In this document: one piece after another, positions 1 through 64,000 of the stretch
Position numbering within the stretch: the stretch's first letter is position 1
Layout of the letters: each line of letters begins with the position of its first letter
Source of the DNA: Hyphomicrobiales bacterium
Lineage (GTDB): Bacteria; Pseudomonadota; Alphaproteobacteria; Rhizobiales; Methyloligellaceae
DNA length: 64,000 nucleotides
Reading direction: 5' to 3'
Assembly: GCA_028280515.1 (NCBI GenBank)
Contig: JANQLP010000142.1
Location: forward strand, 1 to 64,000
Program-made: the position numbers and the translations under genes
Notes under the pieces: generated by a model
The model's input: only the letters and a program-made list of their open reading frames with translations
The model's database searches: none
Told to the model about the DNA's origin: nothing

Positions 1-70
1 GAAGGCGCACGCCTGGAACGCGTGTAGGCGGGCAACCGTCTCGTGGGTTCGAATCCCACCCTCTCCGCCA
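1..70 (+). tRNA. tRNA-Ser (GGA), 3' part
   Basis: The 5' end lies outside the window. Seen: a perfect 5-bp anticodon stem (8-12 with 20-24) around a 7-base loop with anticodon GGA at 15-17, a long variable arm typical of class II tRNAs, a perfect T stem-loop (TTCGAAT loop) and an encoded CCA at 68-70. The long variable arm and the GGA anticodon both fit serine. A 27-bp imperfect copy of its 3' end and flank recurs at 963-989. Confidence 0.95.
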
Positions 71-91
71 TTCGCCGCCGATTGCACGATA
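65..91 (+). repeat. Imperfect direct repeat at tRNA-Ser 3' end (copy 1)
   Basis: Starts in the last bases of the tRNA and matches 963-989 at 24 of 27 positions. Repeats at a tRNA 3' end are the usual mark of site-specific integration, but no integrase is visible between the copies, so this is only a candidate attachment site. Confidence 0.45.
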
Positions 92-316
92 TTAGACTAC
101 GCCGGTTCGATGGCTGCATCGCGGACAACGCACCAATTCGCTGCACATGCATCAAGGTCCGCTTAGCACAAAAAAGCACGCTCCGGCGTTGCGCCGGTGT
201 CCTTCAAAAACACAACCAGTTCCTCGAAGGACGTAGTCCAGCGCTAAGCGATAAACGGCATTCGCTGGGATCGTGTAGACAAGCTTCGACTGCGAGAATA
301 GCTCGCAGCGCACAGT

Positions 317-532
317 TTACTTAAATCGTTCTTCTTTCGCACGGTCTTCGAGGTCCTGACGGATTTCGTCCGGTGTCGCTAACCTTTTGAAGACCATGCC
401 ACTTCCGACACTGCCAACTAAGAACAAACCAAAAAACGCCAAAAACCCTCGCCAGCCCCCGATAAGAACCCAAGCCGAAATCCCAGCGACGGCAAATCCA
501 AAGGAGATGAAAAATCTAGCCCAATGCGCCAT
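317..532 (-). CDS. Small hypothetical membrane protein (71 aa)
   Basis: Not recognised. The N-terminal two thirds are two hydrophobic, glycine-rich segments (about residues 7-26 and 29-47), followed by a charged cytoplasmic-looking tail with a TPDEIRQDLEDRAKEER stretch. This looks like a real small inner-membrane protein rather than a shadow because hydrophobic and charged parts are cleanly separated. A 7-bp stem-loop (290-308) lies just after its stop, without a T-run. No neighbours suggest a role. Confidence 0.55.
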   Translation of the reverse strand: MAHWARFFISFGFAVAGISAWVLIGGWRGFLAFFGLFLVGSVGSGMVFKRLATPDEIRQDLEDRAKEERFK

Positions 533-1256
533 TTACGGAACCTTGATTGCGATTTGCCCACGTCCGCAAAACTAAACTGCTCCAACATACCAACGCAATG
601 TAGGTGGGCTGCTGGGCGCGCACTCGAGCGGGAGGGGTGCATACCGTTCCGCTGAAGAGAGCCTAGAAACGGCTGTCTGGTTCACGAAGCCCCCCCCCGG
701 ACAATGGACCTTACGGCGGTTTCTTCCGGGATCCAAAGAGGTCTGATCGGTGAAAACGGCCGTTCACGCAGTCCGCGGCTTTGGACACCTTGGGCTCAAA
801 GCGGTCGTAAGCAGCAATGCGCCCGGAAGGTCCATAACTTCTGTATGCGGGCGTAGTGCGCTCGCGCACGACTTCGCGGCACTGAAAAACACCGCGCGCC
901 AAGCGGTCACACTATCGTAGCGCTATAGCGAAGGAATAGTTCGCATTTTTGTCTCGCGTGGCCCGCCATTTGCCGCCGATTGTGCGATAACTCACCACAC
1001 CATGGATGACCGCTTAGTGGACAAAGCGAACGGTCGCTTTGATCGAGCCTTCAAAAGAGTAATTCTGAATGTCGAATGGTTGTGCTCAGCCTAACAGGTA
1101 CAAACCAAAATCAACATCTTGCTCAGACAGAATGAATGTGTCGCTCCGATTCGTGCTCTCAGAACACAGCCGTCTGTACACCAGACTTAGGCAGAAACAC
1201 AAAATCACAAGCAACTATACATTGTATATCGACCACACAAAATCTCGAGCTTGAGT
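533..1256. other. Gene-poor stretch
   Basis: No convincing coding region on either strand. Base composition shifts from GC-rich to AT-richer after about 900. It contains the second copy of the tRNA-flank repeat (963-989). A 63-codon minus-strand ORF at 711-902 has no plausible start context and an arginine-rich composition typical of non-coding GC-rich DNA. I see no RNA gene or promoter I could support. Confidence 0.5.
963..989 (+). repeat. Imperfect direct repeat (copy 2)
   Basis: Matches 65-91 with three transitions in 27 bases. It marks roughly where the sequence turns AT-rich. Could be one end of an element remnant or a dispersed intergenic repeat. Confidence 0.45.
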
Positions 1257-2120
1257 CTACCAAAATTCAACTTCGGAAATTTCAATATCTCCTTGTTGTA
1301 TTGGATCGGCTGTGACAGTCCCCACCACAGTGGCTCTGCATCCACCTTTTCTTGGGTGACATTGAAGAAAAAGTCGCTTGCGTTCTGAAGGAACCAGGGC
1401 GCCTAAGTTCAAATAGATTGCCCGGCGCGGTACACCTTTCTCAATCGGGTAAATTGCACAGCTTTCTATTTCGAGCAGACAAGAGATTACTGCCCTGACA
1501 CGAATCCTAGTTCCTCGCAAAGATGACAATTCAAAAGCCAAGTCTTGAAATCTAATATCCCTAGCTTCTCGCACATTTCCTGCTGCTTTGTTTACAAATG
1601 GCCGGCGCGGTGAATCCACAATCGCTACTGCAGTATGGGATAGAGCTTGAGAGCCGAATCCTACAAAGAACTGACATGTGGAATTTCGGTTGTTCTCCGT
1701 ACCAAAAGTTGGTGTATTAAAGTTGCTGATCTCATAAGATATATTCACAGCTTTTCCCGGATCAACATCAATTATATTTGGTCCATTTTGATCTAAATGA
1801 GCATATTTTGTTATTCTATTTTCTGTTCCGTTCTTGTAATAGCGCCAATTAACGAAATTGCATCCACCTGATCCAGATATGCTCGCCTTTATAGGAGATT
1901 TATTATTAAATGAAAAAACAAGGTTATTTATTCCGGTGAATCGAGCTTTGTTTTGTGCATCGAATCCAAGAAATTTTATTTTTATGTCATTGATAAAAAT
2001 ACTATAGTCTTTTCCATGCACGCCTGCCGCATCTAGTAGTGGATTGCTCACATTTCCTGATACAATTTCTATTAAACTGTCTATGCATCTCTGCCTGTCG
2101 GCCGCTGTATAGCTCTCCAT
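1257..2120 (-). CDS. Hypothetical protein (287 aa), probably C-terminal part of a split gene
   Basis: Not recognised. A soluble, beta-rich-looking sequence with several cysteines (a C-H-P-R-K-G-G-C stretch near the C-terminus) and no membrane segment. Codon use and AT content differ from the GC-rich sulfur genes, suggesting acquisition. It overlaps the upstream minus-strand ORF (2081-2428) by 40 bases in another frame. The join lies at a run of five A, and adding one A would read straight from DGTLLEK into MESYTAADRQ, so the two may be one frameshifted secreted protein. If independent, translation would start at the ATG inside the overlap. Confidence 0.5.
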   Translation of the reverse strand: MESYTAADRQRCIDSLIEIVSGNVSNPLLDAAGVHGKDYSIFINDIKIKFLGFDAQNKARFTGINNLVFSFNNKSPIKASISGSGGCNFVNWRYYKNGTENRITKYAHLDQNGPNIIDVDPGKAVNISYEISNFNTPTFGTENNRNSTCQFFVGFGSQALSHTAVAIVDSPRRPFVNKAAGNVREARDIRFQDLAFELSSLRGTRIRVRAVISCLLEIESCAIYPIEKGVPRRAIYLNLGALVPSERKRLFLQCHPRKGGCRATVVGTVTADPIQQGDIEISEVEFW

Positions 2121-2428
2121 TTTTCTAGTAGAGTGCCATCTTTTCGAATTTCAATCGAATTATCGCCCTTAGTTCTTATTTCAAGACCTTCTCTCACTTC
2201 AATTCTTGCGCGCTGTCCATTCGCTATTAGTGAAGAGACGCCATCACAGGTCTTTCGAATTTCGCGAATTAAATCGATGTTTTTTTCTTGGGAAAATGTT
2301 GGCTCGATCGGAGAAAATATGATTAGAATCTTCGTAAGAAGGAAAATGATGGGAATCTCAGTTGTGAAACGGCCGGTCATCTTAATTATTTGCCTGTACG
2401 CGATTTTGCTGTTTTTAGTATTCTTCAC
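2081..2428 (-). CDS. Hypothetical secreted protein, N-terminal part (115 aa)
   Basis: Not recognised. A likely signal peptide begins at the internal Met at residue 17 (position 2380): short basic start, then a hydrophobic stretch ending at a T-F-S-Q cleavage-like site. The rest (E-K-N-I-D-L-I-R-E-I-R onward) is charged, with one cysteine. The last residues read as a random tail after an A5 run, consistent with a frameshift into the ORF at 1257-2120. Its 5' end overlaps a plus-strand membrane ORF (2347-2591), so one of the two starts is probably shorter than drawn. Confidence 0.45.
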   Translation of the reverse strand: MKNTKNSKIAYRQIIKMTGRFTTEIPIIFLLTKILIIFSPIEPTFSQEKNIDLIREIRKTCDGVSSLIANGQRARIEVREGLEIRTKGDNSIEIRKDGTLLEKWRAIQRPTGRDA

Positions 2429-2591
2429 CCTTTTTGTTGTAATCTATGTGAATCAAAGTTCGACAGTCAATGTTCATTGGAGTGAATCCGCGATTTCGGA
2501 TTTAATTTCAATAATCAAGGTTCTTAGTGGTGCACTGGTTGGAGCATTTTCCGTCGTTTTTGCCGATAAAATTCCAGAAAATGGAAGATAA
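2347..2591 (+). CDS. Small hypothetical two-helix membrane protein (81 aa)
   Basis: Not recognised. Two hydrophobic segments (about residues 10-32 and 50-72) separated by a polar N-Q-S-S-T-V-N-V-H-W loop and ending in D-K-I-P-E-N-G-R, the layout of a real small membrane protein. The start is uncertain: ATG at 2347 overlaps the divergent gene at 2081-2428 antisense, and a later GTG or TTG would remove most of the overlap. AT-rich like its neighbours. Confidence 0.4.
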
Positions 2592-2977
2592 GGTAGTTTT
2601 CCCATTCTCTTATGTAAAATGACTCGAATTCACGCTCGATTAGATTTTCTTTGATGGCGCAGTATTTCCCATCACTACATCGCTGTAGTGGGGCGCATGT
2701 GAAATCATGGTCGAAGTGTTTTTTAAGGTTAGTTTGTGTCGATTCATCAAATAGGTCGGGTAAGACGAGTGACGCATTAAGACTGTGTTGATCCTGGCTC
2801 TCACGCTGACCAGTTCCGTTTTGACAGGAACCTAATGGCGGGAAGGGGCTTAAAGCTGGCACTAGGAACAAGACTTTTTTGAGAGCTCACCAACTGCCAT
2901 ACCAACTGGCTTGTCGATTGAAAGGCGCTTTCTTGTGGCCAACTTCCGGCATCTACTCTTACAACGCACAGCTTCTT
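2592..2977. other. Stretch without a supported gene
   Basis: A minus-strand ORF of 115 codons covers 2524-2871 but overlaps the better-supported plus-strand gene and has no family I recognise. A short cysteine-containing part of it could be a gene remnant. Nothing else is visible. Confidence 0.4.
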
Positions 2978-3193
2978 TCATCGCTCCAAGACCCTTTTCA
3001 GGAAGCGGGAAGCCAACCAGAGCCCAACCGACAGGGTCATTGCGCCGACCGTCACCGCGAGGCCGACTGGTGATGTGAGAGTTTCCGGCGCTCTCGAACC
3101 CTCGATGAGAACTCCCACAACCAGCCAAATTGCAATCGCCCAGGCCAGAATCGCGCAGGTCCATCGAAAGAACAAAAGGAGTCGTCTTGCCAT
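2978..3193 (-). CDS. Small hypothetical membrane protein (71 aa)
   Basis: Not recognised. Two hydrophobic segments (about residues 5-29 and 41-61) with basic ends (M-A-R-R start, R-F-L-K-R-V-L-E-R end) give a hairpin topology with both termini inside. It resembles in size and style the 71-residue protein at 317-532, but I see no clear sequence identity. It faces away from the sulfur genes that follow. Confidence 0.55.
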   Translation of the reverse strand: MARRLLLFFRWTCAILAWAIAIWLVVGVLIEGSRAPETLTSPVGLAVTVGAMTLSVGLWLASRFLKRVLER

Positions 3194-3310
3194 TCCCTAC
3201 ATCGCCTTCCAACCCACAAAACTATCCTCGCGCCGTCGCTACGCAAATACCCCGTCCCTCGATCCCTCAAGGAAATGCGCCCGCTTGCCATGATGGCACC
3301 CCGGCCTGAT

Positions 3311-3326
3311 ATACAAAAACGCGAAT
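3311..3326 (-). promoter_or_regulatory. Candidate persulfide-regulator operator upstream of soxW
   Basis: On the minus strand this reads ATTC-N8-GTAT, one base from the ATTC-N8-GAAT pattern found at 9547 and 32778. It lies about 75 bases upstream of the thioredoxin gene at 3401, with AT-rich flanks in otherwise GC-rich DNA. Confidence 0.45.
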
Positions 3327-3400
3327 ATGTGCGACACTGCGGTCGCGGTTACGTGGGGTAAAGTAACCTCCAGACCGCTGAGCGGAGGGAGCGTCAGGCG

Positions 3401-4144
3401 ATGATCAGGCGGACAGAAATCGAAAACAGGTCGGGCGCGATTAGGGCTTTCCCGGCCGGCCGTGCCGCAATCGCAACGACCGGTGTTCTGATGCTGGCTC
3501 TGGCATGGTTTGCCGCCGGGACTGCCGCACTGGCGAGCGACGCATCGATCAAGCTGCCGCCGCCGATCGGGCCCGAGGAGCCGAAGGTCGAACCCTACAA
3601 GGGCGACGACAAGCTCTATCACCAGACATGGTTCAACCAGTCGTTCATGAACCTGCGGGAGGACTTCGAGGAGGCGAAGCGGGAAGGCAAGCGGTTCGCC
3701 GTCATCTTCGAACAGAACGGCTGCATCTACTGCGTGAAGATGCACAAGGACGTACTCGCGAAGAAGTACATCAACGACTATGTGCGCGAGAATTACCGGA
3801 TTCTGCAGATCAACATGTGGGGCGATCGCGAGGTGACCGATTTCGACGGCACCGTGCTCACCGAAAAGGAACTGGTGCGCCGCTGGCGTGTGATGTTCAC
3901 GCCCTGGATCGCCTTCTTCAAGGAAGATCTCACCGGCGACGAGGGTAAACCCGGCTCAGAGCTGCAGGTCATGAATATGAGCCTGGGGATCGGGCCTGGC
4001 ACGTTTTACGACGTGTTCACCTGGGTTCGGGTGAAGGGCTATGAAACCGATGAGCATTTTCAGCGCTTCCATATCCGCCGCCTGAACGAACGCGAGGCCA
4101 TCGCCAGGAAGCAGGCCGAAGACAAATCGAAAAACGTGAACTGA
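3401..4144 (+). CDS. soxW: SoxW-like periplasmic thioredoxin
   Basis: A thioredoxin-fold protein of 247 residues with an N-terminal hydrophobic anchor or signal (about 22-46) and a CIYC redox motif at 108-111, in the F-E-Q-N-G-C context seen in SoxW-type proteins of sulfur-oxidation clusters. It probably keeps cysteines of periplasmic Sox proteins (such as SoxY) reduced, fed by the CcdA/SoxV protein at 24326. It converges with a second SoxW-like gene (4164-4793) with only 19 bases between the stops. An ATTC-N8-NNAT element lies upstream. The family assignment is firm; the exact partner is inferred. Confidence 0.8.
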   Translation: MIRRTEIENRSGAIRAFPAGRAAIATTGVLMLALAWFAAGTAALASDASIKLPPPIGPEEPKVEPYKGDDKLYHQTWFNQSFMNLREDFEEAKREGKRFAVIFEQNGCIYCVKMHKDVLAKKYINDYVRENYRILQINMWGDREVTDFDGTVLTEKELVRRWRVMFTPWIAFFKEDLTGDEGKPGSELQVMNMSLGIGPGTFYDVFTWVRVKGYETDEHFQRFHIRRLNEREAIARKQAEDKSKNVN

Positions 4145-4163
4145 AGGCGCCCGCGCGGCAGGC

Positions 4164-4793
4164 TTACCAGAGCTCGACCTTCTTGCCCTGCGCCCGCAGC
4201 CGTTCCGCCTTGGCCTGCAGGAAGCGCTGGAAGTTGGTGGTTTTGTACTCACCGGAGCGGACGAACTCGAACGTCGACAGGAAGTGGAAGGGCTTCCAGT
4301 AGCCGACCAGCCGCCAGGCCTCGCCCTCGCGCCCCGGTTTGCCGAGCACCTCCTTCGCGTCGCGCGGGAAGAAGACCAGGGTGGGCGTGAAGTTGACCCG
4401 CCAGCGCTGGGCCAGCTCGCGTTCGCCCATTTCCTCGCCATCGAAATCGGTGACCCTGCGCGGACCCCAGAGGTCGAGCTGGAGGAGGTTGAAGTTCTCC
4501 GTGATGTACTTGACCGTTTCAGGATGGGCGAGATTGACCTTGTGGGTTTCCTTGCAATAGGGGCACCCGCGTTGTTCGAAGAGAATGGCGAACTGCTTGC
4601 CTGCGTCGCTTGCCTCTGTGATGTCGTCCCTCAGATCGAGGAACGACTGGTGGAACCAGGGCTGCTTGTAGAGGCCGTCATCGCCAACCTCCGGCTCCGC
4701 GCCGGCCGCAAGTGCGTCGATGCGTGTCCCGCTCGCCGCAACCAGTCCGGCACCGGCCGCCAAGGCGAACATGTTTCGCCGGGTGATCGTCAT
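4164..4793 (-). CDS. Second SoxW-like thioredoxin, Tat-type signal
   Basis: 209 residues. The start at 4793 is chosen because a G-G-A-G-G-G ribosome site precedes it and a twin-arginine signal (T-R-R-N-M-F) follows directly; a longer upstream reading frame has no such support. CPYC motif at 77-80. Its core aligns with the plus-strand SoxW at 3401 (shared W-F-x-Q-S-F, V-T-D-F-D-G and F-T-P motifs), so the two are diverged paralogues placed tail to tail. One uses Sec-like export and the other probably Tat, suggesting different client proteins. Confidence 0.8.
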   Translation of the reverse strand: MTITRRNMFALAAGAGLVAASGTRIDALAAGAEPEVGDDGLYKQPWFHQSFLDLRDDITEASDAGKQFAILFEQRGCPYCKETHKVNLAHPETVKYITENFNLLQLDLWGPRRVTDFDGEEMGERELAQRWRVNFTPTLVFFPRDAKEVLGKPGREGEAWRLVGYWKPFHFLSTFEFVRSGEYKTTNFQRFLQAKAERLRAQGKKVELW

Positions 4794-4921
4794 CTTGTGC
4801 CCTCCCTGATTGTCGCGCTGTCCCCTGTCCGGTGTCGACTTCTCATATGTCAAATCTAGCACACCGGAGACCGCCCCCAAAATGCGCGCCCGATGCAAGG
4901 GCCTTGATCGCCGGCCCGGTG

Positions 4922-5914
4922 CTAGCCGCCCCATTGCCATGTCGACGGCACCCAACGGTACGCGGTGCCAGCGCGTGCGACGCGGCCGAGGCCCGGAAAC
5001 GAGATGTGATAGACGAGCGTCAGGTGCTTGCCGTCGGCCGCCATCTCCATCATGGCCCGGCGGGATTTCTCCGCCATCTCGGGGTCGATGTCCGTGCGCG
5101 GCCACCAGCCCGGATGCGCGAATGAAATGAACGGGTGGGTCAGGGCGTCGGCGGTCACAAGCAGCGTTTCCCCTTCGGACTCGATCGCGACCGACATGTG
5201 CCCGGGCGTGTGGCCGGGCGTCGGGATGGTGACGATGCCGGGACTGATCTCCGCGCCCGGCTTGATGCGCCGGGTCTTCTCGGCGACAGGGGTGAGCTGT
5301 TTCTTCGCCCCGACGGCGAATCCGAGAAACATTTCAGGGAGCGTGTCCATCGCCCTGGAGGTGGTCCAGAAATCCCACTCGTCGGCGCTGATGACGTACT
5401 TCGCGTTCGGGAAGCTTGGCGCTTCCTCGAAGTCGTCTATCAGTCCCCAGATGTGGTCGGGATGTCCGTGGGTCAGTATGACCGTATCGACATCCTCCGG
5501 CTCGTAGCCCGAGGCCCGCAGATTGTCGGTCAGCTTTCCGGCCGTGGGCATCCAGTTCATGCCGCCGCCGACGTCGACCAGGATCAGCTCCTTTCCGGTG
5601 TTGATCAGCGGGATGTTGACATGCGAGATGCGCTCGTCCGGGTCGAGCAGGTTTTTCTCCAGGAAAGCGACGACCTTTTCCGGCGCTACATTGCTTCCGA
5701 GCAGGTTCGTCGGCAGCGTGTAGGCGCCATCGCTCAACACGGTGATCTCGAACGCGCCGTGCTTGAAACGGTAGTAACCGGGAACCTGTCCGCCTTTCAT
5801 CTCGGCAGCCCCTTGCGCGCGCACCGGCAACAGAGTTGCTCCCGCGCCCAGGATACTGGCAGCGCCGCCCGCCCTGAGCATGTCACGTCTTGAAAACGGC
5901 GATCCTCCGGTCAT
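4922..5914 (-). CDS. Metallo-beta-lactamase-fold hydrolase with Tat signal (SoxH-like position)
   Basis: 330 residues from the ATG at 5914, followed by a twin-arginine signal (S-R-R-D-M-L). Zinc-binding motif H-G-H-P-D-H at 149-154, a downstream G-H-T-P-G-H, and A-D-A-L-T-H-P complete the MBL metal site. MBL proteins occur beside flavocytochrome genes in sox clusters (soxF-G-H of Paracoccus), and this gene follows the FccB/SoxF gene on the same strand. Substrate unknown; a persulfide or thioester hydrolase role is only an inference. Longer starts up to 6103 lack a signal and are rejected. Confidence 0.75.
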   Translation of the reverse strand: MTGGSPFSRRDMLRAGGAASILGAGATLLPVRAQGAAEMKGGQVPGYYRFKHGAFEITVLSDGAYTLPTNLLGSNVAPEKVVAFLEKNLLDPDERISHVNIPLINTGKELILVDVGGGMNWMPTAGKLTDNLRASGYEPEDVDTVILTHGHPDHIWGLIDDFEEAPSFPNAKYVISADEWDFWTTSRAMDTLPEMFLGFAVGAKKQLTPVAEKTRRIKPGAEISPGIVTIPTPGHTPGHMSVAIESEGETLLVTADALTHPFISFAHPGWWPRTDIDPEMAEKSRRAMMEMAADGKHLTLVYHISFPGLGRVARAGTAYRWVPSTWQWGG

Positions 5915-6145
5915 CAACCCCTCCCTTATTATCCTCAATGGTCTTCTTGGACGGCTGGCAAACGCCTGCTTCCGCCGACGTCGGTCGTGAATCGAGAACC
6001 GCTCCCATGAGCAAACACGTACATGGGAGCGGTTCCTGTCCGAACTGGCCACGCCGACGCCTAACGCATGGGTGCGCGGCCCGATTGGATCTCGCCGGCG
6101 CAAGCGGTCGGCGCCGAAGAGGGCGTTTCGTTCATCCGGTGCCGA

Positions 6146-7423
6146 TCACCCGAACATGTCGGTCGTGATGCCGTCGTACCATCCGAGCGATTCCTCGTAG
6201 GTCTGCTCGCGCAGCTCCGACGTCTCGCCGACCTTGGAAATGAACGTGTTTGTCGCTTCGATCTTGTCGGTCCCGGGCTTGTATTTTGCGCCGACCTTCA
6301 CCCCGTCGTTTGTCGCGATGAGGCTCCAGCAGGTGTTGGAGTAGCGGGCCGGAAACGCCTTGGCATTGATCAGCGCGGCCCGAACCGCCATGGCCGCCGA
6401 CTTCGCCTGGCTGTTCGCGGAGAAGGCTGACTTCGGCATGGCGGCGGCGATCGACGCGTCGCCGATAACGTGAATGTTGTCGTCGACCTTTGACTGCATG
6501 GTCGCGGGATTGATCGGGCACCAGCCGCCTTTGTCGGTTAGCCCCGCCACGGCGGCGATCTCGCCTGCCTTTTGCGCGGGGACGACGCAGGCGGCATCCG
6601 CCTTGAAGGTATCGAGATCCGTCACGATTTCCATGGCGTCCGCATTGACGTTCTTGATTCCGCCATGCGCGCCCGGGTCGAGCCATTCGACCATTCCGGG
6701 ATAATGCTGCTGCCACCCGTCCATGAACAGCGCCTGCTTGGAGAATTTCGGCTTCGGATCGAGAACGATGATCTTGGCCTTGGGGTTCTTCTGCTTGAGA
6801 GCATGCGCGATCATGGAAATGCGCTCGTAAGGCCCGGGCGGACAGCGGAACGGATTGGGCGGCGGCACCATGACGAAGGTTCCACCCTCCTTCATATTGT
6901 CGACCCTGGCCTTGAGCAATTGCGCTTGCGTGCCCGATTTCCATGCGTGCGGCATGACACCGGCCGCATCGACGGAGTAGCCGGGAATCGAGTCGTACTT
7001 GATGTCGATGCCGGGTGAGACGATCAGCCGGTCATAGGGAACCCGCGCACCGCTGCCCAGCACGACCTCCTTCTTGTCGCGGTCGATGGCAACCGCCCAG
7101 TCATGAACGACGTTCACGTCGTAGTCGCTCGCGAGTTTCCCGTAGCCATGGCCGATGGAGTCGAATTCGCGAAAGCCGCCCAGATACAGGTTGGAGAAGA
7201 AGCAGGTGTAGTAGCGCCGTGAGGGTTCGATGAGCGTGACGTCGATCGCTCCTTTGGAATCCTTGGCGATGTAGCGTGCCGCGGTCGCGCCGCCGGCCCC
7301 GCCGCCGATCACAACCGCGCGGGGTTTGTTGGCGCCGAACAAGGCGGGAGCGGACGCACTCAGTCCCCATGTCAGGGCGCCGGCTCCAGTCAGAATATTG
7401 AACTTGCGTCTTGTGATCGTCAT
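6146..7423 (-). CDS. fccB: Flavocytochrome c sulfide dehydrogenase, flavoprotein subunit
   Basis: Oxidises sulfide in the periplasm and passes electrons to its cytochrome subunit. 425 residues from the ATG at 7423, preceded by a G-G-G-A-G-G site; the ATG at 7444 lies inside the preceding gene. Seen: twin-arginine signal (T-R-R-K-F), FAD-binding G-G-G-A-G-G at 40-45, C74 in the Y-T-C-F position used for covalent FAD attachment in FccB, and C194/C302 as the likely redox disulfide. Also fits SoxF of sox clusters. It follows the cytochrome gene with 13 bases between. Confidence 0.9.
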   Translation of the reverse strand: MTITRRKFNILTGAGALTWGLSASAPALFGANKPRAVVIGGGAGGATAARYIAKDSKGAIDVTLIEPSRRYYTCFFSNLYLGGFREFDSIGHGYGKLASDYDVNVVHDWAVAIDRDKKEVVLGSGARVPYDRLIVSPGIDIKYDSIPGYSVDAAGVMPHAWKSGTQAQLLKARVDNMKEGGTFVMVPPPNPFRCPPGPYERISMIAHALKQKNPKAKIIVLDPKPKFSKQALFMDGWQQHYPGMVEWLDPGAHGGIKNVNADAMEIVTDLDTFKADAACVVPAQKAGEIAAVAGLTDKGGWCPINPATMQSKVDDNIHVIGDASIAAAMPKSAFSANSQAKSAAMAVRAALINAKAFPARYSNTCWSLIATNDGVKVGAKYKPGTDKIEATNTFISKVGETSELREQTYEESLGWYDGITTDMFG

Positions 7424-7436
7424 GACTTTCCTCCCG

Positions 7437-7751
7437 TTAGTCATCCTTCGCCTTGAGTGAATTGAAATACATGGCGAGCGCCTTCACCTCCTCGTCGGAG
7501 AGAGAGGCCGCCAGCGTCTGCATGATTTCGTGCTCGCGCTCCTTGTTGCGGTACTCGTTCATCACGAGCTCGAACGCCCAGGGATCCCATCCGATGATGG
7601 AGGGGATTCCATTGTGTTCATGGGAGGGCTGATGGCATGTGACGCATTCCGCCGCGAGATACTCGCCGAGCGCGCGCAGATCTTCTGTCGCTTTCGTTTT
7701 CGACCCCATCGCCGTGAGGCCCATCATTGCTATGAACACGAAGCTTCGCAT
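7437..7751 (-). CDS. Small cytochrome c, FccA/SoxE-like subunit
   Basis: 104 residues with an N-terminal hydrophobic signal and one CVTCH heme-attachment motif at 36-40. Distal M or H candidates lie in the second half. It directly precedes the FccB flavoprotein gene, the standard arrangement of flavocytochrome c, so it is probably the electron-accepting subunit. Single-heme and short, like the monoheme FccA type rather than the diheme one. An ATTC-type element (7821-7836) lies 70 bases upstream. Confidence 0.85.
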   Translation of the reverse strand: MRSFVFIAMMGLTAMGSKTKATEDLRALGEYLAAECVTCHQPSHEHNGIPSIIGWDPWAFELVMNEYRNKEREHEIMQTLAASLSDEEVKALAMYFNSLKAKDD

Positions 7752-7820
7752 TCACTCGAGCCCACGGAATTACGTCTTCAGGTGTCTGTCAGACCAATGC
7801 GTATGAAGTAAAATTCTCAT

Positions 7821-7836
7821 ATCACTATACGTGAAT
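7821..7836 (-). promoter_or_regulatory. Candidate operator for the fcc unit
   Basis: Minus-strand reading ATTC-N8-TGAT, the same form as the site at 11682. It sits about 70 bases upstream of the cytochrome c start codon in an AT-rich patch. Confidence 0.45.
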
Positions 7837-8046
7837 ATATATCATAGTTCGCGTCAGGCGAGTGTAAAACATTAACGCGCGGTGTGACATATTCACGCTA
7901 AACGGGTGATATCTCACATCGCCAGATTCGGCCTGAAGTGAGTTTTTTGGCTGTTTTCCGCCGAATTTCAGTCTTTCCCGTCTGCCCATGCCATATGCCT
8001 CCGCACCACAAGCTCAGCATCGGACGACATTAGCTATGGCGTTCAC

Positions 8047-8062
8047 ATTCAATAATTGATAT
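8047..8062 (+). promoter_or_regulatory. Candidate operator for the YeeE-type transporter
   Basis: ATTC-N8-ATAT with an 11-bp palindrome T-C-A-A-T-A-A-T-T-G-A inside (8049-8059), 42 bases before the chosen start codon. Its place close to the start would suit repression. Confidence 0.45.
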
Positions 8063-8103
8063 GTATAAATGTTTATGCGGTCGTTCGTCCGGAGCGTGAT
8101 GCC

Positions 8104-9207
8104 ATGGAAGCCATCCGAGAGGTTCTGCAGGAGAATTCGGCGGTCAGCCTGGCGGTTGGCGGCTTCCTCATCGGCTACATCTTCGGCTACGTCGTTTACC
8201 GCACAAACTTCTGCACAATGGGCTCCCTGTCCGACATCCTGTCGTTTGGCGACTATCGCCGGTTTCGGTCGTGGCTGCTGGCCATCGCCGTCTCGATCGT
8301 CGGGGCCCAGGTACTTCAATCCATGGGCGTGGTGGACCTTGCCGGCTCAATGTATCTGATGCCGAACTTCAACTGGCTCGGAAATGTGCTTGGCGGTCTG
8401 CTGTTCGGTTACGGAATGGTGTTTGCCGGTGGGTGCGCCAGCCGCAACCTGGTGCGGGCCGGGGGCGGCGATCTGCGCGCGCTCGTCGTCATCGTCGTGG
8501 TTGGCATCTTCGCCTACATGACCATCGGCGGTTTGATCGGGCCATTGCGTGCGGAACTGCAGGAAATGACGCAGATCGATCTGGCTGCGGTCGGCTCCGA
8601 AACACAGGGCATCAATGCTCTCCTTGCACAGTTCGCCGGGCTTGGGGAGGGCGCTTCCGTGTGGATCGTCACCGTGCTCCTGGCCGGCGCTTTGCTGGTC
8701 TACTGCTTTTCCGATGGCGGGTTCCGGTCTTCGCCGGAACACGTGACGGCCGGGTTTGGCGTCGGTGTGTGCATTCTCGCAGGCTGGGCGTTGACCGGAC
8801 TTGCCTTCAACGATTTTGCGGAACGCATTCAGAACCCGATCTCATTGACCTATGTGCGCCCGTCCGGCGACGCGTTGGAGTTCCTGATGCGGTTCACGGC
8901 TGAGATGATACCCGCCTTCGGCGTGGCCACCGTGTTCGGCGTCCTAGCGGGTGCGTTTACTGCAGCAAAGATGCTCGGCCGGTTCAGGGTCGCCACCTTC
9001 AGCGATACCGACGACACGGTGCGCAATCTGGTTGGTGCGGCGATGATGGGCGTCGGCGGCGTGCTGGCCCTTGGCTGCACGATCGGCCAGGGCGTAACCG
9101 GCCTGTCCACGCTCTCGATCGGTTCGCTGCTTGCCTTCCTGTCGATTATCACGGGAGGCGTCGCCGGCGTCAAATCGATGGAGCGGCTCCTGCTGCGTTC
9201 GGCGTGA
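8104..9207 (+). CDS. YeeE/YedE-family sulfur-compound transporter (TsuA/SoxT-like)
   Basis: 367 residues, about ten membrane segments. Family members such as TsuA import thiosulfate. Seen: family-typical cysteine motifs N-F-C-T-M-G near the N-terminus, G-G-C-A-S-R-N in the middle and L-G-C-T-I-G-Q-G near the end. The start is taken at 8104 because G-G-A-G lies about 10 bases upstream; an in-frame start at 8056 would run through the operator. It converges with tusA (12 bases between stops), a common pairing in which TusA receives the imported sulfur. Same length as its paralogue at 36818. Confidence 0.85.
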   Translation: MEAIREVLQENSAVSLAVGGFLIGYIFGYVVYRTNFCTMGSLSDILSFGDYRRFRSWLLAIAVSIVGAQVLQSMGVVDLAGSMYLMPNFNWLGNVLGGLLFGYGMVFAGGCASRNLVRAGGGDLRALVVIVVVGIFAYMTIGGLIGPLRAELQEMTQIDLAAVGSETQGINALLAQFAGLGEGASVWIVTVLLAGALLVYCFSDGGFRSSPEHVTAGFGVGVCILAGWALTGLAFNDFAERIQNPISLTYVRPSGDALEFLMRFTAEMIPAFGVATVFGVLAGAFTAAKMLGRFRVATFSDTDDTVRNLVGAAMMGVGGVLALGCTIGQGVTGLSTLSIGSLLAFLSIITGGVAGVKSMERLLLRSA

Positions 9208-9219
9208 TGCGCGCGACGC

Positions 9220-9447
9220 TCAGGACTTACTTTTGATCACGAAACGGAAAACGCCGTCGTCTTCACCGGACTCAAGAAGCTCATGGCCTGTCGCGCGGCA
9301 GAACGCGTCGAAGTCGGCAACCGCGCCGGGGTCGGTCGCGAGCACCTCAAGCGTTCCGCCCGACGGCACGTCCTTAATCGCCGCTTTCGCTCTCAGGATC
9401 GGAAGCGGGCAGTTGAGGCCTTTGGCGTCAAGTGTGGTGTCTGGCAT
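9220..9447 (-). CDS. tusA: Sulfurtransferase TusA
   Basis: 75 residues with the catalytic C-P-L-P motif (C13) of TusA. It carries sulfane sulfur as a persulfide in the cytoplasm. In dsr-type oxidisers TusA hands sulfur to DsrEFH and then DsrC, all encoded here. It lies end to end with the transporter gene. It has its own upstream ATTC-N8-GAAT site (9547-9562) and is separated from the DsrC-like gene at 9735 by 287 bases, so it may be a separate transcript. Confidence 0.93.
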   Translation of the reverse strand: MPDTTLDAKGLNCPLPILRAKAAIKDVPSGGTLEVLATDPGAVADFDAFCRATGHELLESGEDDGVFRFVIKSKS

Positions 9448-9546
9448 GGTCCTGTCTAGCCTCCATGGTCAATTCGGCGGTGTGGTTTCGTCACCGAGGC
9501 CGGTGCTCCGGCCCGGATCGCGTGCCCCAACCGCCCTGTAATTCAT

Positions 9547-9562
9547 ATTCCGTTTTCTGAAT
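9547..9562 (-). promoter_or_regulatory. Exact ATTC-N8-GAAT element upstream of tusA
   Basis: A perfect inverted repeat ATTC/GAAT with an 8-base spacer, extended by further A/T on both sides. It lies 100 bases upstream of the tusA start. The pattern matches that described for SqrR-type ArsR persulfide sensors, two of which are encoded in the window. Confidence 0.6.
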
Positions 9563-9734
9563 GATTCAACCGTTGATTTTCCGGCCGGTCAAGAGGCCGC
9601 GCCGGATTTGACCGGAAACGATGGCCGTGCGGCATTTTGCGCCGCTCGCGCCGGGTGATCACTGACGATCCGCTTCGGCATTGGCGCCGCCTGTGCACAG
9701 GCGAGGTTCTGAGACCTTCGACACGCAAAAGGTG

Positions 9735-10106
9735 TCAGCGCACGCTCCCGAAGGACTCATCGGTGCTGCCCGGCGGCGGCACGAGGCCGGCCAGCCGGCA
9801 CCCTTGCGCGATCGGCCCTCCGGGCAGAATCTGAAACAGGTGCCTGCGGCCGCCCTTGTCGTCGAACCGTGCTTCCAGAGCATCCGCAAGGCGGCGCGCA
9901 GGCGGTTCCACATCTTCCGCATAACAGGCCTGAAGGACACGCATCACCTCCCAATGATCGTCGGTCAGATCGAGACCTTCTTCCGCCGCCTGTTTGGTGG
10001 CAAACGCCGGCGACCAGCCGCGCGGCGCGTGCTGAAAGGATTTGTCCCGCTCCTCCTGTTCGTTCGGGGCGAGGATGGCCTTCATGATTTCGTTTGCGTC
10101 AGGCAT
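9735..10106 (-). CDS. DsrC/TusE-family protein lacking the C-terminal cysteine
   Basis: 123 residues. The fold region (D-L-T-D-D-H-W-E-V and P-G-G-P-I-A-Q-G-C-R-L-A-G-L) matches DsrC/TusE. The inner cysteine is present (C103), but the position of the redox-partner cysteine at the end of the arm is serine (S114), and the chain runs on for nine more residues. It therefore cannot form the DsrC intramolecular disulfide or trisulfide and may act as a regulator or a different sulfur carrier. The complete DsrC is at 15594. Last gene of the tauD unit, 56 bases after the 69-residue gene. Confidence 0.85.
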   Translation of the reverse strand: MPDANEIMKAILAPNEQEERDKSFQHAPRGWSPAFATKQAAEEGLDLTDDHWEVMRVLQACYAEDVEPPARRLADALEARFDDKGGRRHLFQILPGGPIAQGCRLAGLVPPPGSTDESFGSVR

Positions 10107-10162
10107 GGGTCTTGCTCACTTTCCTGTTCTCCAACGGCCCCGACACGCGACCGCAGCTATAC

Positions 10163-10372
10163 CTATCCGGCCTGTTCGGCCCAGTTCGCCAGTGCAGATC
10201 CCCAACGGGCCGCGGTCGACGCATCGACGTCGAGGATCGTGAACCGGCGTCCTTCGCGAATGGTGATGCGGAGCAGCCGCATGCCACTCTCGAATTCCAC
10301 ATTGTCGAGCGTGATCTCCCGTCGGTACGGAGCCTCGAACCTGTCCAGCCGCGTGACCGTTTCGCCGCTCAC
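10163..10372 (-). CDS. Small conserved-looking protein of unknown function (69 aa)
   Basis: Not recognised with certainty. A compact soluble protein with a central F-E-S-G-M-R-L-L-R-I-T-I-R-E-G-R-R-F stretch of alternating hydrophobic and charged residues, suggesting a small beta sheet. Starts with GTG, the GTGA overlapping the stop of the preceding 64-residue gene, so the two are translationally coupled. Encoded between a TauD-type dioxygenase and a DsrC-like protein, which suggests a sulfur-related role. Confidence 0.7.
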   Translation of the reverse strand: MSGETVTRLDRFEAPYRREITLDNVEFESGMRLLRITIREGRRFTILDVDASTAARWGSALANWAEQAG

Positions 10373-10563
10373 TCCTTGTCACCCCAGTAGAACGCGGTCT
10401 CCAGCTTCAGCTCCCACTGGCGCGGCGTATCGCGGTAGTCGGGTTTCACGTCGAACTCGAGAAAGCGTTCGCCCTCCTTGCCGGTCTTGGCGACCAGCTT
10501 CACCAGATCGTCGAAGCACTGCACTTCAGGGTGACGAATGATCAGTTCGCTCAATTGAACCAC
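10369..10563 (-). CDS. Small protein of unknown function (64 aa)
   Basis: Not recognised. The GTG start at 10563 is chosen because a clear G-G-A-G-G site precedes it by five bases; an upstream ATG at 10605 lies inside the end of the dioxygenase gene. Contains one cysteine (E-V-Q-C-F-D) and ends in W-E-L-K-L-E-T-A-F-Y-W-G-D-K-E. It overlaps the next gene by four bases. Fourteen bases separate it from the dioxygenase stop, so tauD-like, this gene and the next two form one operon. Confidence 0.7.
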   Translation of the reverse strand: MVQLSELIIRHPEVQCFDDLVKLVAKTGKEGERFLEFDVKPDYRDTPRQWELKLETAFYWGDKE

Positions 10564-10577
10564 GGTTTTCCTCCCAG

Positions 10578-11555
10578 TTACGGCCGGTCCGGCCCATCGA
10601 GACATCCGGTCCCGGCGATTTGGTCCTGGTAGCGGATCCGGTACAGCAGACGCCCGCTCGATGCGGTCGAAGAGGGCGCCCCGTCGAAACCGGCCCGGGC
10701 GTGCAGCACGTTGTTGCAGATGATCCCCTGGCCCGGCTCCAGCTTGTGCCGAAATATGAACGGCTCCCCGCCCGCGAGCAGGTCCGTAATGAACGCAACG
10801 GCATCGCGGGTGTCGGGATCATGGCGCCACGCGATGTACCGCCTGCGTGCGGTGTAGCGCATCCGAAGCATTCCGCTTCTGCGGTCCACACTATACACGG
10901 GTCCAACGCTTTCAGGCCTGACGCTGCCGTCTGCTTCATGGTTGGCGGGGATGGTCATGGCCTCGTCATGCATCAGGGCGGCAATAAAACGCGGGTTCTC
11001 GTCGCGCAGGCGGATATAGGCAATCTCCGGATCGAGCAGAGCGTTCTCACCGCCGCGCTCGGCGTTGCGGCAGCAATGAAGAATGAAGGATCGAATGCGG
11101 TCTTCCGGTGCGTTGTAGTATCCGTCGGTGTGCCAGCTCAGCGGACGGTTGGTGTATGGAATGTATCCGCTGCGCTTGTTGTCCCGGGCGATCTCCAGCG
11201 CAACGACGCCGTCATTCGCGGCGGAGCGGTGGCCTTCCATCCGGTCAAGCCCGAACGCCCGCGCAAAGGTCAACAGATCGTCTCTGACCGCGCTCGGGTC
11301 CAGGCGTTCCCGTCGCGTGACATAGATCGCCATGTTGGCCTTGCCGCACAGTGTCGTAACCGCGGCCAGTTCCGTCGCGGTGGGGTGCGCGAGATCGGCA
11401 ATCTCGACAAAAAGCTCCTCCGGGAGCTGCGGATAGCCGGCAAGTTTCGCATCCCGCCACCGATGGTAGGCGTCGTCGTCGCCAGGATCGAACGGGCCGC
11501 GGACGCAACTTGCGGCACCTTTCTGATGGCTCGTGTTGAGAGCGATGGATGACAT
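10578..11555 (-). CDS. TauD/TfdA-family Fe(II)/2-oxoglutarate-dependent dioxygenase
   Basis: 325 residues from the ATG at 11555. Iron ligands H142 and D144 in a W-H-T-D-G-Y-Y motif and a distal H285 in N-N-V-L-H-A-R-A-G-F fit the family facial triad; R292-R298 supply candidate 2-oxoglutarate contacts. Family members oxidise taurine, alkyl sulfates, betaine-like or aryloxy compounds; the substrate here is unknown. First gene of a four-gene minus-strand operon ending in a DsrC-like gene and divergent from dsrA. Longer starts into the dsrA coding region (up to 11981) are rejected. Confidence 0.85.
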   Translation of the reverse strand: MSSIALNTSHQKGAASCVRGPFDPGDDDAYHRWRDAKLAGYPQLPEELFVEIADLAHPTATELAAVTTLCGKANMAIYVTRRERLDPSAVRDDLLTFARAFGLDRMEGHRSAANDGVVALEIARDNKRSGYIPYTNRPLSWHTDGYYNAPEDRIRSFILHCCRNAERGGENALLDPEIAYIRLRDENPRFIAALMHDEAMTIPANHEADGSVRPESVGPVYSVDRRSGMLRMRYTARRRYIAWRHDPDTRDAVAFITDLLAGGEPFIFRHKLEPGQGIICNNVLHARAGFDGAPSSTASSGRLLYRIRYQDQIAGTGCLDGPDRP

Positions 11556-11681
11556 TGATTTCACCGCAAGGGTTCGAAACTCAAACTCTTCAGGGCGCGG
11601 TTTCGGCCCTCTGTTCCGCGCCATGTACGCGATCCCATTCCGCGCACAGAGGAACCTGAACCAAACCGCATCATAATTGAT

Positions 11682-11697
11682 ATATTCAAAAATTGTG
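11682..11697. promoter_or_regulatory. Candidate operator in the tauD-like/dsrA divergent promoter
   Basis: ATTC-N8-TGAT within an extremely AT-rich 37-base patch (11671-11707), giving an imperfect inverted repeat A-T-A-T-T-C-A-A/T-T-G-T-G-A-T-A-T. It is 111 bases upstream of dsrA and about 125 from the dioxygenase start, so it could serve both units. Confidence 0.5.
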
Positions 11698-11808
11698 ATA
11701 TAATAATATGACAAAGTATCGCTGTGAACCGTCCGGTCTCGAAAACGCAAGCCGGGTTCGTATCCGGAGGCCAGAAAATCCGGCGGATCACGAGGAGGAA
11801 CAGGGTCA

Positions 11809-13158
11809 ATGCCTAAAGAAAACGGCTCCGCAGGTAACAACGGCGCGTCTGCATCCAAAAAGAAAAAGAAGGACGCGAAACAGTCCAAACAGCATCCTAC
11901 GCCACTGCTCGACGAGCTCGAAAGCGGCCCGTGGCCGAGTTTCGTGACAGGCCTGAAGCGGTTGCGCGATTCCAAGGACAAGCAATATGCGCCGATGATG
12001 AACGATCTGCTCGGCCAGCTTGAGCATTCCTATGAGGAGAAGCTCGGGTTCTGGAAGGGCGGGGTGGTCAGCGTCTACGGCTATGGCGGCGGGATCATCC
12101 CCCGGTTCTCGGAGGTGGCCGACAAATTCCCGGAGTCGAAGGAGTTCCACACGCTGCGCGTCATGCCTCCGGCGGGGTTTCACTACGACACCAAGGTCAT
12201 GCGCGAGCTCTGCGACATCTGGGAAGAGTATGGGTCCGGGCTGATCGCCTTTCACGGCCAGACCGGGAACATCATGTTCCAGGGCGCCACGACCGAGAAC
12301 ACGCAGAAGGCATTCGACGCCCTCAACGAAATCGGGTTCGATCTCGGTGGCGCCGGTCCGTGCATGCGCACCGGCATGAGCTGTGTGGGCGCCGCGCGTT
12401 GCGAAATGTCGAATTACGACGAGCAGCGTGCCCTGCGGTCGATCATCAACGAATATCTCGACGAAATGCATCGCCCGGCGATGCCGTACAAGTTCAAGTT
12501 CAAGTTCTCCGGCTGCCCGAACGACTGCGTCAATGCGGTCCAGCGCGCCGACTTCGCGGTGATCGGCACCTGGCGCGACGACATGAAGGTCAACCAGGAC
12601 GAGGTCAAGGCCTACGTCAAGAAGGTCGGGCGGAAATACATGATCGATTCCGTCATCTCGATGTGCCCGACCCGTGCGCTCAGCCTCAACGACGATGACA
12701 CGCTCGAGGTCGATAACGACAGCTGTGTGCGCTGCATGCACTGCCTGAACGTCATGCCCAAGGCGCTCTCGCCGGGCGACGACAAGGGCGCGACGATCCT
12801 GATCGGCGGCAAGCGTGCGCTCAAGGTGGGCGATCTGATGGGCACGGTGATCGTGCCGTTCTTCAAGCTTCAGACCGACGAGGACTATGACAAGCTGACC
12901 GAGTTCGCCGGCGAGGTCATGGAGTTCTTCTCCGACAACGCCCTTGAACATGAACGCATCGGCGAGACCATCGATCGCATTGGCCTGCCTGCCTTCCTGG
13001 AAGCCATGGAAATCGATCCGGACCCGAACATGGTCAGGCATCCGCGAACCTCCTGTTACGTCCGAACCGACGATTTCACCGAGGAAGCGGAGAAGTATTT
13101 CGAACGCAAGAAGGAAAAAGAGGCCGAAGAGGCCGAGACGACCGTCGCAGCGGAATAG
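11809..13158 (+). CDS. dsrA: Reverse-type dissimilatory sulfite reductase, alpha subunit
   Basis: 449 residues. In this gene setting it works in the oxidative direction, releasing sulfite from DsrC-bound sulfur. Siroheme/4Fe-4S cysteines: C192-x5-C198 and C236-x3-C240; inserted ferredoxin domain with C286 and C306-x2-C309-x2-C312. An unusual lysine-rich N-terminal tail (about residues 15-27) precedes the conserved part. A strong G-G-A-G-G-A site precedes the ATG. First gene of dsrABEFHCMKLJOPN. Confidence 0.97.
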   Translation: MPKENGSAGNNGASASKKKKKDAKQSKQHPTPLLDELESGPWPSFVTGLKRLRDSKDKQYAPMMNDLLGQLEHSYEEKLGFWKGGVVSVYGYGGGIIPRFSEVADKFPESKEFHTLRVMPPAGFHYDTKVMRELCDIWEEYGSGLIAFHGQTGNIMFQGATTENTQKAFDALNEIGFDLGGAGPCMRTGMSCVGAARCEMSNYDEQRALRSIINEYLDEMHRPAMPYKFKFKFSGCPNDCVNAVQRADFAVIGTWRDDMKVNQDEVKAYVKKVGRKYMIDSVISMCPTRALSLNDDDTLEVDNDSCVRCMHCLNVMPKALSPGDDKGATILIGGKRALKVGDLMGTVIVPFFKLQTDEDYDKLTEFAGEVMEFFSDNALEHERIGETIDRIGLPAFLEAMEIDPDPNMVRHPRTSCYVRTDDFTEEAEKYFERKKEKEAEEAETTVAAE

Positions 13159-13217
13159 CCGGTGGTTCAGGGCGCCGGAGGCGAGGCGCATCCCGAACGG
13201 CCCAAGGGGAGAGAGTT

Positions 13218-14297
13218 ATGAGCGAAGCCACAACACCGCGTGTGCCAGATGAAACCGGGGTTCCGGATCCATTCCTGTACATGCATCCCACCCTGAAGCG
13301 GAACTATGCCAACTGGGACTGGCATGAGCGGCTCCGGCCCGGCGTTCTGCACCACAAATCGAAGACCGGCGAGTCCATCTACACGGTGCGCGCCGGCACG
13401 CAGCGGCAGATGGACGTCTATACGATCCGCAAGCTCTGCGACATCGCCGACGAGTATGCCGATGGCCACTTCCGGTTCACCACCAGAAGCAACATCGAAT
13501 ACATGGTCGACGACCGGGAGAAGGTCGAACCGCTTATCGACAAGCTGATCTCGGAAGGTTTCCCCGTGGGCGGCACCGGAAACTCGGTGTCGATGATTTC
13601 GCACACCCAGGGTTGGCTGCATTGCGACATCCCCGGCACTGACGCGTCCGGTGTCGTCAAGAGCCTGATGGACATGATGTATGAGGAGTTCATCAAGGAG
13701 GAGATGCCGAACCGGGTCCGGATCACGACGTCCTGCTGCCAGGTGAATTGCGGCGGCCAGGGCGACATCGCCATCAACGTGCAATACACCAAGCCGCCGA
13801 AGATCAACCACGATCAGGTGGCGAATGTGTGCGAGCGCCCGGCCGTCGTCGCGCGCTGCCCTGTTGCGGCGATCCGTCCGGCGATCGTCGACGGCAAACC
13901 CTCGCTCGAAGTGGACGAGAAAAAGTGCATCTGCTGCGGCGCCTGTTATCCGCCGTGCCCGCCGATGCAGATCAACGGCGAGGATTCCACCAAGATCGCG
14001 GTCTGGGTCGGCGGCAAGCATTCGAACGCCCGCTCCAAGCCGACGTTCCACAAGCTGGTTGTCGCCAATCTGCCGAACAACCCGCCGCGCTGGCCGGAGG
14101 TCGAGGCGGTCGTGAAGAAGATTCTGTACGCCTACAAGGACAATGCCCGCGACTGGGAGCGCATGGGCGAGTGGATCGAGCGCATCGGCTGGCCGAAGTT
14201 CTTCGAGATCACCGGTCTGGCGTTCACCAAGCACCATCTCGATACCTGGACGGGCGCGCGGCACACCATGAACTCGTCAACGCATATTCGCTTCTAG
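13218..14297 (+). CDS. dsrB: Reverse-type dissimilatory sulfite reductase, beta subunit
   Basis: 359 residues, partner of DsrA in the alpha2beta2 enzyme. Cysteines for the siroheme-linked cluster lie near 136, 173-174 and 178 (T-S-C-C-Q-V-N-C-G-G); the ferredoxin domain has C237-x2-C240-x2-C243-x3-C247. Starts 60 bases after dsrA with a G-G-G-A-G-A-G site. Confidence 0.97.
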   Translation: MSEATTPRVPDETGVPDPFLYMHPTLKRNYANWDWHERLRPGVLHHKSKTGESIYTVRAGTQRQMDVYTIRKLCDIADEYADGHFRFTTRSNIEYMVDDREKVEPLIDKLISEGFPVGGTGNSVSMISHTQGWLHCDIPGTDASGVVKSLMDMMYEEFIKEEMPNRVRITTSCCQVNCGGQGDIAINVQYTKPPKINHDQVANVCERPAVVARCPVAAIRPAIVDGKPSLEVDEKKCICCGACYPPCPPMQINGEDSTKIAVWVGGKHSNARSKPTFHKLVVANLPNNPPRWPEVEAVVKKILYAYKDNARDWERMGEWIERIGWPKFFEITGLAFTKHHLDTWTGARHTMNSSTHIRF

Positions 14298-14370
14298 GCG
14301 GCTTGCCGATGCGGCCCGCCGGGCCGGTCGGTGCCGTTCCAGGGGTCAAGTTCAAGGGAGCACTCAAAAC

Positions 14371-14763
14371 GTGAAGTTCGGAATCTTAGTCAACGAAGGG
14401 CCGTACACGCATCAGGCCTCCGACTCCGCCTACCAGTTCACCAAGGTGGCGCTTGAGAAGGGGCACGAGATTTACCGTGTCTTTTTCTACAATGACGGCG
14501 TCAACAACGGCACGCGCCTGACGGTGCCGCCGCAGGACGAGCGCAACATTCAGAACAACTGGAGCGAGCTTGCCAAGGAGCACGACCTTGATCTGGTGGT
14601 ATGCGTCGCTGCGGCGCAGCGCCGCGGCATTCTCGACGAGAGCGAGGCCAAGCGCCACAGCAAGGACGTCGACAACATCGCACCGGGTTTTCGCATTTCC
14701 GGGCTCGGTCAGCTGATCGAGATCGGGATCGAATGCGACCGGCTGGTTGCGTTCGGCGATTAA
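14371..14763 (+). CDS. dsrE: Sulfur relay protein DsrE
   Basis: 130 residues, DsrE/TusD family. The conserved active cysteine sits in L-V-V-C-V-A-A-A-Q-R-R-G. With DsrF and DsrH it forms the hexameric sulfurtransferase that accepts sulfur from TusA and loads DsrC. Presence of DsrEFH marks an oxidising, not a sulfate-reducing, dsr system. Followed by dsrF 13 bases later. Confidence 0.95.
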   Translation: MKFGILVNEGPYTHQASDSAYQFTKVALEKGHEIYRVFFYNDGVNNGTRLTVPPQDERNIQNNWSELAKEHDLDLVVCVAAAQRRGILDESEAKRHSKDVDNIAPGFRISGLGQLIEIGIECDRLVAFGD

Positions 14764-14776
14764 GGGAGCTGAAGAC

Positions 14777-15211
14777 ATGTCCGCAGACGCACAGGTTCCT
14801 GAATCCGACGACCGGAAAAAGTTCCTCTACGTGAACCGGAGGGCGCCTTACGGGACCATTTATGCGCTTGAGTCGCTGGAGGTTGTGCTGATCGGCGCAG
14901 CGTTCGATCAGGACGTCTCCATCGCCTTCTTCGATGACGGCGTCTACCAGATTCTCAAGAACCAGGACACGTCCGGCATCGGCATGAAGAACTTCTCGCC
15001 GACCTACCGGGCGCTTGGCGACTACGAAGTGACCAAGCTCTATGTTGAGAAGGAGTCTCTGGACGAGCGTGGCCTGTCGCCCGACGACCTGATGGAGATC
15101 ACCTATGAGGACGAGGACGACGACTGGGAGGAGAAGCCGTCGATCCGGGTCGTCGAGCGGGCAAAGCTCAGTGAGATCATGGCCGAACAGGACGTGATCC
15201 TGAGCTTCTGA
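14777..15211 (+). CDS. dsrF: Sulfur relay protein DsrF
   Basis: 144 residues from the ATG at 14777, behind a G-G-G-A-G-C site; the in-frame start at 14747 lies inside dsrE. DsrF/TusC family: R-R-A-P-Y-G-T-I-Y-A-L-E and the F-F-D-D-G-V-Y-Q motif. An acidic insert (E-D-E-D-D-D-W-E-E) is present in the second half. A structural subunit of DsrE2F2H2. Confidence 0.95.
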   Translation: MSADAQVPESDDRKKFLYVNRRAPYGTIYALESLEVVLIGAAFDQDVSIAFFDDGVYQILKNQDTSGIGMKNFSPTYRALGDYEVTKLYVEKESLDERGLSPDDLMEITYEDEDDDWEEKPSIRVVERAKLSEIMAEQDVILSF

Positions 15212-15242
15212 GGACATGAAGGCAAACACGGAAAGAAGACAG

Positions 15243-15545
15243 ATGCTGCACACCGTCAACAAGTCGCCGTTCGAGAAAACCACGTTCGAGAGCTGTCTCA
15301 ATCACGCGCGGCCGGGCGATGCCGTACTGCTCATCGAGGACGGTATCTACGCCGCCATGAAGGGGACGGCGATGGCCGACCGGATTGCCGGCATGAACGG
15401 CGAACTCTCGCTCTACGCGCTGGGACCGGATCTTGCGGCCCGCGGCGTCGATGAGGGAGCGCTGCTGGAGGGCATCTCCGTCGTCGATTACGGCGGATTT
15501 GTCGATCTGGTTGCCGAACACGACGTCACGCAGACGTGGCTTTAA
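15243..15545 (+). CDS. dsrH: Sulfur relay protein DsrH
   Basis: 100 residues, DsrH/TusB family. The start at 15243 gives the family-typical M-L-H-T-V-N-K-S-P beginning and has a G-G-A-A-A-G site; the upstream ATG at 15216 adds nine residues without support. The L-L-I-E-D-G-I-Y-A-A motif is typical. The family's usual cysteine is not obvious in the central region. Confidence 0.93.
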   Translation: MLHTVNKSPFEKTTFESCLNHARPGDAVLLIEDGIYAAMKGTAMADRIAGMNGELSLYALGPDLAARGVDEGALLEGISVVDYGGFVDLVAEHDVTQTWL

Positions 15546-15593
15546 GGACACCACTCAATCGCAGAAAAGCAGACACGGACACAGGAGAGAGCA

Positions 15594-15926
15594 ATGCCAT
15601 ACCAGCTGAACGGAACCGTCGTCGAGCATGACGAGGAAGGCTACATCCAGGAACTCGACAAGTGGAGCAAGGAACTCGCCGAGCTGATTGCTGAGGACGA
15701 GAAAATCGAGATGACCGACGAGCACTGGGAGGTCGTCAACTTCCTGCGCGACTACTACGAGGAGTACCAGATTGCGCCGGCCGTCCGCGTCCTGATCAAG
15801 GCGATCAAGAAATCAATGGGCAAGGACAAGGGCAACAACAAGTACCTGTACACGCTGTTCCCCTACGGCCCGGCCAAGCAAGCCTGTAAGATCGCCGGCC
15901 TCCCCAAGCCCACCGGCTGCGTCTGA
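15594..15926 (+). CDS. dsrC: DsrC, physiological sulfur-carrier substrate of rDsrAB
   Basis: 110 residues with both functional cysteines of the C-terminal arm: C98 in A-K-Q-A-C-K-I-A-G-L and the penultimate C109 in P-T-G-C-V. The trisulfide or persulfide formed on this arm is the substrate exchanged between DsrEFH, rDsrAB and DsrMKJOP. Good G-G-A-G-A-G site. Compare the paralogue at 9735, which lacks the last cysteine. Confidence 0.97.
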   Translation: MPYQLNGTVVEHDEEGYIQELDKWSKELAELIAEDEKIEMTDEHWEVVNFLRDYYEEYQIAPAVRVLIKAIKKSMGKDKGNNKYLYTLFPYGPAKQACKIAGLPKPTGCV

Positions 15927-15986
15927 GCCCGATGCGTTTGCCGCCCCGGCGCACGCAGAAGGCGTCGGGCGCCTGAAGGAGGAGCC

Positions 15987-16727
15987 GTGCTTACTGCCAC
16001 ATATGCGTTGCTGTTCTATGCCGCGACCGTGATTCTGGTTGTCGGTCTGGGGCGCAAGATATGGCAGTACGCGAACACGCCGGCGCCCCTGAAGATCCCG
16101 ACCACTCCGGCGCCGGTGACGCAAGGCGGCGTGGTGGCGCGGATGTTCCGCGAAGTCGTGCTGTTCGAGAGCCTGTTCAAGGCCAACAAGTGGACCTGGC
16201 TGTTCGGCTGGACGTTCCACGCCGCGCTGCTCGTCGTCCTGATTCGGCATCTGCGTTACTTCACCGAACCGGTATGGGGCTGGGTCGCGCTGATGCAGCC
16301 GTTCGGCGTCTACGCCGGTTTTGCCATGGTCGCCGGTTTGCTCGGACTATGGGCGCGGCGCATCTTCGTGCCCCGTATCCGCTACATCAGCGCGCCGTCG
16401 GATCACCTGATGCTGGCCCTGCTGCTCGGTATCGGCATCAGCGGCCTGCTGATCAAATATGTCGCCCGCACGGACATCGTCGCGCTCAAGGCCTTCTGCC
16501 TCGGGCTGATCTACTTCGACTGGCAGCCGCTGCCCGCCGACCCCATGCTGCTCGTGCATCTCACGCTGGTCGCCGTGCTGATGATCGTCTTTCCCGTGTC
16601 CAAGCTGCTCCACGCGCCGGGCGTCTTCTTCAGCCCCGGGCGCAACCAGGTCGACAATCCGCGGGAGAAGCGTCACCTCGCGCCTTGGGCGGCGCGGCTT
16701 GAAACCGGTTCCGGCGGCAAGCGGTAG
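15987..16727 (+). CDS. dsrM: DsrM, heme b membrane subunit of DsrMKJOP
   Basis: 246 residues, about five or six membrane segments with histidines in the NarI-like helices for two b hemes. Starts with GTG behind a strong A-A-G-G-A-G-G-A-G site. Passes electrons between the quinone pool and DsrK. Confidence 0.93.
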   Translation: MLTATYALLFYAATVILVVGLGRKIWQYANTPAPLKIPTTPAPVTQGGVVARMFREVVLFESLFKANKWTWLFGWTFHAALLVVLIRHLRYFTEPVWGWVALMQPFGVYAGFAMVAGLLGLWARRIFVPRIRYISAPSDHLMLALLLGIGISGLLIKYVARTDIVALKAFCLGLIYFDWQPLPADPMLLVHLTLVAVLMIVFPVSKLLHAPGVFFSPGRNQVDNPREKRHLAPWAARLETGSGGKR

Positions 16728-16742
16728 GGCGGAGCGAACACG

Positions 16743-18326
16743 ATGGTCGAACTCAACATCAGACAGCCCGTCAACCGCGAGGAGCAACCCGATCCGCTGG
16801 AGATTCCGTCGCTCGAACGCGGCGCGATGGCGGAAAGCAAACCGTATGTCGCCTCGCCGGACCACCAGGCGGCGATCGGTTATCCGGGCGAGCTTGTCGA
16901 CAACTGGAAGGAAAAGGCGATCGACAAGCTTGGCGAGCTCGTCGGCAAGTCGCGCGCGCTGCAGGTCTACCTCGACAGCTGCGTCAAATGCGGGGCCTGC
17001 ACCGACAAGTGCCACTATTTCCTGGGCACCGGCGACCCGCTGAACATGCCCGTCGCGCGTCAGGACCTGCTGCGCAAGGTGTACCGGCGGTACTTCACCT
17101 TCGCCGGCAAGTACGTCCCTTGGCTCGTGGGTGCGGAGGACCTCACCGAGGAGGTCCTGGACGAGTGGTACAGCTATTTCCACCAGTGCTCGCAGTGCCG
17201 GCGCTGTTCCGTCTACTGCCCCTACGGCATCGACACGGCGGAAGTGTCCATGGCGGCCCGCGAGATCATGGACAGTATCGGCAAGGGGCAGAAGTACTGC
17301 AACGAGATCATCGGCAAGGTTCACACGATCGGCAACAATCTCGGCCTTCAGAAGAAAGCGCTTCAGGCGACGCTGGAGGACCTCGAGGAAGACATCGAGG
17401 ATGAGACCGGCGTGCAGGTCCGCCTGCCGCTCGACGAGGAGGGCGCGGACATCATGCTGGTGACGCCGAGCGCCGATTTCTTCGCCGAACCCCATGTCGA
17501 CGGGCTGATCGGATACGCCAAGGTCTTCCATCAGGCCGGGGCAAGCTGGACCATCAGTTCCTATGCGTCCGAGGCGGCCAACTTCGGCATGTTCATCGGT
17601 TCCTACGAGAACATGCGGGAGATCGCGTTGCGCATCCGCAAGGCGGCAGAGGATTTGAAGGTCAAGCGCATCATCTTCGGAGAGTGCGGCCATGCGTGGC
17701 GGGCGGCATACAGCTTCCTCAACACGCTTGCCGGCCCGTTCGATTTCCTCGATCAGGACTACCCGATCCCGCAGCACATCTGCGAGTACACGCACGATCT
17801 GATCGAGAAGGGCGAACTGACGTTCGACAAGTCGCAGAACGACGACTTCCGCCTGACCTATCACGACAGCTGCAACGTTGCCCGCGCCTCGCGCATGGGC
17901 GATGCGCCCGGCGGTCAGTTCGAGATTCCGCGGGCGATCCTCAGAGCCGTCTGCAACCACTTTTACGACATGCCGGCCGACACCATCCGCGAGAGCACGT
18001 TCTGCTGTGGCGGAGGTGGCGGGCTGCTGACGGACGAGCTGCTCGAGGTCCGCACCAAGGGCGCCCAGCCGCGCATGCGGGCCCTGCAACAGGTGTCGGA
18101 CGACCACGGTGTGACCCACATGGCAGCGCTTTGCGCCATCTGCAAGACCCAGTTCGCGAAGGTGATGCCCGAATACGGTTTCGAGATGGATGCGGTTGTC
18201 AGCATCCACCAGATGGTCAGCAACGCGATCGTGCTCGACGGGCAGATCACCGACGAGGATGACGAAGACGAGGACGAGGCGGAGCCGGACACAGCCGGCG
18301 CAGACGCCGATGAAGGCGAGGAATGA
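16743..18326 (+). CDS. dsrK: DsrK, HdrD-like iron-sulfur subunit
   Basis: 527 residues. Two N-terminal 4Fe-4S motifs (C80-x2-C83-x2-C86-x3-C90 and C-S-Q-C-R-R-C-S-V-Y-C) and C-terminal CCG-type motifs (Y-H-D-S-C-N and F-C-C-G-G-G-G) that build the noncubane cluster of heterodisulfide-reductase-like enzymes. It reacts with the DsrC disulfide or trisulfide. A long acidic tail (D-E-D-D-E-D-E-D-E-A-E) closes the protein. Overlaps dsrL by four bases. Confidence 0.95.
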   Translation: MVELNIRQPVNREEQPDPLEIPSLERGAMAESKPYVASPDHQAAIGYPGELVDNWKEKAIDKLGELVGKSRALQVYLDSCVKCGACTDKCHYFLGTGDPLNMPVARQDLLRKVYRRYFTFAGKYVPWLVGAEDLTEEVLDEWYSYFHQCSQCRRCSVYCPYGIDTAEVSMAAREIMDSIGKGQKYCNEIIGKVHTIGNNLGLQKKALQATLEDLEEDIEDETGVQVRLPLDEEGADIMLVTPSADFFAEPHVDGLIGYAKVFHQAGASWTISSYASEAANFGMFIGSYENMREIALRIRKAAEDLKVKRIIFGECGHAWRAAYSFLNTLAGPFDFLDQDYPIPQHICEYTHDLIEKGELTFDKSQNDDFRLTYHDSCNVARASRMGDAPGGQFEIPRAILRAVCNHFYDMPADTIRESTFCCGGGGGLLTDELLEVRTKGAQPRMRALQQVSDDHGVTHMAALCAICKTQFAKVMPEYGFEMDAVVSIHQMVSNAIVLDGQITDEDDEDEDEAEPDTAGADADEGEE

Positions 18327-20272
18327 GCATGAGCGATACAGCGACCACAGAGCACACATTCCGCAGGTACCGGGAGGGCGAAACCGCGGCCGACATCGAT
18401 CTGGAAGAGAAGATCTTTCAGGCGGATGCGTCCTACAAGTGCCCGACCTATGTCCACAAGACGCCCCCCTGTCAGGGAAGCTGTCCGTCGGGCCACGAGA
18501 TCCGCGGCTGGCTGGCGATTGCACGCGGCATGGACACGCCGCCCGTCGAAGGCATGACCTGGCAGGAATACGCCTTCCAGCGGATGGTCGAGGCCAATCC
18601 GTTCCCCGCCACCATGGGCCGGGTCTGTCCGGCGCCGTGCGAAGACGGCTGCAACCGCAACGAGGTCGACGACTTCGTGGGGATCAACGCGGTCGAGCAG
18701 TATGTGGGCGACTGGGCGAACGACAACAGCTTGAACCTTGGTGAGCCCGGCAAGGACACCGGCAAGACGGTCGCGGTGGTCGGCAGCGGCCCGGCCGGGC
18801 TGACCGCCGCCTACTTCCTGCGCAAGAAGGGTCACGCGGTCACGGTCTTCGAGTCTCAGGAGAAGCTCGGCGGCATGATGCGCTACGGCATCCCCGGCTA
18901 CCGTACGCCGCGCGACATGCTCGACATCGAAATCGGCCGCATCATCGATCTGGGCGTCGACGTCAGGACCGGCACCCGCATCGGGCAGGACGTGACGATC
19001 GACCAGCTGGAGAAGGACTTCGACGCGATCTTCTGGGGCATCGGCGCACAGGTCGGGCGGCCATTGCCCATTCCCGGCTTCGATGCGGACAATTGCATAA
19101 CGGGTGTCGAATTCCTCGACGCGTTCAACCAGGGGTGGGTGTTCTCCACCGCCAGGAAGATCGTCGTCGTCGGCGGCGGCGACACCTCGGTCGACGTGGC
19201 TTCGGTCGCGCGCCGTCTCGGCCACATCACGCACAAGGCCGACAAACGCCTGTCGGATGGAAAGGCGCTCGGCCACACCGCGCAGGACGTTGCCGGCACC
19301 GCCGTGCGGGAGGGGGTCAAGGCGGTGCTGACCTCTCTGTTCCCCATCGAGGAGATGACCGCGGCCGAGCATGAGCGTGAGGACGCCCTGCGCGAAGGCG
19401 TCGAGATCAGGGGCGGCGTCGTGCCGCTCGAAGTCATCAAGGACGACGAGGGGCGGGTTGCGGCACTCAGGATGTGCGAGTGCGAGATGGACGGCATGAC
19501 CCCCGTCGCCAGGGAGGGAACGGAATTCGAAATCGAGTGCGATCTGATCGTCTCGGCGATCGGGCAAATGGGCGATCTGACCGGTATCGAGGCCATGGAC
19601 AACGGCCACGGGTTCATCGCCACCGACCCGCTGTACAAGGTGAAGGATCAGGACAAGCACTTCGCGGGCGGCGATATCATTCGTCCCCATCTCCTGACCA
19701 CGGCAATCGGTCATGGACGGGTCGCGGCGGAGAACATCGACCACTTCCTCGCCGGCGAGCCGATGAACAAGCGGCCCAAGGTCGATGTTCACCACTTCAA
19801 CCTTCTGAACGAACTGCACCAACGCGGACTGGACCCCGAGGAATACGATCACACGCAGCGGCGCGGCACCTCCGAAGAGCACTTCGCAGTCCACAATTAC
19901 GAGGACCGCTCGACGACGCAGATCATCCCCCACACCGAGCTGTTCAAGGGCCATTTCGCGTACGAGCCGCGCGAAACGCGCGGCGAGGTCAGAATCGTCG
20001 GCGACGACGTGCTCGGCAATTTCGAGGAGCGCATCCAGGGCTTCACCGAGGAACAGGCGCAAAAGGAGGGTGAGCGCTGCATGAGTTGCGGCATGTGCTT
20101 CGAGTGCAACAATTGCGTGAACTACTGCCCGCAGGATGCCGTCTTCCGGGTCAAGAAGAGCGAGCGCGCGGTCGGACGCTATGTCGACACCGACTACGCC
20201 AAGTGCATCGGCTGTCACATCTGCATGGACGTCTGTCCGTCGGGCTACATCAAGATGGGGCTCGGGGAGTAA
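18323..20272 (+). CDS. dsrL: DsrL, NAD(P)H:acceptor oxidoreductase of the dsr system
   Basis: 649 residues. Order: N-terminal Fe-S domain (P-P-C-Q-G-S-C-P-S-G), FAD-binding G-S-G-P-A-G-L (about 150), NAD(P)-binding G-G-G-D-T-S-V-D (about 290), a linker, and a C-terminal ferredoxin domain with two cysteine sets (C-M-S-C-G-M-C-F-E-C and C-I-G-C-H-I-C-M-D-V-C). In sulfur oxidisers DsrL takes electrons released at rDsrAB to NAD(P)+. A shorter homologue lies at 25684. Confidence 0.95.
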   Translation: MSMSDTATTEHTFRRYREGETAADIDLEEKIFQADASYKCPTYVHKTPPCQGSCPSGHEIRGWLAIARGMDTPPVEGMTWQEYAFQRMVEANPFPATMGRVCPAPCEDGCNRNEVDDFVGINAVEQYVGDWANDNSLNLGEPGKDTGKTVAVVGSGPAGLTAAYFLRKKGHAVTVFESQEKLGGMMRYGIPGYRTPRDMLDIEIGRIIDLGVDVRTGTRIGQDVTIDQLEKDFDAIFWGIGAQVGRPLPIPGFDADNCITGVEFLDAFNQGWVFSTARKIVVVGGGDTSVDVASVARRLGHITHKADKRLSDGKALGHTAQDVAGTAVREGVKAVLTSLFPIEEMTAAEHEREDALREGVEIRGGVVPLEVIKDDEGRVAALRMCECEMDGMTPVAREGTEFEIECDLIVSAIGQMGDLTGIEAMDNGHGFIATDPLYKVKDQDKHFAGGDIIRPHLLTTAIGHGRVAAENIDHFLAGEPMNKRPKVDVHHFNLLNELHQRGLDPEEYDHTQRRGTSEEHFAVHNYEDRSTTQIIPHTELFKGHFAYEPRETRGEVRIVGDDVLGNFEERIQGFTEEQAQKEGERCMSCGMCFECNNCVNYCPQDAVFRVKKSERAVGRYVDTDYAKCIGCHICMDVCPSGYIKMGLGE

Positions 20273-20277
20273 CGCCG

Positions 20278-20763
20278 ATGCGGCAACGGCTGTCGCCCGT
20301 CCTGACCCTTGCACTGCTGCTGGCGGCGGTGCTCGCCATCGCGGTGGCGGGCGGCATCTCCGATGCCGAGGCCGGGCAGAGCAGCCGGGTTTCGGTGCCG
20401 GCGCCGGCCAAGGGCAAGGGCGACAGTTGCGTCGCCGAGACCGAGTTCATGCGCCGCTACCACATGACGGTGCTCAACCACCAGCGCGACGACACGGTGC
20501 ATGACGGCATTCGCACCAGGCAGTTCTCGCTGAAGGGGTGTATCGCCTGCCATGCGGTCGAGGGCGCTGACGCCCGTCCGGTCACATATGAGAGCCCGCA
20601 GCATTTCTGCCGCACCTGCCACGAGTACGCGGCGGTGCAGATCGACTGTTTCCAGTGCCACGCGTCGCGGCCGGAGGACGACAAGGCGGCGGGCAACGCG
20701 ACCGAACCCAATCACCGGTCTGTGCGGTCGCTGGCCGAATATCTGGAAAGGGCGCAGCAATGA
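20278..20763 (+). CDS. dsrJ: DsrJ, triheme periplasmic cytochrome c
   Basis: 161 residues from the ATG at 20278, with an N-terminal membrane anchor or signal (about 7-25). Three heme motifs: CIACH, CRTCH and CFQCH. The upstream C-V-A-E-T-E-F-M cysteine (D-S-C) matches the unusual cysteine heme ligand known in DsrJ. Overlaps dsrO as ATGA. Confidence 0.93.
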   Translation: MRQRLSPVLTLALLLAAVLAIAVAGGISDAEAGQSSRVSVPAPAKGKGDSCVAETEFMRRYHMTVLNHQRDDTVHDGIRTRQFSLKGCIACHAVEGADARPVTYESPQHFCRTCHEYAAVQIDCFQCHASRPEDDKAAGNATEPNHRSVRSLAEYLERAQQ

Positions 20764-21551
20764 CCCGCCGCCCCGCCGAAATCGCGCCCTTTGGCGAGCA
20801 GACCCTGTCCGACCCGGCGCAGCCCGACCGGCGCGCGCTTCTGCGCGGGCTCACCGCCGGCATCGGACTGACCCTGGCGCCGGGCGTGACGCTCTATGCG
20901 CTTGGAGGCGCGGCGGACGCGCGGGCGCCCGATCAGGCCGTCACATCGAACGTGCGCTGGGGCATGCTGATCGACGCGGGCAAGTGCACGGACGGCTGCA
21001 CGGCCTGCGTGACGGCTTGTGCGACGGAGAATGGCTGGGAAGATACCGGCAAGCCGCTGACCGACGCCCAGTGGATCCGCAAGCTCACCGTGCGTGACCC
21101 CAAGACCGGCTCGTCGCGCGAGCTGCCGATGATGTGCCAGCACTGCGCCGAGCCGCCGTGTGTCGACGTCTGTCCCACCGGCTCATCGTTCAAGCGTGCC
21201 GACGGGATCGTGCTGGTCGACAAGCATATCTGCATTGGTTGCCGTTATTGCATGATGGCCTGCCCCTACAATGCCCGCTCGTTCATCCACGAGCCGGTTG
21301 AAGACCCGAAGCCGGACGCACCGCGCGGCAAGGGAACGGTCGAGAGCTGCACGCTGTGCGTTCACCGGATCGACGCCGGCGGCACGCCGGCCTGCGTCGA
21401 AGCCTGCTCCGCGGATGGCGGCGGCGCCATGCTGTTCGGCGATCTCAACGATCCGGAGAGCGAAATCTCCAAGCGTATCGCACGGTATCCGACAACGCAG
21501 ATCCGCGCCGATCTGGGGACCGATCCTGGCGTGCGCTACCGGAACCTGTGA
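20760..21551 (+). CDS. dsrO: DsrO, periplasmic ferredoxin-like subunit
   Basis: 263 residues. Starts at the ATG overlapping the dsrJ stop. Twin-arginine signal (D-R-R-A-L-L-R-G-L) near residue 25, then an HycB/NrfC-like domain with four cysteine sets (C-T-D-G-C-T-A-C; C-Q-H-C-A-E-P-P-C; C-I-G-C-R-Y-C; C-T-L-C) for 4Fe-4S clusters. Links DsrJ to the membrane subunit DsrP. Confidence 0.94.
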   Translation: MTRRPAEIAPFGEQTLSDPAQPDRRALLRGLTAGIGLTLAPGVTLYALGGAADARAPDQAVTSNVRWGMLIDAGKCTDGCTACVTACATENGWEDTGKPLTDAQWIRKLTVRDPKTGSSRELPMMCQHCAEPPCVDVCPTGSSFKRADGIVLVDKHICIGCRYCMMACPYNARSFIHEPVEDPKPDAPRGKGTVESCTLCVHRIDAGGTPACVEACSADGGGAMLFGDLNDPESEISKRIARYPTTQIRADLGTDPGVRYRNL

Positions 21552-21564
21552 GGAACCAATCGTA

Positions 21565-22791
21565 ATGGCACGGACGGTGTACAGCGAAATCGAAGGCGGG
21601 CCCGGTTTCTGGGGCGTGTTTGCGGTTCTCGGGCTGTTCGTCCTCGGCGGCCTCGCCAGCGCCTGGACCATGGAGCATCACGGTCACATCGTCACCGGCA
21701 TGACCAACAGGATCGTGTGGGGCGTGCCGCATGTGTTTGCGGTCTTTCTGATCCTCGCCGCGTCCGGCGTGCTCAACGTTGCCTCGATCGGCACGGTGTT
21801 CGGACGCACCGAATACAAACCGATGGCCCGGTTGTCGGGGCTGCTCGCCATCGGGCTGCTCGTCGGCGGTCTCGCAGTATTGGTGCTCGATCTCGGCCGT
21901 CCCGACCGGCTGATCATCGCCATGACGACCTACAACTTTAAATCGATCTTCGCCTGGAACATCTTCCTCTATGTCGGGTTCCTGCTCGTGGTCTGCGCCT
22001 ATCTGTTCGTGCAGATGGACCGTTATATGAACCAATACGCGGGTGCGGTCGGGTGGTTTGCCTTTATCTGGCGGCTGGTTCTCACCACCGGCACGGGCTC
22101 GATCTTCGGCTGGCTGGTGGCGCGGCAGGCCTACGACGCGGCAGTCATGGCGCCGCTGTTCATCGCCATGTCGCTGTCCTTCGGCCTCGCCATCTTCATT
22201 CTTGTCCTGATGGGCGTGTGTGCGGGCGCAGGCCGCGAAGTCGGCGACCGCTTACTGATCCGCCTTGGCCGGCTTCTCGGCATCTTCGCTGCCGTCGTCC
22301 TTTATTTCACGGCCGTGCAACACCTCACCAACCTCTATGCGGCCGAGCATGCGGCGGTGGAGCGATTCCTGCTGCTCGAGGGCGACATCTACACGCAGCT
22401 TTTCTGGGGCGTTCAGGTGGTGCTCGGCGGGCTCGTGCCCATCGCCCTCGTTTATGCGCCTGCCACCGGCAAATCGCGCATCGCCATCGCACTTGCCTCC
22501 GCGCTCGTCGTCATCGGCGGCCTGGCGCAAGTCTACGTCATCATCATCGGCGGTCAGGCCTATCCGCTCATCATGTTTCCTGGAATGGAGGAGACATCCA
22601 GCGTGCTGGACGGAGCGGTTGCCTCCTACACGCCGAGCCTGCCGGAGATCGGCCTGGGACTGGGCGGCATGGCGCTGGGGCTGCTCATCGCGGCCGTGGG
22701 TCTGAAGGTTCTGCGTTTCCTGCCCACGAGCCTCGCCGACGACAAGGTCGATCCACATGCGCGGTCCGAGGCCGCGCAGGGAGTTTCGTGA
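21565..22791 (+). CDS. dsrP: DsrP, NrfD-like quinone-interacting membrane subunit
   Basis: 408 residues with about ten membrane segments of the NrfD/PsrC type. Starts 13 bases after dsrO behind a G-A-G-G-A-A site. Completes the DsrMKJOP complex. Its TGA overlaps the ATG of a 20-codon ORF (22791-22853). Confidence 0.94.
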   Translation: MARTVYSEIEGGPGFWGVFAVLGLFVLGGLASAWTMEHHGHIVTGMTNRIVWGVPHVFAVFLILAASGVLNVASIGTVFGRTEYKPMARLSGLLAIGLLVGGLAVLVLDLGRPDRLIIAMTTYNFKSIFAWNIFLYVGFLLVVCAYLFVQMDRYMNQYAGAVGWFAFIWRLVLTTGTGSIFGWLVARQAYDAAVMAPLFIAMSLSFGLAIFILVLMGVCAGAGREVGDRLLIRLGRLLGIFAAVVLYFTAVQHLTNLYAAEHAAVERFLLLEGDIYTQLFWGVQVVLGGLVPIALVYAPATGKSRIAIALASALVVIGGLAQVYVIIIGGQAYPLIMFPGMEETSSVLDGAVASYTPSLPEIGLGLGGMALGLLIAAVGLKVLRFLPTSLADDKVDPHARSEAAQGVS

Positions 22792-22853
22792 TGAGCGAGG
22801 CGCAATCACTTTGGCCAAACCGGGATACGAACCGGTTCATGGACGTGGCGTAG
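22791..22853 (+). CDS. Possible 20-residue leader peptide between dsrP and dsrN
   Basis: ATG shares its A with the dsrP stop (TGATG), giving likely translational re-initiation. The peptide MSEAQSLWPNRDTNRFMDVA ends five bases before the dsrN ATG. No homology can be claimed. It may simply carry ribosomes from dsrP to dsrN. Confidence 0.3.
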   Translation: MSEAQSLWPNRDTNRFMDVA

Positions 22854-22857
22854 AACG

Positions 22858-24303
22858 ATGGCTTGCGTTTATCTCTCAGCTGCTCACAAGTCGTCCGGCA
22901 AGACGACGGCCGCAATCGGCCTTCTGGCGGCGTTTGCTGAGCGCGGATTCAAGGTTCAGCCTTTCAAGAAGGGGCCGGACTATATCGATCCGATGTGGTT
23001 GAGGCGGGCGTCCGGGCGGAGCTGTTATAACCTCGACTACAACACACAGACCGAAACCGAGATTCGCAACACCTTCACCCGCCATGCCGCGCGCGCCGAG
23101 TTCGCCCTGATCGAGGGCAACAAGGGACTGCACGACGGCGTCGATGTGGAAGGGCGTGACTGCAACGCGGCCATGGCCAAGCTGTTGAATGCGCCGGTGG
23201 TGCTGGTGCTCGACACCAGCGGCCTGACCCGGGGGATCGCACCGCTGGTGGTGGGATATCTGGCCTTCGATCCCGATGTGACCATCGCCGGGATCATTCT
23301 GAACCGGGTTGCCGGGCCGAGGCACGAAGGCAAGCTGCGTGCTGCTCTCGAATACTACACCGACGTGCCGATTCTCGGGGCGCTGGGACGCGACGACCAG
23401 TTGGACTTGGCGGAACGCCATCTCGGATTGACGACGCCATGTGAAGTCGACCGTGCGGACAAGGTGATCGGGCGTCTTCGGCGGGCGGCGAGAAACGGCA
23501 TTGATCTAGACCGGATTGCCGAGATTGCCGCGCCACACGTGCCAACACCGGACGCGGACGGACCGGACATATCGGCCCTGAGCCGGGACGTGCGCCTCGG
23601 CATCGCCCGCGACGCGGCATTCGGATTCTACTACCCGGACGATCTGGAGGCGCTTGAGCGGGCCGGCGCGGAACTGGTCTTCTTTGACACTTTGCGGGAT
23701 TCTCGTCTGCCAAGGGTTGACGGTCTCTTCATCGGCGGCGGCTTTCCGGAAACGCAAATGGTGGACCTGGAAGCGAATGCGAGCCTGAGACGTGAGATCC
23801 GCAAGGCTGCCGCATCGGGGCTTCCGGTCTATGCCGAGTGCGGCGGGCTGATGTATCTGTGCCGTTCGATTTCGTGGGAAGGCAAATCCCACGAGATGGT
23901 CGGGGCCGTTCCGTTCGATGCCGTCATGCATCGGCGCCCGCAGGGCCGCGGCCTGGTGCGGCTCGAGGATACGGGGCGTTGCCCCTGGGCGCCGCCAACG
24001 TCTGCGTCTCGCCGGCGCGTCTGCGCACATGAATTCCATCACGCCGCGCTCGAGAACGGCCCAACCGATGCCGTATATGCCTACCGGGTGAAGCGGGGGT
24101 TCGGCATCGACGGTGCGCATGACGGCTTCGTCACCGGCAACCTCATGGCGAGCTTCTGTCACTTGCGGGACACAGCGCAGGATCATTGGGCGGAGCGTTT
24201 CGTTTCGTTCGTGCGGGCCTGCAAACGCGGCTCCCGTGGCGCAGCAACCGTGAGCGTCGAGGACGATTGCCCGGGCCGAAATCGGGAGTCGGTTTTGTAC
24301 TAA
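22858..24303 (+). CDS. dsrN: DsrN, CobB/CbiA-family siroheme amidase
   Basis: 481 residues. N-terminal P-loop-like dethiobiotin-synthetase fold (S-S-G-K-T-T at about 13-18) and C-terminal glutamine amidotransferase part with a nucleophile in Y-A-E-C-G-G-L-M-Y-L. CobB/CbiA members amidate cobyrinate; DsrN is the paralogue in dsr loci that amidates siroheme for rDsrAB. Position at the end of the dsr operon favours DsrN. Converges with ccdA. Confidence 0.92.
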   Translation: MACVYLSAAHKSSGKTTAAIGLLAAFAERGFKVQPFKKGPDYIDPMWLRRASGRSCYNLDYNTQTETEIRNTFTRHAARAEFALIEGNKGLHDGVDVEGRDCNAAMAKLLNAPVVLVLDTSGLTRGIAPLVVGYLAFDPDVTIAGIILNRVAGPRHEGKLRAALEYYTDVPILGALGRDDQLDLAERHLGLTTPCEVDRADKVIGRLRRAARNGIDLDRIAEIAAPHVPTPDADGPDISALSRDVRLGIARDAAFGFYYPDDLEALERAGAELVFFDTLRDSRLPRVDGLFIGGGFPETQMVDLEANASLRREIRKAAASGLPVYAECGGLMYLCRSISWEGKSHEMVGAVPFDAVMHRRPQGRGLVRLEDTGRCPWAPPTSASRRRVCAHEFHHAALENGPTDAVYAYRVKRGFGIDGAHDGFVTGNLMASFCHLRDTAQDHWAERFVSFVRACKRGSRGAATVSVEDDCPGRNRESVLY

Positions 24304-24325
24304 GGCGGTACCGCGCAAGCCGCGC

Positions 24326-25063
24326 TCAGCCGATCCCGCTGAAGGCGGGGATGTGCTCAAGCATCCAGAAGGCGATCTTGTTCATTCCACCGGTCAGGAA
24401 GAGGATGCCTGTCACGACAAGAAGCGCGCCCATGGCCTTTTCGATCTTGCCGATGTGCTGCCGAAACCGGGCCATGAAGTTCATGAAGGGCTTCGCGAAC
24501 GCCGCCGCGATCAGAAACGGCACGCCGATGCCGACCGAATAGGCGGAGAGAAGCTGTACGCCCTGGCCCACGGTTTCCTGACCGCCCGCCGTGAACAGGA
24601 TGGCTGCAAGGACCGGGCCGACGCACGGCGTCCAGCCGAACGCAAACGCCAGACCCATCACGAAAGCGCCGAGCAGGCCCGCCGGCTTGTGCGCGACATC
24701 CACGCGTGCCTCGCGGTATAGCAGGCCGATGCGAAACACCCCGAGAAAATGCAACCCCATAACGATGATCAGGATGCCGGCAATGGCCGAGAGCCAGTCC
24801 AGGTAATCCTGAACGATCCGTCCCAGGAAGGTCGCCGTTGCCCCGAACGAGACAAAGATGATCGAGAAACCGATGACGAAGGCGAGTGCCGACAGAAAGA
24901 CGCGCGAGGCGGCGCCCGGCGCGATCTCCTCGTTGCGGAACTGGTCCATGCTGACGCCGGCCAGGTAGCAGAGATAGGGGGGGACCAGGGGCAGGACGCA
25001 GGGCGATGCGAACGACAGCAATCCGCCGACGAACGCACCACCCAGACCGATTTCGAAATTCAC
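24326..25063 (-). CDS. soxV: CcdA/SoxV thiol-disulfide transporter
   Basis: 245 residues, six membrane segments, with the CcdA cysteines in F-A-S-P-C-V-L-P-L-V-P (helix 1) and G-W-T-P-C-V-G-P (helix 4). Moves reducing equivalents from cytoplasmic thioredoxin to periplasmic SoxW/SoxS-type proteins. GTG start behind a G-G-G-G-G-A-G site. Divergent from an ArsR gene, the soxR-soxV arrangement seen in sox clusters. Confidence 0.9.
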   Translation of the reverse strand: MNFEIGLGGAFVGGLLSFASPCVLPLVPPYLCYLAGVSMDQFRNEEIAPGAASRVFLSALAFVIGFSIIFVSFGATATFLGRIVQDYLDWLSAIAGILIIVMGLHFLGVFRIGLLYREARVDVAHKPAGLLGAFVMGLAFAFGWTPCVGPVLAAILFTAGGQETVGQGVQLLSAYSVGIGVPFLIAAAFAKPFMNFMARFRQHIGKIEKAMGALLVVTGILFLTGGMNKIAFWMLEHIPAFSGIG

Positions 25064-25091
25064 GGCTGGCTCCCCCGGCCAGAGATCACAT

Positions 25092-25107
25092 ATTCATGAT
25101 ATTAAAT
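25092..25107. promoter_or_regulatory. Candidate operator between soxV and arsR
   Basis: ATTC-N8-AAAT inside a wider perfect-ended inverted repeat (CATATT at 25089, AATATG ending 25110). A second inverted repeat with 7-bp arms, TTCAGTT (25117-25123) and AACTGAA (25138-25144), lies beside it. Suits autoregulation of the ArsR gene and control of soxV. Confidence 0.5.
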
Positions 25108-25253
25108 ATGTCAGTTTTCAGTTGTCATCAACTCACGAACTGAATATCGCTCATCCCCGCCGATCCGGTCTGCGCTATGGCGTCAGACCGAACGGCTCAA
25201 AACGGGGCTGACAACGGCCGGGAACTCCCGCCGGGAATGACGAGGGACTGGGG

Positions 25254-25622
25254 ATGAGCGCATCCGCGAGGGAGCGGCAGACAACGAACGACACAGGGGT
25301 GGCGGACGCGGACGATTACACGGCGATGGCCGAGAGCGCCAAGGCGGCGTGCGATCTGCTGCGCGGGCTGGCCCATGAGTCGCGGCTCATGATCCTGTGT
25401 ATCCTGGTCGAGGGCGAGAGGTCGGTCAGGGAGCTTGAATCGCTTCTCGACATGCGCCAGCCCACCGTCTCGCAGCAGCTTGCGCGATTGCGCGCCGACC
25501 GGCTCGTGAAGACACGCCGCGATGGCAAGACGATCTACTATTCGCTCGCCAGCGAGGAGGCCTACAAGGTGATCGCGGCCCTCTATGACCTCTATTGCAG
25601 GGACGCGGTGCAACGTCCCTGA
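25254..25622 (+). CDS. ArsR-family persulfide-sensor-like regulator (copy 1)
   Basis: 122 residues, winged helix with recognition helix Q-P-T-V-S-Q-Q-L-A-R-L-R. Two cysteines, C49 in M-I-L-C and C115 in Y-D-L-Y-C, are 66 residues apart, the same spacing as in the SqrR/BigR/SoxR group, where sulfane sulfur links them and releases DNA. No arsenic-type metal motif. Close paralogue at 36432; its extra N-terminal 10-15 residues and a third cysteine (C33) set it apart. Confidence 0.88.
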   Translation: MSASARERQTTNDTGVADADDYTAMAESAKAACDLLRGLAHESRLMILCILVEGERSVRELESLLDMRQPTVSQQLARLRADRLVKTRRDGKTIYYSLASEEAYKVIAALYDLYCRDAVQRP

Positions 25623-25683
25623 CAGCCGACTGAGCCGGTCGTTCAGGGCCGCAAAAGTGGCACCAAATGGCGTTGCGCCGACC

Positions 25684-27321
25684 TCAAACGGCTTCCGGTT
25701 CCATCTTGATCGCGCCGCACGGACATTCGGCGGCGCACATGCCGCAGCCCTTGCAGTAGTCGTAGTTGAACTGGAAGCGCTTGCCGGGGCCAAGCTTGAT
25801 AACCGCGTTGTCCGGGCAGATGCCGTAGCAATTGTCGCATTCGAAACAGTTGCCGCAGGACAGGCACCGCCGCGCCTCGTACAGCGCATTGTCCTCGGTC
25901 AGTCCCTGCAGGACCTCCTCGAAGCCGGTCTGGCGACGTACCAGATCGAGCTGCGGCTGCTCGGTTTTTGGTGCGTCTGTATAGTACCAGGTGTTGAGGT
26001 TCCCGAAGTCGGCGATCTCGTGTTTCTCGGGCGGCGCGTAACGTACGCCGCGCAGCCACGCGTCGATATTGCGCGCCGCCTTCTTGCCGTGGCCGACGGC
26101 GACCGTGACGGTACGCTCCGCCGGGACCATATCGCCGCCGGCGAACAGGCCCTCGCGTCCCGTCATCATCTGGTCGCTCACGGACACCACGCCATCTCTG
26201 GCGATTTCGACGCCCGGCACCTGCTCCAGGAAGCTTGTGTCCACATCCTGGCCGAGAGCGAGGATCAACGTGTCGGCCTCGATGGTCTCGAATTCGCCGG
26301 TCGGCTGCGGCCGACCGTTTTCGTCGATTTCCATCTTTTCGACCGTGAAGCTCGTCTCGTCGATCTCCTTGATGGTGCGCAGCCAGTGGATCATCACGCC
26401 TTCTTCTTCCGCTTCCGTGGCCTCGAAGTCGTGCGCCGGCATTTCCTTGCGTGAGCGGCGATAGACGATCATGGACTCCTGAACGCCGAGCCGTTTCGCG
26501 GTCCGCGCCACGTCCATTGCGGTGTTGCCCCCGCCATAGACGACGACGCGGCGGCCGAGCTGCGGCGGTTCCGCGCCCGTTTCCATGTCACGCAGGACGC
26601 TGACCGCATCGAGGATCTTCCCGGCCGCATAGCCCGGAATCTCGATGCGCTTGGCCAGATGCGCGCCGACCGCCACGAACACGGCGTCGAATCCGTCCTT
26701 TTCGAAGGCCGCCTCGATGTCCTCGACCTTGGTGTTGAGCTCGAGTTTCACACCCATATCGACGATGCGCTGAACCTCATAGTCGAGCACGTCCCGCGGC
26801 AGCCGGTATTTCGGGATCCCGAACCGCATCATGCCGCCGGCCATCGGTCCGGCCTCGCGAACGGTCACGTCGTGGCCCAACCGCGTGAGGTGATAAGCCG
26901 CCGACAAGCCGCTCGGACCTGCGCCGACAACCAGAACCCGTTTGCCGGATTTCTCGGCCGCGAATTTCGGTTTCCACTTCTTTTCCCAGGCCGTGCGGCC
27001 AAGGAAGCGTTCAATGGCGTGGATGCCGACCGCCTCGTCGAGCTGCGCGCGGTTGCACACGTCCTCGCACGGGTGGTAGCAGACGCGCCCCATGATGCCC
27101 GGCAGGGGGTTGTCCTGCATCAGCACCTGCCACGCCTCTTCGTAGTCGCCCGATTCCGCGTGGAACAGCCATTGCTGGATGTTCTCCCCGGCAGGGCAGG
27201 CATTGTTGCAGGGCGGCAGGCGGTCGACGTAAACGGGGCGTTCGGTACGCCATGTTCCCGTCTCGTTGGCGAGGCTGGTGCCGGGATCGAGCGTGATGGC
27301 GAAGGGAAGCTGCTTGTTCAT
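25684..27321 (-). CDS. DsrL/NfnB-like NAD(P)H:ferredoxin oxidoreductase subunit
   Basis: 545 residues: N-terminal Fe-S domain (P-P-C-N-N-A-C-P-A-G), FAD site G-A-G-P-S-G-L, NAD(P) site G-G-G-N-T-A-M-D, and C-terminal clusters C-L-S-C-G-N-C-F-E-C and C-K-G-C-G-M-C-A-A-E-C. The same domain order as DsrL but about 100 residues shorter. It overlaps the beta subunit gene of a 2-oxoacid:ferredoxin oxidoreductase by four bases, so it probably exchanges electrons between that enzyme's ferredoxin and NAD(P)H. Confidence 0.85.
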   Translation of the reverse strand: MNKQLPFAITLDPGTSLANETGTWRTERPVYVDRLPPCNNACPAGENIQQWLFHAESGDYEEAWQVLMQDNPLPGIMGRVCYHPCEDVCNRAQLDEAVGIHAIERFLGRTAWEKKWKPKFAAEKSGKRVLVVGAGPSGLSAAYHLTRLGHDVTVREAGPMAGGMMRFGIPKYRLPRDVLDYEVQRIVDMGVKLELNTKVEDIEAAFEKDGFDAVFVAVGAHLAKRIEIPGYAAGKILDAVSVLRDMETGAEPPQLGRRVVVYGGGNTAMDVARTAKRLGVQESMIVYRRSRKEMPAHDFEATEAEEEGVMIHWLRTIKEIDETSFTVEKMEIDENGRPQPTGEFETIEADTLILALGQDVDTSFLEQVPGVEIARDGVVSVSDQMMTGREGLFAGGDMVPAERTVTVAVGHGKKAARNIDAWLRGVRYAPPEKHEIADFGNLNTWYYTDAPKTEQPQLDLVRRQTGFEEVLQGLTEDNALYEARRCLSCGNCFECDNCYGICPDNAVIKLGPGKRFQFNYDYCKGCGMCAAECPCGAIKMEPEAV

Positions 27322-28337
27322 GGCGTCTCCCTCTCGTCCAGCAGGTTGAAACGCTCGATGTTGGCGTCGGCGATGCGCTGGATCGCGGCGCGACGCTGCT
27401 CGTGGCCGCCGCCCTTCTTGAACAGGTGTGCAAAGCGGCGTTGTGTTTTCAGGTATTCGTCCACCGGCACCTTTCGCCGGATCTTCTTGGACGCCGTGAC
27501 TTCGCCATACGCGGCTTCGTACAGGGGGAACAAGCCGCTCTCAACCGCGAGCCGCGCGATGCGGATGGTATCACACGGGGCTGAACCCCAGCCGAGCGGG
27601 CACGGCACCATAATGTGAATGTAGCGCGATCCGGAGATATCCATCGCCTTCGTGACCTTGGCTTCCAGATCGTGAAGATCGGCGACGCTGGCGGTCGCCA
27701 CATAGGGAATGTTGTGGGCCATGGCGATCAGCGGCATGTTTTTTCCGGAGCCGATGATATTGCCGGGCTCTTCGCCCAGCGCCGGTGTCGTGGCGGTGTG
27801 TGCATGCGGCGGGGTCGCCGAGGATCGCTGCACGCCCGTATTCATGTAGGCCTCGTTGTCGTAACAGATGTAAAGGACGTCGTCGTTGCGCTCGAACATG
27901 CCGGACAGGCAGCCGAAGCCGATATCGGTGGTCCCGCCATCGCCGCCCTGCGCAACCACCTTGACGTCGTTGCGGCCCTTGCGCCGCATGGCGGCGGCAA
28001 CGCCGGTCGCGACCGCCGGCGCGTTGCCGAACAGGGAATGCAGCCAGGGGATCTGCCAGGACGTCTCCGGATAAGGCGTCGTGAACACCTCCAGGCATCC
28101 GGTCGCATTGATCGCCACCAATTGCCCCTTCGTTGCGCGCATGGCGGCGTCTAGCGCATAGCGTGCGCCGAGCGCCTCGCCGCAGCCCTGGCAGGCCCGG
28201 TGCCCCGACGTAATGGCGTTGGAGCGGTCAATCGATGCCTGCACGCTGCGGGCATCGTCTTCCATCAGCCTGTTGCCGACGGTGAATGTGCCGGTCTGAT
28301 AGAACTTGACCCGTTGCAGGGCGCTTTCGTCGCTCAT
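27318..28337 (-). CDS. 2-oxoacid:ferredoxin oxidoreductase, beta (TPP) subunit
   Basis: 339 residues from the ATG at 28337. Cysteines A-C-Q-G-C-G near the N-terminus and the thiamine-pyrophosphate motif G-D-G-G-T-T-D-I-G fit the PorB type. Whether pyruvate or another 2-oxoacid is used cannot be told from sequence. Middle gene of a four-gene operon. Confidence 0.9.
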   Translation of the reverse strand: MSDESALQRVKFYQTGTFTVGNRLMEDDARSVQASIDRSNAITSGHRACQGCGEALGARYALDAAMRATKGQLVAINATGCLEVFTTPYPETSWQIPWLHSLFGNAPAVATGVAAAMRRKGRNDVKVVAQGGDGGTTDIGFGCLSGMFERNDDVLYICYDNEAYMNTGVQRSSATPPHAHTATTPALGEEPGNIIGSGKNMPLIAMAHNIPYVATASVADLHDLEAKVTKAMDISGSRYIHIMVPCPLGWGSAPCDTIRIARLAVESGLFPLYEAAYGEVTASKKIRRKVPVDEYLKTQRRFAHLFKKGGGHEQRRAAIQRIADANIERFNLLDERETP

Positions 28338-28350
28338 GTCTGCGCTCCCC

Positions 28351-29604
28351 TCAGTACTGCCCAGAGCCCGACGCGGCCAGGGTCTTGAGAATGTTCTCGG
28401 CCGTGGGGCCGGACCTGCGGGTTTCCGCAGCGCGGGCGATCTCCTGCGCCACAACCTTTTCGTCGAGGTCGAGAAACTGGACGTCCGGCAGTTCGCCGTT
28501 CGCCGCACCGTTGATGACCCGCGCGATGGAGTCCATGGTGATGGGGCGGCCGCCAAGCCCTGCAATGACGGTATAGACGGGCAAGGGCGCTTCCCGCAGC
28601 GCCATACGGACATTCGAGGCGACGACGCCGCCGAGGCCGGGAGCCAGGCTTTTCTCCACAACGACGACGTTCCGGGCGCCGGATAAGGCGTCCCTCAATT
28701 CGGCAAGCGGGAAGGGCCGGAACGAACAGACGCTGATGGAGCCGACGGGCATGCCCTCATCGCGCATCTCGTCCACGACCTCCTTGATCGTGCCGTTGAC
28801 TGAGCCGAGCGCGACGACGATCGTCTCTGCGCCGTCCGTGCGGTAGGGATGGATCAGGCCGCCGGATTCCCGGCCGAACACGCCCTTGAAGACTTCCGCG
28901 ATCTCCGGGATGAGCTGCAACGCCTGGCGCTGTTTCTCATGCGCCAGATAGCGCACCTCGGTGAACGCTTCCGGCCCGACCATGGCGCCGATGGAATAGG
29001 GATCTGCGGGGTCGAGCACCTGCACCGGGTCGTAGGGCGGCAGGAACGCGTCGACTTCCTCCTGTGTGGGAATGTCGACCCGCTCATAGGCATGGGTGAG
29101 AATGAACCCGTCGATGCAGACCATGACCGGGCAACTCAACTCCTCGGCGAGACGAAAAGCCTGGATGTGAAGATCGACCGCCTCCTGGTTGGTCTCGGCA
29201 AAGAGCTGGATCCAGCCTGCGTCCTTCATGGACATGGCGTCGGTGTGATCGTTCCAGATGTTGATCGGCGCGCCGATCGCGCGGTTGCCGATGGTCATCA
29301 CGATCGGCAGGCCGAGCCCACCGGCGTTGTAGACGGCCTCCGCCATATACAGCAGACCCTGGCTGGCGGTGGCGGTGTAGGCGCGCGCACCGGCGGCCGA
29401 CGCGCCTATGGCGACGGAAAGGGCGGCGAATTCGGATTCGACATTGATGAACTCGCAGTTCTCCAGCTCGCCCTTTTTCACGATCGCGCCTACGCCCTCG
29501 ACGATGTGGGTCTGCGGCGTGATCGGATAGGCGCAAACGACCTCGGGCCGGCATAGTGCAATGGCCTCGGCAACTGCAATCGACCCCTCAACCTGCTTGA
29601 GCAC
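28351..29604 (-). CDS. 2-oxoacid:ferredoxin oxidoreductase, alpha subunit
   Basis: 417 residues. N-terminal Y-P-I-T-P-Q-T motif and the V-E-S-E-F-A-A segment are typical of PorA. GTG start behind a G-G-A-A-G-G site. Resembles pyruvate-type alpha subunits more than 2-oxoglutarate-type in length and in having a separate gamma gene. Confidence 0.9.
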   Translation of the reverse strand: MLKQVEGSIAVAEAIALCRPEVVCAYPITPQTHIVEGVGAIVKKGELENCEFINVESEFAALSVAIGASAAGARAYTATASQGLLYMAEAVYNAGGLGLPIVMTIGNRAIGAPINIWNDHTDAMSMKDAGWIQLFAETNQEAVDLHIQAFRLAEELSCPVMVCIDGFILTHAYERVDIPTQEEVDAFLPPYDPVQVLDPADPYSIGAMVGPEAFTEVRYLAHEKQRQALQLIPEIAEVFKGVFGRESGGLIHPYRTDGAETIVVALGSVNGTIKEVVDEMRDEGMPVGSISVCSFRPFPLAELRDALSGARNVVVVEKSLAPGLGGVVASNVRMALREAPLPVYTVIAGLGGRPITMDSIARVINGAANGELPDVQFLDLDEKVVAQEIARAAETRRSGPTAENILKTLAASGSGQY

Positions 29605-29624
29605 AGCCTTCCTCCCTTACACTG

Positions 29625-30185
29625 TTACGCCGCCTTTGCGATGTCGAACGCCTCCCGGGCGGCTGCGACGTTCCCCGTGCCCACATCGCCGGGGAACTTC
29701 TGATGGATCGCCTGCTCCACCGACGAGAAACGGATCTGTCCGGAGATGGCGGCAAATCCACCCAAAAGCGCGGCATTCGGCACCGGGCGGCCGACATGTT
29801 TCATCGCCAGTTCGGTTGCCCCCACATCACAAACGTGATGCGGCGGGAAGCGCGCGACGAATTCGGAAATTCCCAAATCCTCGAAGGATCGGCGCGAATT
29901 GATGAGGATGTATCCTTGCGGACTAAGCCCTTTGAAGACGTCGACGGAGTGAAGCAGCGTCGGGTCCTGAATGATCAGGGCGTCGGGCACGCTGATCGGC
30001 TCGCGCGAGCGGATTTCCTTCTCGTCTATCCGGCAATAGGACACGACCGGGGCGCCCATGCGTTCCGAGCCGAAGCTCGGAAAGGCCTGTGCGTGCTTGC
30101 CTTCCAGAAACGCAGCGACGGACAGGAGCTCCGCCGCAGTTACGACGCCCTGGCCGCCACGGCCATGGATACGCACCTGAAACAT
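29625..30185 (-). CDS. 2-oxoacid:ferredoxin oxidoreductase, gamma subunit
   Basis: 186 residues, starting with the family-typical I-H-G-R-G-G-Q-G motif. The ATG is chosen over an upstream TTG because the family motif begins at once. First gene of the por-type operon; no ATTC-type element is visible upstream, unlike the sulfur units. Confidence 0.9.
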   Translation of the reverse strand: MFQVRIHGRGGQGVVTAAELLSVAAFLEGKHAQAFPSFGSERMGAPVVSYCRIDEKEIRSREPISVPDALIIQDPTLLHSVDVFKGLSPQGYILINSRRSFEDLGISEFVARFPPHHVCDVGATELAMKHVGRPVPNAALLGGFAAISGQIRFSSVEQAIHQKFPGDVGTGNVAAAREAFDIAKAA

Positions 30186-30328
30186 GGTTCCCCCTGGTTC
30201 GGTGGCCAATCGGGGCTGCCCACCAGACGCAAAGGGCAATCTAGGCTGCGCGCGAAACGGGAACCTTGACTTAGCTCAACCTCTTTGACGTATCGGCCGT
30301 GAGGTGCGCGCGGGCTCGCGCAATGCGT

Positions 30329-30811
30329 TCAACTTGTGCCGGCCGCTTCTTTGATGATGTCCTCAAGGAGCTTGTTGACGGCCTTTTTGGCCTCTTCCGA
30401 CGCGTCCGATCCGTCTTCGTCCAGCTCGCGGAAGCCGATATAGACGGTGCCCGGCTGATCAGCGCGCTCATAGTAGAAGATCACATAAGGGCAGTAAGCG
30501 ATATTGGCCGGATCGGCCTCCATCATCTTGCGCGACAGGACGGCGGAGCAGAACTGAACGGTTTCCGCGCCGGTGTAGATATTCTTGTCGGACCCCACAT
30601 CCTTTCCGGTTCGCTCCAGCATGTCGCCGATCATCGCGTTGTAATCGATCACGAAGCCGCGGTTGACGATGGCGTCGGAGATGTCCTGTTTCACATCCTC
30701 GAACGATGCCTTGGCCTTGATCACCTTGATGTCATCATCATCGGCCTGAAGCGGTGCGATGAGCCCCAGCGAGACGAAGCCCGCGACGATCAGTGTAGAC
30801 AGTCTGTACAT
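30329..30811 (-). CDS. Secreted DUF302-like protein after soxD
   Basis: 160 residues with an N-terminal signal peptide ending near A-D. The body (F-E-D-V-K-Q-D-I-S-D-A-I-V-N-R-G onward, with F-C-S-A and Y-C-P-Y-V-I-F-Y) resembles DUF302 proteins, found next to sulfur genes in other bacteria. Two cysteines. G-G-A-G-G-T site before the ATG. Last gene of the soxYZBCD unit, 22 bases after soxD. Confidence 0.7.
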   Translation of the reverse strand: MYRLSTLIVAGFVSLGLIAPLQADDDDIKVIKAKASFEDVKQDISDAIVNRGFVIDYNAMIGDMLERTGKDVGSDKNIYTGAETVQFCSAVLSRKMMEADPANIAYCPYVIFYYERADQPGTVYIGFRELDEDGSDASEEAKKAVNKLLEDIIKEAAGTS

Positions 30812-30833
30812 TTCACACCTCCATGTGGTGTTT

Positions 30834-31490
30834 TCACTCGATGCTGGCAGACGGGTTTTTCTCGTCCGTCGGCGTGACGTCGATGATGGTGGCACGCCTG
30901 GTGATCTTCACATCCTTCTTGCAGTTTTTCATGCAAACCGTCGCGGCGTTGTGGCCTGGCGTGTCCGGCCGCGGGTCGTCGGTGAAGTTCTTCTCATTGG
31001 GCAGGCGGATGGACGTGAAGTTTGCATTGTCGAGTTCGAACTTCTCATCCACGAGGTCGTTCATGTGCAGCAGATAGGCGATGATCGCATACATTTCGTC
31101 TGGTGAGAGCGACTGAGCATCGCCGAACGGCATCGCCCGGTAGATGTAATCGTATGCGGTCGACAGATACGGCCAATAGGACCCCATCGTCTTTTTCGGA
31201 TTTTCTGAAGCGAGGGTCCCGTGACCGCCCGCAAGGACGGGCCAGCGGTCGACGCCCTCGCCGAACTCGCCATGGCAGGCACTGCACCGTTCTTCGAACA
31301 GCTGTTCGCCTTGTGCGACCGTTCCCTTGCCGTCCGGCAGACCTTGTCCGTCGGGACGCACGTCAATGTCCCACGCCTTGACCTCCTCCGGCGTCGCCTG
31401 CCGGCCGATATCGAGCTTTCCAGCGGCCGCAGGCAGGGTCCAGAGCACGCACAAGCAAAGGGCGATGGCCAACCTAAGACACTTCGACAT
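30834..31490 (-). CDS. soxD: SoxD, cytochrome c subunit of sulfane dehydrogenase
   Basis: 218 residues. The ATG at 31490 is preferred to a TTG six bases earlier. Signal peptide, then one heme motif CSACH at 69-73 and a methionine ligand candidate in R-A-M-P-F-G-D-A. Much shorter than the two-domain SoxD of Paracoccus: only one heme domain. The C-terminal part carries a C-M-K-N-C pair. Overlaps the end of soxC by 17 bases. Confidence 0.88.
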   Translation of the reverse strand: MSKCLRLAIALCLCVLWTLPAAAGKLDIGRQATPEEVKAWDIDVRPDGQGLPDGKGTVAQGEQLFEERCSACHGEFGEGVDRWPVLAGGHGTLASENPKKTMGSYWPYLSTAYDYIYRAMPFGDAQSLSPDEMYAIIAYLLHMNDLVDEKFELDNANFTSIRLPNEKNFTDDPRPDTPGHNAATVCMKNCKKDVKITRRATIIDVTPTDEKNPSASIE

Positions 31491-32751
31491 TCTCAACCTC
31501 GCCCGTCTTCATCACGTGCCATGTCTGGATGCCGTTGTTGTGATAGATGGAGTTCGTGCCGCGCGCCGTGCGCAGCTCCGCCTTGGTGGGTTGCACATAG
31601 CCGATGGAGTCGATCGCCCGCGACTGCAGCAGGAGCGGTGATCCGTCCCAGTCGAACTCGTAGTAGAACCGGTGCAGTGCCTTGTGCAGCCTGGGACCGT
31701 CGATGCGGGCCGCGTCCCAGTTCCTGCCGCCGTCGAGTGACACGTCCACGCGCTCGATCGTTCCCTGGCCGGACCATGCGAGGCCGCTGATCACCGTGTG
31801 ACCCTTGCCGTGTGTGATCGGCGCCTGCGGGCTCGGGCTGGTAATCACTGACTTGCAATCCATCACCCAGGTGAAACGGCGCGATTTGCCGTTCTCCATC
31901 AGGTCGGTGTATTTGGACGTTTCTTCGCGGGTGTGCCACGGCTTGTCGCCAACCTCGAGCCGGCGCAGCCACTTCACCCACATATTGCCTTCCCAGCCCG
32001 GAACCACCAGGCGCACGGGATATCCCTGCTCCGGACGCAACGCTTCGCCATTCATTTTGAACGCCACCAGACAGTCATAGAGCGCCTTCTCAAGCGGGAT
32101 CGAGCGGTTCATGCCCGACGCATCGCCGCCTTCCGCCATGACCCATTTTGCATTGGTCCTGAGGCCTGCTTCGTCGAGGATCAGCTTCAGCGGTACGCCG
32201 GTGTACTGGACGCAGTGGATCATGCCTTGTGTGTACTGGCAGCCATTGAGCTGTGAGCCCCGCCATTCCATGCCGGAGTTGGCGGCACATTCGAGGAAGT
32301 AGATCTTGTTGGTGCGCGGAAACCGTTTGATGTCGTCCAGCGTGAAGATCATCGGCTTGTCGACGAGACCGTTGATCATCAGCCGGTAATCCCGCGGATT
32401 GACGTCGGCGATGCCCGCATGGTGGCGTTCGAAGCACAAGCCGTTCGGCGTGATGATGCCTTCGAGCTCGTGCAGCGGTGTGAAATTCACCGAGCTTTCG
32501 GTCGATGCCGTCAGCCACCGTACGCTGCGGCGGATCACGTCCTTCTCATATTCCGCTGGCATTCCGTAGGGACGGGCATCCACCCCGTCACCCAGATATT
32601 TGGACCAGTCCGCAACGTTGGGCGGCAGATTCTCGCCGTTCGCGCGGGCTTGTCCGTCGAATGCGCCGGCCGCGATGACCCCGCCGCTCGCAGCAACAGA
32701 CTTGAGCAACCGGCGGCGTGACATACCTGCCTTGTCTGACGACCGCAGCAT
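31474..32751 (-). CDS. soxC: SoxC, molybdenum subunit of sulfane dehydrogenase
   Basis: 425 residues, Tat signal (S-R-R-R-L-L-K), sulfite-oxidase fold with the molybdenum-ligand cysteine C155 in Y-F-L-E-C-A-A-N-S. With SoxD it oxidises SoxY-bound sulfane sulfur, which normally means complete oxidation without sulfur globules. Own candidate promoter between soxB and soxC (operator at 32778). Confidence 0.94.
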   Translation of the reverse strand: MLRSSDKAGMSRRRLLKSVAASGGVIAAGAFDGQARANGENLPPNVADWSKYLGDGVDARPYGMPAEYEKDVIRRSVRWLTASTESSVNFTPLHELEGIITPNGLCFERHHAGIADVNPRDYRLMINGLVDKPMIFTLDDIKRFPRTNKIYFLECAANSGMEWRGSQLNGCQYTQGMIHCVQYTGVPLKLILDEAGLRTNAKWVMAEGGDASGMNRSIPLEKALYDCLVAFKMNGEALRPEQGYPVRLVVPGWEGNMWVKWLRRLEVGDKPWHTREETSKYTDLMENGKSRRFTWVMDCKSVITSPSPQAPITHGKGHTVISGLAWSGQGTIERVDVSLDGGRNWDAARIDGPRLHKALHRFYYEFDWDGSPLLLQSRAIDSIGYVQPTKAELRTARGTNSIYHNNGIQTWHVMKTGEVENVEVS

Positions 32752-32777
32752 GAGTTCCCTCCAGGAAGATCATTTAC

Positions 32778-32793
32778 ATTCAAATTATTGAAT
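32778..32793 (-). promoter_or_regulatory. Exact ATTC-N8-GAAT operator upstream of soxC
   Basis: Perfect 6-bp arms ATTCAA/TTGAAT around ATTA, 26 bases before the soxC start codon and 22 bases after the soxB stop. It indicates a regulated internal promoter that could uncouple soxCD from soxYZB. Confidence 0.6.
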
Positions 32794-32814
32794 ATAACAA
32801 TTCGGAGCCGTTGG

Positions 32815-34503
32815 CTAGACCCCGATCACCTTGACGGCGTCATTCTGCTCTATGCGTACCGCCGGATGTGCCTTGAGGTATGTTTCGACGACCTCCCATA
32901 TCGGCGGGCCCTCCGCATTCTCGTTGATGCTGGCCCAACCGGTGACGGTATACGCGCGCGAGGGATCGATCGCGGAGCCGTCCTTCAGCAACGTCATGTC
33001 GGAGATGCGTTTTCCAATCGGCTTGACCGGATCGATGGTGTAGCCGAGGCCGCCGACACGCACCATGTCGCCGCCCTGCTGATAGTAGGGGTCCGGATTG
33101 AAGAGGTTGTCGGCGACATCCTCCAAAACCTCTTTCAGGAACGCGCCCGTCATCGTGGTCCGATAGGCGGTCGGGTAGGTCATGGCGCAAGCGTTGTAGA
33201 GGGCCTCGCGGGTGATCTCCTCGCCGGGCAGAAGGCTCGGGCCCCAACGGAATCCGGGCGAAAGCGCGATTTCCGCGTCACGTACCTCCAGCATTGCGTC
33301 ACAGAACAGATCGTCGATCGTCCCGTTGAAGTTGCCGCGCCGGTAGAGAAGGCTGTCGGTGCGGCCAATTACTTCCGTCAGATCGCTCTGATACGGCCCG
33401 CGGATCTTGTCGACGAGCGCGGCGACCTCCGCGTCCGGCTCGATGACATCAGAGAAGACGGGGATAAGGCGATACCGGTAGTCGAGAACGTTGCCGCCCT
33501 TCACGTCCAGGTCGAGACGCGAGACGAACTTGCCGCTTGATCCGGACGCGATCAGAAGCGTGTTGCCCACCTTGAGCGGCGCCGGCAACGCGTCATGGGT
33601 GTGACCGCAGAGGACGACATCGATGCCACTGACGCGCGACGCCAGCTTCCGGTCCACATCAAATCCGTTGTGGGACAGCAGAATGACCAGTTCGGCCCCA
33701 TTGTTGCGGGCCGCTGATACCTGCCTGGCGATCTCGTCCTCGCGAATGCCGAACGACCAGTTGGGGATCATCCAGCGGGGATTGGCAATCGGGGTGTAGG
33801 GAAAGGCCTGTCCGATGACGGCGATCTTCACGCCGCCGCGCTCGAACATCTTGACCGGCTCGAACGCTGGCTCGTTCCATTCATTGTCGAATATGTTCGC
33901 GCCGAGGAACGTAAAGGGGAGCTCGTCGACGATCTCCGTGACCCGGTCGGCGCCGAGGGTGAACTCCCAATGGCCGGTCATGGCGTCCGGCTTGAGGGCG
34001 TTCATGATCTCCACCATGTCGCCGCCCTTGGTCTGTAGAGACGTGTAGCTGCCCTGCCACGTATCTCCGCCATCGAGCAGAAGCGTGTTGTCGGGCCGTT
34101 CCGCGCGGATGTGGTTCAAGACCGTCGCGATCCGGTCGATGCCGCCCATGCGGCCATATTCACGCGCGAGGGCGACGAAGGATTCCGAGGACAGCGCGTA
34201 GGCCTCCGGCGATCCGGGCGCGATCTTGTAATAGGCGAGGAGATCGCTGCCGGTGATATGCGGCGGCTTGCCCTCTGCGTCTCCGACCCCGAGATTGATC
34301 GAGGGTTCCCGGAACCAGATCGGTTTCAACTGGGCGTGGATATCCGTCAGATGGGCGATCGTGACGTTGCCGAACGGTGTGAAGCCGAGCAGGTCTTGCT
34401 GCGTGATCTTCTGCTGGGCAGCCAGCTGCGCCAGTGGCGCCGACGCGCCGAAAATGGCGCCTGTCGCTGCAACAACCTGCAAAAACTCCCGACGGGAAAT
34501 CAT
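32815..34503 (-). CDS. soxB: SoxB, thiosulfohydrolase
   Basis: 562 residues, 5'-nucleotidase-like dimanganese hydrolase releasing sulfate from SoxY-bound S-sulfonate. Metal and phosphate-type motifs T-D-I-H-A-Q, G-G-D-T-W-Q-G, G-H-W-E-F, L-S-H-N-G and G-H-T-H-D are all present. N-terminal signal with S-R-R-E-F-L. Directly follows soxZ, with no soxA in between. Confidence 0.95.
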   Translation of the reverse strand: MISRREFLQVVAATGAIFGASAPLAQLAAQQKITQQDLLGFTPFGNVTIAHLTDIHAQLKPIWFREPSINLGVGDAEGKPPHITGSDLLAYYKIAPGSPEAYALSSESFVALAREYGRMGGIDRIATVLNHIRAERPDNTLLLDGGDTWQGSYTSLQTKGGDMVEIMNALKPDAMTGHWEFTLGADRVTEIVDELPFTFLGANIFDNEWNEPAFEPVKMFERGGVKIAVIGQAFPYTPIANPRWMIPNWSFGIREDEIARQVSAARNNGAELVILLSHNGFDVDRKLASRVSGIDVVLCGHTHDALPAPLKVGNTLLIASGSSGKFVSRLDLDVKGGNVLDYRYRLIPVFSDVIEPDAEVAALVDKIRGPYQSDLTEVIGRTDSLLYRRGNFNGTIDDLFCDAMLEVRDAEIALSPGFRWGPSLLPGEEITREALYNACAMTYPTAYRTTMTGAFLKEVLEDVADNLFNPDPYYQQGGDMVRVGGLGYTIDPVKPIGKRISDMTLLKDGSAIDPSRAYTVTGWASINENAEGPPIWEVVETYLKAHPAVRIEQNDAVKVIGV

Positions 34504-34556
34504 CTACGCCTCCGGAAAACGTTGCGGCCCGTCCGGGCGCTCTTGCAGCGCCTTCG

Positions 34557-34889
34557 TCAGTTCACCGTCAGTTTCGACTTTTTGGAGAAGGACTCGCCCT
34601 TGTCGTCGATCCAGACGAATTCGAACTCGCCGGACTTGTCAGCCTTCATCGAGAACTGGAAGTACGGATTGGCCGAGATCGCCGGGTCAATATCGACAGA
34701 GAACACGTCCTCGCCATCGAACTTCACGATGAACTTGTTGATGATGTGCCGTGGCACGGGCTTGCCGGTCTTCTTGTCCTTGCGAAGCCCGGTTTCCATC
34801 TTGTGGGAGATCAGCGTCTTGATGTTGACGACATCGCCCTTGGCTGCGGTTTTCGGGACTTTGACGCGTGGTTTGGGTTTCTTTGCCAT
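34557..34889 (-). CDS. soxZ: SoxZ
   Basis: 110 residues. Partner of SoxY; beta-sandwich protein with no signal peptide, exported with SoxY. Family hallmarks P-R-H-I-I-N-K-F and N-P-Y-F-Q-F-S. A lysine-rich start (K-K-P-K-P-R-V-K-V-P-K). Confidence 0.94.
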   Translation of the reverse strand: MAKKPKPRVKVPKTAAKGDVVNIKTLISHKMETGLRKDKKTGKPVPRHIINKFIVKFDGEDVFSVDIDPAISANPYFQFSMKADKSGEFEFVWIDDKGESFSKKSKLTVN

Positions 34890-34912
34890 TTCTCTGTGCT
34901 CCTCGAGATCGC

Positions 34913-35365
34913 TCAGCCGCCGCAGCCGCCGATGGTGACCTTCACCTGGCGCTTCGTCATGTGGAACGAGCCGTCTGACATTTCCGCGACGGCAACGATA
35001 TTCTGGGTCTTTGCGAGGCGCATGCGGGTCGACGCTTCGGCGACGCCGCTGCGGGGCGTGAAGTTGAAGGTCGCAACCTCAGGGCGCGGGTTGCCGTCGG
35101 CGACGATGATGACCCGTTTGACGTAGTTGTCCTTGGTCATCGGGCTGTCGACGGAAACGGACAGCGGGACGGTGCTGCCGTTCTCGGCGATTTCCGGCAT
35201 CTGCAACGTGATCTTGCCGTCGGTGGCCGCCTTTCCGCCGGTGAACTTCGCAATCAGAGCGTTGGCCTCCTCGACCGCAGCCCATGCAACATAGGGCGCA
35301 AACATCGCTGCTGCGCCGGCGGCTGCGCCCAAGGCGAGCGTTTCACGTCTGGTAACTTCTTTCAT
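34913..35365 (-). CDS. soxY: SoxY, sulfur-carrier protein
   Basis: 150 residues from the ATG at 35365 (G-A-G-G-A site; an earlier start overlaps the previous gene). Tat signal (T-R-R-E-T-L) and the C-terminal G-G-C-G-G swinging arm whose cysteine binds the sulfur substrate. Confidence 0.95.
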   Translation of the reverse strand: MKEVTRRETLALGAAAGAAAMFAPYVAWAAVEEANALIAKFTGGKAATDGKITLQMPEIAENGSTVPLSVSVDSPMTKDNYVKRVIIVADGNPRPEVATFNFTPRSGVAEASTRMRLAKTQNIVAVAEMSDGSFHMTKRQVKVTIGGCGG

Positions 35366-35376
35366 GTCAGGTTTCC

Positions 35377-35679
35377 TCACTCTTCCGGAGTTTGAAGATA
35401 GGCAATGATGTTCTCGAACTTCCTGCGGGTGTGCGCCCCAGTCTTCAACATATACGCAGCCTTCAACATATAGCAGCCGGGCACGGTCGTCCGATCGCCG
35501 AATACGGCCTTACCGTGGAACGGCCTGTTCGTCATGTCCTTGTCGGTGATCGGGTTGCTGACCTTGAGGTTGTCGATCTCGACGTGATCCGGGGTCAGTG
35601 CCGGCACCTCCACCGGCCCGCCTGCAAGAATTACGGCGGACGGAATACCGGCCACAACCGTACTGTCGGGTGTCTTCAT
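35377..35679 (-). CDS. Heme-free protein of unknown function in the soxX position
   Basis: 100 residues, not recognised. It occupies the place of soxX before soxY but has no C-x-x-C-H motif and no clear signal peptide. A single cysteine lies in V-P-G-C-Y-M-L-K. The sequence Y-M-L-K-A-A-Y-M-L-K reflects a fresh tandem duplication of about 17-18 bases (around 35443-35477). The C-terminal E-N-I-I-A-Y-L-Q-T resembles the end of class I cytochromes, which may hint at a decayed or divergent SoxX, but that is weak. Clear G-A-G-G-G-A-G-G site before the ATG. Confidence 0.65.
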   Translation of the reverse strand: MKTPDSTVVAGIPSAVILAGGPVEVPALTPDHVEIDNLKVSNPITDKDMTNRPFHGKAVFGDRTTVPGCYMLKAAYMLKTGAHTRRKFENIIAYLQTPEE

Positions 35680-35999
35680 GCTGGTGTCTCCCTCCCTCGA
35701 GACCCATCGGGATCCGGCTTTGCGCCTATTCGTGGATTCCACTGATGACACCATAGAGCCTGCCAGACACAAACGGCAAAATCAATGGTCACATGCGAAT
35801 ATTTGAATAAGTAAGCCTCCAAACGGCGTATTTGTCGCAGAACTCGGTCAATCCGCCGGAATTGTGTCTGGAGTAACGGGTGAGCAGGCTTTTGACCTTG
35901 CATGTCAAACCGGAAACAGGGCTTGCAGCGCGACACTGCGCCCGCCGTTGCGATACATTCAATATATGTAATGTGAAGAATCTCCTTTATGATCAGTGC
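35680..35999. other. Divergent regulatory region between the sox operon and soxS
   Basis: No gene. Two AT-rich patches: 35797-35810 (two GAAT half sites in tandem) and 35955-35974. Probably the main sox promoter region. Confidence 0.6.
35957..35972. promoter_or_regulatory. Candidate operator upstream of soxS
   Basis: ATTC-N8-TAAT within a larger inverted repeat, ACATT at 35955 and AATGT ending 35974. It is 28 bases before the soxS start, where binding would block transcription of soxS-soxR. Confidence 0.5.
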
Positions 36000-36422
36000 A
36001 TGATCAGGTGTTCACTCATATGCATCGTTCTGGCTTGGCTTTGGCTGCATGCGCCCGCGCGTGCCGCGGAGCTCGTCATGGTCGAACAGCAGGCGTGCGA
36101 ATGGTGTGAGGTGTGGAACGCCGAAGTCGGCATCGTCTACAACAAGACCAAGGAGGGGCGCGCCGCGCCGCTCAGACGCATCGACATTCACGACCCGATG
36201 CCGCGCGATCTTGAGTTCATTCGTGGGCTTGTTTTCACACCCACGTTCGTGCTCATCGACAAAGGCGAGGAAATAGGCCGCATACTTGGTTATCCCGGAG
36301 AGGACTTTTTTTGGGGGCTTTTGCAGAAGCTGATGGAGAAACTGCCCGACAAGGCGGCGCAAGGTCACGTGCCCGCTCGAGCACGGTCGGAGCGCCCGGC
36401 AAACGCTGCCATACGGGAATAA
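36000..36422 (+). CDS. soxS: SoxS-like periplasmic thioredoxin
   Basis: 140 residues from the ATG at 36000: signal peptide then CEWC at 33-36 and a cis-proline-type F-T-P-T-F motif. SoxS reduces and reactivates SoxY in Paracoccus. It is followed after nine bases by soxR, matching the classic soxS-soxR arrangement. The ribosome site is weak. Confidence 0.82.
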   Translation: MIRCSLICIVLAWLWLHAPARAAELVMVEQQACEWCEVWNAEVGIVYNKTKEGRAAPLRRIDIHDPMPRDLEFIRGLVFTPTFVLIDKGEEIGRILGYPGEDFFWGLLQKLMEKLPDKAAQGHVPARARSERPANAAIRE

Positions 36423-36431
36423 GAGGATCAC

Positions 36432-36773
36432 ATGACAGATACTGTCATCTCTCTGGAAACAGGCGACTATGAGTCGATGGCCGACAGCGCCAAGGCCGCA
36501 AGCGATCTGCTGCGGGCGTTGGCGCACGAGGCCCGGCTGATGATCTTGTGTATGCTGGTGGAAGGCGAGAAGTCGGTCGGCGAGCTCGAAGCGTTTCTCG
36601 AAATGCGCCAGCCGACCGTGTCTCAGCAACTTGCGAGATTGCGGGCCGACCGTCTCGTGCAAACACGCCGCGAAGGCAAGACGATTTACTACTCCCTGGC
36701 AAGCGAGGAAGCCCGGAAAGTGGTTTCCGTGCTGTATGACCTCTATTGCAGGGATAATGCGCAATGCTCCTGA
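36432..36773 (+). CDS. soxR: ArsR-family regulator SoxR (copy 2)
   Basis: 113 residues. Nearly the same core as the regulator at 25254: Q-P-T-V-S-Q-Q-L-A-R-L-R-A-D-R-L-V and Y-Y-S-L-A-S-E-E-A. C40 and C106 are 66 residues apart, the persulfide-sensing pair; C112 is extra. Represses sox genes in the absence of sulfur compounds in characterised relatives. Confidence 0.9.
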   Translation: MTDTVISLETGDYESMADSAKAASDLLRALAHEARLMILCMLVEGEKSVGELEAFLEMRQPTVSQQLARLRADRLVQTRREGKTIYYSLASEEARKVVSVLYDLYCRDNAQCS

Positions 36774-36817
36774 CGGCTTTTTGAACCGCCCCGTCGTGAG
36801 CGCTGACTGAGTTGGGT

Positions 36818-37921
36818 ATGGGCGCTCTATCAACACCGACAATCATCATCCTGTCCGGATTGGTGCTGGGCATTGTGATGGGTGCCACCGCGCGCGGCGC
36901 GCGGTTTTGTACGTTCGGTGCGGTCGAGGAGCTGGTGCTCGCCGGAAAGACACTGCGGATCAGAGCCTGGGCGCTTGCGATCGCAACGGCGATGATCATG
37001 GTGCAGATCATGCACCAGGCCGGCATGGCCCGCATCGACCAGGTGTTCTACCTGCAGCCGGAGTTCGGTCTGATCGGCGCCATCGTCGGCGGTCTGCTCT
37101 TCGGTCTCGGTATGTCCATGGTCGGCACCTGCGGTTACGGGGTGCTGGTTCGCATGGCGGGCGGCGACCTGAAAGCCGTGTTCAATTTCCTCGTGCTCGG
37201 GCTGAGCGGCTACATGACGGCGCGTGGCCTGACGTCGCTGGTGAAGACCAATTTCATCGACTCGCTGACGATCAACCTGTCCGCCATCGGCGGGCAGGGC
37301 ATACCCAACGTACTGGCAGGCCTGACGGGGACAAATGCGGATGTGCTCTGGCTTCCGACGGGCCTCGTCATCGCTGGCGCTGTGTTCGTCTACTGCTTCA
37401 GGGACCCGGAATTTCGCCGCAGCCGGCGGGATATCGCCGCGGGGTTGCTGATCGGCCTTTCCGTGGCCGGCGGTTTCTTTGTGACGGGCACCTTCGGTTC
37501 CGACCTGTTCGATCCCGTCCGCGTCCAGTCGCTGACCTACGTGCTCCCTCTGGGCGAGACCATCGTGTGGCTCATGACGTTCACGGGCAGCGTGCTCACC
37601 TTCGCCATTGCCGTTGTCATCGGCACCGTCGGCGGCGCCTATACAGTTGCCATCTACAAAAGCGAATTTCGTTGGGAAGGTTTCGACGATATGCAGAGCA
37701 TGCGGCGCCACCTCATCGGATCGGCGGCGATGGGCGCCGGAGGGGTGACGGCTCTGGGATGCACCATCGGGCAGGGGATCTCCGGGATCTCCACACTGGC
37801 CATGTCACCGTTCATTTCGCTCGTCTCCATATTCGCCGGGTCGATCTTTGGCCTCTACTGGCTCATGACAGGCAGTGCGCGCGAAGCCTGGTTGATGCTT
37901 GTCGGCGGACAGGCGGAGTAG
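36818..37921 (+). CDS. YeeE/YedE-family transporter, SoxT-like
   Basis: 367 residues, about ten membrane segments. Conserved cysteines R-F-C-T-F-G, G-T-C-G-Y-G and L-G-C-T-I-G-Q-G. The ATG at 36818 is preferred to a TTG six bases earlier. Third gene of soxS-soxR-soxT, the standard order. Same length as the paralogue at 8104 but with G-T-C-G-Y-G in place of G-G-C-A-S-R. Confidence 0.85.
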   Translation: MGALSTPTIIILSGLVLGIVMGATARGARFCTFGAVEELVLAGKTLRIRAWALAIATAMIMVQIMHQAGMARIDQVFYLQPEFGLIGAIVGGLLFGLGMSMVGTCGYGVLVRMAGGDLKAVFNFLVLGLSGYMTARGLTSLVKTNFIDSLTINLSAIGGQGIPNVLAGLTGTNADVLWLPTGLVIAGAVFVYCFRDPEFRRSRRDIAAGLLIGLSVAGGFFVTGTFGSDLFDPVRVQSLTYVLPLGETIVWLMTFTGSVLTFAIAVVIGTVGGAYTVAIYKSEFRWEGFDDMQSMRRHLIGSAAMGAGGVTALGCTIGQGISGISTLAMSPFISLVSIFAGSIFGLYWLMTGSAREAWLMLVGGQAE

Positions 37922-38623
37922 TCAGTTCGGTTGGCCGAGCAACGCGCGGACAATCGCGGGAAGTCTCTTTACGCTCCAGTCGGGCACCAGCCAATCCGCT
38001 TCCCTAAAATCCTCATTGCGCGCATAGGCCGATGGCGATGCGATCACCCGTAGCCCTGCGCCCTTGGCGGAGAGCAGTCCGTTGCGGGTGTCCTCGAACG
38101 CCAGCGCCCGTTCCGGGGAAACGTCGAGGCGCTGAAGCGCGAGTTCATAGATATCCGGCGCCGGCTTTTTCCGCGTGACCTCGTCCCCGGCGGCGATGAC
38201 CTCGAACAGTTCGTGTGCCGGTTTGCCAAGACACGCCTGGCACAGTGCGTCCACATTCCCGCGGCTCGTCGTCGTCGCCACCGCGAGGCGCGCGCCGGCC
38301 CGATGCGCCGCGCTGATCAGTTCGCCCATGCCATCGCGCAGGGCAAGACCGCCGGAGTGCACGATCTGCCCGTAGCGCGCCGTCTTGCGTATGTGAAGCG
38401 CGGCAAGCCGTTCGTCGTCTGGTTCATCACGCCCGATTGCGTCGCGGTGGGCGCGCATGCGCTCCTTGCCACCGGTGGTCAGAAGCAGCCGGCTGTAGTC
38501 GTCTTCGCTCCAATGCCAGTCCAGGCCGGCTTCATGGAAGATCTCGTTGAATGCGCGGCGGTGCACCTCTTCGGTCTCGGCCAGGGTGCCGTCCACGTCG
38601 AAGATCAGGGCTGAAAGGCTCAC
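37922..38623 (-). CDS. cbbY: CbbY, sugar bisphosphate phosphatase
   Basis: 233 residues, HAD family with nucleophile motif F-D-V-D-G-T (D9, D11), T-T-T-S-R-G and K-K-P-A-P-D-I-Y. CbbY removes xylulose-1,5-bisphosphate, a RuBisCO inhibitor. Overlaps the end of cbbX by four bases; last gene of the cbb operon. Confidence 0.92.
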
Positions 38624-39570
38624 GCGCCTTGCACCTGTTCGTCGCTCTCCGGCGTAGCGCTCGCCCGGTCGACGTCGAGGCCGCCCCGGAAGACGCGGCT
38701 TGCGCGAATATCCGCTTCCGAAATGGTGCTCAGCGCCTTTGCATCGAGTGCGCCGTTGGCGGTGTCGAACAGGCGGTTCGCCTGGCGCAGCCGCGCTCGG
38801 TCGAGGGCATTGCGGATCGAGCGAGCATTGGCGAAATGGGGCTGCCCGCGCCGCGCGGCGATGTACTCGCTCATGGCCTGCCGCGCAGCGGCGTCGAAGG
38901 CGTAATTCTGTTCGCCCAGCATGATTTCGGAGATCTGCAGCAGCTCCTCATCCGAGTAATCGGGAAACTCGATGTGATGCGCGATGCGGGAGCGGAATCC
39001 GGGATTGGACTTGAAGAAGCGGTCCATGCGCTCCGCATAGCCTGCAAGGATGACGACCAGATCGTCGCGATTGTTCTCCATGACCTGAAGCAGGATTTCG
39101 ATCGCCTCCTGGCCATAGTCGCGCTCATTGTCGGGCCGATAGAGATAGTAGGCCTCGTCGATGAACAGAACGCCGCCCATGGCCTTCTTCAGGACCTCTT
39201 TGGTCTTCGGCGCGGTGTGGCCAATATATTGTCCGACGAGATCGTCCCGCGTGACGGTCACGAGATGACCTTTGCGGACATAGCCCAGCCGGTGCAAAAG
39301 GTCGGCCATCTTCAGCGCCACTGTCGTTTTTCCGGTCCCCGGATTGCCGGTGAAGGACATGTGCAGCGTCGGCGTTTCGGTCGCCAGCCCCATCTCGCGA
39401 CGCGCCTGATCGACGAGCAGAAGGGCGGCCGTCTCGCGGATGCGTTGTTTCACGGGCTCCAGACCGACCATGGTCTCGTCCAGTTCCCGCAGGACATCGC
39501 GGACGCCGCTCTCCTCGAACGCCTTGCCGAGGTCGACGCTTTGCGGAGTGTCTTCCAGCTTTCCCGTCAT
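38620..39570 (-). CDS. cbbX: CbbX, red-type RuBisCO activase
   Basis: 316 residues, AAA+ ATPase with Walker [10 protein letters not shown] (about 75-83) and Walker [11 protein letters not shown]. Pulls on the RbcL C-terminus to release bound sugar phosphates. Its partner is the red-type CbbL at 40079. Start set at 39570; upstream codons run through the terminator. Confidence 0.95.
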
Positions 39571-39584
39571 TCGCTTTTTCGCTC

Positions 39585-39620
39585 CCGAAAAAAAGGGGCC
39601 CGGATCTGTGAGATCCGGGC
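39585..39620 (-). terminator. Strong stem-loop with T-run between cbbS and cbbX
   Basis: Perfect 10-bp stem GCCCGGATCT/AGATCCGGGC with a GTG loop (39598-39620), followed on the minus strand, after a few G/C bases, by an unbroken run of T. It looks like a Rho-independent terminator or attenuator that would keep cbbX-cbbY below cbbLS. Confidence 0.75.
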
Positions 39621-39634
39621 AGTCAGGGGAGGAG

Positions 39635-40054
39635 TTACGTGTAACGCTCGCCTTCAGGCCTGGCGCAGGCATAGGACTCGATGGTGTAGTGGATGGCGCG
39701 TCCCTCGCCTTCCTGCCGGACGACCCGGAAGCCGGGTTCAGACTTGGGCCGGTTGACGATGAACGACATTCGGATCGATTCCCAACCGGGCGACGCATCG
39801 AACGCAATGACGCGGATGTACTTGTCACCGTTCTCCTTGCGGCATTCGTTCACCTCGAACACGACCGCTGCGGCGTCGGGATTTTCGAACATGGGATGTC
39901 CCCACATTTCCCAGTACGTGTTTCTGGGGTGTGGGTCGTCCGTGTATTCCACGGAAACGGCCCAGCCCCTGTCGATGGCGTATTGGGCCTGGACGCGGAT
40001 GTCTTCGTCGGTGAAGTCACCCAGATAGCTGAATTGGCCTTGTCTAAGACGCAT
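39635..40054 (-). CDS. cbbS: RuBisCO small subunit, red-type form I
   Basis: 139 residues. Longer than green-type small subunits, with the extra C-terminal hairpin typical of form IC/ID (ending [11 protein letters not shown]). Starts [10 protein letters not shown]. Twenty-four bases after cbbL. Confidence 0.95.
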
Positions 40055-40078
40055 GTGTCTGTCTCCTCTTTCCGACGC

Positions 40079-41548
<1,470 letters not shown>

Positions 41549-41568
41549 TTACCTCACTGTCTTCAGGG

Positions 41569-42648
41569 TTACGCGGCGCGCGGCGCGGACACTTGCGGAT
41601 CGAGCGCGCCTGTGGCGTAACGGTTGGCCATTTCATCCAGCGGCACCGGTTTGATGCCGCCCGCATGACCGGCGGTGCCGAACCTCTCGAACCGGTCGGC
41701 GCACAGCCGCTCCAGCTCGTCCATCGCCGGCTTCATGAATTTGCGCGGATCGAACTCGCGCGGGTCCTCCTTCGCCAGCTTGCGGAACTGGCCGGTCATG
41801 GCCATTCGGCAGTCGGTGTCGATGTTGACCTTGCGCACGCCCATCTTGATGCCGCGCTCGATTTCCTTGACGGGCACGCCGTAGGTCTGGGGCATCTCGC
41901 CGCCGAATTCGTTGATCAGGTCCTGCAGGTATTGCGGTACCGACGATGAGCCATGCATCACCAGATGGGTGTTGGGGAGCTTCTCGTGAATCGCCGAGAT
42001 GGTGGACATGGAGAGGATTTCGCCATCCGGCTTGCGGGTGAACTTGTAGGCGCCGTGAGACGTGCCGCAGGCAATCGCCAAGGCGTCGCATTTCGTCCTC
42101 GTCACGAAATCGACCGCCTGGTCCGGATCGGTCAGAAGTTGCGACTGGTCGAGCTTGCCTTCCGCGCCTGACCCGTCTTCCTCGCTCGCCTCGCCGGTTT
42201 CCAGGCTGCCGAGCACGCCGAGCTCGCCTTCGACCGACGCGCCGACCGCATGGGCCGCCCTGGCGACGCGCGCGGTGATTTCCACGTTGTAGTCGTAGGA
42301 TGCCGGCGTCTTCATGTCCTCTTCCAGCGACCCGTCCATCATGACCGATGTGAACCCGTTGCGGATTGCCGACAGGCAGGTCGCGTCGTTATTGCCATGG
42401 TCCTGATGCAGAACCACCGGAATGTCGGGATAGGTTTCCACGAGGGCCTGAACCAGGTGGCGCAGCATGATGTCGCCGGCATAGGAGCGGGCGCCCCGGC
42501 TCGCCTGCAGGATTACCGGCGAGTCCGTCTTCGCCGCGGCCCGCATGATTGCGAGACCCTGTTCCATGTTGTTGATGTTGAAAGCCGGCACGCCGTAGCC
42601 GTGCTCGGCTGCGTGATCCAGCAGTTGACGCAATGTCACCAGTGCCAT
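41569..42648 (-). CDS. cbbA: Fructose-bisphosphate aldolase, class II
   Basis: 359 residues. Zinc-binding and catalytic motif V-L-H-Q-D-H-G-N-N and later H-G-S-S-S-V-P; ends with a G-G-I-K-P-V segment. Calvin-cycle aldolase by context (fructose- and sedoheptulose-bisphosphate). Between prk and cbbL. Confidence 0.95.
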
Positions 42649-42744
42649 GTTCTCCTCCTTCAGGCGGCGTGTGGCGCACCTGCCGCAGTCGCGGGACGGG
42701 CGGCAGAAGCGGGGCGTCGGGTGTGTGCGGTCATCGCTCTTTCC

Positions 42745-43617
42745 TCATGCGCGTTTCGATTCGCTGACAAGGCGCTTGATCATTGGCGTGAAGATCAGCT
42801 GCATGGCGAGATCCATCTTGCCGCCCGGAATGACCAGGGAATTTGCCCGGGTCATCCAGCTGTCGTGGATCATGGCGGTCAGGTAAGGGAAATCGATCCC
42901 CTTCGGATCGCGGAAACGGATCACCAGGAGGCTTTCGTCCGCGGTCGGAATCCAGCGCGCGATGAAGGGGTTCGACGTGTCGACGACCGGGACGCGCTGA
43001 AAATTTATATCGGTCTCGGTGAATTGCGGGCAGATGCAGTGAACGTAGGCGTGCATCCGCCGCAGGATGGTGTCGGTCACCGCCTCGGTCGTGTAGCCGC
43101 GCCGCGACCGGTCACGGTGGATCTTCTGAATCCACTCCAGATTGATCACCGGCACCACGCCGATCTTCAGATCGGCGAACTTCGCGATATTGACCTCGTC
43201 ATTCGCGACCGCTCCGTGAAGTCCTTCATAGAACAGCAGGTCGGAACCGGATTCGAATGGCTTCCACTCGGTGAAATTCCCGGGATCGACGCCATACGTC
43301 TTCGCCTCCGCGTCATCGTGCACGTAGTGGCGCGTCTTGCCCTCGCCGGTCTCGCCATAGACGCGGAACACGTCTTCCAGTTTCTTCAGCTCGTTCGCGT
43401 CGTAGGAAAAATGGCTGAACGTGGCGTCGCCCTCGGCTTTTCTTGCGTCGAGCTGGGCGCGCATGTCCTTTCGGTTGTAGCGGTGGAAGGCGTCACCCTC
43501 GATCGAGGCGGCCATGACGCCCTCGCGCCGGAAGATCTGGTCGAAGGTGGACTTGACCGTTGTCGTGCCGGCGCCGGATGAGCCTGTGACCGATATGATG
43601 GGATGCTTCTTCGACAT
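42745..43617 (-). CDS. cbbP: Phosphoribulokinase
   Basis: 290 residues, proteobacterial type. P-loop T-G-S-S-G-A-G-T-T-T (11-20); R-K-D-M-R and R-D-R-S-R-R-G-Y segments of the family. Makes ribulose-1,5-bisphosphate for RuBisCO. Six bases after cbbF. Confidence 0.95.
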   Translation of the reverse strand: MSKKHPIISVTGSSGAGTTTVKSTFDQIFRREGVMAASIEGDAFHRYNRKDMRAQLDARKAEGDATFSHFSYDANELKKLEDVFRVYGETGEGKTRHYVHDDAEAKTYGVDPGNFTEWKPFESGSDLLFYEGLHGAVANDEVNIAKFADLKIGVVPVINLEWIQKIHRDRSRRGYTTEAVTDTILRRMHAYVHCICPQFTETDINFQRVPVVDTSNPFIARWIPTADESLLVIRFRDPKGIDFPYLTAMIHDSWMTRANSLVIPGGKMDLAMQLIFTPMIKRLVSESKRA

Positions 43618-43623
43618 GTCGAT

Positions 43624-44625
43624 TCAGGCCGTGAACAGACCGCGCGTGCCGAACAGCGCCGACACTTCCTGCTCGGGCAGGTCGTGATAGGCGGCGACGC
43701 GGTCCACCTTGTCGCTCGTGCCGAACACAAAGGGCGTGCGTTGGTGAAGGGATTCGATGTTTCGGTCGAGAATGCGCCCGCAGCCGTCGGTCGCTTTGCC
43801 GCCGGCCTGTTCCACGAGAAAGGCGATCGGCGCGCATTCGTACAGCAGGCGCAAACGTCCGGACTCGTATCCGGGACGGGCATCCGACGGGTAGAGAAAA
43901 ATGCCGCCTCGATTGAAGATCCTGTGCGTTTCGGCCACCAGCGAAGCAATCCAGCGCATGTTGAAATTCTTGGCGCGGGGACCGTCCTCACCGGCAATAC
44001 AGTCATCGATATAGGCGCGGACGGGCTTGGACCAGTGCCGGTAGTTGGACGCATTGATGGCGAATTCGCTCGCCTGCGGTGCGATTTGAAGACCACGTGC
44101 CGCAACACGAAACGTCCGGTCCGTCGGATCGAGCGTGAACTGGACAACGCCGTTACCAAACGTCGCGAGTAGTGATGTGTTCGGGCCATAGACGAAGTAT
44201 CCGGCGGCGATCTGTTCGCCGCACGGGCGCAGGAACGAGGCGTCCGCCGTGTCTGCCGTCTCGAAGACTGAGAAGATCGACCCGACCGATACGTTGACGC
44301 CGATATTGGAAGATCCATCGAGCGGATCGATCGCGACGGCAAGCGTGCCCTTGCTGTCCAGTTCCTCGATGGTGTTGCGTTCCTCCGACGCGTAGAAACG
44401 CACACCTGCGCCTGCAAGAGCCGTGGCGAACCACTCGTCCGCTATGATATCGAGCGCCTTCTGCCGGTCCCCGTCTTCGTTGGTGCCAACCTCCACCTCA
44501 ATTGCCCCGCCGAGCGGCCCGCGCGCGATCACCAGCGAGAGCTGCTCGGCCACGAAACAGAGTGCGTTAAAGAATGCGCGAAAGCGCTGTGGAATTGCCT
44601 CAGGATTTGCGACTGGCTCGATCAT
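43624..44625 (-). CDS. cbbF: Fructose-1,6-bisphosphatase, class I
   Basis: 333 residues with metal motif [13 protein letters not shown] at 44625 preferred over the adjacent TTG because it is spaced correctly from a G-G-A-G-G site. First gene of the cbb operon, divergent from cbbR. Confidence 0.95.
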
Positions 44626-44715
44626 CAAGGCCTCCCTTCCTTGATCGGAGGTCCGTGATATGCCAAGACTGGCATTCCAGAAAATTTAATAATCTTGAAT
44701 TAGGATTTTAAAAAA
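44626..44715. promoter_or_regulatory. cbbF-cbbR divergent promoter region
   Basis: Ninety AT-rich bases between divergent starts, with LysR-type T-N11-A half sites and a repeated T-T-A-A-T/A-T-T-A-A theme around 44684-44716. CbbR proteins bind such regions. No ATTC-N8-GAAT element. Confidence 0.55.
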
Positions 44716-45669
44716 TTGAATTCTGAGCTGGCGGTACTGACCCTGAAGAACTTGCGTGCATTGGAGGCCGTCGCTCGCCTTGGTACGATTTCCGAAGCTG
44801 CGGAAGACCTTGGACTGACTCCGCCGGCAGTTCATAACCAGCTGAAAACGCTGGAAAACAATCTTTCCACGACGTTGCTGAATCGTGACAGAGACGGACG
44901 CTTCCGGGCGACCGCCGAAGGAGATGAACTGCTGATCGCCTATGCAAAAGTCGAGTCGGCGCTCGGACGTGCCATGCAGGAAATCGACGCTCTGCGGCGC
45001 GGTGTCGCGGGTACCGTCAACCTCGGCGTCGTCAGCACGGGCAAGTACTTTGCGCCTGGCATCGTCGCCCAGCTGAAGCGTCTGCATCCGGCGATCGACG
45101 TCCGGCTGACCATCGGCAACCGCGACGAGATCATCGCCGGACTTGAGAGTGAGAGCCTCGACCTCGCGATTACCGGACGTCCTCCGCGCGAACCGGCCAA
45201 CAAGGCCTTTCCGATCGGGCCGCACCCGCACGTCTTTATCGCGCGGCCCGGACATCCGATCCTCGAAGTCAGGAAACCGCGGAGCCGTCTCGTTGAGCAG
45301 AATATCATTCTGCGCGAACCCGGGTCCGGCTCGCGCATGCTCGCGATGCGTTTTCTCGACAGGCTCGGAGAGGGGCAGAGCTACTCAAGCACCGTGATGG
45401 GATCGAACGAGACCATCAAACAGGCGGTGATCGCCGGGCTCGGCGTGGCGCTCATATCGGCGCATACGATCATCGACGAACTCCGCGCGGGGCGCCTCGC
45501 ATGCATCCGGCTCAAGGAAATGCCGATTATCCGGCAATGGTATGTGCTCTTGCCGACCGGGCAGACGCGCCGCGCCGCCGTGCAGACGACACTTGACGAA
45601 ATCCGCAAGAACGCATCGTCGATGATGCGCCGAAAGGAACTGGACAAGGTGCTGCGGGCCCTCGTCTAG
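44716..45669 (+). CDS. cbbR: CbbR, LysR-type regulator of the cbb operon
   Basis: 317 residues: N-terminal HTH (L-R-A-L-E-A-V-A-R-L-G-T-I-S-E-A-A) and effector domain. TTG start at 44716, the only one giving the full HTH. Divergent from cbbF, the usual position. Confidence 0.93.
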   Translation: MNSELAVLTLKNLRALEAVARLGTISEAAEDLGLTPPAVHNQLKTLENNLSTTLLNRDRDGRFRATAEGDELLIAYAKVESALGRAMQEIDALRRGVAGTVNLGVVSTGKYFAPGIVAQLKRLHPAIDVRLTIGNRDEIIAGLESESLDLAITGRPPREPANKAFPIGPHPHVFIARPGHPILEVRKPRSRLVEQNIILREPGSGSRMLAMRFLDRLGEGQSYSSTVMGSNETIKQAVIAGLGVALISAHTIIDELRAGRLACIRLKEMPIIRQWYVLLPTGQTRRAAVQTTLDEIRKNASSMMRRKELDKVLRALV

Positions 45670-45792
45670 AACATGATGCTGAGCGATATCAGGGCCCTCA
45701 AACAAAACAGAGTGGAGCTGAGCGATGGTCTGCATCCACGTCTCAACCTCGTCGTGCTCGTGCGCGACCTTGGGGTTTTTCGTGGCTTGTGC

Positions 45793-48507
45793 CTATGAGA
45801 CAAATTGGCAGGCGGATGCCGGCGTCCGTGTATCCATGTTGCGGCCGCGGTTCAGGTGGTCGTCGATTTCGGCCGCCGCGCCGATCATGCGGCTGAAGAG
45901 AAACAGCGTGAACGCGGCCGCCTCCAGGTCGCTGTCGCTCAGGCGGCCTTCGTTGTAGTCCTTCCACAAAAGCGCCAGCAATAATGCGGCGATCACCGCG
46001 TCAACGTTGACGCAAAACACCGAAGGTGACGCTCCGACGTCGAACAGCGCCTGCGCGAGTTCGCAGTAGAACGCATGGAAGATGTTGTATTCGCCCCGCG
46101 TTTCCATGTCTTCCGCGATGAAGCGCTCGCGCGGATCGTAGTTGACCGGTTTGCCCTTGAAGACCGGATGGTGGATGCCCGGCAGCGCGCCCGGGCCATC
46201 CTGGCCCGACGCTTTGGCTTTGCGTTTTGCCTGAAGGTAGGCCCTGGCAAAATCCCTCGCCATGGATTTCAGGTCGATGTCATGGTTGGGATCTGTCGGA
46301 TCAGTGAGCCCGGTATCCCTGAACTGGTCCAGCAGAAACGCAATTCCTTCGAAACCGTTGCCGCCGTGCGCAAAGCCGGTGTGCGTCAGAAAACCGGCCA
46401 TGGCCTTGTTGATCTGGACCCGGTCCGGCGTCTGCGGGCCGTCGGCCGCGACGGCGCCTTTCGCGCCTTGAGCAGAAATGGCACCCGGACCATTTGAAAT
46501 CAGCAGTCCGATCAGGACCTGAAACGGTCGTGCTTCGGCTTGTGAAGGCTTCTTGCCGGTGAGCGCGAGAAAGGCGAGATCGGCGACGGTCCAGGTTCCG
46601 AAACGCTCTTTGCGCGGAATGCCGCAAAGCGCGCCGTGCTCGTGATGCTCGCTCGGGATAACCGAGCCGATCATGACCCCGTAGAGGCGCAGATACCAAG
46701 GCAGGGTTTCCGCCGTCAGCCGGCTGATGCGTTTTTGCATGAGCGGCGCCCAGGCGATGGTGGTCGAGATTGCCGCCAGGACGGCGTCGCGCGAGAGGGG
46801 GACGCCAAGGCTCTCGATGAACCGCAGGAAAACGGAACGGCCGCCCCTTTCGTGGATCGCCTTGAGCATGGCATCGGCGCGTGGGTCGTCGGCGTCTTCC
46901 TCGCTGGCGCGAAAGTGAGCCTTGACCGCATCGTCGATCTCAATGGCCGAAAGGTCGAACTCCTCGTCGCGCGCGTCGCTGAGGCCGGAGTAAGCGAACC
47001 GGTCAATCAGAATCCGCGCGCACGACATCGCGCGTTCGACGCGGTTCGGGCCGATGATCGAGACGGCTGCAGACATGATTGTGTTTGGCGCGTTGCCGGC
47101 TTCGCGCGCCGCATCGGTTGCGACCAGAACCGGATCGCCGACAAGATTCACTTCCGCAGCTACCGCAACGTCGAGCATGACGCCGTCGTTTTCGGTTGCA
47201 ATCTGCTGAACCAGCGGCAGCGCGAAAACGGCCTCCATGGGTTCGAGCGCAAGATTGAGAACGGAATGACCATGGACGGACGTGACTTGCGTCGTGGCAT
47301 CCATCACGCTCGCGCCTGACCTGTCCTTCATGGTCTGCCTGGGCACGGCGGCGCCGATCTGACTGCCGAGGGACGTGATCTGCTCAGCATACGGGTCCGG
47401 CGCCGTGACGGGCGCAAGTGCGAGATCGTCCGGAAGGTCGAGACCCTGATCGTTGGCAATCCAGGCCTTGAGCGAAAGGCTGCCGCGGGTCTCGAAATCG
47501 GACGCGATGTCGTTCAGCTTCATGACCGCGCTCAATGCAGCCGGAATGTCGGCGATGTTCGTGACCACCGCGCCTTTCCTGGAGACTCTCGGGTTATCCG
47601 GCGTAAACAGCCCGTCGACGCCGAAGGCCTCCATGAACCAGCGCTCCTTGTCCTCGGCCCTGTCTCCCGTTCCCGCCATGGCGCCGGCATGACCGACCGC
47701 GCGGGTGAGCTTGGTCTTCCAGCGTCCGACGACGCACGCGACCACCGGCTTGCGGAAGTCCAGATTTTGTTCGTAGTAGCCTCCTGGCTCGATATAGAGG
47801 ACAGCGGCCTTCGACCGTTCATCGTTTGCAAACGCGTGGGCAAAGTCCCGGGCGCTGTAATGGATGTAAACATCCTTGCCGGACGAAATCAGCGTCGTGG
47901 TTCCCCAGCCCTCGGTTGCGAGATAGAGGGCAATCGTGGTGGTGAACCCACCGGAATTCGAAAAGATGGCGATCGACCCTTTGAGCAGGGACTCGTCAGG
48001 CTTGTCACCGCCGAGTGCGCCGCCGATGCGCACACGGTTCCAGCTGTCGGCGACGCCCAGGCAGTTTCCGCCGATGATGTCGACACTGTTGGCCTGAGCG
48101 ATCGCGCGTACTTCTCGCGCATCGTGCACGGCGACTTTCTCTGTGATGATGATGATCTTGTTGACGTCAGGATTGACGCGGATCAGCTCGGCGACGCCGT
48201 CTCGCACGCCCGCGGGCGGCAGATATACGACACCGGTGTTGAATCTGTGGCCTGCATCGATGCCCTCGCGGACATCATTGTAGACGGGAATGTTGCCGCA
48301 CGGGGTCTTGAGCTGTTGTCCGCTGCGACCGGGAGAGGTGCCGAACGCGATATTGCCGCCGGAGAATGCATGCGACACCGGCGTGACCTGCCGGGATTCG
48401 CCTCCCATGATGTTGAGAACAGCGACCCGGTCATCCTTTGTCGCCATATCGCCGAGGGAGCGAACACCGAGATAGTAGGGCAGCCCGTCAAGACCTTTAC
48501 GGTTCAT
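45793..48507 (-). CDS. ATP-citrate-lyase-like large subunit with altered citrate-synthase module
   Basis: 904 residues. Residues 1-335 match the succinyl-CoA-synthetase-alpha-like part of ATP-citrate lyase, with the phospho-histidine in G-H-A-G-A (H273). Residues about 600-890 match its citrate-synthase-like part (V-N-V-D at 833-836; A-L-C-G-I around 626-630). The D-H-G-P-A-V-S motif of known enzymes reads S-N-G-P-G-A-I-S, and G-H-R-V reads I-H-H-P-V, so catalytic residues differ. About 260 extra residues (340-600) lie between. Typical AclA is near 610 residues. It may cleave or form a CoA thioester of another acid. Follows the small subunit by 15 bases. Confidence 0.7.
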   Translation of the reverse strand: MNRKGLDGLPYYLGVRSLGDMATKDDRVAVLNIMGGESRQVTPVSHAFSGGNIAFGTSPGRSGQQLKTPCGNIPVYNDVREGIDAGHRFNTGVVYLPPAGVRDGVAELIRVNPDVNKIIIITEKVAVHDAREVRAIAQANSVDIIGGNCLGVADSWNRVRIGGALGGDKPDESLLKGSIAIFSNSGGFTTTIALYLATEGWGTTTLISSGKDVYIHYSARDFAHAFANDERSKAAVLYIEPGGYYEQNLDFRKPVVACVVGRWKTKLTRAVGHAGAMAGTGDRAEDKERWFMEAFGVDGLFTPDNPRVSRKGAVVTNIADIPAALSAVMKLNDIASDFETRGSLSLKAWIANDQGLDLPDDLALAPVTAPDPYAEQITSLGSQIGAAVPRQTMKDRSGASVMDATTQVTSVHGHSVLNLALEPMEAVFALPLVQQIATENDGVMLDVAVAAEVNLVGDPVLVATDAAREAGNAPNTIMSAAVSIIGPNRVERAMSCARILIDRFAYSGLSDARDEEFDLSAIEIDDAVKAHFRASEEDADDPRADAMLKAIHERGGRSVFLRFIESLGVPLSRDAVLAAISTTIAWAPLMQKRISRLTAETLPWYLRLYGVMIGSVIPSEHHEHGALCGIPRKERFGTWTVADLAFLALTGKKPSQAEARPFQVLIGLLISNGPGAISAQGAKGAVAADGPQTPDRVQINKAMAGFLTHTGFAHGGNGFEGIAFLLDQFRDTGLTDPTDPNHDIDLKSMARDFARAYLQAKRKAKASGQDGPGALPGIHHPVFKGKPVNYDPRERFIAEDMETRGEYNIFHAFYCELAQALFDVGASPSVFCVNVDAVIAALLLALLWKDYNEGRLSDSDLEAAAFTLFLFSRMIGAAAEIDDHLNRGRNMDTRTPASACQFVS

Positions 48508-48522
48508 GGTCCATGTTCCTTC

Positions 48523-49803
48523 TCATGCAGCCGAATCCAGGCCAAGACGGCCCGCAACCTGGGCACGCCCGCCAGTGCTCATCCAGGCGTCTACGCGCTT
48601 GGCATAGGCGACGACCTCGGAGATCGCGCTGTCAAAACCGAAAAAGCGATATGGCAGGCCGAGGGCGTCGCAGGTCTCCGCCAGACTGCCCATGCCGCGG
48701 ACGAGGTTCGGTCCGCCGCGGCCGACAACGACGAACAGCGGCGTGGGCCCGTGTTCGGAAAAATGCTCCCGCAGGGCATCGCCCATGCCGCGGAATGTCT
48801 CGTAGATGTCGGTGTTGTTCGACTTGCCGCCGATGATGAACAAGACATTAGCCTGCTTCAGGAAATGGCGATAGCAGATGGCCGCCACGGACTTCATTTT
48901 CTCATAGGGCGGGTTGCCGCCAAAGTCGGATGAGATGATCGCCGAGTCGCCAAGCACCTCGGTCACGAGGCTGTTGGCACCACCTCCGAATGTCGGAGCG
49001 AGGATCGTGCCCCTCTCGTTGATGACAAAGACGTCCGACTGACCCTGGTGGGTGCGCAGTTGGTTGACTTCCTGCTCGAAGGCCGAGACGTCGGAGGCGA
49101 ACAGGTGGCCGGGAAGGTCGAGACGCGCGACCCTCGGATCGTCGCGGTCGAATTCGCACTTGAAGTCGCAGGCGACCGGCGTCAACCGCCCGCCGGGCCC
49201 GGGCCGCATGCGAATAGGATTGAGCTCAAGCATCGTCATGCCGTAGTTGTGCGCGAGCTCCCAAAGCTTGGGCAGTTGCTGGACAAGAGGAGAGATGACC
49301 TCTTTCGGCGCTTTGAGGTCCGACAGCGCGTTGGCGACGACGAATGCCTTCAGACCGGTCAAGGCCTCGAACGGAACAGTTGCGATGTCGGATTTCGGGA
49401 GCTCCTCGATATCGACGCCCCCGCGATGGGTGAGCGTAATGGTTGGAGCGCGATATCGCGTATCGTCCGTGATGGAAAAATAGACCTCGTGCTCGGCTGG
49501 AACGCCGGCCTCAAAGCTCACCCCGTTTGCCTTGGCCACCGTGTTGCCATGACGGTGTTCGACGAAATAGAGGCGTTCCTTTTCGGCGAGCGCGGTCTCA
49601 AGGTCCGTTGCCTTGCCGATCAGGCCGGCTTTGCCTTTCTTGCCGACGCCACCCTTGAACAGGGGCTTGATGAAAATCAGCCCGTGCCGGTCGATGAGAT
49701 CGCGTATTTCGTCTTCGCTTGCGGCCGGTCCAAGGACCTCGGTCGTCGGAAACCCGACATACTTCAAAAGCCGGTTGCCATGAAGCATCCCAGTAATCTG
49801 CAT
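48523..49803 (-). CDS. ATP-citrate-lyase-like ATP-grasp subunit
   Basis: 426 residues: ATP-grasp domain like succinyl-CoA synthetase beta, then a citrate-binding-like domain with the R-G-G-P-N motif (near 385) seen in ATP-citrate lyase. E-L-N-P-I-R is the family metal and nucleotide site. Together with the 904-residue protein it gives the complete domain set of ATP-citrate lyase split as in green sulfur bacteria. Substrate uncertain because the partner's catalytic residues differ. Confidence 0.75.
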   Translation of the reverse strand: MQITGMLHGNRLLKYVGFPTTEVLGPAASEDEIRDLIDRHGLIFIKPLFKGGVGKKGKAGLIGKATDLETALAEKERLYFVEHRHGNTVAKANGVSFEAGVPAEHEVYFSITDDTRYRAPTITLTHRGGVDIEELPKSDIATVPFEALTGLKAFVVANALSDLKAPKEVISPLVQQLPKLWELAHNYGMTMLELNPIRMRPGPGGRLTPVACDFKCEFDRDDPRVARLDLPGHLFASDVSAFEQEVNQLRTHQGQSDVFVINERGTILAPTFGGGANSLVTEVLGDSAIISSDFGGNPPYEKMKSVAAICYRHFLKQANVLFIIGGKSNNTDIYETFRGMGDALREHFSEHGPTPLFVVVGRGGPNLVRGMGSLAETCDALGLPYRFFGFDSAISEVVAYAKRVDAWMSTGGRAQVAGRLGLDSAA

Positions 49804-49958
49804 GGCGGCTCCTCACTCACTGCTCCGGGTCAACTTAACGCACTTTGCTGTCGGCAAGCTGTCGCAGGGCAAGGAGCATAGGCTCAACACAGCCAATACA
49901 TGCGGGCGTGCAGCGGTTTATCGGAGGAACCTGATACCCTGAGTACCGGGCCCGCCCG

Positions 49959-50087
49959 TCAGAACGACCCGCGCGCCATCGCAAGCAGATAGGTGACAAG
50001 ACCGATTGTGAGCGTAACCCCGAGAATTTCCGGCCACCAGCCGAATTCGAACTTTTGCGGACCGTTCCTGTCATCATCGGTTTGCAT
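49959..50087 (-). CDS. 42-residue single-helix membrane protein of the TRAP operon
   Basis: ATG at 50087 with a G-G-A-A-G-T-G site, 30 bases after the dctM stop. A charged N-terminus (M-Q-T-D-D-D-R-N-G) leads to W-W-P-E-I-L-G and one hydrophobic helix, ending A-R-G-S-F. Codon use is like its neighbours. Probably an accessory of the transporter, by position only. Confidence 0.6.
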   Translation of the reverse strand: MQTDDDRNGPQKFEFGWWPEILGVTLTIGLVTYLLAMARGSF

Positions 50088-50117
50088 AGGTCACTTCCAC
50101 GAAGATTTCAGAGTCGC

Positions 50118-51431
50118 TCAATTGAGTGCATTGGGTAGCCACAGGGCGATCTGGGGAAACGCCATGACAAGGCCAAGCCCGATGATCTGGAGCGCGATAA
50201 ACGGCAAGACCGCAGCATAGATTTCCTGCAGTTGCACGTCCTTGGGTGCGACGCTCTTCAGATAGAAGCATGCCGGGCCGAACGGAGGCGACAGCATGTA
50301 AATCTGGATGTTCATTGCGAACAGGATGCCGAACCAGATGGGGTCGTATCCCAGTTCCTCGACGACCGGTGTAAACACGGGCACGGTAATGAACACGATG
50401 GCGATCCAGTCCATGAATGTTCCGAGAAGGAACACGATGCCCATCATGATCAGAACGACGACAATCGGCGCCACATCCATTCCCGTCAAAAGGCCTCTCA
50501 GGAAGCTGGTGCCGCCCAGAATGTTGTAGATGCCGACAAGACTGACCGCACCGACGATCAGCCAGATGATGGAGCCGGTGGTCAGCATGGTCGACCACAA
50601 GGCATCACGCAGGGTCCGGACAGACAATTCCCGGCGCGCGATTGCGATCAGCAGTGAACCAACGGCACCGATTGCCGCCGATTCGGTGACCGTGGCGATG
50701 CCACCGTAGATCGAGCCCAATACGCCAAAGATGAGAACAAACGGCAGGACCAGCCCTTTCATGAAGCGCAGCCGCCGGACGAAGGGGAGGCGCGCCTCAT
50801 CCGCATCGTAGGGCGGCCCCATGGCCGGGTTGATGTTGGTCCGGACCAGCACATAGGCGATGTAGAGCGACGCGAGAAGGACGCCCGGCGTGAACCCGGC
50901 CGAAAACAGGTCCTTGATGGAGACGCCCGCCTCGGCGCCGTAGACGATCAGCACGACACTCGGCGGAATCAGCGTGGCCAGCGATCCGGAGGCGCAAATG
51001 CAGCCGATGGACAGCTTCCGGTCGTATCCCAGTCTCACCATCTGGGGCAATGCGATCAGGCCCAGAAGGACGATCTCTCCCCCGACGATGCCGCTCATGG
51101 CCGCAAGGATCACACTGACGATGCAGGTCTGGACGGCGACTCCCCCTTTGATGCGGCCGCCGAGGATCGCCATCGAGTCGAACAGCTCCTTGGCGACGCC
51201 TGATCGCTCCATGATGTTTGCCATGAACACGAAGAAGGGAACGGCCAGCAAGGCGAACTTGTCGAACACGCTCGTCACGTTCGACGAGATGAGGATCATG
51301 CCGCCAGGCCCGAAATTCAGGAACGCGGTGACAATTGAAATCAGAAGGGTCGATGCGCCCAGCGGCACGCCGATGGCCATCAGCGCGAACAGCGCCAACA
51401 CCATGCACAGGGTGATGAGCTCGATCCCCAT
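50118..51431 (-). CDS. dctM: TRAP transporter large permease, DctM-like
   Basis: 437 residues, about 12-13 membrane segments, DctM family. Family-type N-P-A-M-G and G-T-F-M-D-W-I-A-I-V stretches. Forms the sodium-driven channel with DctQ. Two bases after dctQ. Confidence 0.9.
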   Translation of the reverse strand: MGIELITLCMVLALFALMAIGVPLGASTLLISIVTAFLNFGPGGMILISSNVTSVFDKFALLAVPFFVFMANIMERSGVAKELFDSMAILGGRIKGGVAVQTCIVSVILAAMSGIVGGEIVLLGLIALPQMVRLGYDRKLSIGCICASGSLATLIPPSVVLIVYGAEAGVSIKDLFSAGFTPGVLLASLYIAYVLVRTNINPAMGPPYDADEARLPFVRRLRFMKGLVLPFVLIFGVLGSIYGGIATVTESAAIGAVGSLLIAIARRELSVRTLRDALWSTMLTTGSIIWLIVGAVSLVGIYNILGGTSFLRGLLTGMDVAPIVVVLIMMGIVFLLGTFMDWIAIVFITVPVFTPVVEELGYDPIWFGILFAMNIQIYMLSPPFGPACFYLKSVAPKDVQLQEIYAAVLPFIALQIIGLGLVMAFPQIALWLPNALN

Positions 51432-51434
51432 AGC

Positions 51435-51980
51435 CTAGTTCTTGGGGCGTTCGCTCAACGGGGCATCGTCCGAAGCGCCGTGGTCGTGAGCCGTGTCACC
51501 TGGCGCAACCAGATTGGCGAGGAGCTGAAGAATATAGATGGCGCAAGCTATGGCCAGAAGCGTCTTGATGTAGGTCGGCGCCGGCGAATCAAATGAGCTG
51601 CCTGATGTGAGGGGAGACTCAAGAACCGAAACCATGGGCTTCCAGCTGGCGTAGAGCAGACCGGCGGCTGCCAAAAGACTGAGCATGACCGCTATTCTGG
51701 CCATTCGGCGCCAGACCCTCTCGCCGACGACCAGTTCCATGGCGGTAACGGTGATGTGGCGATGCTGCTGTGTCACCGCGCCGATGCACAACATCCACGC
51801 TGTCGCCACCAGCGCCATGATGACCTCGTTGGTCCATGCGGTCGGCGTGCCGAGCACATACCGCATGAAGACTTCGTAGATCGAAAGCGCGATGGCGGTC
51901 AGATAGAAGATGCCGCAACTGCGTCCGAGAAAGGCGCTTGTGCGCGAAATTGCCCCGGCAATTCTGTGAAGCTTGATCAT
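51435..51980 (-). CDS. dctQ: TRAP transporter small permease, DctQ-like
   Basis: 181 residues, four membrane segments, DctQ family (W-T-N-E-V-I-M, H-R-H-I-T-V-T). Partner of DctM. Separated from dctP by 97 bases that hold a perfect 11-bp stem-loop (52026-52052). Confidence 0.88.
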   Translation of the reverse strand: MIKLHRIAGAISRTSAFLGRSCGIFYLTAIALSIYEVFMRYVLGTPTAWTNEVIMALVATAWMLCIGAVTQQHRHITVTAMELVVGERVWRRMARIAVMLSLLAAAGLLYASWKPMVSVLESPLTSGSSFDSPAPTYIKTLLAIACAIYILQLLANLVAPGDTAHDHGASDDAPLSERPKN

Positions 51981-52025
51981 GGTCTGAATTGCCCCGGCGG
52001 CCCGATTGTGATCGAGGAGTGAGGC

Positions 52026-52052
52026 GGGGACGGAACGGCGTGTTCCGTCCCC
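52026..52052 (-). terminator. Intercistronic stem-loop after dctP
   Basis: Perfect 11-bp stem GGGGACGGAAC/GTTCCGTCCCC with a five-base loop, no T-run. Such structures after binding-protein genes usually stabilise the upstream mRNA so the binding protein outnumbers the permease. Confidence 0.55.
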
Positions 52053-52077
52053 TTGATCAAAGCGCGCGTCGGGTCGT

Positions 52078-53112
52078 TCAGTTGATCAGGCCGATCTGAC
52101 GCATGAACGCGTAGTGCGCATCGAGCGCCTTGCGTGCTTCAGGCGATTTTTCGGCAGTGCTTTCCCAGGCCTTCATCGCAATCTTCCGGAACTTGTCACG
52201 TTCGGCCTGCGGCCAGTTGATGACCTTGATCTTGCCTTCCTTCTTGTCGCGTGAAACGAGTTGCTTGTCCTGGAGATCAAGGACGCGTCGCAGGTCGTCG
52301 TAGGCGGCGTAGTACCAGGTCTCAAGTGCAGTCTTCTGGTCCGGTGTCAGCTTGTCCCATATCGCTTTGTTGACCGTAAACTGGTGAACCGCCATGGAAT
52401 GAATGCCCGGATAGAGCGGGTACTTCGCGATCTGGTGAAAACCGTTCTTGTCGTTGTTGACGTAGGCGCTCGCATCCGCTGCATCGACAACGCCCTTTTC
52501 CAGCGACGTGAAAACGTCGGAGAACGGAATGTTCGCCGGGGCAGCCCCGGCCTCCTTGAACACCGTCGCCGCCAGGCCCGAAGGTGAGCGGATCTTCAGG
52601 CCCTTGAGGTCGTCAACGCTCTTGATCGGAACTTTCGAGACCAGCGCTTCTTTTGAGACAGGCCCGCATCCCACGACGTGAATCATCCCGGGAAGCGTTT
52701 TGTCCCAAAGCTCCTGAAGAACCTTTGCACCGCCACCATGACGGCAGAAGGTTTGAATTTGAGACGGGCTGTCGTAACCGGCGATCATGTCGCCGAGGAT
52801 TGCGAATGCCGGGTTGCGTCCGGAAAAGTAGGCGATCGACGTCAGGTCGCCTCCAAGGACACCGGCACCAACGGCCTCGGGCGTCTCCTTGCGGTCGACG
52901 ACCGACTTGATCGGCAAAAACTCGATCTTGAGGTCTCCGCCGGTCATTGCGGCCAGCCGCGGCGCCCATTTGTCTTTCATGTACTTGAACGAGAACCCGC
53001 CGGATTTTGTCGATGTCTGGACCTTGAGCGTCGTCTGCGCATCCGCGAGACTCGCTGTCAAGACAAGTGCCACTGCCGCGACACTTGCAGTCAACATTCG
53101 TTTTGCGAGCAT
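52078..53112 (-). CDS. dctP: TRAP transporter substrate-binding protein, DctP family
   Basis: 344 residues with a Sec signal peptide (cleavage after A-D-A). DctP-type fold; the conserved arginine in G-L-K-I-R-S-P-S-G contacts a carboxylate, so the ligand is an organic acid. With DctQ and DctM it imports the substrate of the neighbouring catabolic genes. Confidence 0.9.
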   Translation of the reverse strand: MLAKRMLTASVAAVALVLTASLADAQTTLKVQTSTKSGGFSFKYMKDKWAPRLAAMTGGDLKIEFLPIKSVVDRKETPEAVGAGVLGGDLTSIAYFSGRNPAFAILGDMIAGYDSPSQIQTFCRHGGGAKVLQELWDKTLPGMIHVVGCGPVSKEALVSKVPIKSVDDLKGLKIRSPSGLAATVFKEAGAAPANIPFSDVFTSLEKGVVDAADASAYVNNDKNGFHQIAKYPLYPGIHSMAVHQFTVNKAIWDKLTPDQKTALETWYYAAYDDLRRVLDLQDKQLVSRDKKEGKIKVINWPQAERDKFRKIAMKAWESTAEKSPEARKALDAHYAFMRQIGLIN

Positions 53113-53449
53113 TGAAACCTCCCTGAATTATCACTGCCAATCGCAAAGCGAGGAAGAACGGTGCCGTTCATTCCTGTCTCCATAATGCTAAAAATTTTTT
53201 ATTGAATCTGTCAATGTGTGATTTAATGTATACATAAATACGCACAAGAGCATCTGAGCAGGCAATCTTGACCTCTCTTAACCGATTGGAAAAAAAGAAA
53301 AAATGACGCATCACTATGGCCATGGGTGTCGTCAGTCGGCGATCGTCAGTCGACGAAACCAAGCGACGCAGGTGGTATTGCGCAGGTGCACCGATATCAA
53401 ATATGCATTTTTTGGTGCATACACCGATGATCCCGCGTGTGTGATTCAA
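53113..53449. other. Divergent regulatory region between dctP and the GntR gene
   Basis: No gene. AT-rich, with two palindromes of the kind bound by GntR/FCD regulators, at 53226-53235 and 53414-53425. Longer in-frame starts for the regulator would run through them. Confidence 0.55.
53226..53235. promoter_or_regulatory. Candidate GntR operator
   Basis: Perfect palindrome ATGTATACAT, about 115 bases upstream of dctP. GntR/FadR-type regulators often bind GTATAC-centred palindromes. A second candidate, GGTG-CATA-CACC, lies at 53414-53425, just before the regulator gene. Confidence 0.45.
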
Positions 53450-54136
53450 ATGCAGAAGGCCGACATGGAAAGCAGCGCCAAGCTCAGCCGCGCCAACGAC
53501 GCGTACAACCGCCTCAAGACCGAGATTCTTGAGAACCGGATGCCGCCGGGATTCCAGGGTACCGAACCTGAAATCGCCCTTCGCCTGAACATGAGCCGTA
53601 CCCCTGTGCGCGAGGCCCTGTTGCGCCTGCAGGGTGAGGGACTTGTCGAACTCAAGCCACGTCGCGGTGTCCGCGTGCTGCCGATTGCTCCAAGCGACAT
53701 GCGCGAGATTTATCAGTTGCTCACCGTGCTCGAGCCCGAGGCGGCGGCCGACATTGCGATAGCGGGCGCGAGCGAAGATGAGATCGCGGTTCTCGACGAC
53801 GCGACCACGGAAATGGAACTGGCTCTTGCCCAGGGGGATCTCGACAAGTGGGCTGCAGCCGATGACAGGTTTCATCGGGAATTGCTGAAGCTGAACGAAA
53901 ATGGGCGGCTTTCAGCTTTCGTCAACACGCTGTTCGATCAGGCGCATCGGGCGCGGATGGTGACCCTCCGGTTACGCACACTTCCTCACGAATCGACCCT
54001 TGAGCACCGGCGGATTCTGAACGCCATTGCGAAGGGCGACGCAGACAAGACCCGGGCGCTCTTCAGGGCACATCGAGAACGGGCAGCGACCGAGCTGTTG
54101 AGTGTTCTGGAAGAGTGTCGGTTGACCCAGCTTTAG
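53450..54136 (+). CDS. GntR-family (FCD domain) regulator
   Basis: 228 residues: winged helix (E-I-A-L-R-L-N-M-S-R-T-P-V-R-E-A-L) and an FCD effector domain with its metal histidines (F-H-R-E-L, E-H-R-R-I and R-A-H-R-E-R). Such regulators respond to small organic acids. Divergent from dctPQM and upstream of the catabolic genes. Confidence 0.88.
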   Translation: MQKADMESSAKLSRANDAYNRLKTEILENRMPPGFQGTEPEIALRLNMSRTPVREALLRLQGEGLVELKPRRGVRVLPIAPSDMREIYQLLTVLEPEAAADIAIAGASEDEIAVLDDATTEMELALAQGDLDKWAAADDRFHRELLKLNENGRLSAFVNTLFDQAHRARMVTLRLRTLPHESTLEHRRILNAIAKGDADKTRALFRAHRERAATELLSVLEECRLTQL

Positions 54137-54167
54137 CGTTTTCCGCAATATTGAAGAGGCGCCGACA

Positions 54168-55304
54168 ATGGGCAAGCCTTGTTTCCAGGTCGCCGTAATC
54201 CGCGGGGACGGCATCGGCACAGAAGTCGTAGATTCAGCCATCGCGATCATCGAGGCCGCGTGCGCCCGGGTTGGTGGCTTTCAACTGAACTATGCGGACA
54301 TCACCGCCGGCGCGCGCTATTTTCAGGAGACCGGCCGGGACATGGCGCCCGGTGCGGAGGATGTCGTGAGTTCGGCCGACGCCATTTTCCTCGGCGCGAT
54401 CGGTCTTCCCAGCATTCGCCACAAGGACGGTACCGAAATCTCGCCTCACCTGCGGCTTCGGGAGAGGCTCCAGCTGTATGCCGGCGTGCGCCCCGCGCGA
54501 GCCTATCCGAATGCGCCTTGCCGCCTGGCCGATGGACGCGGGTCCCAGATTGATCTGGTGATTCTCAGAGAGTCGACGGAAGGCCTGTTCTTTTCCGCCG
54601 CGGCTCACGACCGATGTCCCGTCGCAAATGACCAGGAGGTTCAGGATGTCCTGCGGATCACCCGGCAGACCACGGAGAAGCTCCACGATTTCGCGTTTAA
54701 TCTGGCCCGCAAGCGCAAGCAACGAGGGGGGCTGGGCAAGGTCACCTGCGTCGACAAAGCCAATGTCTTTCGTTCAATGGCCTTCTTCCGGAAGATCTTT
54801 GATGAACGCGCCGCCCACAATGCCGATATCGAAGTCGGCTATGACTATGTCGACGCGATGGCGCTCGACCTGATCCGCAAACCGTGGGAATTCGACGTCC
54901 TCGTCATGGAGAACATGTTCGGCGATATCTTGTCGGACCTGGCCGGCGGATTGGTCGGCGGAATGGGGGTCGCGTCTTGCGCCGAGATCGGCGACAGCCA
55001 TGGACTTTTTCAACCCGCTCATGGAAGCGCGCCCGACATCATGGGCCGGGACAAGGCAAATCCCCTGGCGGCGATCCTGAGTGGAGCCTTGATGCTGGAC
55101 TATCTGGCCGACAAGTCGTGCCGCGATGCTCTGAGGGACGCCGCGCGTCTGATCGACCTCGCCGTGGAGAACGGGTTTGCCCGTGGACGGCTTCGTCCGA
55201 TGGAGTTTGGCGGTGATCAGGGGACCCGGGCCATAACCTCCGAGTTGCTTCAACTGGTCGGCGACACGGACGTCGTTCGGCAGACCGCCAATGGCGGATT
55301 CTGA
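54168..55304 (+). CDS. Isocitrate/isopropylmalate/tartrate-dehydrogenase-family enzyme
   Basis: 378 residues, NAD(P)-dependent beta-decarboxylating dehydrogenase family: G-D-G-I-G-T-E near the N-terminus, substrate arginines in L-R-L-R-E-R-L, K-A-N-V-F and D-x-x-x-D metal site (Y-V-D-A-M-A-L-D; F-G-D-I-L-S-D). Not leuB by context. A C4 hydroxy-acid such as a tartrate- or malate-like substrate is more likely. First gene after the GntR regulator. Confidence 0.82.
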   Translation: MGKPCFQVAVIRGDGIGTEVVDSAIAIIEAACARVGGFQLNYADITAGARYFQETGRDMAPGAEDVVSSADAIFLGAIGLPSIRHKDGTEISPHLRLRERLQLYAGVRPARAYPNAPCRLADGRGSQIDLVILRESTEGLFFSAAAHDRCPVANDQEVQDVLRITRQTTEKLHDFAFNLARKRKQRGGLGKVTCVDKANVFRSMAFFRKIFDERAAHNADIEVGYDYVDAMALDLIRKPWEFDVLVMENMFGDILSDLAGGLVGGMGVASCAEIGDSHGLFQPAHGSAPDIMGRDKANPLAAILSGALMLDYLADKSCRDALRDAARLIDLAVENGFARGRLRPMEFGGDQGTRAITSELLQLVGDTDVVRQTANGGF

Positions 55305-55313
55305 GCGGCGCAA

Positions 55314-55730
55314 ATGGCAAGGATGGAACCGCGCAAGCGCATCGCACTTGTTGCACATGACGCACAGAAGCAGGACATGCTGGCGTGGGTGGCCCAAAAC
55401 AAAGACGTGCTGGCGGTCCATGAACTGTACGGTACGGGGACAACCGGAGCGAAGGTCCGCGAGGCGACCGGCCTTGCCGTCAACCTTCTCAAGAGCGGGC
55501 CGTTGGGCGGCGATCAGCAACTCGGCGCAATGATCGCCACGGACGAGATCGACATCCTGATCTTTTTTACCGATCCCCTGACGGCGCTGCCGCACGATGT
55601 GGATGTAAAGGCGCTGTTGCGTATTTCCACACTCAAGCAGGTCGCCGTTGCCTGTAACCGTGCAACGGCGGACTTCATCATTTCCGCCAGGCAATTGAAC
55701 AGGAGATACGAGAAGGGTGGAATTGAGTAG
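55314..55730 (+). CDS. mgsA: Methylglyoxal synthase-like
   Basis: 138 residues with the family motifs [16 protein letters not shown] and D-P-L, catalytic D in G-G-D. Converts dihydroxyacetone phosphate to methylglyoxal. An odd companion for acid-sugar genes, though OtnK/OtnC yield dihydroxyacetone phosphate. A second ATG nine bases in is also possible. Confidence 0.85.
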
Positions 55731-55851
55731 GTGTGCAAGCTGAAACGGCCCGGCTGTTCGCAAAAGCCGCACCATCGCGGGCCTGAAACGTCGTGCCGAA
55801 ATTGACACCGACCTTCGGCACGACATAAGACCGGCAAACACGGGAGGACCT

Positions 55852-57117
55852 ATGCCGATCCTGCTTGGCGCGATCGCCGACGATTTCACGGGCGCGACCG
55901 ACCTGGCCAATACGCTGGTCAAGGAAGGCATGCGCACGGTTCAGATCATCGGTGTGCCTGGCGCCGGCATCGATGTCGGCGACGCCGACGCGGTTGTCGT
56001 TGCCTTGAAATCGCGGACCATTCCGGCGGACGAAGCGGTCCGACAGTCGCTTGAGGCGCTTGAATGGCTGCGCGCGGGCGGCGCGCGCCAGATCTTCTTC
56101 AAATATTGTTCGACATTCGACTCCACCGACACGGGAAACATCGGTCCGGTTGCCGATGCCCTGCTCGACGCGCTCGGGGGCAAGATGACCATTGCGTGCC
56201 CGGCGTTCCCAACCAATGGCCGCACGGTTTATCGCGGCTATCTGTTTGTCGGCGATGAGCTTCTGTCGGAAAGCCCGATGAAGGATCATCCGCTCACGCC
56301 CATGCGTGACGCCAACCTCGTACGTGTCCTGGGACGGCAGACGCCGAACGCCGTCGGACTGGTATCGCATGAACATGTTTCGAAAGGCGCGACCGAGATC
56401 GGCGAGGCGCTTCAAGACCTTAAGGCGTCCGGCGTCCGGCACGCGATTGTCGACGCCATCGATGACGGCGACCTCCGCGTCATCGGCGAGGCAGTGAAGG
56501 GGTTTGAGCTCGTCACGGGCGGGTCGGGGATCGCGCTCGGCCTGCCGGAGAACTACAGGCGTGACGGTCTGCTTGAGAGTGCAACCGCAGCCAGTCTGCC
56601 GGATGCCGACGGGCGTGCCGCCGTTCTCGCCGGGAGCTGCTCGGTCGCCACGCGCAACCAGCTCGCCCATGTTGCGGAGAAGTGGCCGGCCTATGCCATC
56701 GAGCCGGGGAGGTTGGCGAACGGCGAGCGCATTGCCGATGAGGCGCTCTCATGGGCGTCGCGCCTGGAGGCCGGAACGCCGCCCGTCATTTATTCATCCG
56801 CCGCACCGGAGGATGTTGCCCGGGCGCAGCAGGCGATCGGCCGCGACCGTGCCGGTGCGCTCGTGGAAGAAGCCATGGCGAAAATCGCCGTCGGTCTTGT
56901 CGCGCAGGGCGTGCGCCGGTTCGTCGTGGCCGGCGGGGAAACGTCCGGGGCGGTCGTCTCCGCGCTCGGCGTCCGGGCGTTGCGCATTGGCCCGGAGATC
57001 GATCCCGGCGTGCCCTGGACCGAGGCAACGGGAGAGCCCACTCTTGCGCTGGCCCTCAAGTCGGGGAATTTCGGGGATGAGGATTTCTTCACCCGGGCCC
57101 TGGAGATGCTGCCATGA
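55852..57117 (+). CDS. otnK: Four-carbon acid sugar kinase (OtnK family)
   Basis: 421 residues, N-terminal A-D-D-F-T-G-A-T-D-L and C-terminal G-G-E-T-S-G nucleotide-binding motif. Family members phosphorylate 3-oxo-tetronates or threonate/erythronate. Overlaps otnC by four bases. Confidence 0.88.
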   Translation: MPILLGAIADDFTGATDLANTLVKEGMRTVQIIGVPGAGIDVGDADAVVVALKSRTIPADEAVRQSLEALEWLRAGGARQIFFKYCSTFDSTDTGNIGPVADALLDALGGKMTIACPAFPTNGRTVYRGYLFVGDELLSESPMKDHPLTPMRDANLVRVLGRQTPNAVGLVSHEHVSKGATEIGEALQDLKASGVRHAIVDAIDDGDLRVIGEAVKGFELVTGGSGIALGLPENYRRDGLLESATAASLPDADGRAAVLAGSCSVATRNQLAHVAEKWPAYAIEPGRLANGERIADEALSWASRLEAGTPPVIYSSAAPEDVARAQQAIGRDRAGALVEEAMAKIAVGLVAQGVRRFVVAGGETSGAVVSALGVRALRIGPEIDPGVPWTEATGEPTLALALKSGNFGDEDFFTRALEMLP

Positions 57118-57761
57118 GCGAGACGAAGATCCGTGACCGTATCGCTACTCTGGCGCGCTCCATGTATGAGCGCGGACTGACATTCGGGTCGTCGGGCAAT
57201 ATCAGCGTGCGTACCGACGATGGCTGGCTGATGACGCCGACCGGAACCTCGATGGGCGAGCTCGACCCCGCGCGGCTTTCCAAGCTCGCCCCGGACGGCA
57301 CCCATGTCTCCGGTGACAAGCCGACCAAGGAGTCGTTTCTGCATATCGCCATGTACGAGTGCCGGGCCGACAGCGGTGCCGTGGTACATCTGCATTCAAC
57401 GCACTCGGTGGCGGTGAGCTGTCTCGATGGCATCGATCATACGAACGTACTGCCGCCGATTACGGCCTACTATGTGATGCGAGTGGGTACGCTGCCGCTC
57501 ATTCCCTACTTTCCCCCCGGCGACGTGAACCTTGCCAAGGCGGTTCGCGAAATGGCGTCGGATCATCATGCGGTGCTGCTCGCCAATCACGGTCCGGTTG
57601 TGGCAGGCAAGTCGCTGGAGGATGCGGTCTACGCAACCGAGGAGCTGGAGGAGACCGCCAAGCTGTTCCTGCTGCTGCGTGGCGAAAAGGTCCGCTGTCT
57701 CACGCCGGAACAGGTCGGCGAACTCGATGCGCGATTCAACACGAAGGGCGGCGCAAGCTGA
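57114..57761 (+). CDS. otnC: 3-oxo-tetronate 4-phosphate decarboxylase (OtnC)
   Basis: 215 residues, class II aldolase/adducin fold; zinc histidines in V-H-L-H-S and A-N-H-G-P, S-S-G-N-I-S phosphate motif. With OtnK it makes dihydroxyacetone phosphate from an oxo acid sugar. The usual partner OtnI isomerase and an erythronate dehydrogenase are not adjacent; the dehydrogenase at 54168 may take that role. Confidence 0.85.
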   Translation: MSETKIRDRIATLARSMYERGLTFGSSGNISVRTDDGWLMTPTGTSMGELDPARLSKLAPDGTHVSGDKPTKESFLHIAMYECRADSGAVVHLHSTHSVAVSCLDGIDHTNVLPPITAYYVMRVGTLPLIPYFPPGDVNLAKAVREMASDHHAVLLANHGPVVAGKSLEDAVYATEELEETAKLFLLLRGEKVRCLTPEQVGELDARFNTKGGAS

Positions 57762-57826
57762 TGAGGGTCGGTTGGCGCTGCCGGTTCATTCCGATGATTG
57801 ACAATCCCTGAAATGGAAACAGCGAC

Positions 57827-59068
57827 ATGAGTACGAACCGACTGGAAGTGGATGGAAACAGGCTCTGGGAGACGCTGATGCGGTCCGGCGAAATCGGACC
57901 GGGGCGTTCGACGGGGCTCAACCGTCCCGCGCTTTCCACAGCCGATGGCGAAATGCGCGACCAGTTCGTCGACTGGTGCAAGGCGGCCGGCCTGACCATG
58001 CGCGTCGATCAGGTCGGCAACATCTTTGCGCGTCGTGAAGGCAGCGATAACGCACTGCCTCCCGTTGCCATGGGCAGCCATCTCGATACCCAGATTGCGG
58101 GCGGCAAGTATGACGGCATTCTCGGCGTCCTTGCCGGTCTTGAGGTCATCCGGACGCTGAATGACCGCAATATTACGACACGCCGTCCGTTGGAGGTGAT
58201 CTGCTGGACCAATGAGGAGGGCGCGCGATTCCAGCCGCCGATGATGGGGGCGGGGGCATTTGCCGGCATCCATACGCTCGACTGGGTGCTCGACCAGAGG
58301 GACGACGACGGCGAGCGGTTCGGCGATGAGCTCGAACGCATCGGCTATGCCGGAGACGCGAAGCTCGCAGGCCACGAACTCGACGCCTACTTCGAGCTGC
58401 ATATCGAGCAAGGTCCGGAACTCGAGGCGGAAGGCCTGCCCGTCGGGATCGTCACCGGCGGATTCGTCGCGTTCGGTCGGCAGGTGCAATTCCATGGCGA
58501 GACGGCTCACTCGGGCCCCACACCCATGGACAAGCGGCGCAACGCGCTTGTCGGTGCCGCCTATCTGATCGCTGCCGTCAATGACATCGGCTGGAAGTAT
58601 CACCCCGACGCCCGCTCGACCACGACGCGCATTCAGCTTTGGCCCAACAAGTACGGCATCCTGCCCGACTGGGCCGAAGTGACGGTGGACATCCGTCACC
58701 CCGACCGCAAGACGGCGGAGAAGATGGCGGACGAAGTAAGTGCCGCCATTGCCGAGGCCGGAGAAAAGGCGAGGGTCGATGTGGAGGTGGTAAAGGAATG
58801 GGAATTCGGCTGCGACGATTTCTCCGACGACTGCATTGACCTGCTGCGCAAGACCGCGGGCGACCTCGACATTCCGTACGCGGAAATGCTCTCCCAGGCG
58901 GGCCACGACGCCTATCATGTCGCCAAGGTGGCGCCGACCGCCATGATCTTCTCTCCGTGCCGCGAAGGCATCACCCACAATGAGGGCGAGCACATCGAAA
59001 AACGCGACACGCTCCCGGCGGTCAATCTTCTGATGCATGCAGTGTTGGAGCGGGCGAACAGGAGTTAA
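57827..59068 (+). CDS. M20-type N-carbamoylase/amidohydrolase
   Basis: 413 residues. Metal site G-S-H-L-D-T and D-G, N-E-E-G-A-R-F, and H-I-E-Q-G-P; dimer-domain A-H-S-G-P-T-P-M. Family includes beta-ureidopropionase, N-carbamoyl-amino-acid hydrolase and allantoate amidohydrolase. It precedes a Liv-type transporter, so its substrate is probably imported by it. Confidence 0.85.
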   Translation: MSTNRLEVDGNRLWETLMRSGEIGPGRSTGLNRPALSTADGEMRDQFVDWCKAAGLTMRVDQVGNIFARREGSDNALPPVAMGSHLDTQIAGGKYDGILGVLAGLEVIRTLNDRNITTRRPLEVICWTNEEGARFQPPMMGAGAFAGIHTLDWVLDQRDDDGERFGDELERIGYAGDAKLAGHELDAYFELHIEQGPELEAEGLPVGIVTGGFVAFGRQVQFHGETAHSGPTPMDKRRNALVGAAYLIAAVNDIGWKYHPDARSTTTRIQLWPNKYGILPDWAEVTVDIRHPDRKTAEKMADEVSAAIAEAGEKARVDVEVVKEWEFGCDDFSDDCIDLLRKTAGDLDIPYAEMLSQAGHDAYHVAKVAPTAMIFSPCREGITHNEGEHIEKRDTLPAVNLLMHAVLERANRS

Positions 59069-59128
59069 TCCGCACGCCAAGATTGCAACGCGCCTTCAGT
59101 TGTTTAGAATTCACGGTCCAAGAAATAA

Positions 59129-59149
59129 CCGGTCCGGCAAACGGACCGG
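59129..59149. other. Hairpin upstream of the ABC binding-protein gene
   Basis: Perfect 8-bp stem CCGGTCCG/CGGACCGG with loop GCAAA, about 60 bases before the start codon at 59212. No T-run; could be an mRNA 5' structure or the end of the carbamoylase transcript. Confidence 0.4.
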
Positions 59150-59211
59150 CACACAACAAAGTCGTGGGCGGGGGGACAAACACGCCCGCCGGATCCCACC
59201 GGAGGTAGACC

Positions 59212-60435
59212 ATGAAAATCGCGCGTAGAACCCTAATGGGCATGGCTGCTGCAGCCGCCCTGATGACCGGGGCGTTCGCCAGCACGGCGGCCCTGGCCGA
59301 CATCACCATCGGCATGACCGTGAGCCAGACCGGACGCTTCGCTCTCGCCTCCCAGTCCGGAGAGCGCGGTTTCAAGATCTGGATTGACGATGTCAACTCC
59401 AGGGGCGGTATCGATATCGGCGGCAAGAAGCACAAGATCAAGCTGGAAACCCTCGACGACCGCTCCGACAAGACGCTGGTGCCGCGCGTCTATGAAACGC
59501 TGATCAAGGACAAGAATGTCGATCTGCTGATGGGACCGTTCGGATCGACGCTGACGGGCGCGGCGGCCAACACGACGGAGAGCTTTGGCAAGTTCCTCGT
59601 CATCTGGTCGGCTTCCTCGGACAAGATCTACGAGCAGGGCCACAAATATGTGGTCTCGGCGACGCAGATCGCCGCCTCGCGTCTTGGCAAGCCGGGCGCG
59701 GATGCCATGGGCGCACTCGGCGTCAAGAAGCTCGCCATCATCTACCTCGATGAGCCGTTCCCGGCAGGCACTGCGGCGGGTGTCAAGAAGCGCGCCGAAG
59801 AGCTCGGCATCGAAGTCGTGATGTTCGAGAAGTTCGCGAAGGGCACCAAGGACTTCTCCGTCATGATCCAGAAGGCGCTCGCGTCAGGGGCGGACGCGTT
59901 CTATCCGGCGTCCTACGAAGGCGACCAGATGAACGTCGCCCGGCAGATGCGCGAGCTCGACGCCAATTTCCCGATGACCTACATGTTCTACGGCTCGCAG
60001 CCGCAGTTCCTGGGGATCGGCCAGGACGCGAAGTATCTCTTCAGCCAGACGCTCTGGCATCCCAAGGTGCGCTGGCAGGTGAACGCCGGTCTTGACCGGG
60101 ACGAGGTTGAGAAGCGATATGCGAAGCTGTTCCCGAACGCGAAGTACGAGGCCGACTTCCAGACGGCGCTCGCATATGGGGCCGGTGCGGTCCTTGAGGA
60201 GATCATCAAGAAGGCGCAGTCGCTTGAACCTGCCAAGCTCAAGCAGGCGGCGCTCGATCTTTCCAATAAACTGACGGTGATGACCGGACCCTACGAAATT
60301 CTGGACAACGGCAAGCAAATCCAGATGGAGTTCGTTGTCATGCAGAATCAGCCGAAGGGGCTCGAGGTGGTCTTCCCGCCGAGCGTCGCGACGGCCAAGT
60401 GGATCTATCCGGTTCCCGCCTACGACAAGCGGTAA
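59212..60435 (+). CDS. ABC transporter substrate-binding protein, Liv type
   Basis: 407 residues with signal peptide (cleaved near A-L-A-D). Periplasmic-binding-protein type I for branched-chain amino acids, urea or amides. Strong G-G-A-G-G site. First gene of a five-gene transporter operon. Confidence 0.88.
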   Translation: MKIARRTLMGMAAAAALMTGAFASTAALADITIGMTVSQTGRFALASQSGERGFKIWIDDVNSRGGIDIGGKKHKIKLETLDDRSDKTLVPRVYETLIKDKNVDLLMGPFGSTLTGAAANTTESFGKFLVIWSASSDKIYEQGHKYVVSATQIAASRLGKPGADAMGALGVKKLAIIYLDEPFPAGTAAGVKKRAEELGIEVVMFEKFAKGTKDFSVMIQKALASGADAFYPASYEGDQMNVARQMRELDANFPMTYMFYGSQPQFLGIGQDAKYLFSQTLWHPKVRWQVNAGLDRDEVEKRYAKLFPNAKYEADFQTALAYGAGAVLEEIIKKAQSLEPAKLKQAALDLSNKLTVMTGPYEILDNGKQIQMEFVVMQNQPKGLEVVFPPSVATAKWIYPVPAYDKR

Positions 60436-60451
60436 CGCGGATTTCGTCCTT

Positions 60452-60501
60452 TCCCGCCGCGCGTTTCTGGCTCAGAAAACCTGGTCCGGCGCGCGGCGGG
60501 A
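60452..60501 (+). terminator. Stem-loop after the binding-protein gene
   Basis: Perfect 12-bp GC-rich stem TCCCGCCGCGCG/CGCGCGGCGGGA with a 26-base loop, followed by a T-rich stretch. Likely a partial terminator that leaves the binding protein more expressed than the permeases. Confidence 0.65.
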
Positions 60502-60558
60502 GCCTTTGTTTTCATTTGTTCTTTTCTTGCCTTTTCCCTCCAGCCTTCGGCGGCAAAC

Positions 60559-61524
60559 ATGTCCTCGCTTACGCAAATCGATGAAGCCCAGGCGTCGCGC
60601 ATTCGCCATACGATCTGGTTCTCCCTGATCGCGATCGTCGTCGTCTGGTTCGGGCTGATGCCGACGCTCGGCGGAAACCTGTCGCTTTATTTCTCGCTGA
60701 TGCTGTGGGTCACCATGGCCACGGCTTTCAACATTATCGCCGGCTTCACCGGTTACATGCCGTTCGGCTACGTCGCCTTCTACGGCATGGGCACCTACGC
60801 GACGGCCATACTCGTCGTGAACTTCAACGTCTCCCCGTATCTCGCAATTCCCGCGGCGGGCGTCGCCGGCATGGTGCTCGCGCTCATTTTCGCGCCGACC
60901 CTTCGCCTTGGCGGAATATACTTTGCCATCGTGTCCCTGTCGCTCGCCGTCATCATGCAGCGCATCATGGGGCTCGCGCCGGACGACCTGACAGGCGGCA
61001 GCCATGGCCTCAACCTCGGTGCAAAGACGAACCGGCAGGACGGTTACTACGCCATGCTCCTTGTGCTCGTCATGGCGCTGACCACGGTCACATGGCTCGC
61101 CCGCTCCCGCCTCGGCAAGGCGCTCAAGGCCATCCGCGACGATGCCGAGGCGGCCGACGCCATGGGCGTTAACGTCCAGCGGTCACGGCTTTACGCCTGG
61201 CTGATGTCGGCGGGTTTCGCATCGCTCTGCGGTGGCGTCCAGGCCTGGTTCACCGGTGCACTCGATCCGATCACCGCGTTCGACGTGCTCGTCACCGCCA
61301 AGACGGTCATCTATGCCATGGCGGGCGGGCTCGGCACGGTGACGGGACCGGTCATCGGCACGGTGATCCTCGTCTGGGTCGACGAGCTGATCTGGCGGGA
61401 ATTCCCGATCCTGAACAACTTTCTGCTCGGGCTCATCATCGCGCTGCTCATCCTGTTCATGCCGCGCGGCATCGTCGGCACGATCATGCAGCGCTATCCG
61501 CGCACGCGGCGTCTGATCATGTAG
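60559..61524 (+). CDS. Liv-type ABC permease (LivM)
   Basis: 321 residues, about nine membrane segments, with the E-A-A-like G-K-A-L-K-A-I-R-D-D-A-E-A-A coupling motif. Partner of the next gene. Confidence 0.88.
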   Translation: MSSLTQIDEAQASRIRHTIWFSLIAIVVVWFGLMPTLGGNLSLYFSLMLWVTMATAFNIIAGFTGYMPFGYVAFYGMGTYATAILVVNFNVSPYLAIPAAGVAGMVLALIFAPTLRLGGIYFAIVSLSLAVIMQRIMGLAPDDLTGGSHGLNLGAKTNRQDGYYAMLLVLVMALTTVTWLARSRLGKALKAIRDDAEAADAMGVNVQRSRLYAWLMSAGFASLCGGVQAWFTGALDPITAFDVLVTAKTVIYAMAGGLGTVTGPVIGTVILVWVDELIWREFPILNNFLLGLIIALLILFMPRGIVGTIMQRYPRTRRLIM

Positions 61525-61540
61525 GGGGGGCAGGCACGGC

Positions 61541-62464
61541 ATGATCAACGAAGTCCTTCTCTGGAACGCCATTGTCGGTGGCATCGTATTCGGGGTGGTT
61601 TATGCGCTGATCGGATGTTCGCTGAACGTCCTTGCAGGCGTGCTGCGGGTCATCAACTTTGCCCACGGCGAATTTGTCATCGCCGGGTCTTTCTTCGCGT
61701 TCGTGTTGCTGAACACGTTCGGCATCCACCCACTCATTTCGCTGCCCATGAGCGCGGTGCTGTTCTTTTTCGCAGGGGTCGTCCTCTATTATCTGCTCGT
61801 GCCGAGGCTGGCACGGTCCGATGAGCCGGAGACGTCCTCGTTCCTGCTCATGTTCGGCGTGTCGCTGATGATGGTCTCGGTCATCACCTGGATCTTCGAG
61901 GCGGACATCCGCCCGATGAACTTCAGTTTCGAGCCGATCAACGTGACACTGTTCAAGGTCGCCGACGCCTATGGACCGGGACGTGACGGCCGCGTTTTGG
62001 TGCCCACGGCCCGGCTCGTGGCGCTCGTGGTCAATCTGGCGCTGATCATTGCGCTGACCTGGTTCTTCTACCGCACCCTTCCGGGCAAGGCGCTGCGGGC
62101 GGCGACCATGAACCGCGAGGCGGTGCAGATTGTCGGCATCAACATCCACCAGCTCTCGGCCATGGCGTTCGGGCTCGCCATCGCCCTTGCCGGGATCACC
62201 GGTGTCCTGCTCGCGCTGGTCGTGCCCTCGATCGATCCCAATGGCGGTCCCGACATCGCCCTGATCGGCTTCATCGTCATTGTGCTCGGCGGTCTCGGGC
62301 ATCCGGTCGGCGCGCTGTTCGCCGGCATCATTTTCGGCTTCGTTGAGCAGTTCTCCAATCTGCTGCTGCCGCAGGCGGCGGCGCAGATGGTCGGCTTCAT
62401 CATTCTGGTCGCGGTCATCTTCGTGCGGCCGGAAGGATTGTTCGGCAAGGGGCAGCTCAGATGA
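61541..62464 (+). CDS. Liv-type ABC permease (LivH)
   Basis: 307 residues, membrane protein with coupling motif G-K-A-L-R-A-A-T-M-N-R-E-A. Starts with I-N-E-V-L-L-W-N. Overlaps the ATPase gene by four bases. Confidence 0.88.
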   Translation: MINEVLLWNAIVGGIVFGVVYALIGCSLNVLAGVLRVINFAHGEFVIAGSFFAFVLLNTFGIHPLISLPMSAVLFFFAGVVLYYLLVPRLARSDEPETSSFLLMFGVSLMMVSVITWIFEADIRPMNFSFEPINVTLFKVADAYGPGRDGRVLVPTARLVALVVNLALIIALTWFFYRTLPGKALRAATMNREAVQIVGINIHQLSAMAFGLAIALAGITGVLLALVVPSIDPNGGPDIALIGFIVIVLGGLGHPVGALFAGIIFGFVEQFSNLLLPQAAAQMVGFIILVAVIFVRPEGLFGKGQLR

Positions 62465-63183
62465 CCGCAGATGCGATCCTCACGACCGAAGGACTGACCA
62501 AGCGTTTCGGCGGCCTGATCGCCGTCGCCGGCATCGACATGACGCTCAGGCGCGGAACAATCCTCGGCATGATCGGCATCAATGGCGCCGGCAAGACCAC
62601 GGCCATGAACTGCATCAACGGCCTCTACTACAGCGACGGCGGCAAGGTGTTTCTCAACGGCACGGACATCACCCATCGCACGCCGCACGAGATCGCGCGG
62701 CTCGGCGTCGGGCGCACGTTCCAGGTGCCGCGCATCTTCAACCGGATGAGCCTGATCGACAATCTCCTCGTCACCTCGCTCGACAGCTCGCTCTCAGATG
62801 ACGAACTGACGGAGCGTGCCGAAGGGTTCCTTGAGCGCATGAATCTGCTCGATTTGCGGTACAATCACGGAGAGGAGCTTTCCGGCGGTCAGCAGAAGTT
62901 GCTGGAGCTTGCGCGTGTGATGATGTTCGACCCCGACCTCATCCTGCTGGACGAACCGTTCGCCGGCGTGAACCCGGCGCTGTGCCGTCTGTTGATCGAG
63001 CGTATTCTGGAGCTTCGGGAGGGCGGAAAGTCGTTCCTGCTGGTCAGCCATGACCTCACGTCGATCTACAAGCTCTCCGATCACATCGTCGTTCTCAATC
63101 AGGGGCAGATCATTGCCGAGGGCGGCGTTGACGATATCAAGAACGATCCGGCGGTGATCGAAGCCTATCTCGGACAGGCGTGA
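62461..63183 (+). CDS. ABC transporter ATPase (LivG)
   Basis: 240 residues. Walker A G-I-N-G-A-G-K-T-T, signature L-S-G-G-Q-Q-K, Walker B L-I-L-L-D-E-P. Overlaps the preceding gene. Confidence 0.9.
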   Translation: MTADAILTTEGLTKRFGGLIAVAGIDMTLRRGTILGMIGINGAGKTTAMNCINGLYYSDGGKVFLNGTDITHRTPHEIARLGVGRTFQVPRIFNRMSLIDNLLVTSLDSSLSDDELTERAEGFLERMNLLDLRYNHGEELSGGQQKLLELARVMMFDPDLILLDEPFAGVNPALCRLLIERILELREGGKSFLLVSHDLTSIYKLSDHIVVLNQGQIIAEGGVDDIKNDPAVIEAYLGQA

Positions 63184-63185
63184 GA

Positions 63186-63971
63186 ATGGCCAGGAAGACG
63201 AAAAAGAAAGCCGCAAACGGCAAATGGGACGCGGCGCAGACGGTGCTCGAGATGGAGGACGTCCACGCCGCCTATCATGGCGACATCTCGATCCTCAACG
63301 GCCTGTCGATCGCGGTGAGGGAGAACTGCATCACCGGCATCATCGGGCCTAATGGCGCGGGCAAGTCGACGGCGCTCAAGACCATGTACGGCTTCCTGCA
63401 TCCCACCCAGGGTTCGATCACCCTGGACGGCAAAGACATCAGCGGCCTGCCCCCCTATGCCATGATGGAAAACGGTATCGCGTTCGTGCCGCAGAACCGC
63501 AGCCTGTTCAATGATCTGTCGGTTGAGGACAATCTCAAGCTCGGATGCTGGCAGTTCCGCTCCAACCGCGCCAAGATCGCCGAGGAGCTTGAAAAGGTCT
63601 ATGCGCAATTCCCCATTCTCAAGGAGAAACAGCGCGACATGGCCGGCAGTCTGTCCGGTGGCCAGCAGCGGTTCGTGGAGCTCGGCCGCGCGCTGGTGGT
63701 GGAGCCGAAGATCATCATGCTTGACGAACCAACGGCGATGATCGCACCGAAGATCTCGCGGGAAATCTACGACTTCATCGAGACTCTGCCGGAGCGCGGC
63801 ATCACCGTCGTGCTGGTGGATCAGAACGTGCGCCAGTGCGTCAACGTTTCCGATTACATCTACATCCTTGACCTCGGCCGTAACCGCGGCGAGGGCACCG
63901 CGGCCACCTTCGCGCGCGACGAGCATCTGAAGGAGATGGTCGCCGAGTGGCTGGACTACCAGATCGACTAG
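63186..63971 (+). CDS. ABC transporter ATPase (LivF)
   Basis: 261 residues. Lysine-rich start (A-R-K-T-K-K-K), Walker A G-P-N-G-A-G-K-S-T, signature L-S-G-G-Q-Q-R and Walker B I-I-M-L-D-E-P. ATG at 63186 preferred to a GTG overlapping the livG stop. Completes the transporter. Confidence 0.9.
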   Translation: MARKTKKKAANGKWDAAQTVLEMEDVHAAYHGDISILNGLSIAVRENCITGIIGPNGAGKSTALKTMYGFLHPTQGSITLDGKDISGLPPYAMMENGIAFVPQNRSLFNDLSVEDNLKLGCWQFRSNRAKIAEELEKVYAQFPILKEKQRDMAGSLSGGQQRFVELGRALVVEPKIIMLDEPTAMIAPKISREIYDFIETLPERGITVVLVDQNVRQCVNVSDYIYILDLGRNRGEGTAATFARDEHLKEMVAEWLDYQID

Positions 63972-64000
63972 AGCGAAACCGTATTAAGGGGACAGTTTAC

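Follow-up and report, generated by a model that had tools for sequence, protein, structure and literature searches.

Nine palindromes in sulfur promoter regions, spread over 33 kb of the window (the whole 64,000-nucleotide stretch of DNA analyzed here), are likely the operators of two SoxR/SqrR-type repressors whose genes lie within this island; released by sulfane sulfur, these repressors would switch the pathway together. A single SqrR/SoxR-type regulon for sox, dsr, fcc and the transporters had been proposed in the initial annotation, and spacer controls, relatives, a palindrome enumeration and the features of the regulators now support this reading from sequence.

The shared element required another definition. 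As proposed, ATTC-N8-NNAT is too loose and weakly above chance (39 window matches versus 27.0 expected; 3/100 shuffles gave as many), and ATTC-N8-GAAT with up to one mismatch gave 21 window matches versus 23.2 expected, a number reached in 75/100 shuffles; the exact sequence occurs 51 times in the 5.41-Mb genome. Both definitions were dropped, their counts being near chance. The informative form is AYATTC-N8-GAATRT, which at up to two mismatches is far above chance, with 12 window matches versus 3.4 expected and none of 100 shuffles giving as many. Two of the 12 are coding (33893 and 48350) and 10 intergenic, namely, the eight sites of the initial annotation, one at 35791-35810 and one at 2328. 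Nine of the 12 lie in sulfur promoter regions; the ATTC-N8-GAAT core is exact at two of these nine and imperfect at seven.

All eight sites listed previously are intergenic and were located within 2 bases of their reported positions, those at 3311 and 7821 being read on the minus strand and the ATTC of the "11682" site starting at 11684. The exact ATTC-N8-GAAT sequences at 9547 and 32778 were found as described; a further one, at 1062, had not been listed and lies outside the stretch claimed. The palindrome at 3309..3328 (one mismatch) is upstream of the soxW-like thioredoxin gene (start 3401, plus strand), before which the relative G001 also has one. Those at 7819..7838 and 8045..8064 (two mismatches each) precede fccAB (fccA start 7751, minus strand) and the YeeE/SoxT-type transporter gene soxT1 (start 8104, plus strand), the latter having sites with up to two mismatches at a nearly equal distance in G001, G003, G006 and G012. 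The tusA gene (start 9447, minus strand) has its site at 9545..9564 (one mismatch), with a counterpart in six of seven relatives, and dsrA (start 11809, plus strand; TauD-like gene divergent) has one at 11682..11701 (two mismatches). Between soxV (start 25063, minus strand) and the first arsR gene (25254, plus strand) lies 25090..25109 (one mismatch); this gap has a site in G001 and none in G003, G007 and G012. The palindrome at 32776..32795, without mismatch, is located in the soxB-soxC gap upstream of soxC (start 32751, minus strand), whose promoter has an exact palindrome in three genomes (this one, G001 and G004). The ninth sulfur site, 35791..35810 (two mismatches), was absent from the previous list and lies upstream of the minus-strand soxY, soxZ, soxB unit (first start about 35679), and 35955..35974 (one mismatch) precedes soxS-arsR-YeeE/SoxT (soxS start 36000, plus strand), with sites also in G001 and G003. 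The two mismatches each at the dsrA, fcc and soxT1 sites are weak points of the regulon reading.

The initial annotation had seen no element before the por, cbb, TRAP and Liv units. The intergenic DNA from 36 to 64 kb has no N8 match with up to two mismatches, so the absence before the cbb, TRAP and Liv units, as named there, holds at this threshold. The por genes likewise lack a separate site; they come after soxC in the same orientation, with short gaps, and may be part of the soxC transcription unit.

Which proteins would read these sites? The genome has two SoxR-like genes, both within the island and both of the SoxR/SqrR type, with an ArsR/SmtB winged helix, a cysteine pair, an operator-like palindrome in the putative target promoters and linkage to soxS and a SoxT/YeeE gene or to soxV. 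The first (P0001; 25254..25622, plus strand) is divergent from soxV. The second (P0002; 36432..36773, plus strand) belongs to soxS-arsR-YeeE at 36000-37921, between a soxS-like gene (36000..36422, plus strand), named by its place and its similarity among relatives and without a Pfam match, and an adjoining YeeE/SoxT-family transporter gene (36812..37921, plus strand; PF04143, 178.8 bits). P0001 scored 85.1 bits against NF033788 (cutoff, 55) and, in a scan of P0001 only, 110.7 bits against the NCBIfam BigR equivalog NF040642, below the cutoff of 155. The best PDB matches of both proteins are 6o8k and 13ct, which we take to be SqrR. Cys49/Cys115 and Cys40/Cys106 align with both cysteines of the SqrR-like chain, among the nearest solved ArsR structures, and the recognition-helix segment QPTVSQQLARLRADRL is identical in P0001 and P0002. 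The two appear to be closely related SoxR/SqrR-type repressors and are predicted to sense persulfide.

We hypothesize that P0001 and P0002 bind the nine palindromes, that the two paralogues share these sites and that binding would repress the promoters of sox, dsr, fcc, tusA and soxT, as the dsrA site, which covers the spacer and the box edges, suggests. The signal would be persulfide: sulfane sulfur would bridge the two cysteines, the repressor would leave the DNA, and soxS and the SoxT transporter may relay the signal, as described for Hyphomicrobium. We consider it unlikely, though conceivable, that only one paralogue uses the sites or that the two split the promoters between them. The arm sequences do differ, dsrA and fcc having TGATAT and tusA and soxW GAATAT. 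In H. denitrificans, according to excerpts of PMC12423496, SoxR and sHdrR share the fragments that they bind in vitro, but the gene sets that they affect in vivo differ. However, the identical QPTVSQQLARLRADRL segment speaks against such a division, as do G001, G003, G006 and G012, which have one SoxR-like match each and in which a number of these promoters contain a site.

Alternatively, the palindromes could be AT-rich core-promoter sequence in a GC-rich genome, in which the two promoter boxes (-35 and -10) with their AT-rich spacers would mimic a loose palindrome. This is quite improbable, although the looser motifs are near chance in the window, the genome-wide N8 and N7 counts are close, and the dsrA site overlaps the promoter-like sequence TTGATA-16-TATAAT (11677..11704, plus strand; 11/12 consensus matches, TG before the -10). 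There, the palindrome spans the spacer together with the adjoining edges of both boxes, and its arm TGATAT coincides in part with the extended -10; in G003 and G012, however, the -10-like TATAAT is 2 bases further from this arm than in G000 and G001, and the arm stays. In 1,000 simulations of intergenic regions with equal composition, the counts seen here (4 and 8 sites in 2,076 bases of intergenic DNA) were never reached, the simulated means being 0.022 and 0.25. Other spacers also failed, whether in the window, among relatives or at foreign loci. Among intergenic window matches with up to one mismatch, N8 gave five, N16 three and 13 other spacers none; the three N16 matches were taken as chance because they are unmatched in the relatives' dsrA promoters inspected. 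The gene calls come from a rough home-made caller, which in the window produced antisense frames at 4284, 10620 and 27615; the window calls were corrected by hand, with ten genes added, and those for foreign loci were used as the caller gave them.

In orthologous promoters of relatives, an N8 site is present in 23/32 (21 distinct sites, because two divergent G001 regions serve two heads each), versus at most 6/32 for each of seven other spacers and 1/32 for control genes; the remaining nine promoters miss the two-mismatch threshold. This set supersedes an earlier count of 22/38 promoters of ten genes (controls, 1/32; other spacers from 4 to 16, 0 to 7/38). Conservation of the sites is 91% in the arms, 55% in the core and 43% in the flanks (G001 fccA dropped), the arm figure being inflated because the sites were selected by their arms, so that it is not a test. 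Two relatives (G007 and G012) have an exact palindrome before sat, where the genome under study has no intergenic site, which suggests gain and loss of targets among closely related species.

Enumeration of palindromes at 80 other alphaproteobacterial soxR loci ranked ATAT-N12-ATAT first and ATTC-N8-GAAT second among 4-base half-sites. Intergenic matches with up to one mismatch at these loci numbered 32 at N8 versus 0 to 6 at 11 other spacers, and 54 of the 80 loci have no intergenic site at this threshold. A first motif search, on the DNA preceding foreign soxR genes (73 stretches), yielded apparent coding sequences, because a gene adjoins soxR directly upstream; it was discarded and replaced by the intergenic regions of the foreign loci.

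The initial annotation had also proposed to compare matrix hits in coding DNA and in promoters, and the outcome is mixed. When a matrix derived from the sites of other species was applied to the window, its ten best matches all fell in intergenic DNA; this check is independent only in part, the source sites having been picked with the window-derived consensus. Across the genome, the consensus with up to one mismatch shows little excess, with 22 matches at N8 versus 19 and 11 at the control spacers N7 and N9, which were used instead of a reversed pattern because the half-site CTTA of the latter differs in composition and makes it an unfair control. Seventeen of the N8 matches lie outside the island; of 11 examined, the call was intergenic for 6 and coding for 5.

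The FNR/CRP-type box is TTGAT-N4-ATCAA, and a regulator of this type is hardly credible as the source of the AT-rich dyads, even with four window matches versus 1.1 expected and a one-mismatch match at 8056 overlapping the soxT1 site, since only one of the nine sites fits the box and enrichment is seen for ATTC arms at N8 or ATAT arms at N12. In addition, the inner arms equal the SqrR half-site as quoted in PMC9774250.

The outer arms were found upstream of dsrA in 13/21 relatives and not in the other 8, one of which offered 318 bases only; G113, whose dsrA is split at contig ends (L142, L143), was left out of this count. We think it rather likely that the reverse-Dsr operon in these Alphaproteobacteria is a direct target of a SoxR/SqrR-type persulfide repressor, with an operator across the -35 and -10 boxes that is conserved through much of the order. 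In that case, periplasmic Sox, flavocytochrome c, sulfur import and reverse Dsr in the cytoplasm (in some relatives, also ATP sulfurylase) would form a single module switched through one 22-bp code, CATATTC-N8-GAATATG. The new part is the reach to the reverse-Dsr genes, whose tie to sulfur supply is poorly described so far; SoxR-type control of sox and shdr genes is already known. Among the open-access papers found on dsr with SoxR, ArsR or a repressor, none mentions a SoxR-type operator at dsrAB in its title or the opening of its abstract. If our reading is correct, one sensor type would set sulfur oxidation in the periplasm and in the cytoplasm jointly. The extended palindrome would then mark such regulons, but only in combination with promoter location and N8 spacing.

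The closest parallel described is H. denitrificans. According to excerpts of PMC10451225 and PMC12423496, two related ArsR repressors with a cysteine pair, SoxR and sHdrR, belong to one sulfur oxidation island there, soxS-soxR-soxT is arranged as here, and SoxR reaches genes of the cytoplasmic pathway in addition to sox. SoxR binds 4/5 island fragments, and polysulfide blocks binding to the fragment tested in detail (PMC10451225). The cytoplasmic pathway is sHdr there and reverse Dsr here, where sites are present at the promoters of flavocytochrome c and tusA. The excerpts state no consensus for the H. denitrificans sites, and the likeness concerns regulators and genes. The deduced site of Rhodobacter capsulatus SqrR is quoted as ATTC-N8-GAAT (excerpt of PMC9774250, citing Shimizu 2017), whereas the palindrome here extends about three bases outward on each side and is found with sox, dsr, fcc, tusA and soxT. 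BigR and YgaV share the ArsR family and the conserved cysteine pair, and the YgaV footprint on ygaV includes an ATTC-N8-GAAT-like sequence (same excerpt); they differ in their target genes, and P0001 is below the BigR cutoff. Bradyrhizobium diazoefficiens SoxR represses soxS, soxV, soxW and soxY1, in an excerpt that mentions no dsr genes and shows no operator sequence (PMC5748708). In the B. japonicum locus L052, an exact palindrome lies between soxV and soxW-soxX-soxY.

The promoter regions of the sulfur-oxidation island share a palindrome, AYATTC-N8-GAATRT, which is a fuller form of the ATTC-N8-NNAT string that the initial annotation had read as the mark of a single sulfane-sulfur regulon. 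A pattern search of the window found all eight of its sites (3311 to 35972) in place. The sites are real, but in its original form the string carries little weight, with 39 matches in the window versus 27.0 expected and as many in 3 of 100 shuffles. ATTC-N8-GAAT with up to one mismatch gives 21 matches versus 23.2 expected, and its exact form has 51 copies in the 5.41-Mb genome. By comparison, AYATTC-N8-GAATRT with up to two mismatches matches 12 times versus 3.4 expected, a count reached in none of 100 shuffles. Two of these matches are coding and 10 are intergenic: one at 2328 and nine at sulfur genes, including a site at 35791 absent from the initial annotation. A third exact ATTC-N8-GAAT, at 1062-1077 beyond the claimed stretch, does not match the extended arms within two mismatches.

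The signal depends on the spacer. Intergenic matches with up to one mismatch number five at N8, three at N16 and none at the 13 other spacers between 2 and 16, so the signal is gone when the spacer is changed. Within 16 intergenic regions of the island (2,076 bp; the soxW region falls outside the range used), we found four sites with up to one mismatch and eight with up to two, versus Markov means of 0.022 and 0.25; none of 1,000 simulations gave as many in either class. Taken by themselves, the outer arms (AYAT-N12-ATRT) have seven matches in the 64 kb, each at a sulfur site, and the same arms at N14 and N16 occur eight times each, elsewhere or overlapping.

Each sulfur site precedes the head of a putative transcription unit. 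On the plus strand, the site at 3309 lies 73 bp from a soxW-like thioredoxin gene (start 3401), that at 8045 lies 40 bp from a YeeE/SoxT-type transporter gene (soxT1, start 8104), that at 11682 lies 108 bp from dsrA (start 11809) and that at 35955 lies 26 bp from soxS (start 36000), which heads soxS-arsR-soxT with the second arsR (start 36432) and a second YeeE/SoxT gene (soxT2, start 36812). On the minus strand, the sites at 7819, 9545, 32776 and 35791 lie 68 bp from fccA (start 7751), 98 bp from tusA (start 9447), 25 bp from soxC (start 32751) and 112 bp from the soxYZB unit (start 35679). The site at 25090 lies between soxV (start 25063, minus strand, 27 bp) and the divergent first arsR (start 25254, plus strand, 145 bp). 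The names soxW, soxS and soxV come from domain, similarity and place. On the minus strand, soxC and a cytochrome c gene are followed by por-type genes (29625-30239, 28351-29604 and 27318-28661) and, at 25684-27321, by a large gene of flavin/Fe-S type; gaps in this series (25684-32751) are 89 and 20 bp and the genes otherwise overlap, so transcripts from the soxC promoter could include these genes. A terminator-like hairpin (32802-32825, minus strand) between soxB and the soxC operator would set soxC apart as its own unit, although such hairpins are about as frequent in shuffles.

Of all promoter-like matches from 3 to 16 kb, the best is at dsrA: TTGATA-16-TATAAT (11/12), which spans 11677-11704. 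The dsrA site (11682-11701) overlies the spacer and hexamer edges of this match. Judged from this position across the promoter, a repressor bound there would probably keep RNA polymerase out. The divergent minus-strand region 9735-11552 contains a TauD-family gene, which adjoins dsrA in all seven relatives compared, two small genes (one DUF6967) and a DsrC-like gene whose product (PF04358) is without the C-terminal cysteine that is a feature of DsrC.

The ArsR domain model has nine matches in the genome, of which two are SoxR-like, both within the island. These two proteins are 78% identical over 103 residues and have in common the segment QPTVSQQLARLRADRL, which we take, from general knowledge of the family, to be the recognition helix. 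Their cysteine pairs, Cys49/Cys115 and Cys40/Cys106, line up with a pair of cysteines in the closest solved structures, presumably those of R. capsulatus SqrR. The deduced SqrR site is quoted as ATTC-N8-GAAT (PMC9774250). With the sites, their places and conservation and the protein features observed directly, we hypothesize that the ArsR proteins would bind the palindromes, that binding would repress the promoters and that persulfide would release the repressor. Precedent comes from H. denitrificans, where SoxR is reported to bind four of five island fragments, polysulfide to stop its binding to the soxA-soxY fragment (PMC10451225) and a SoxT transporter to act as a signal relay (PMC11582611). 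SqrR and the H. denitrificans proteins SoxR and sHdrR are known examples of this regulator type, of the half-site and of coupling between periplasmic and cytoplasmic sulfur oxidation. As far as the searched literature goes, the element at reverse-Dsr and flavocytochrome c genes is new, as is its occurrence at sat in two relatives and, relative to the SqrR half-site as quoted in PMC9774250, the outward ATAT extension.

The element is conserved in the island stretches of seven congeneric or confamilial genomes (G001, G003, G005, G006, G007, G010 and G012). Among 32 promoters before orthologues of eight unit heads, 23 have an N8 site with up to two mismatches (21 distinct sites, since two divergent G001 regions each count for two heads) and 12 with up to one. 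At seven alternative spacers between 5 and 12 the counts were at most six and four, respectively, and eight internal or control genes gave 1/32 and 0/32. The nine promoters without a site at up to two mismatches are those of soxV in G003, G007 and G012, soxW in G003, soxT1 in G007 and G010, tusA in G010 and dsrA in G005 and G007, the last two having three mismatches and retaining the outer arms. Both at tusA (seven rows) and at dsrA (eight rows) the core drifts and the arms are mostly kept; percentages for arm and core are inflated by how the sites were chosen. Across the order, AYAT-N12-ATRT lies upstream of dsrA in 13 of 21 relatives, and the next best spacer, N14, in eight, partly from overlapping ATATAT. 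In three dsrA promoters (L131, L134 and L136, from G041, G088 and G077), two ATAT-N12-ATAT dyads overlap at an offset of 16 bp and have a common middle arm, as if two dimers could sit side by side. G001 (84% complete) has one SoxR-like match; there soxV, a single site, soxS, soxR and soxT2 are adjacent, whereas in the window these genes occupy two places that each have a separate arsR copy and site, a layout that may reflect a split after duplication.

Without promoter location, the consensus predicts no genome-wide regulon, given little excess over neighboring spacers (22 matches at N8, 19 at N7 and 11 at N9, up to one mismatch) and mixed placement: five of the 22 are within the island, and 11 of the 17 outside were placed (L106-L116), six called intergenic and five coding; L106 has a lipase-like and a glycosyltransferase gene as neighbors. 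Preference for promoters over coding DNA is mixed on this evidence; in the window, a matrix built from 28 distinct foreign sites had all nine sulfur sites within its ten best matches, all intergenic and at least 17.4 bits (the tenth, at 11690, overlaps the dsrA site; the eleventh, 15.8 bits, is coding). In G001, four of 32 matches, among the 27 listed, are in a 20-kb island (chance about 2e-5).

Those foreign sites came from other Alphaproteobacteria, where a scan with the first ArsR protein matched at least 80 soxR loci. In 80 loci, the consensus with up to one mismatch occurs 32 times in 205,716 intergenic bases and 14 times in 1,262,056 coding bases; 11 other spacers gave 0 to 6 intergenic matches each. 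At least one intergenic site is present in 26 loci and none in 54. Of the 32 sites, 26 have, within 1.3 kb, a gene related to an island sox or thioredoxin gene; the other six, from three loci, have none in that range. Exact palindromes of a Rhizobiaceae MAG (L055, 8311 and 11775) are near peroxiredoxin-like and SulP sulfate permease genes, and L060 and L061 have two similar sites each. We also ran an enumeration that assumed no motif over 672 non-redundant intergenic regions (116,349 bp), taking every half-site of 4, 5 or 6 bases at each of 17 spacers. ATAT-N12-ATAT ranked first of the 4-mers (32; mean at other spacers, 5.2), ATTC-N8-GAAT second (20; mean, 2.5) and CATAT-N12-ATATG first of the 5-mers (7; mean, 0.09); these are pieces of one element, CATATTC-N8-GAATATG. 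Among 6-mers the element did not lead, ACATTC-N8-GAATGT being tenth (3; mean, 0.09). In Bradyrhizobium japonicum (L052), an exact palindrome separates soxV from a series of thioredoxin, cytochrome c and SoxY genes; in a B. diazoefficiens soxR mutant, soxS, soxV, soxW and soxY1 are listed as derepressed (PMC5748708, Table 2).

Nine genomes contain 11 exact palindromes, nine of which were placed (the other two are in G005 and G007). Two are called coding (G001 and G005), and one is at the start of an aminotransferase gene (G003). Three precede soxC (in the window's own genome, G001 and G004), and two precede sat, the ATP sulfurylase gene (G007 and G012); in the window's own genome, the 20 kb surrounding sat yielded no intergenic site. 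The last (L194, G006:C41:70999-71018) precedes an alpha/beta-hydrolase gene, on a contig that also has sat and a SoxR-like gene.
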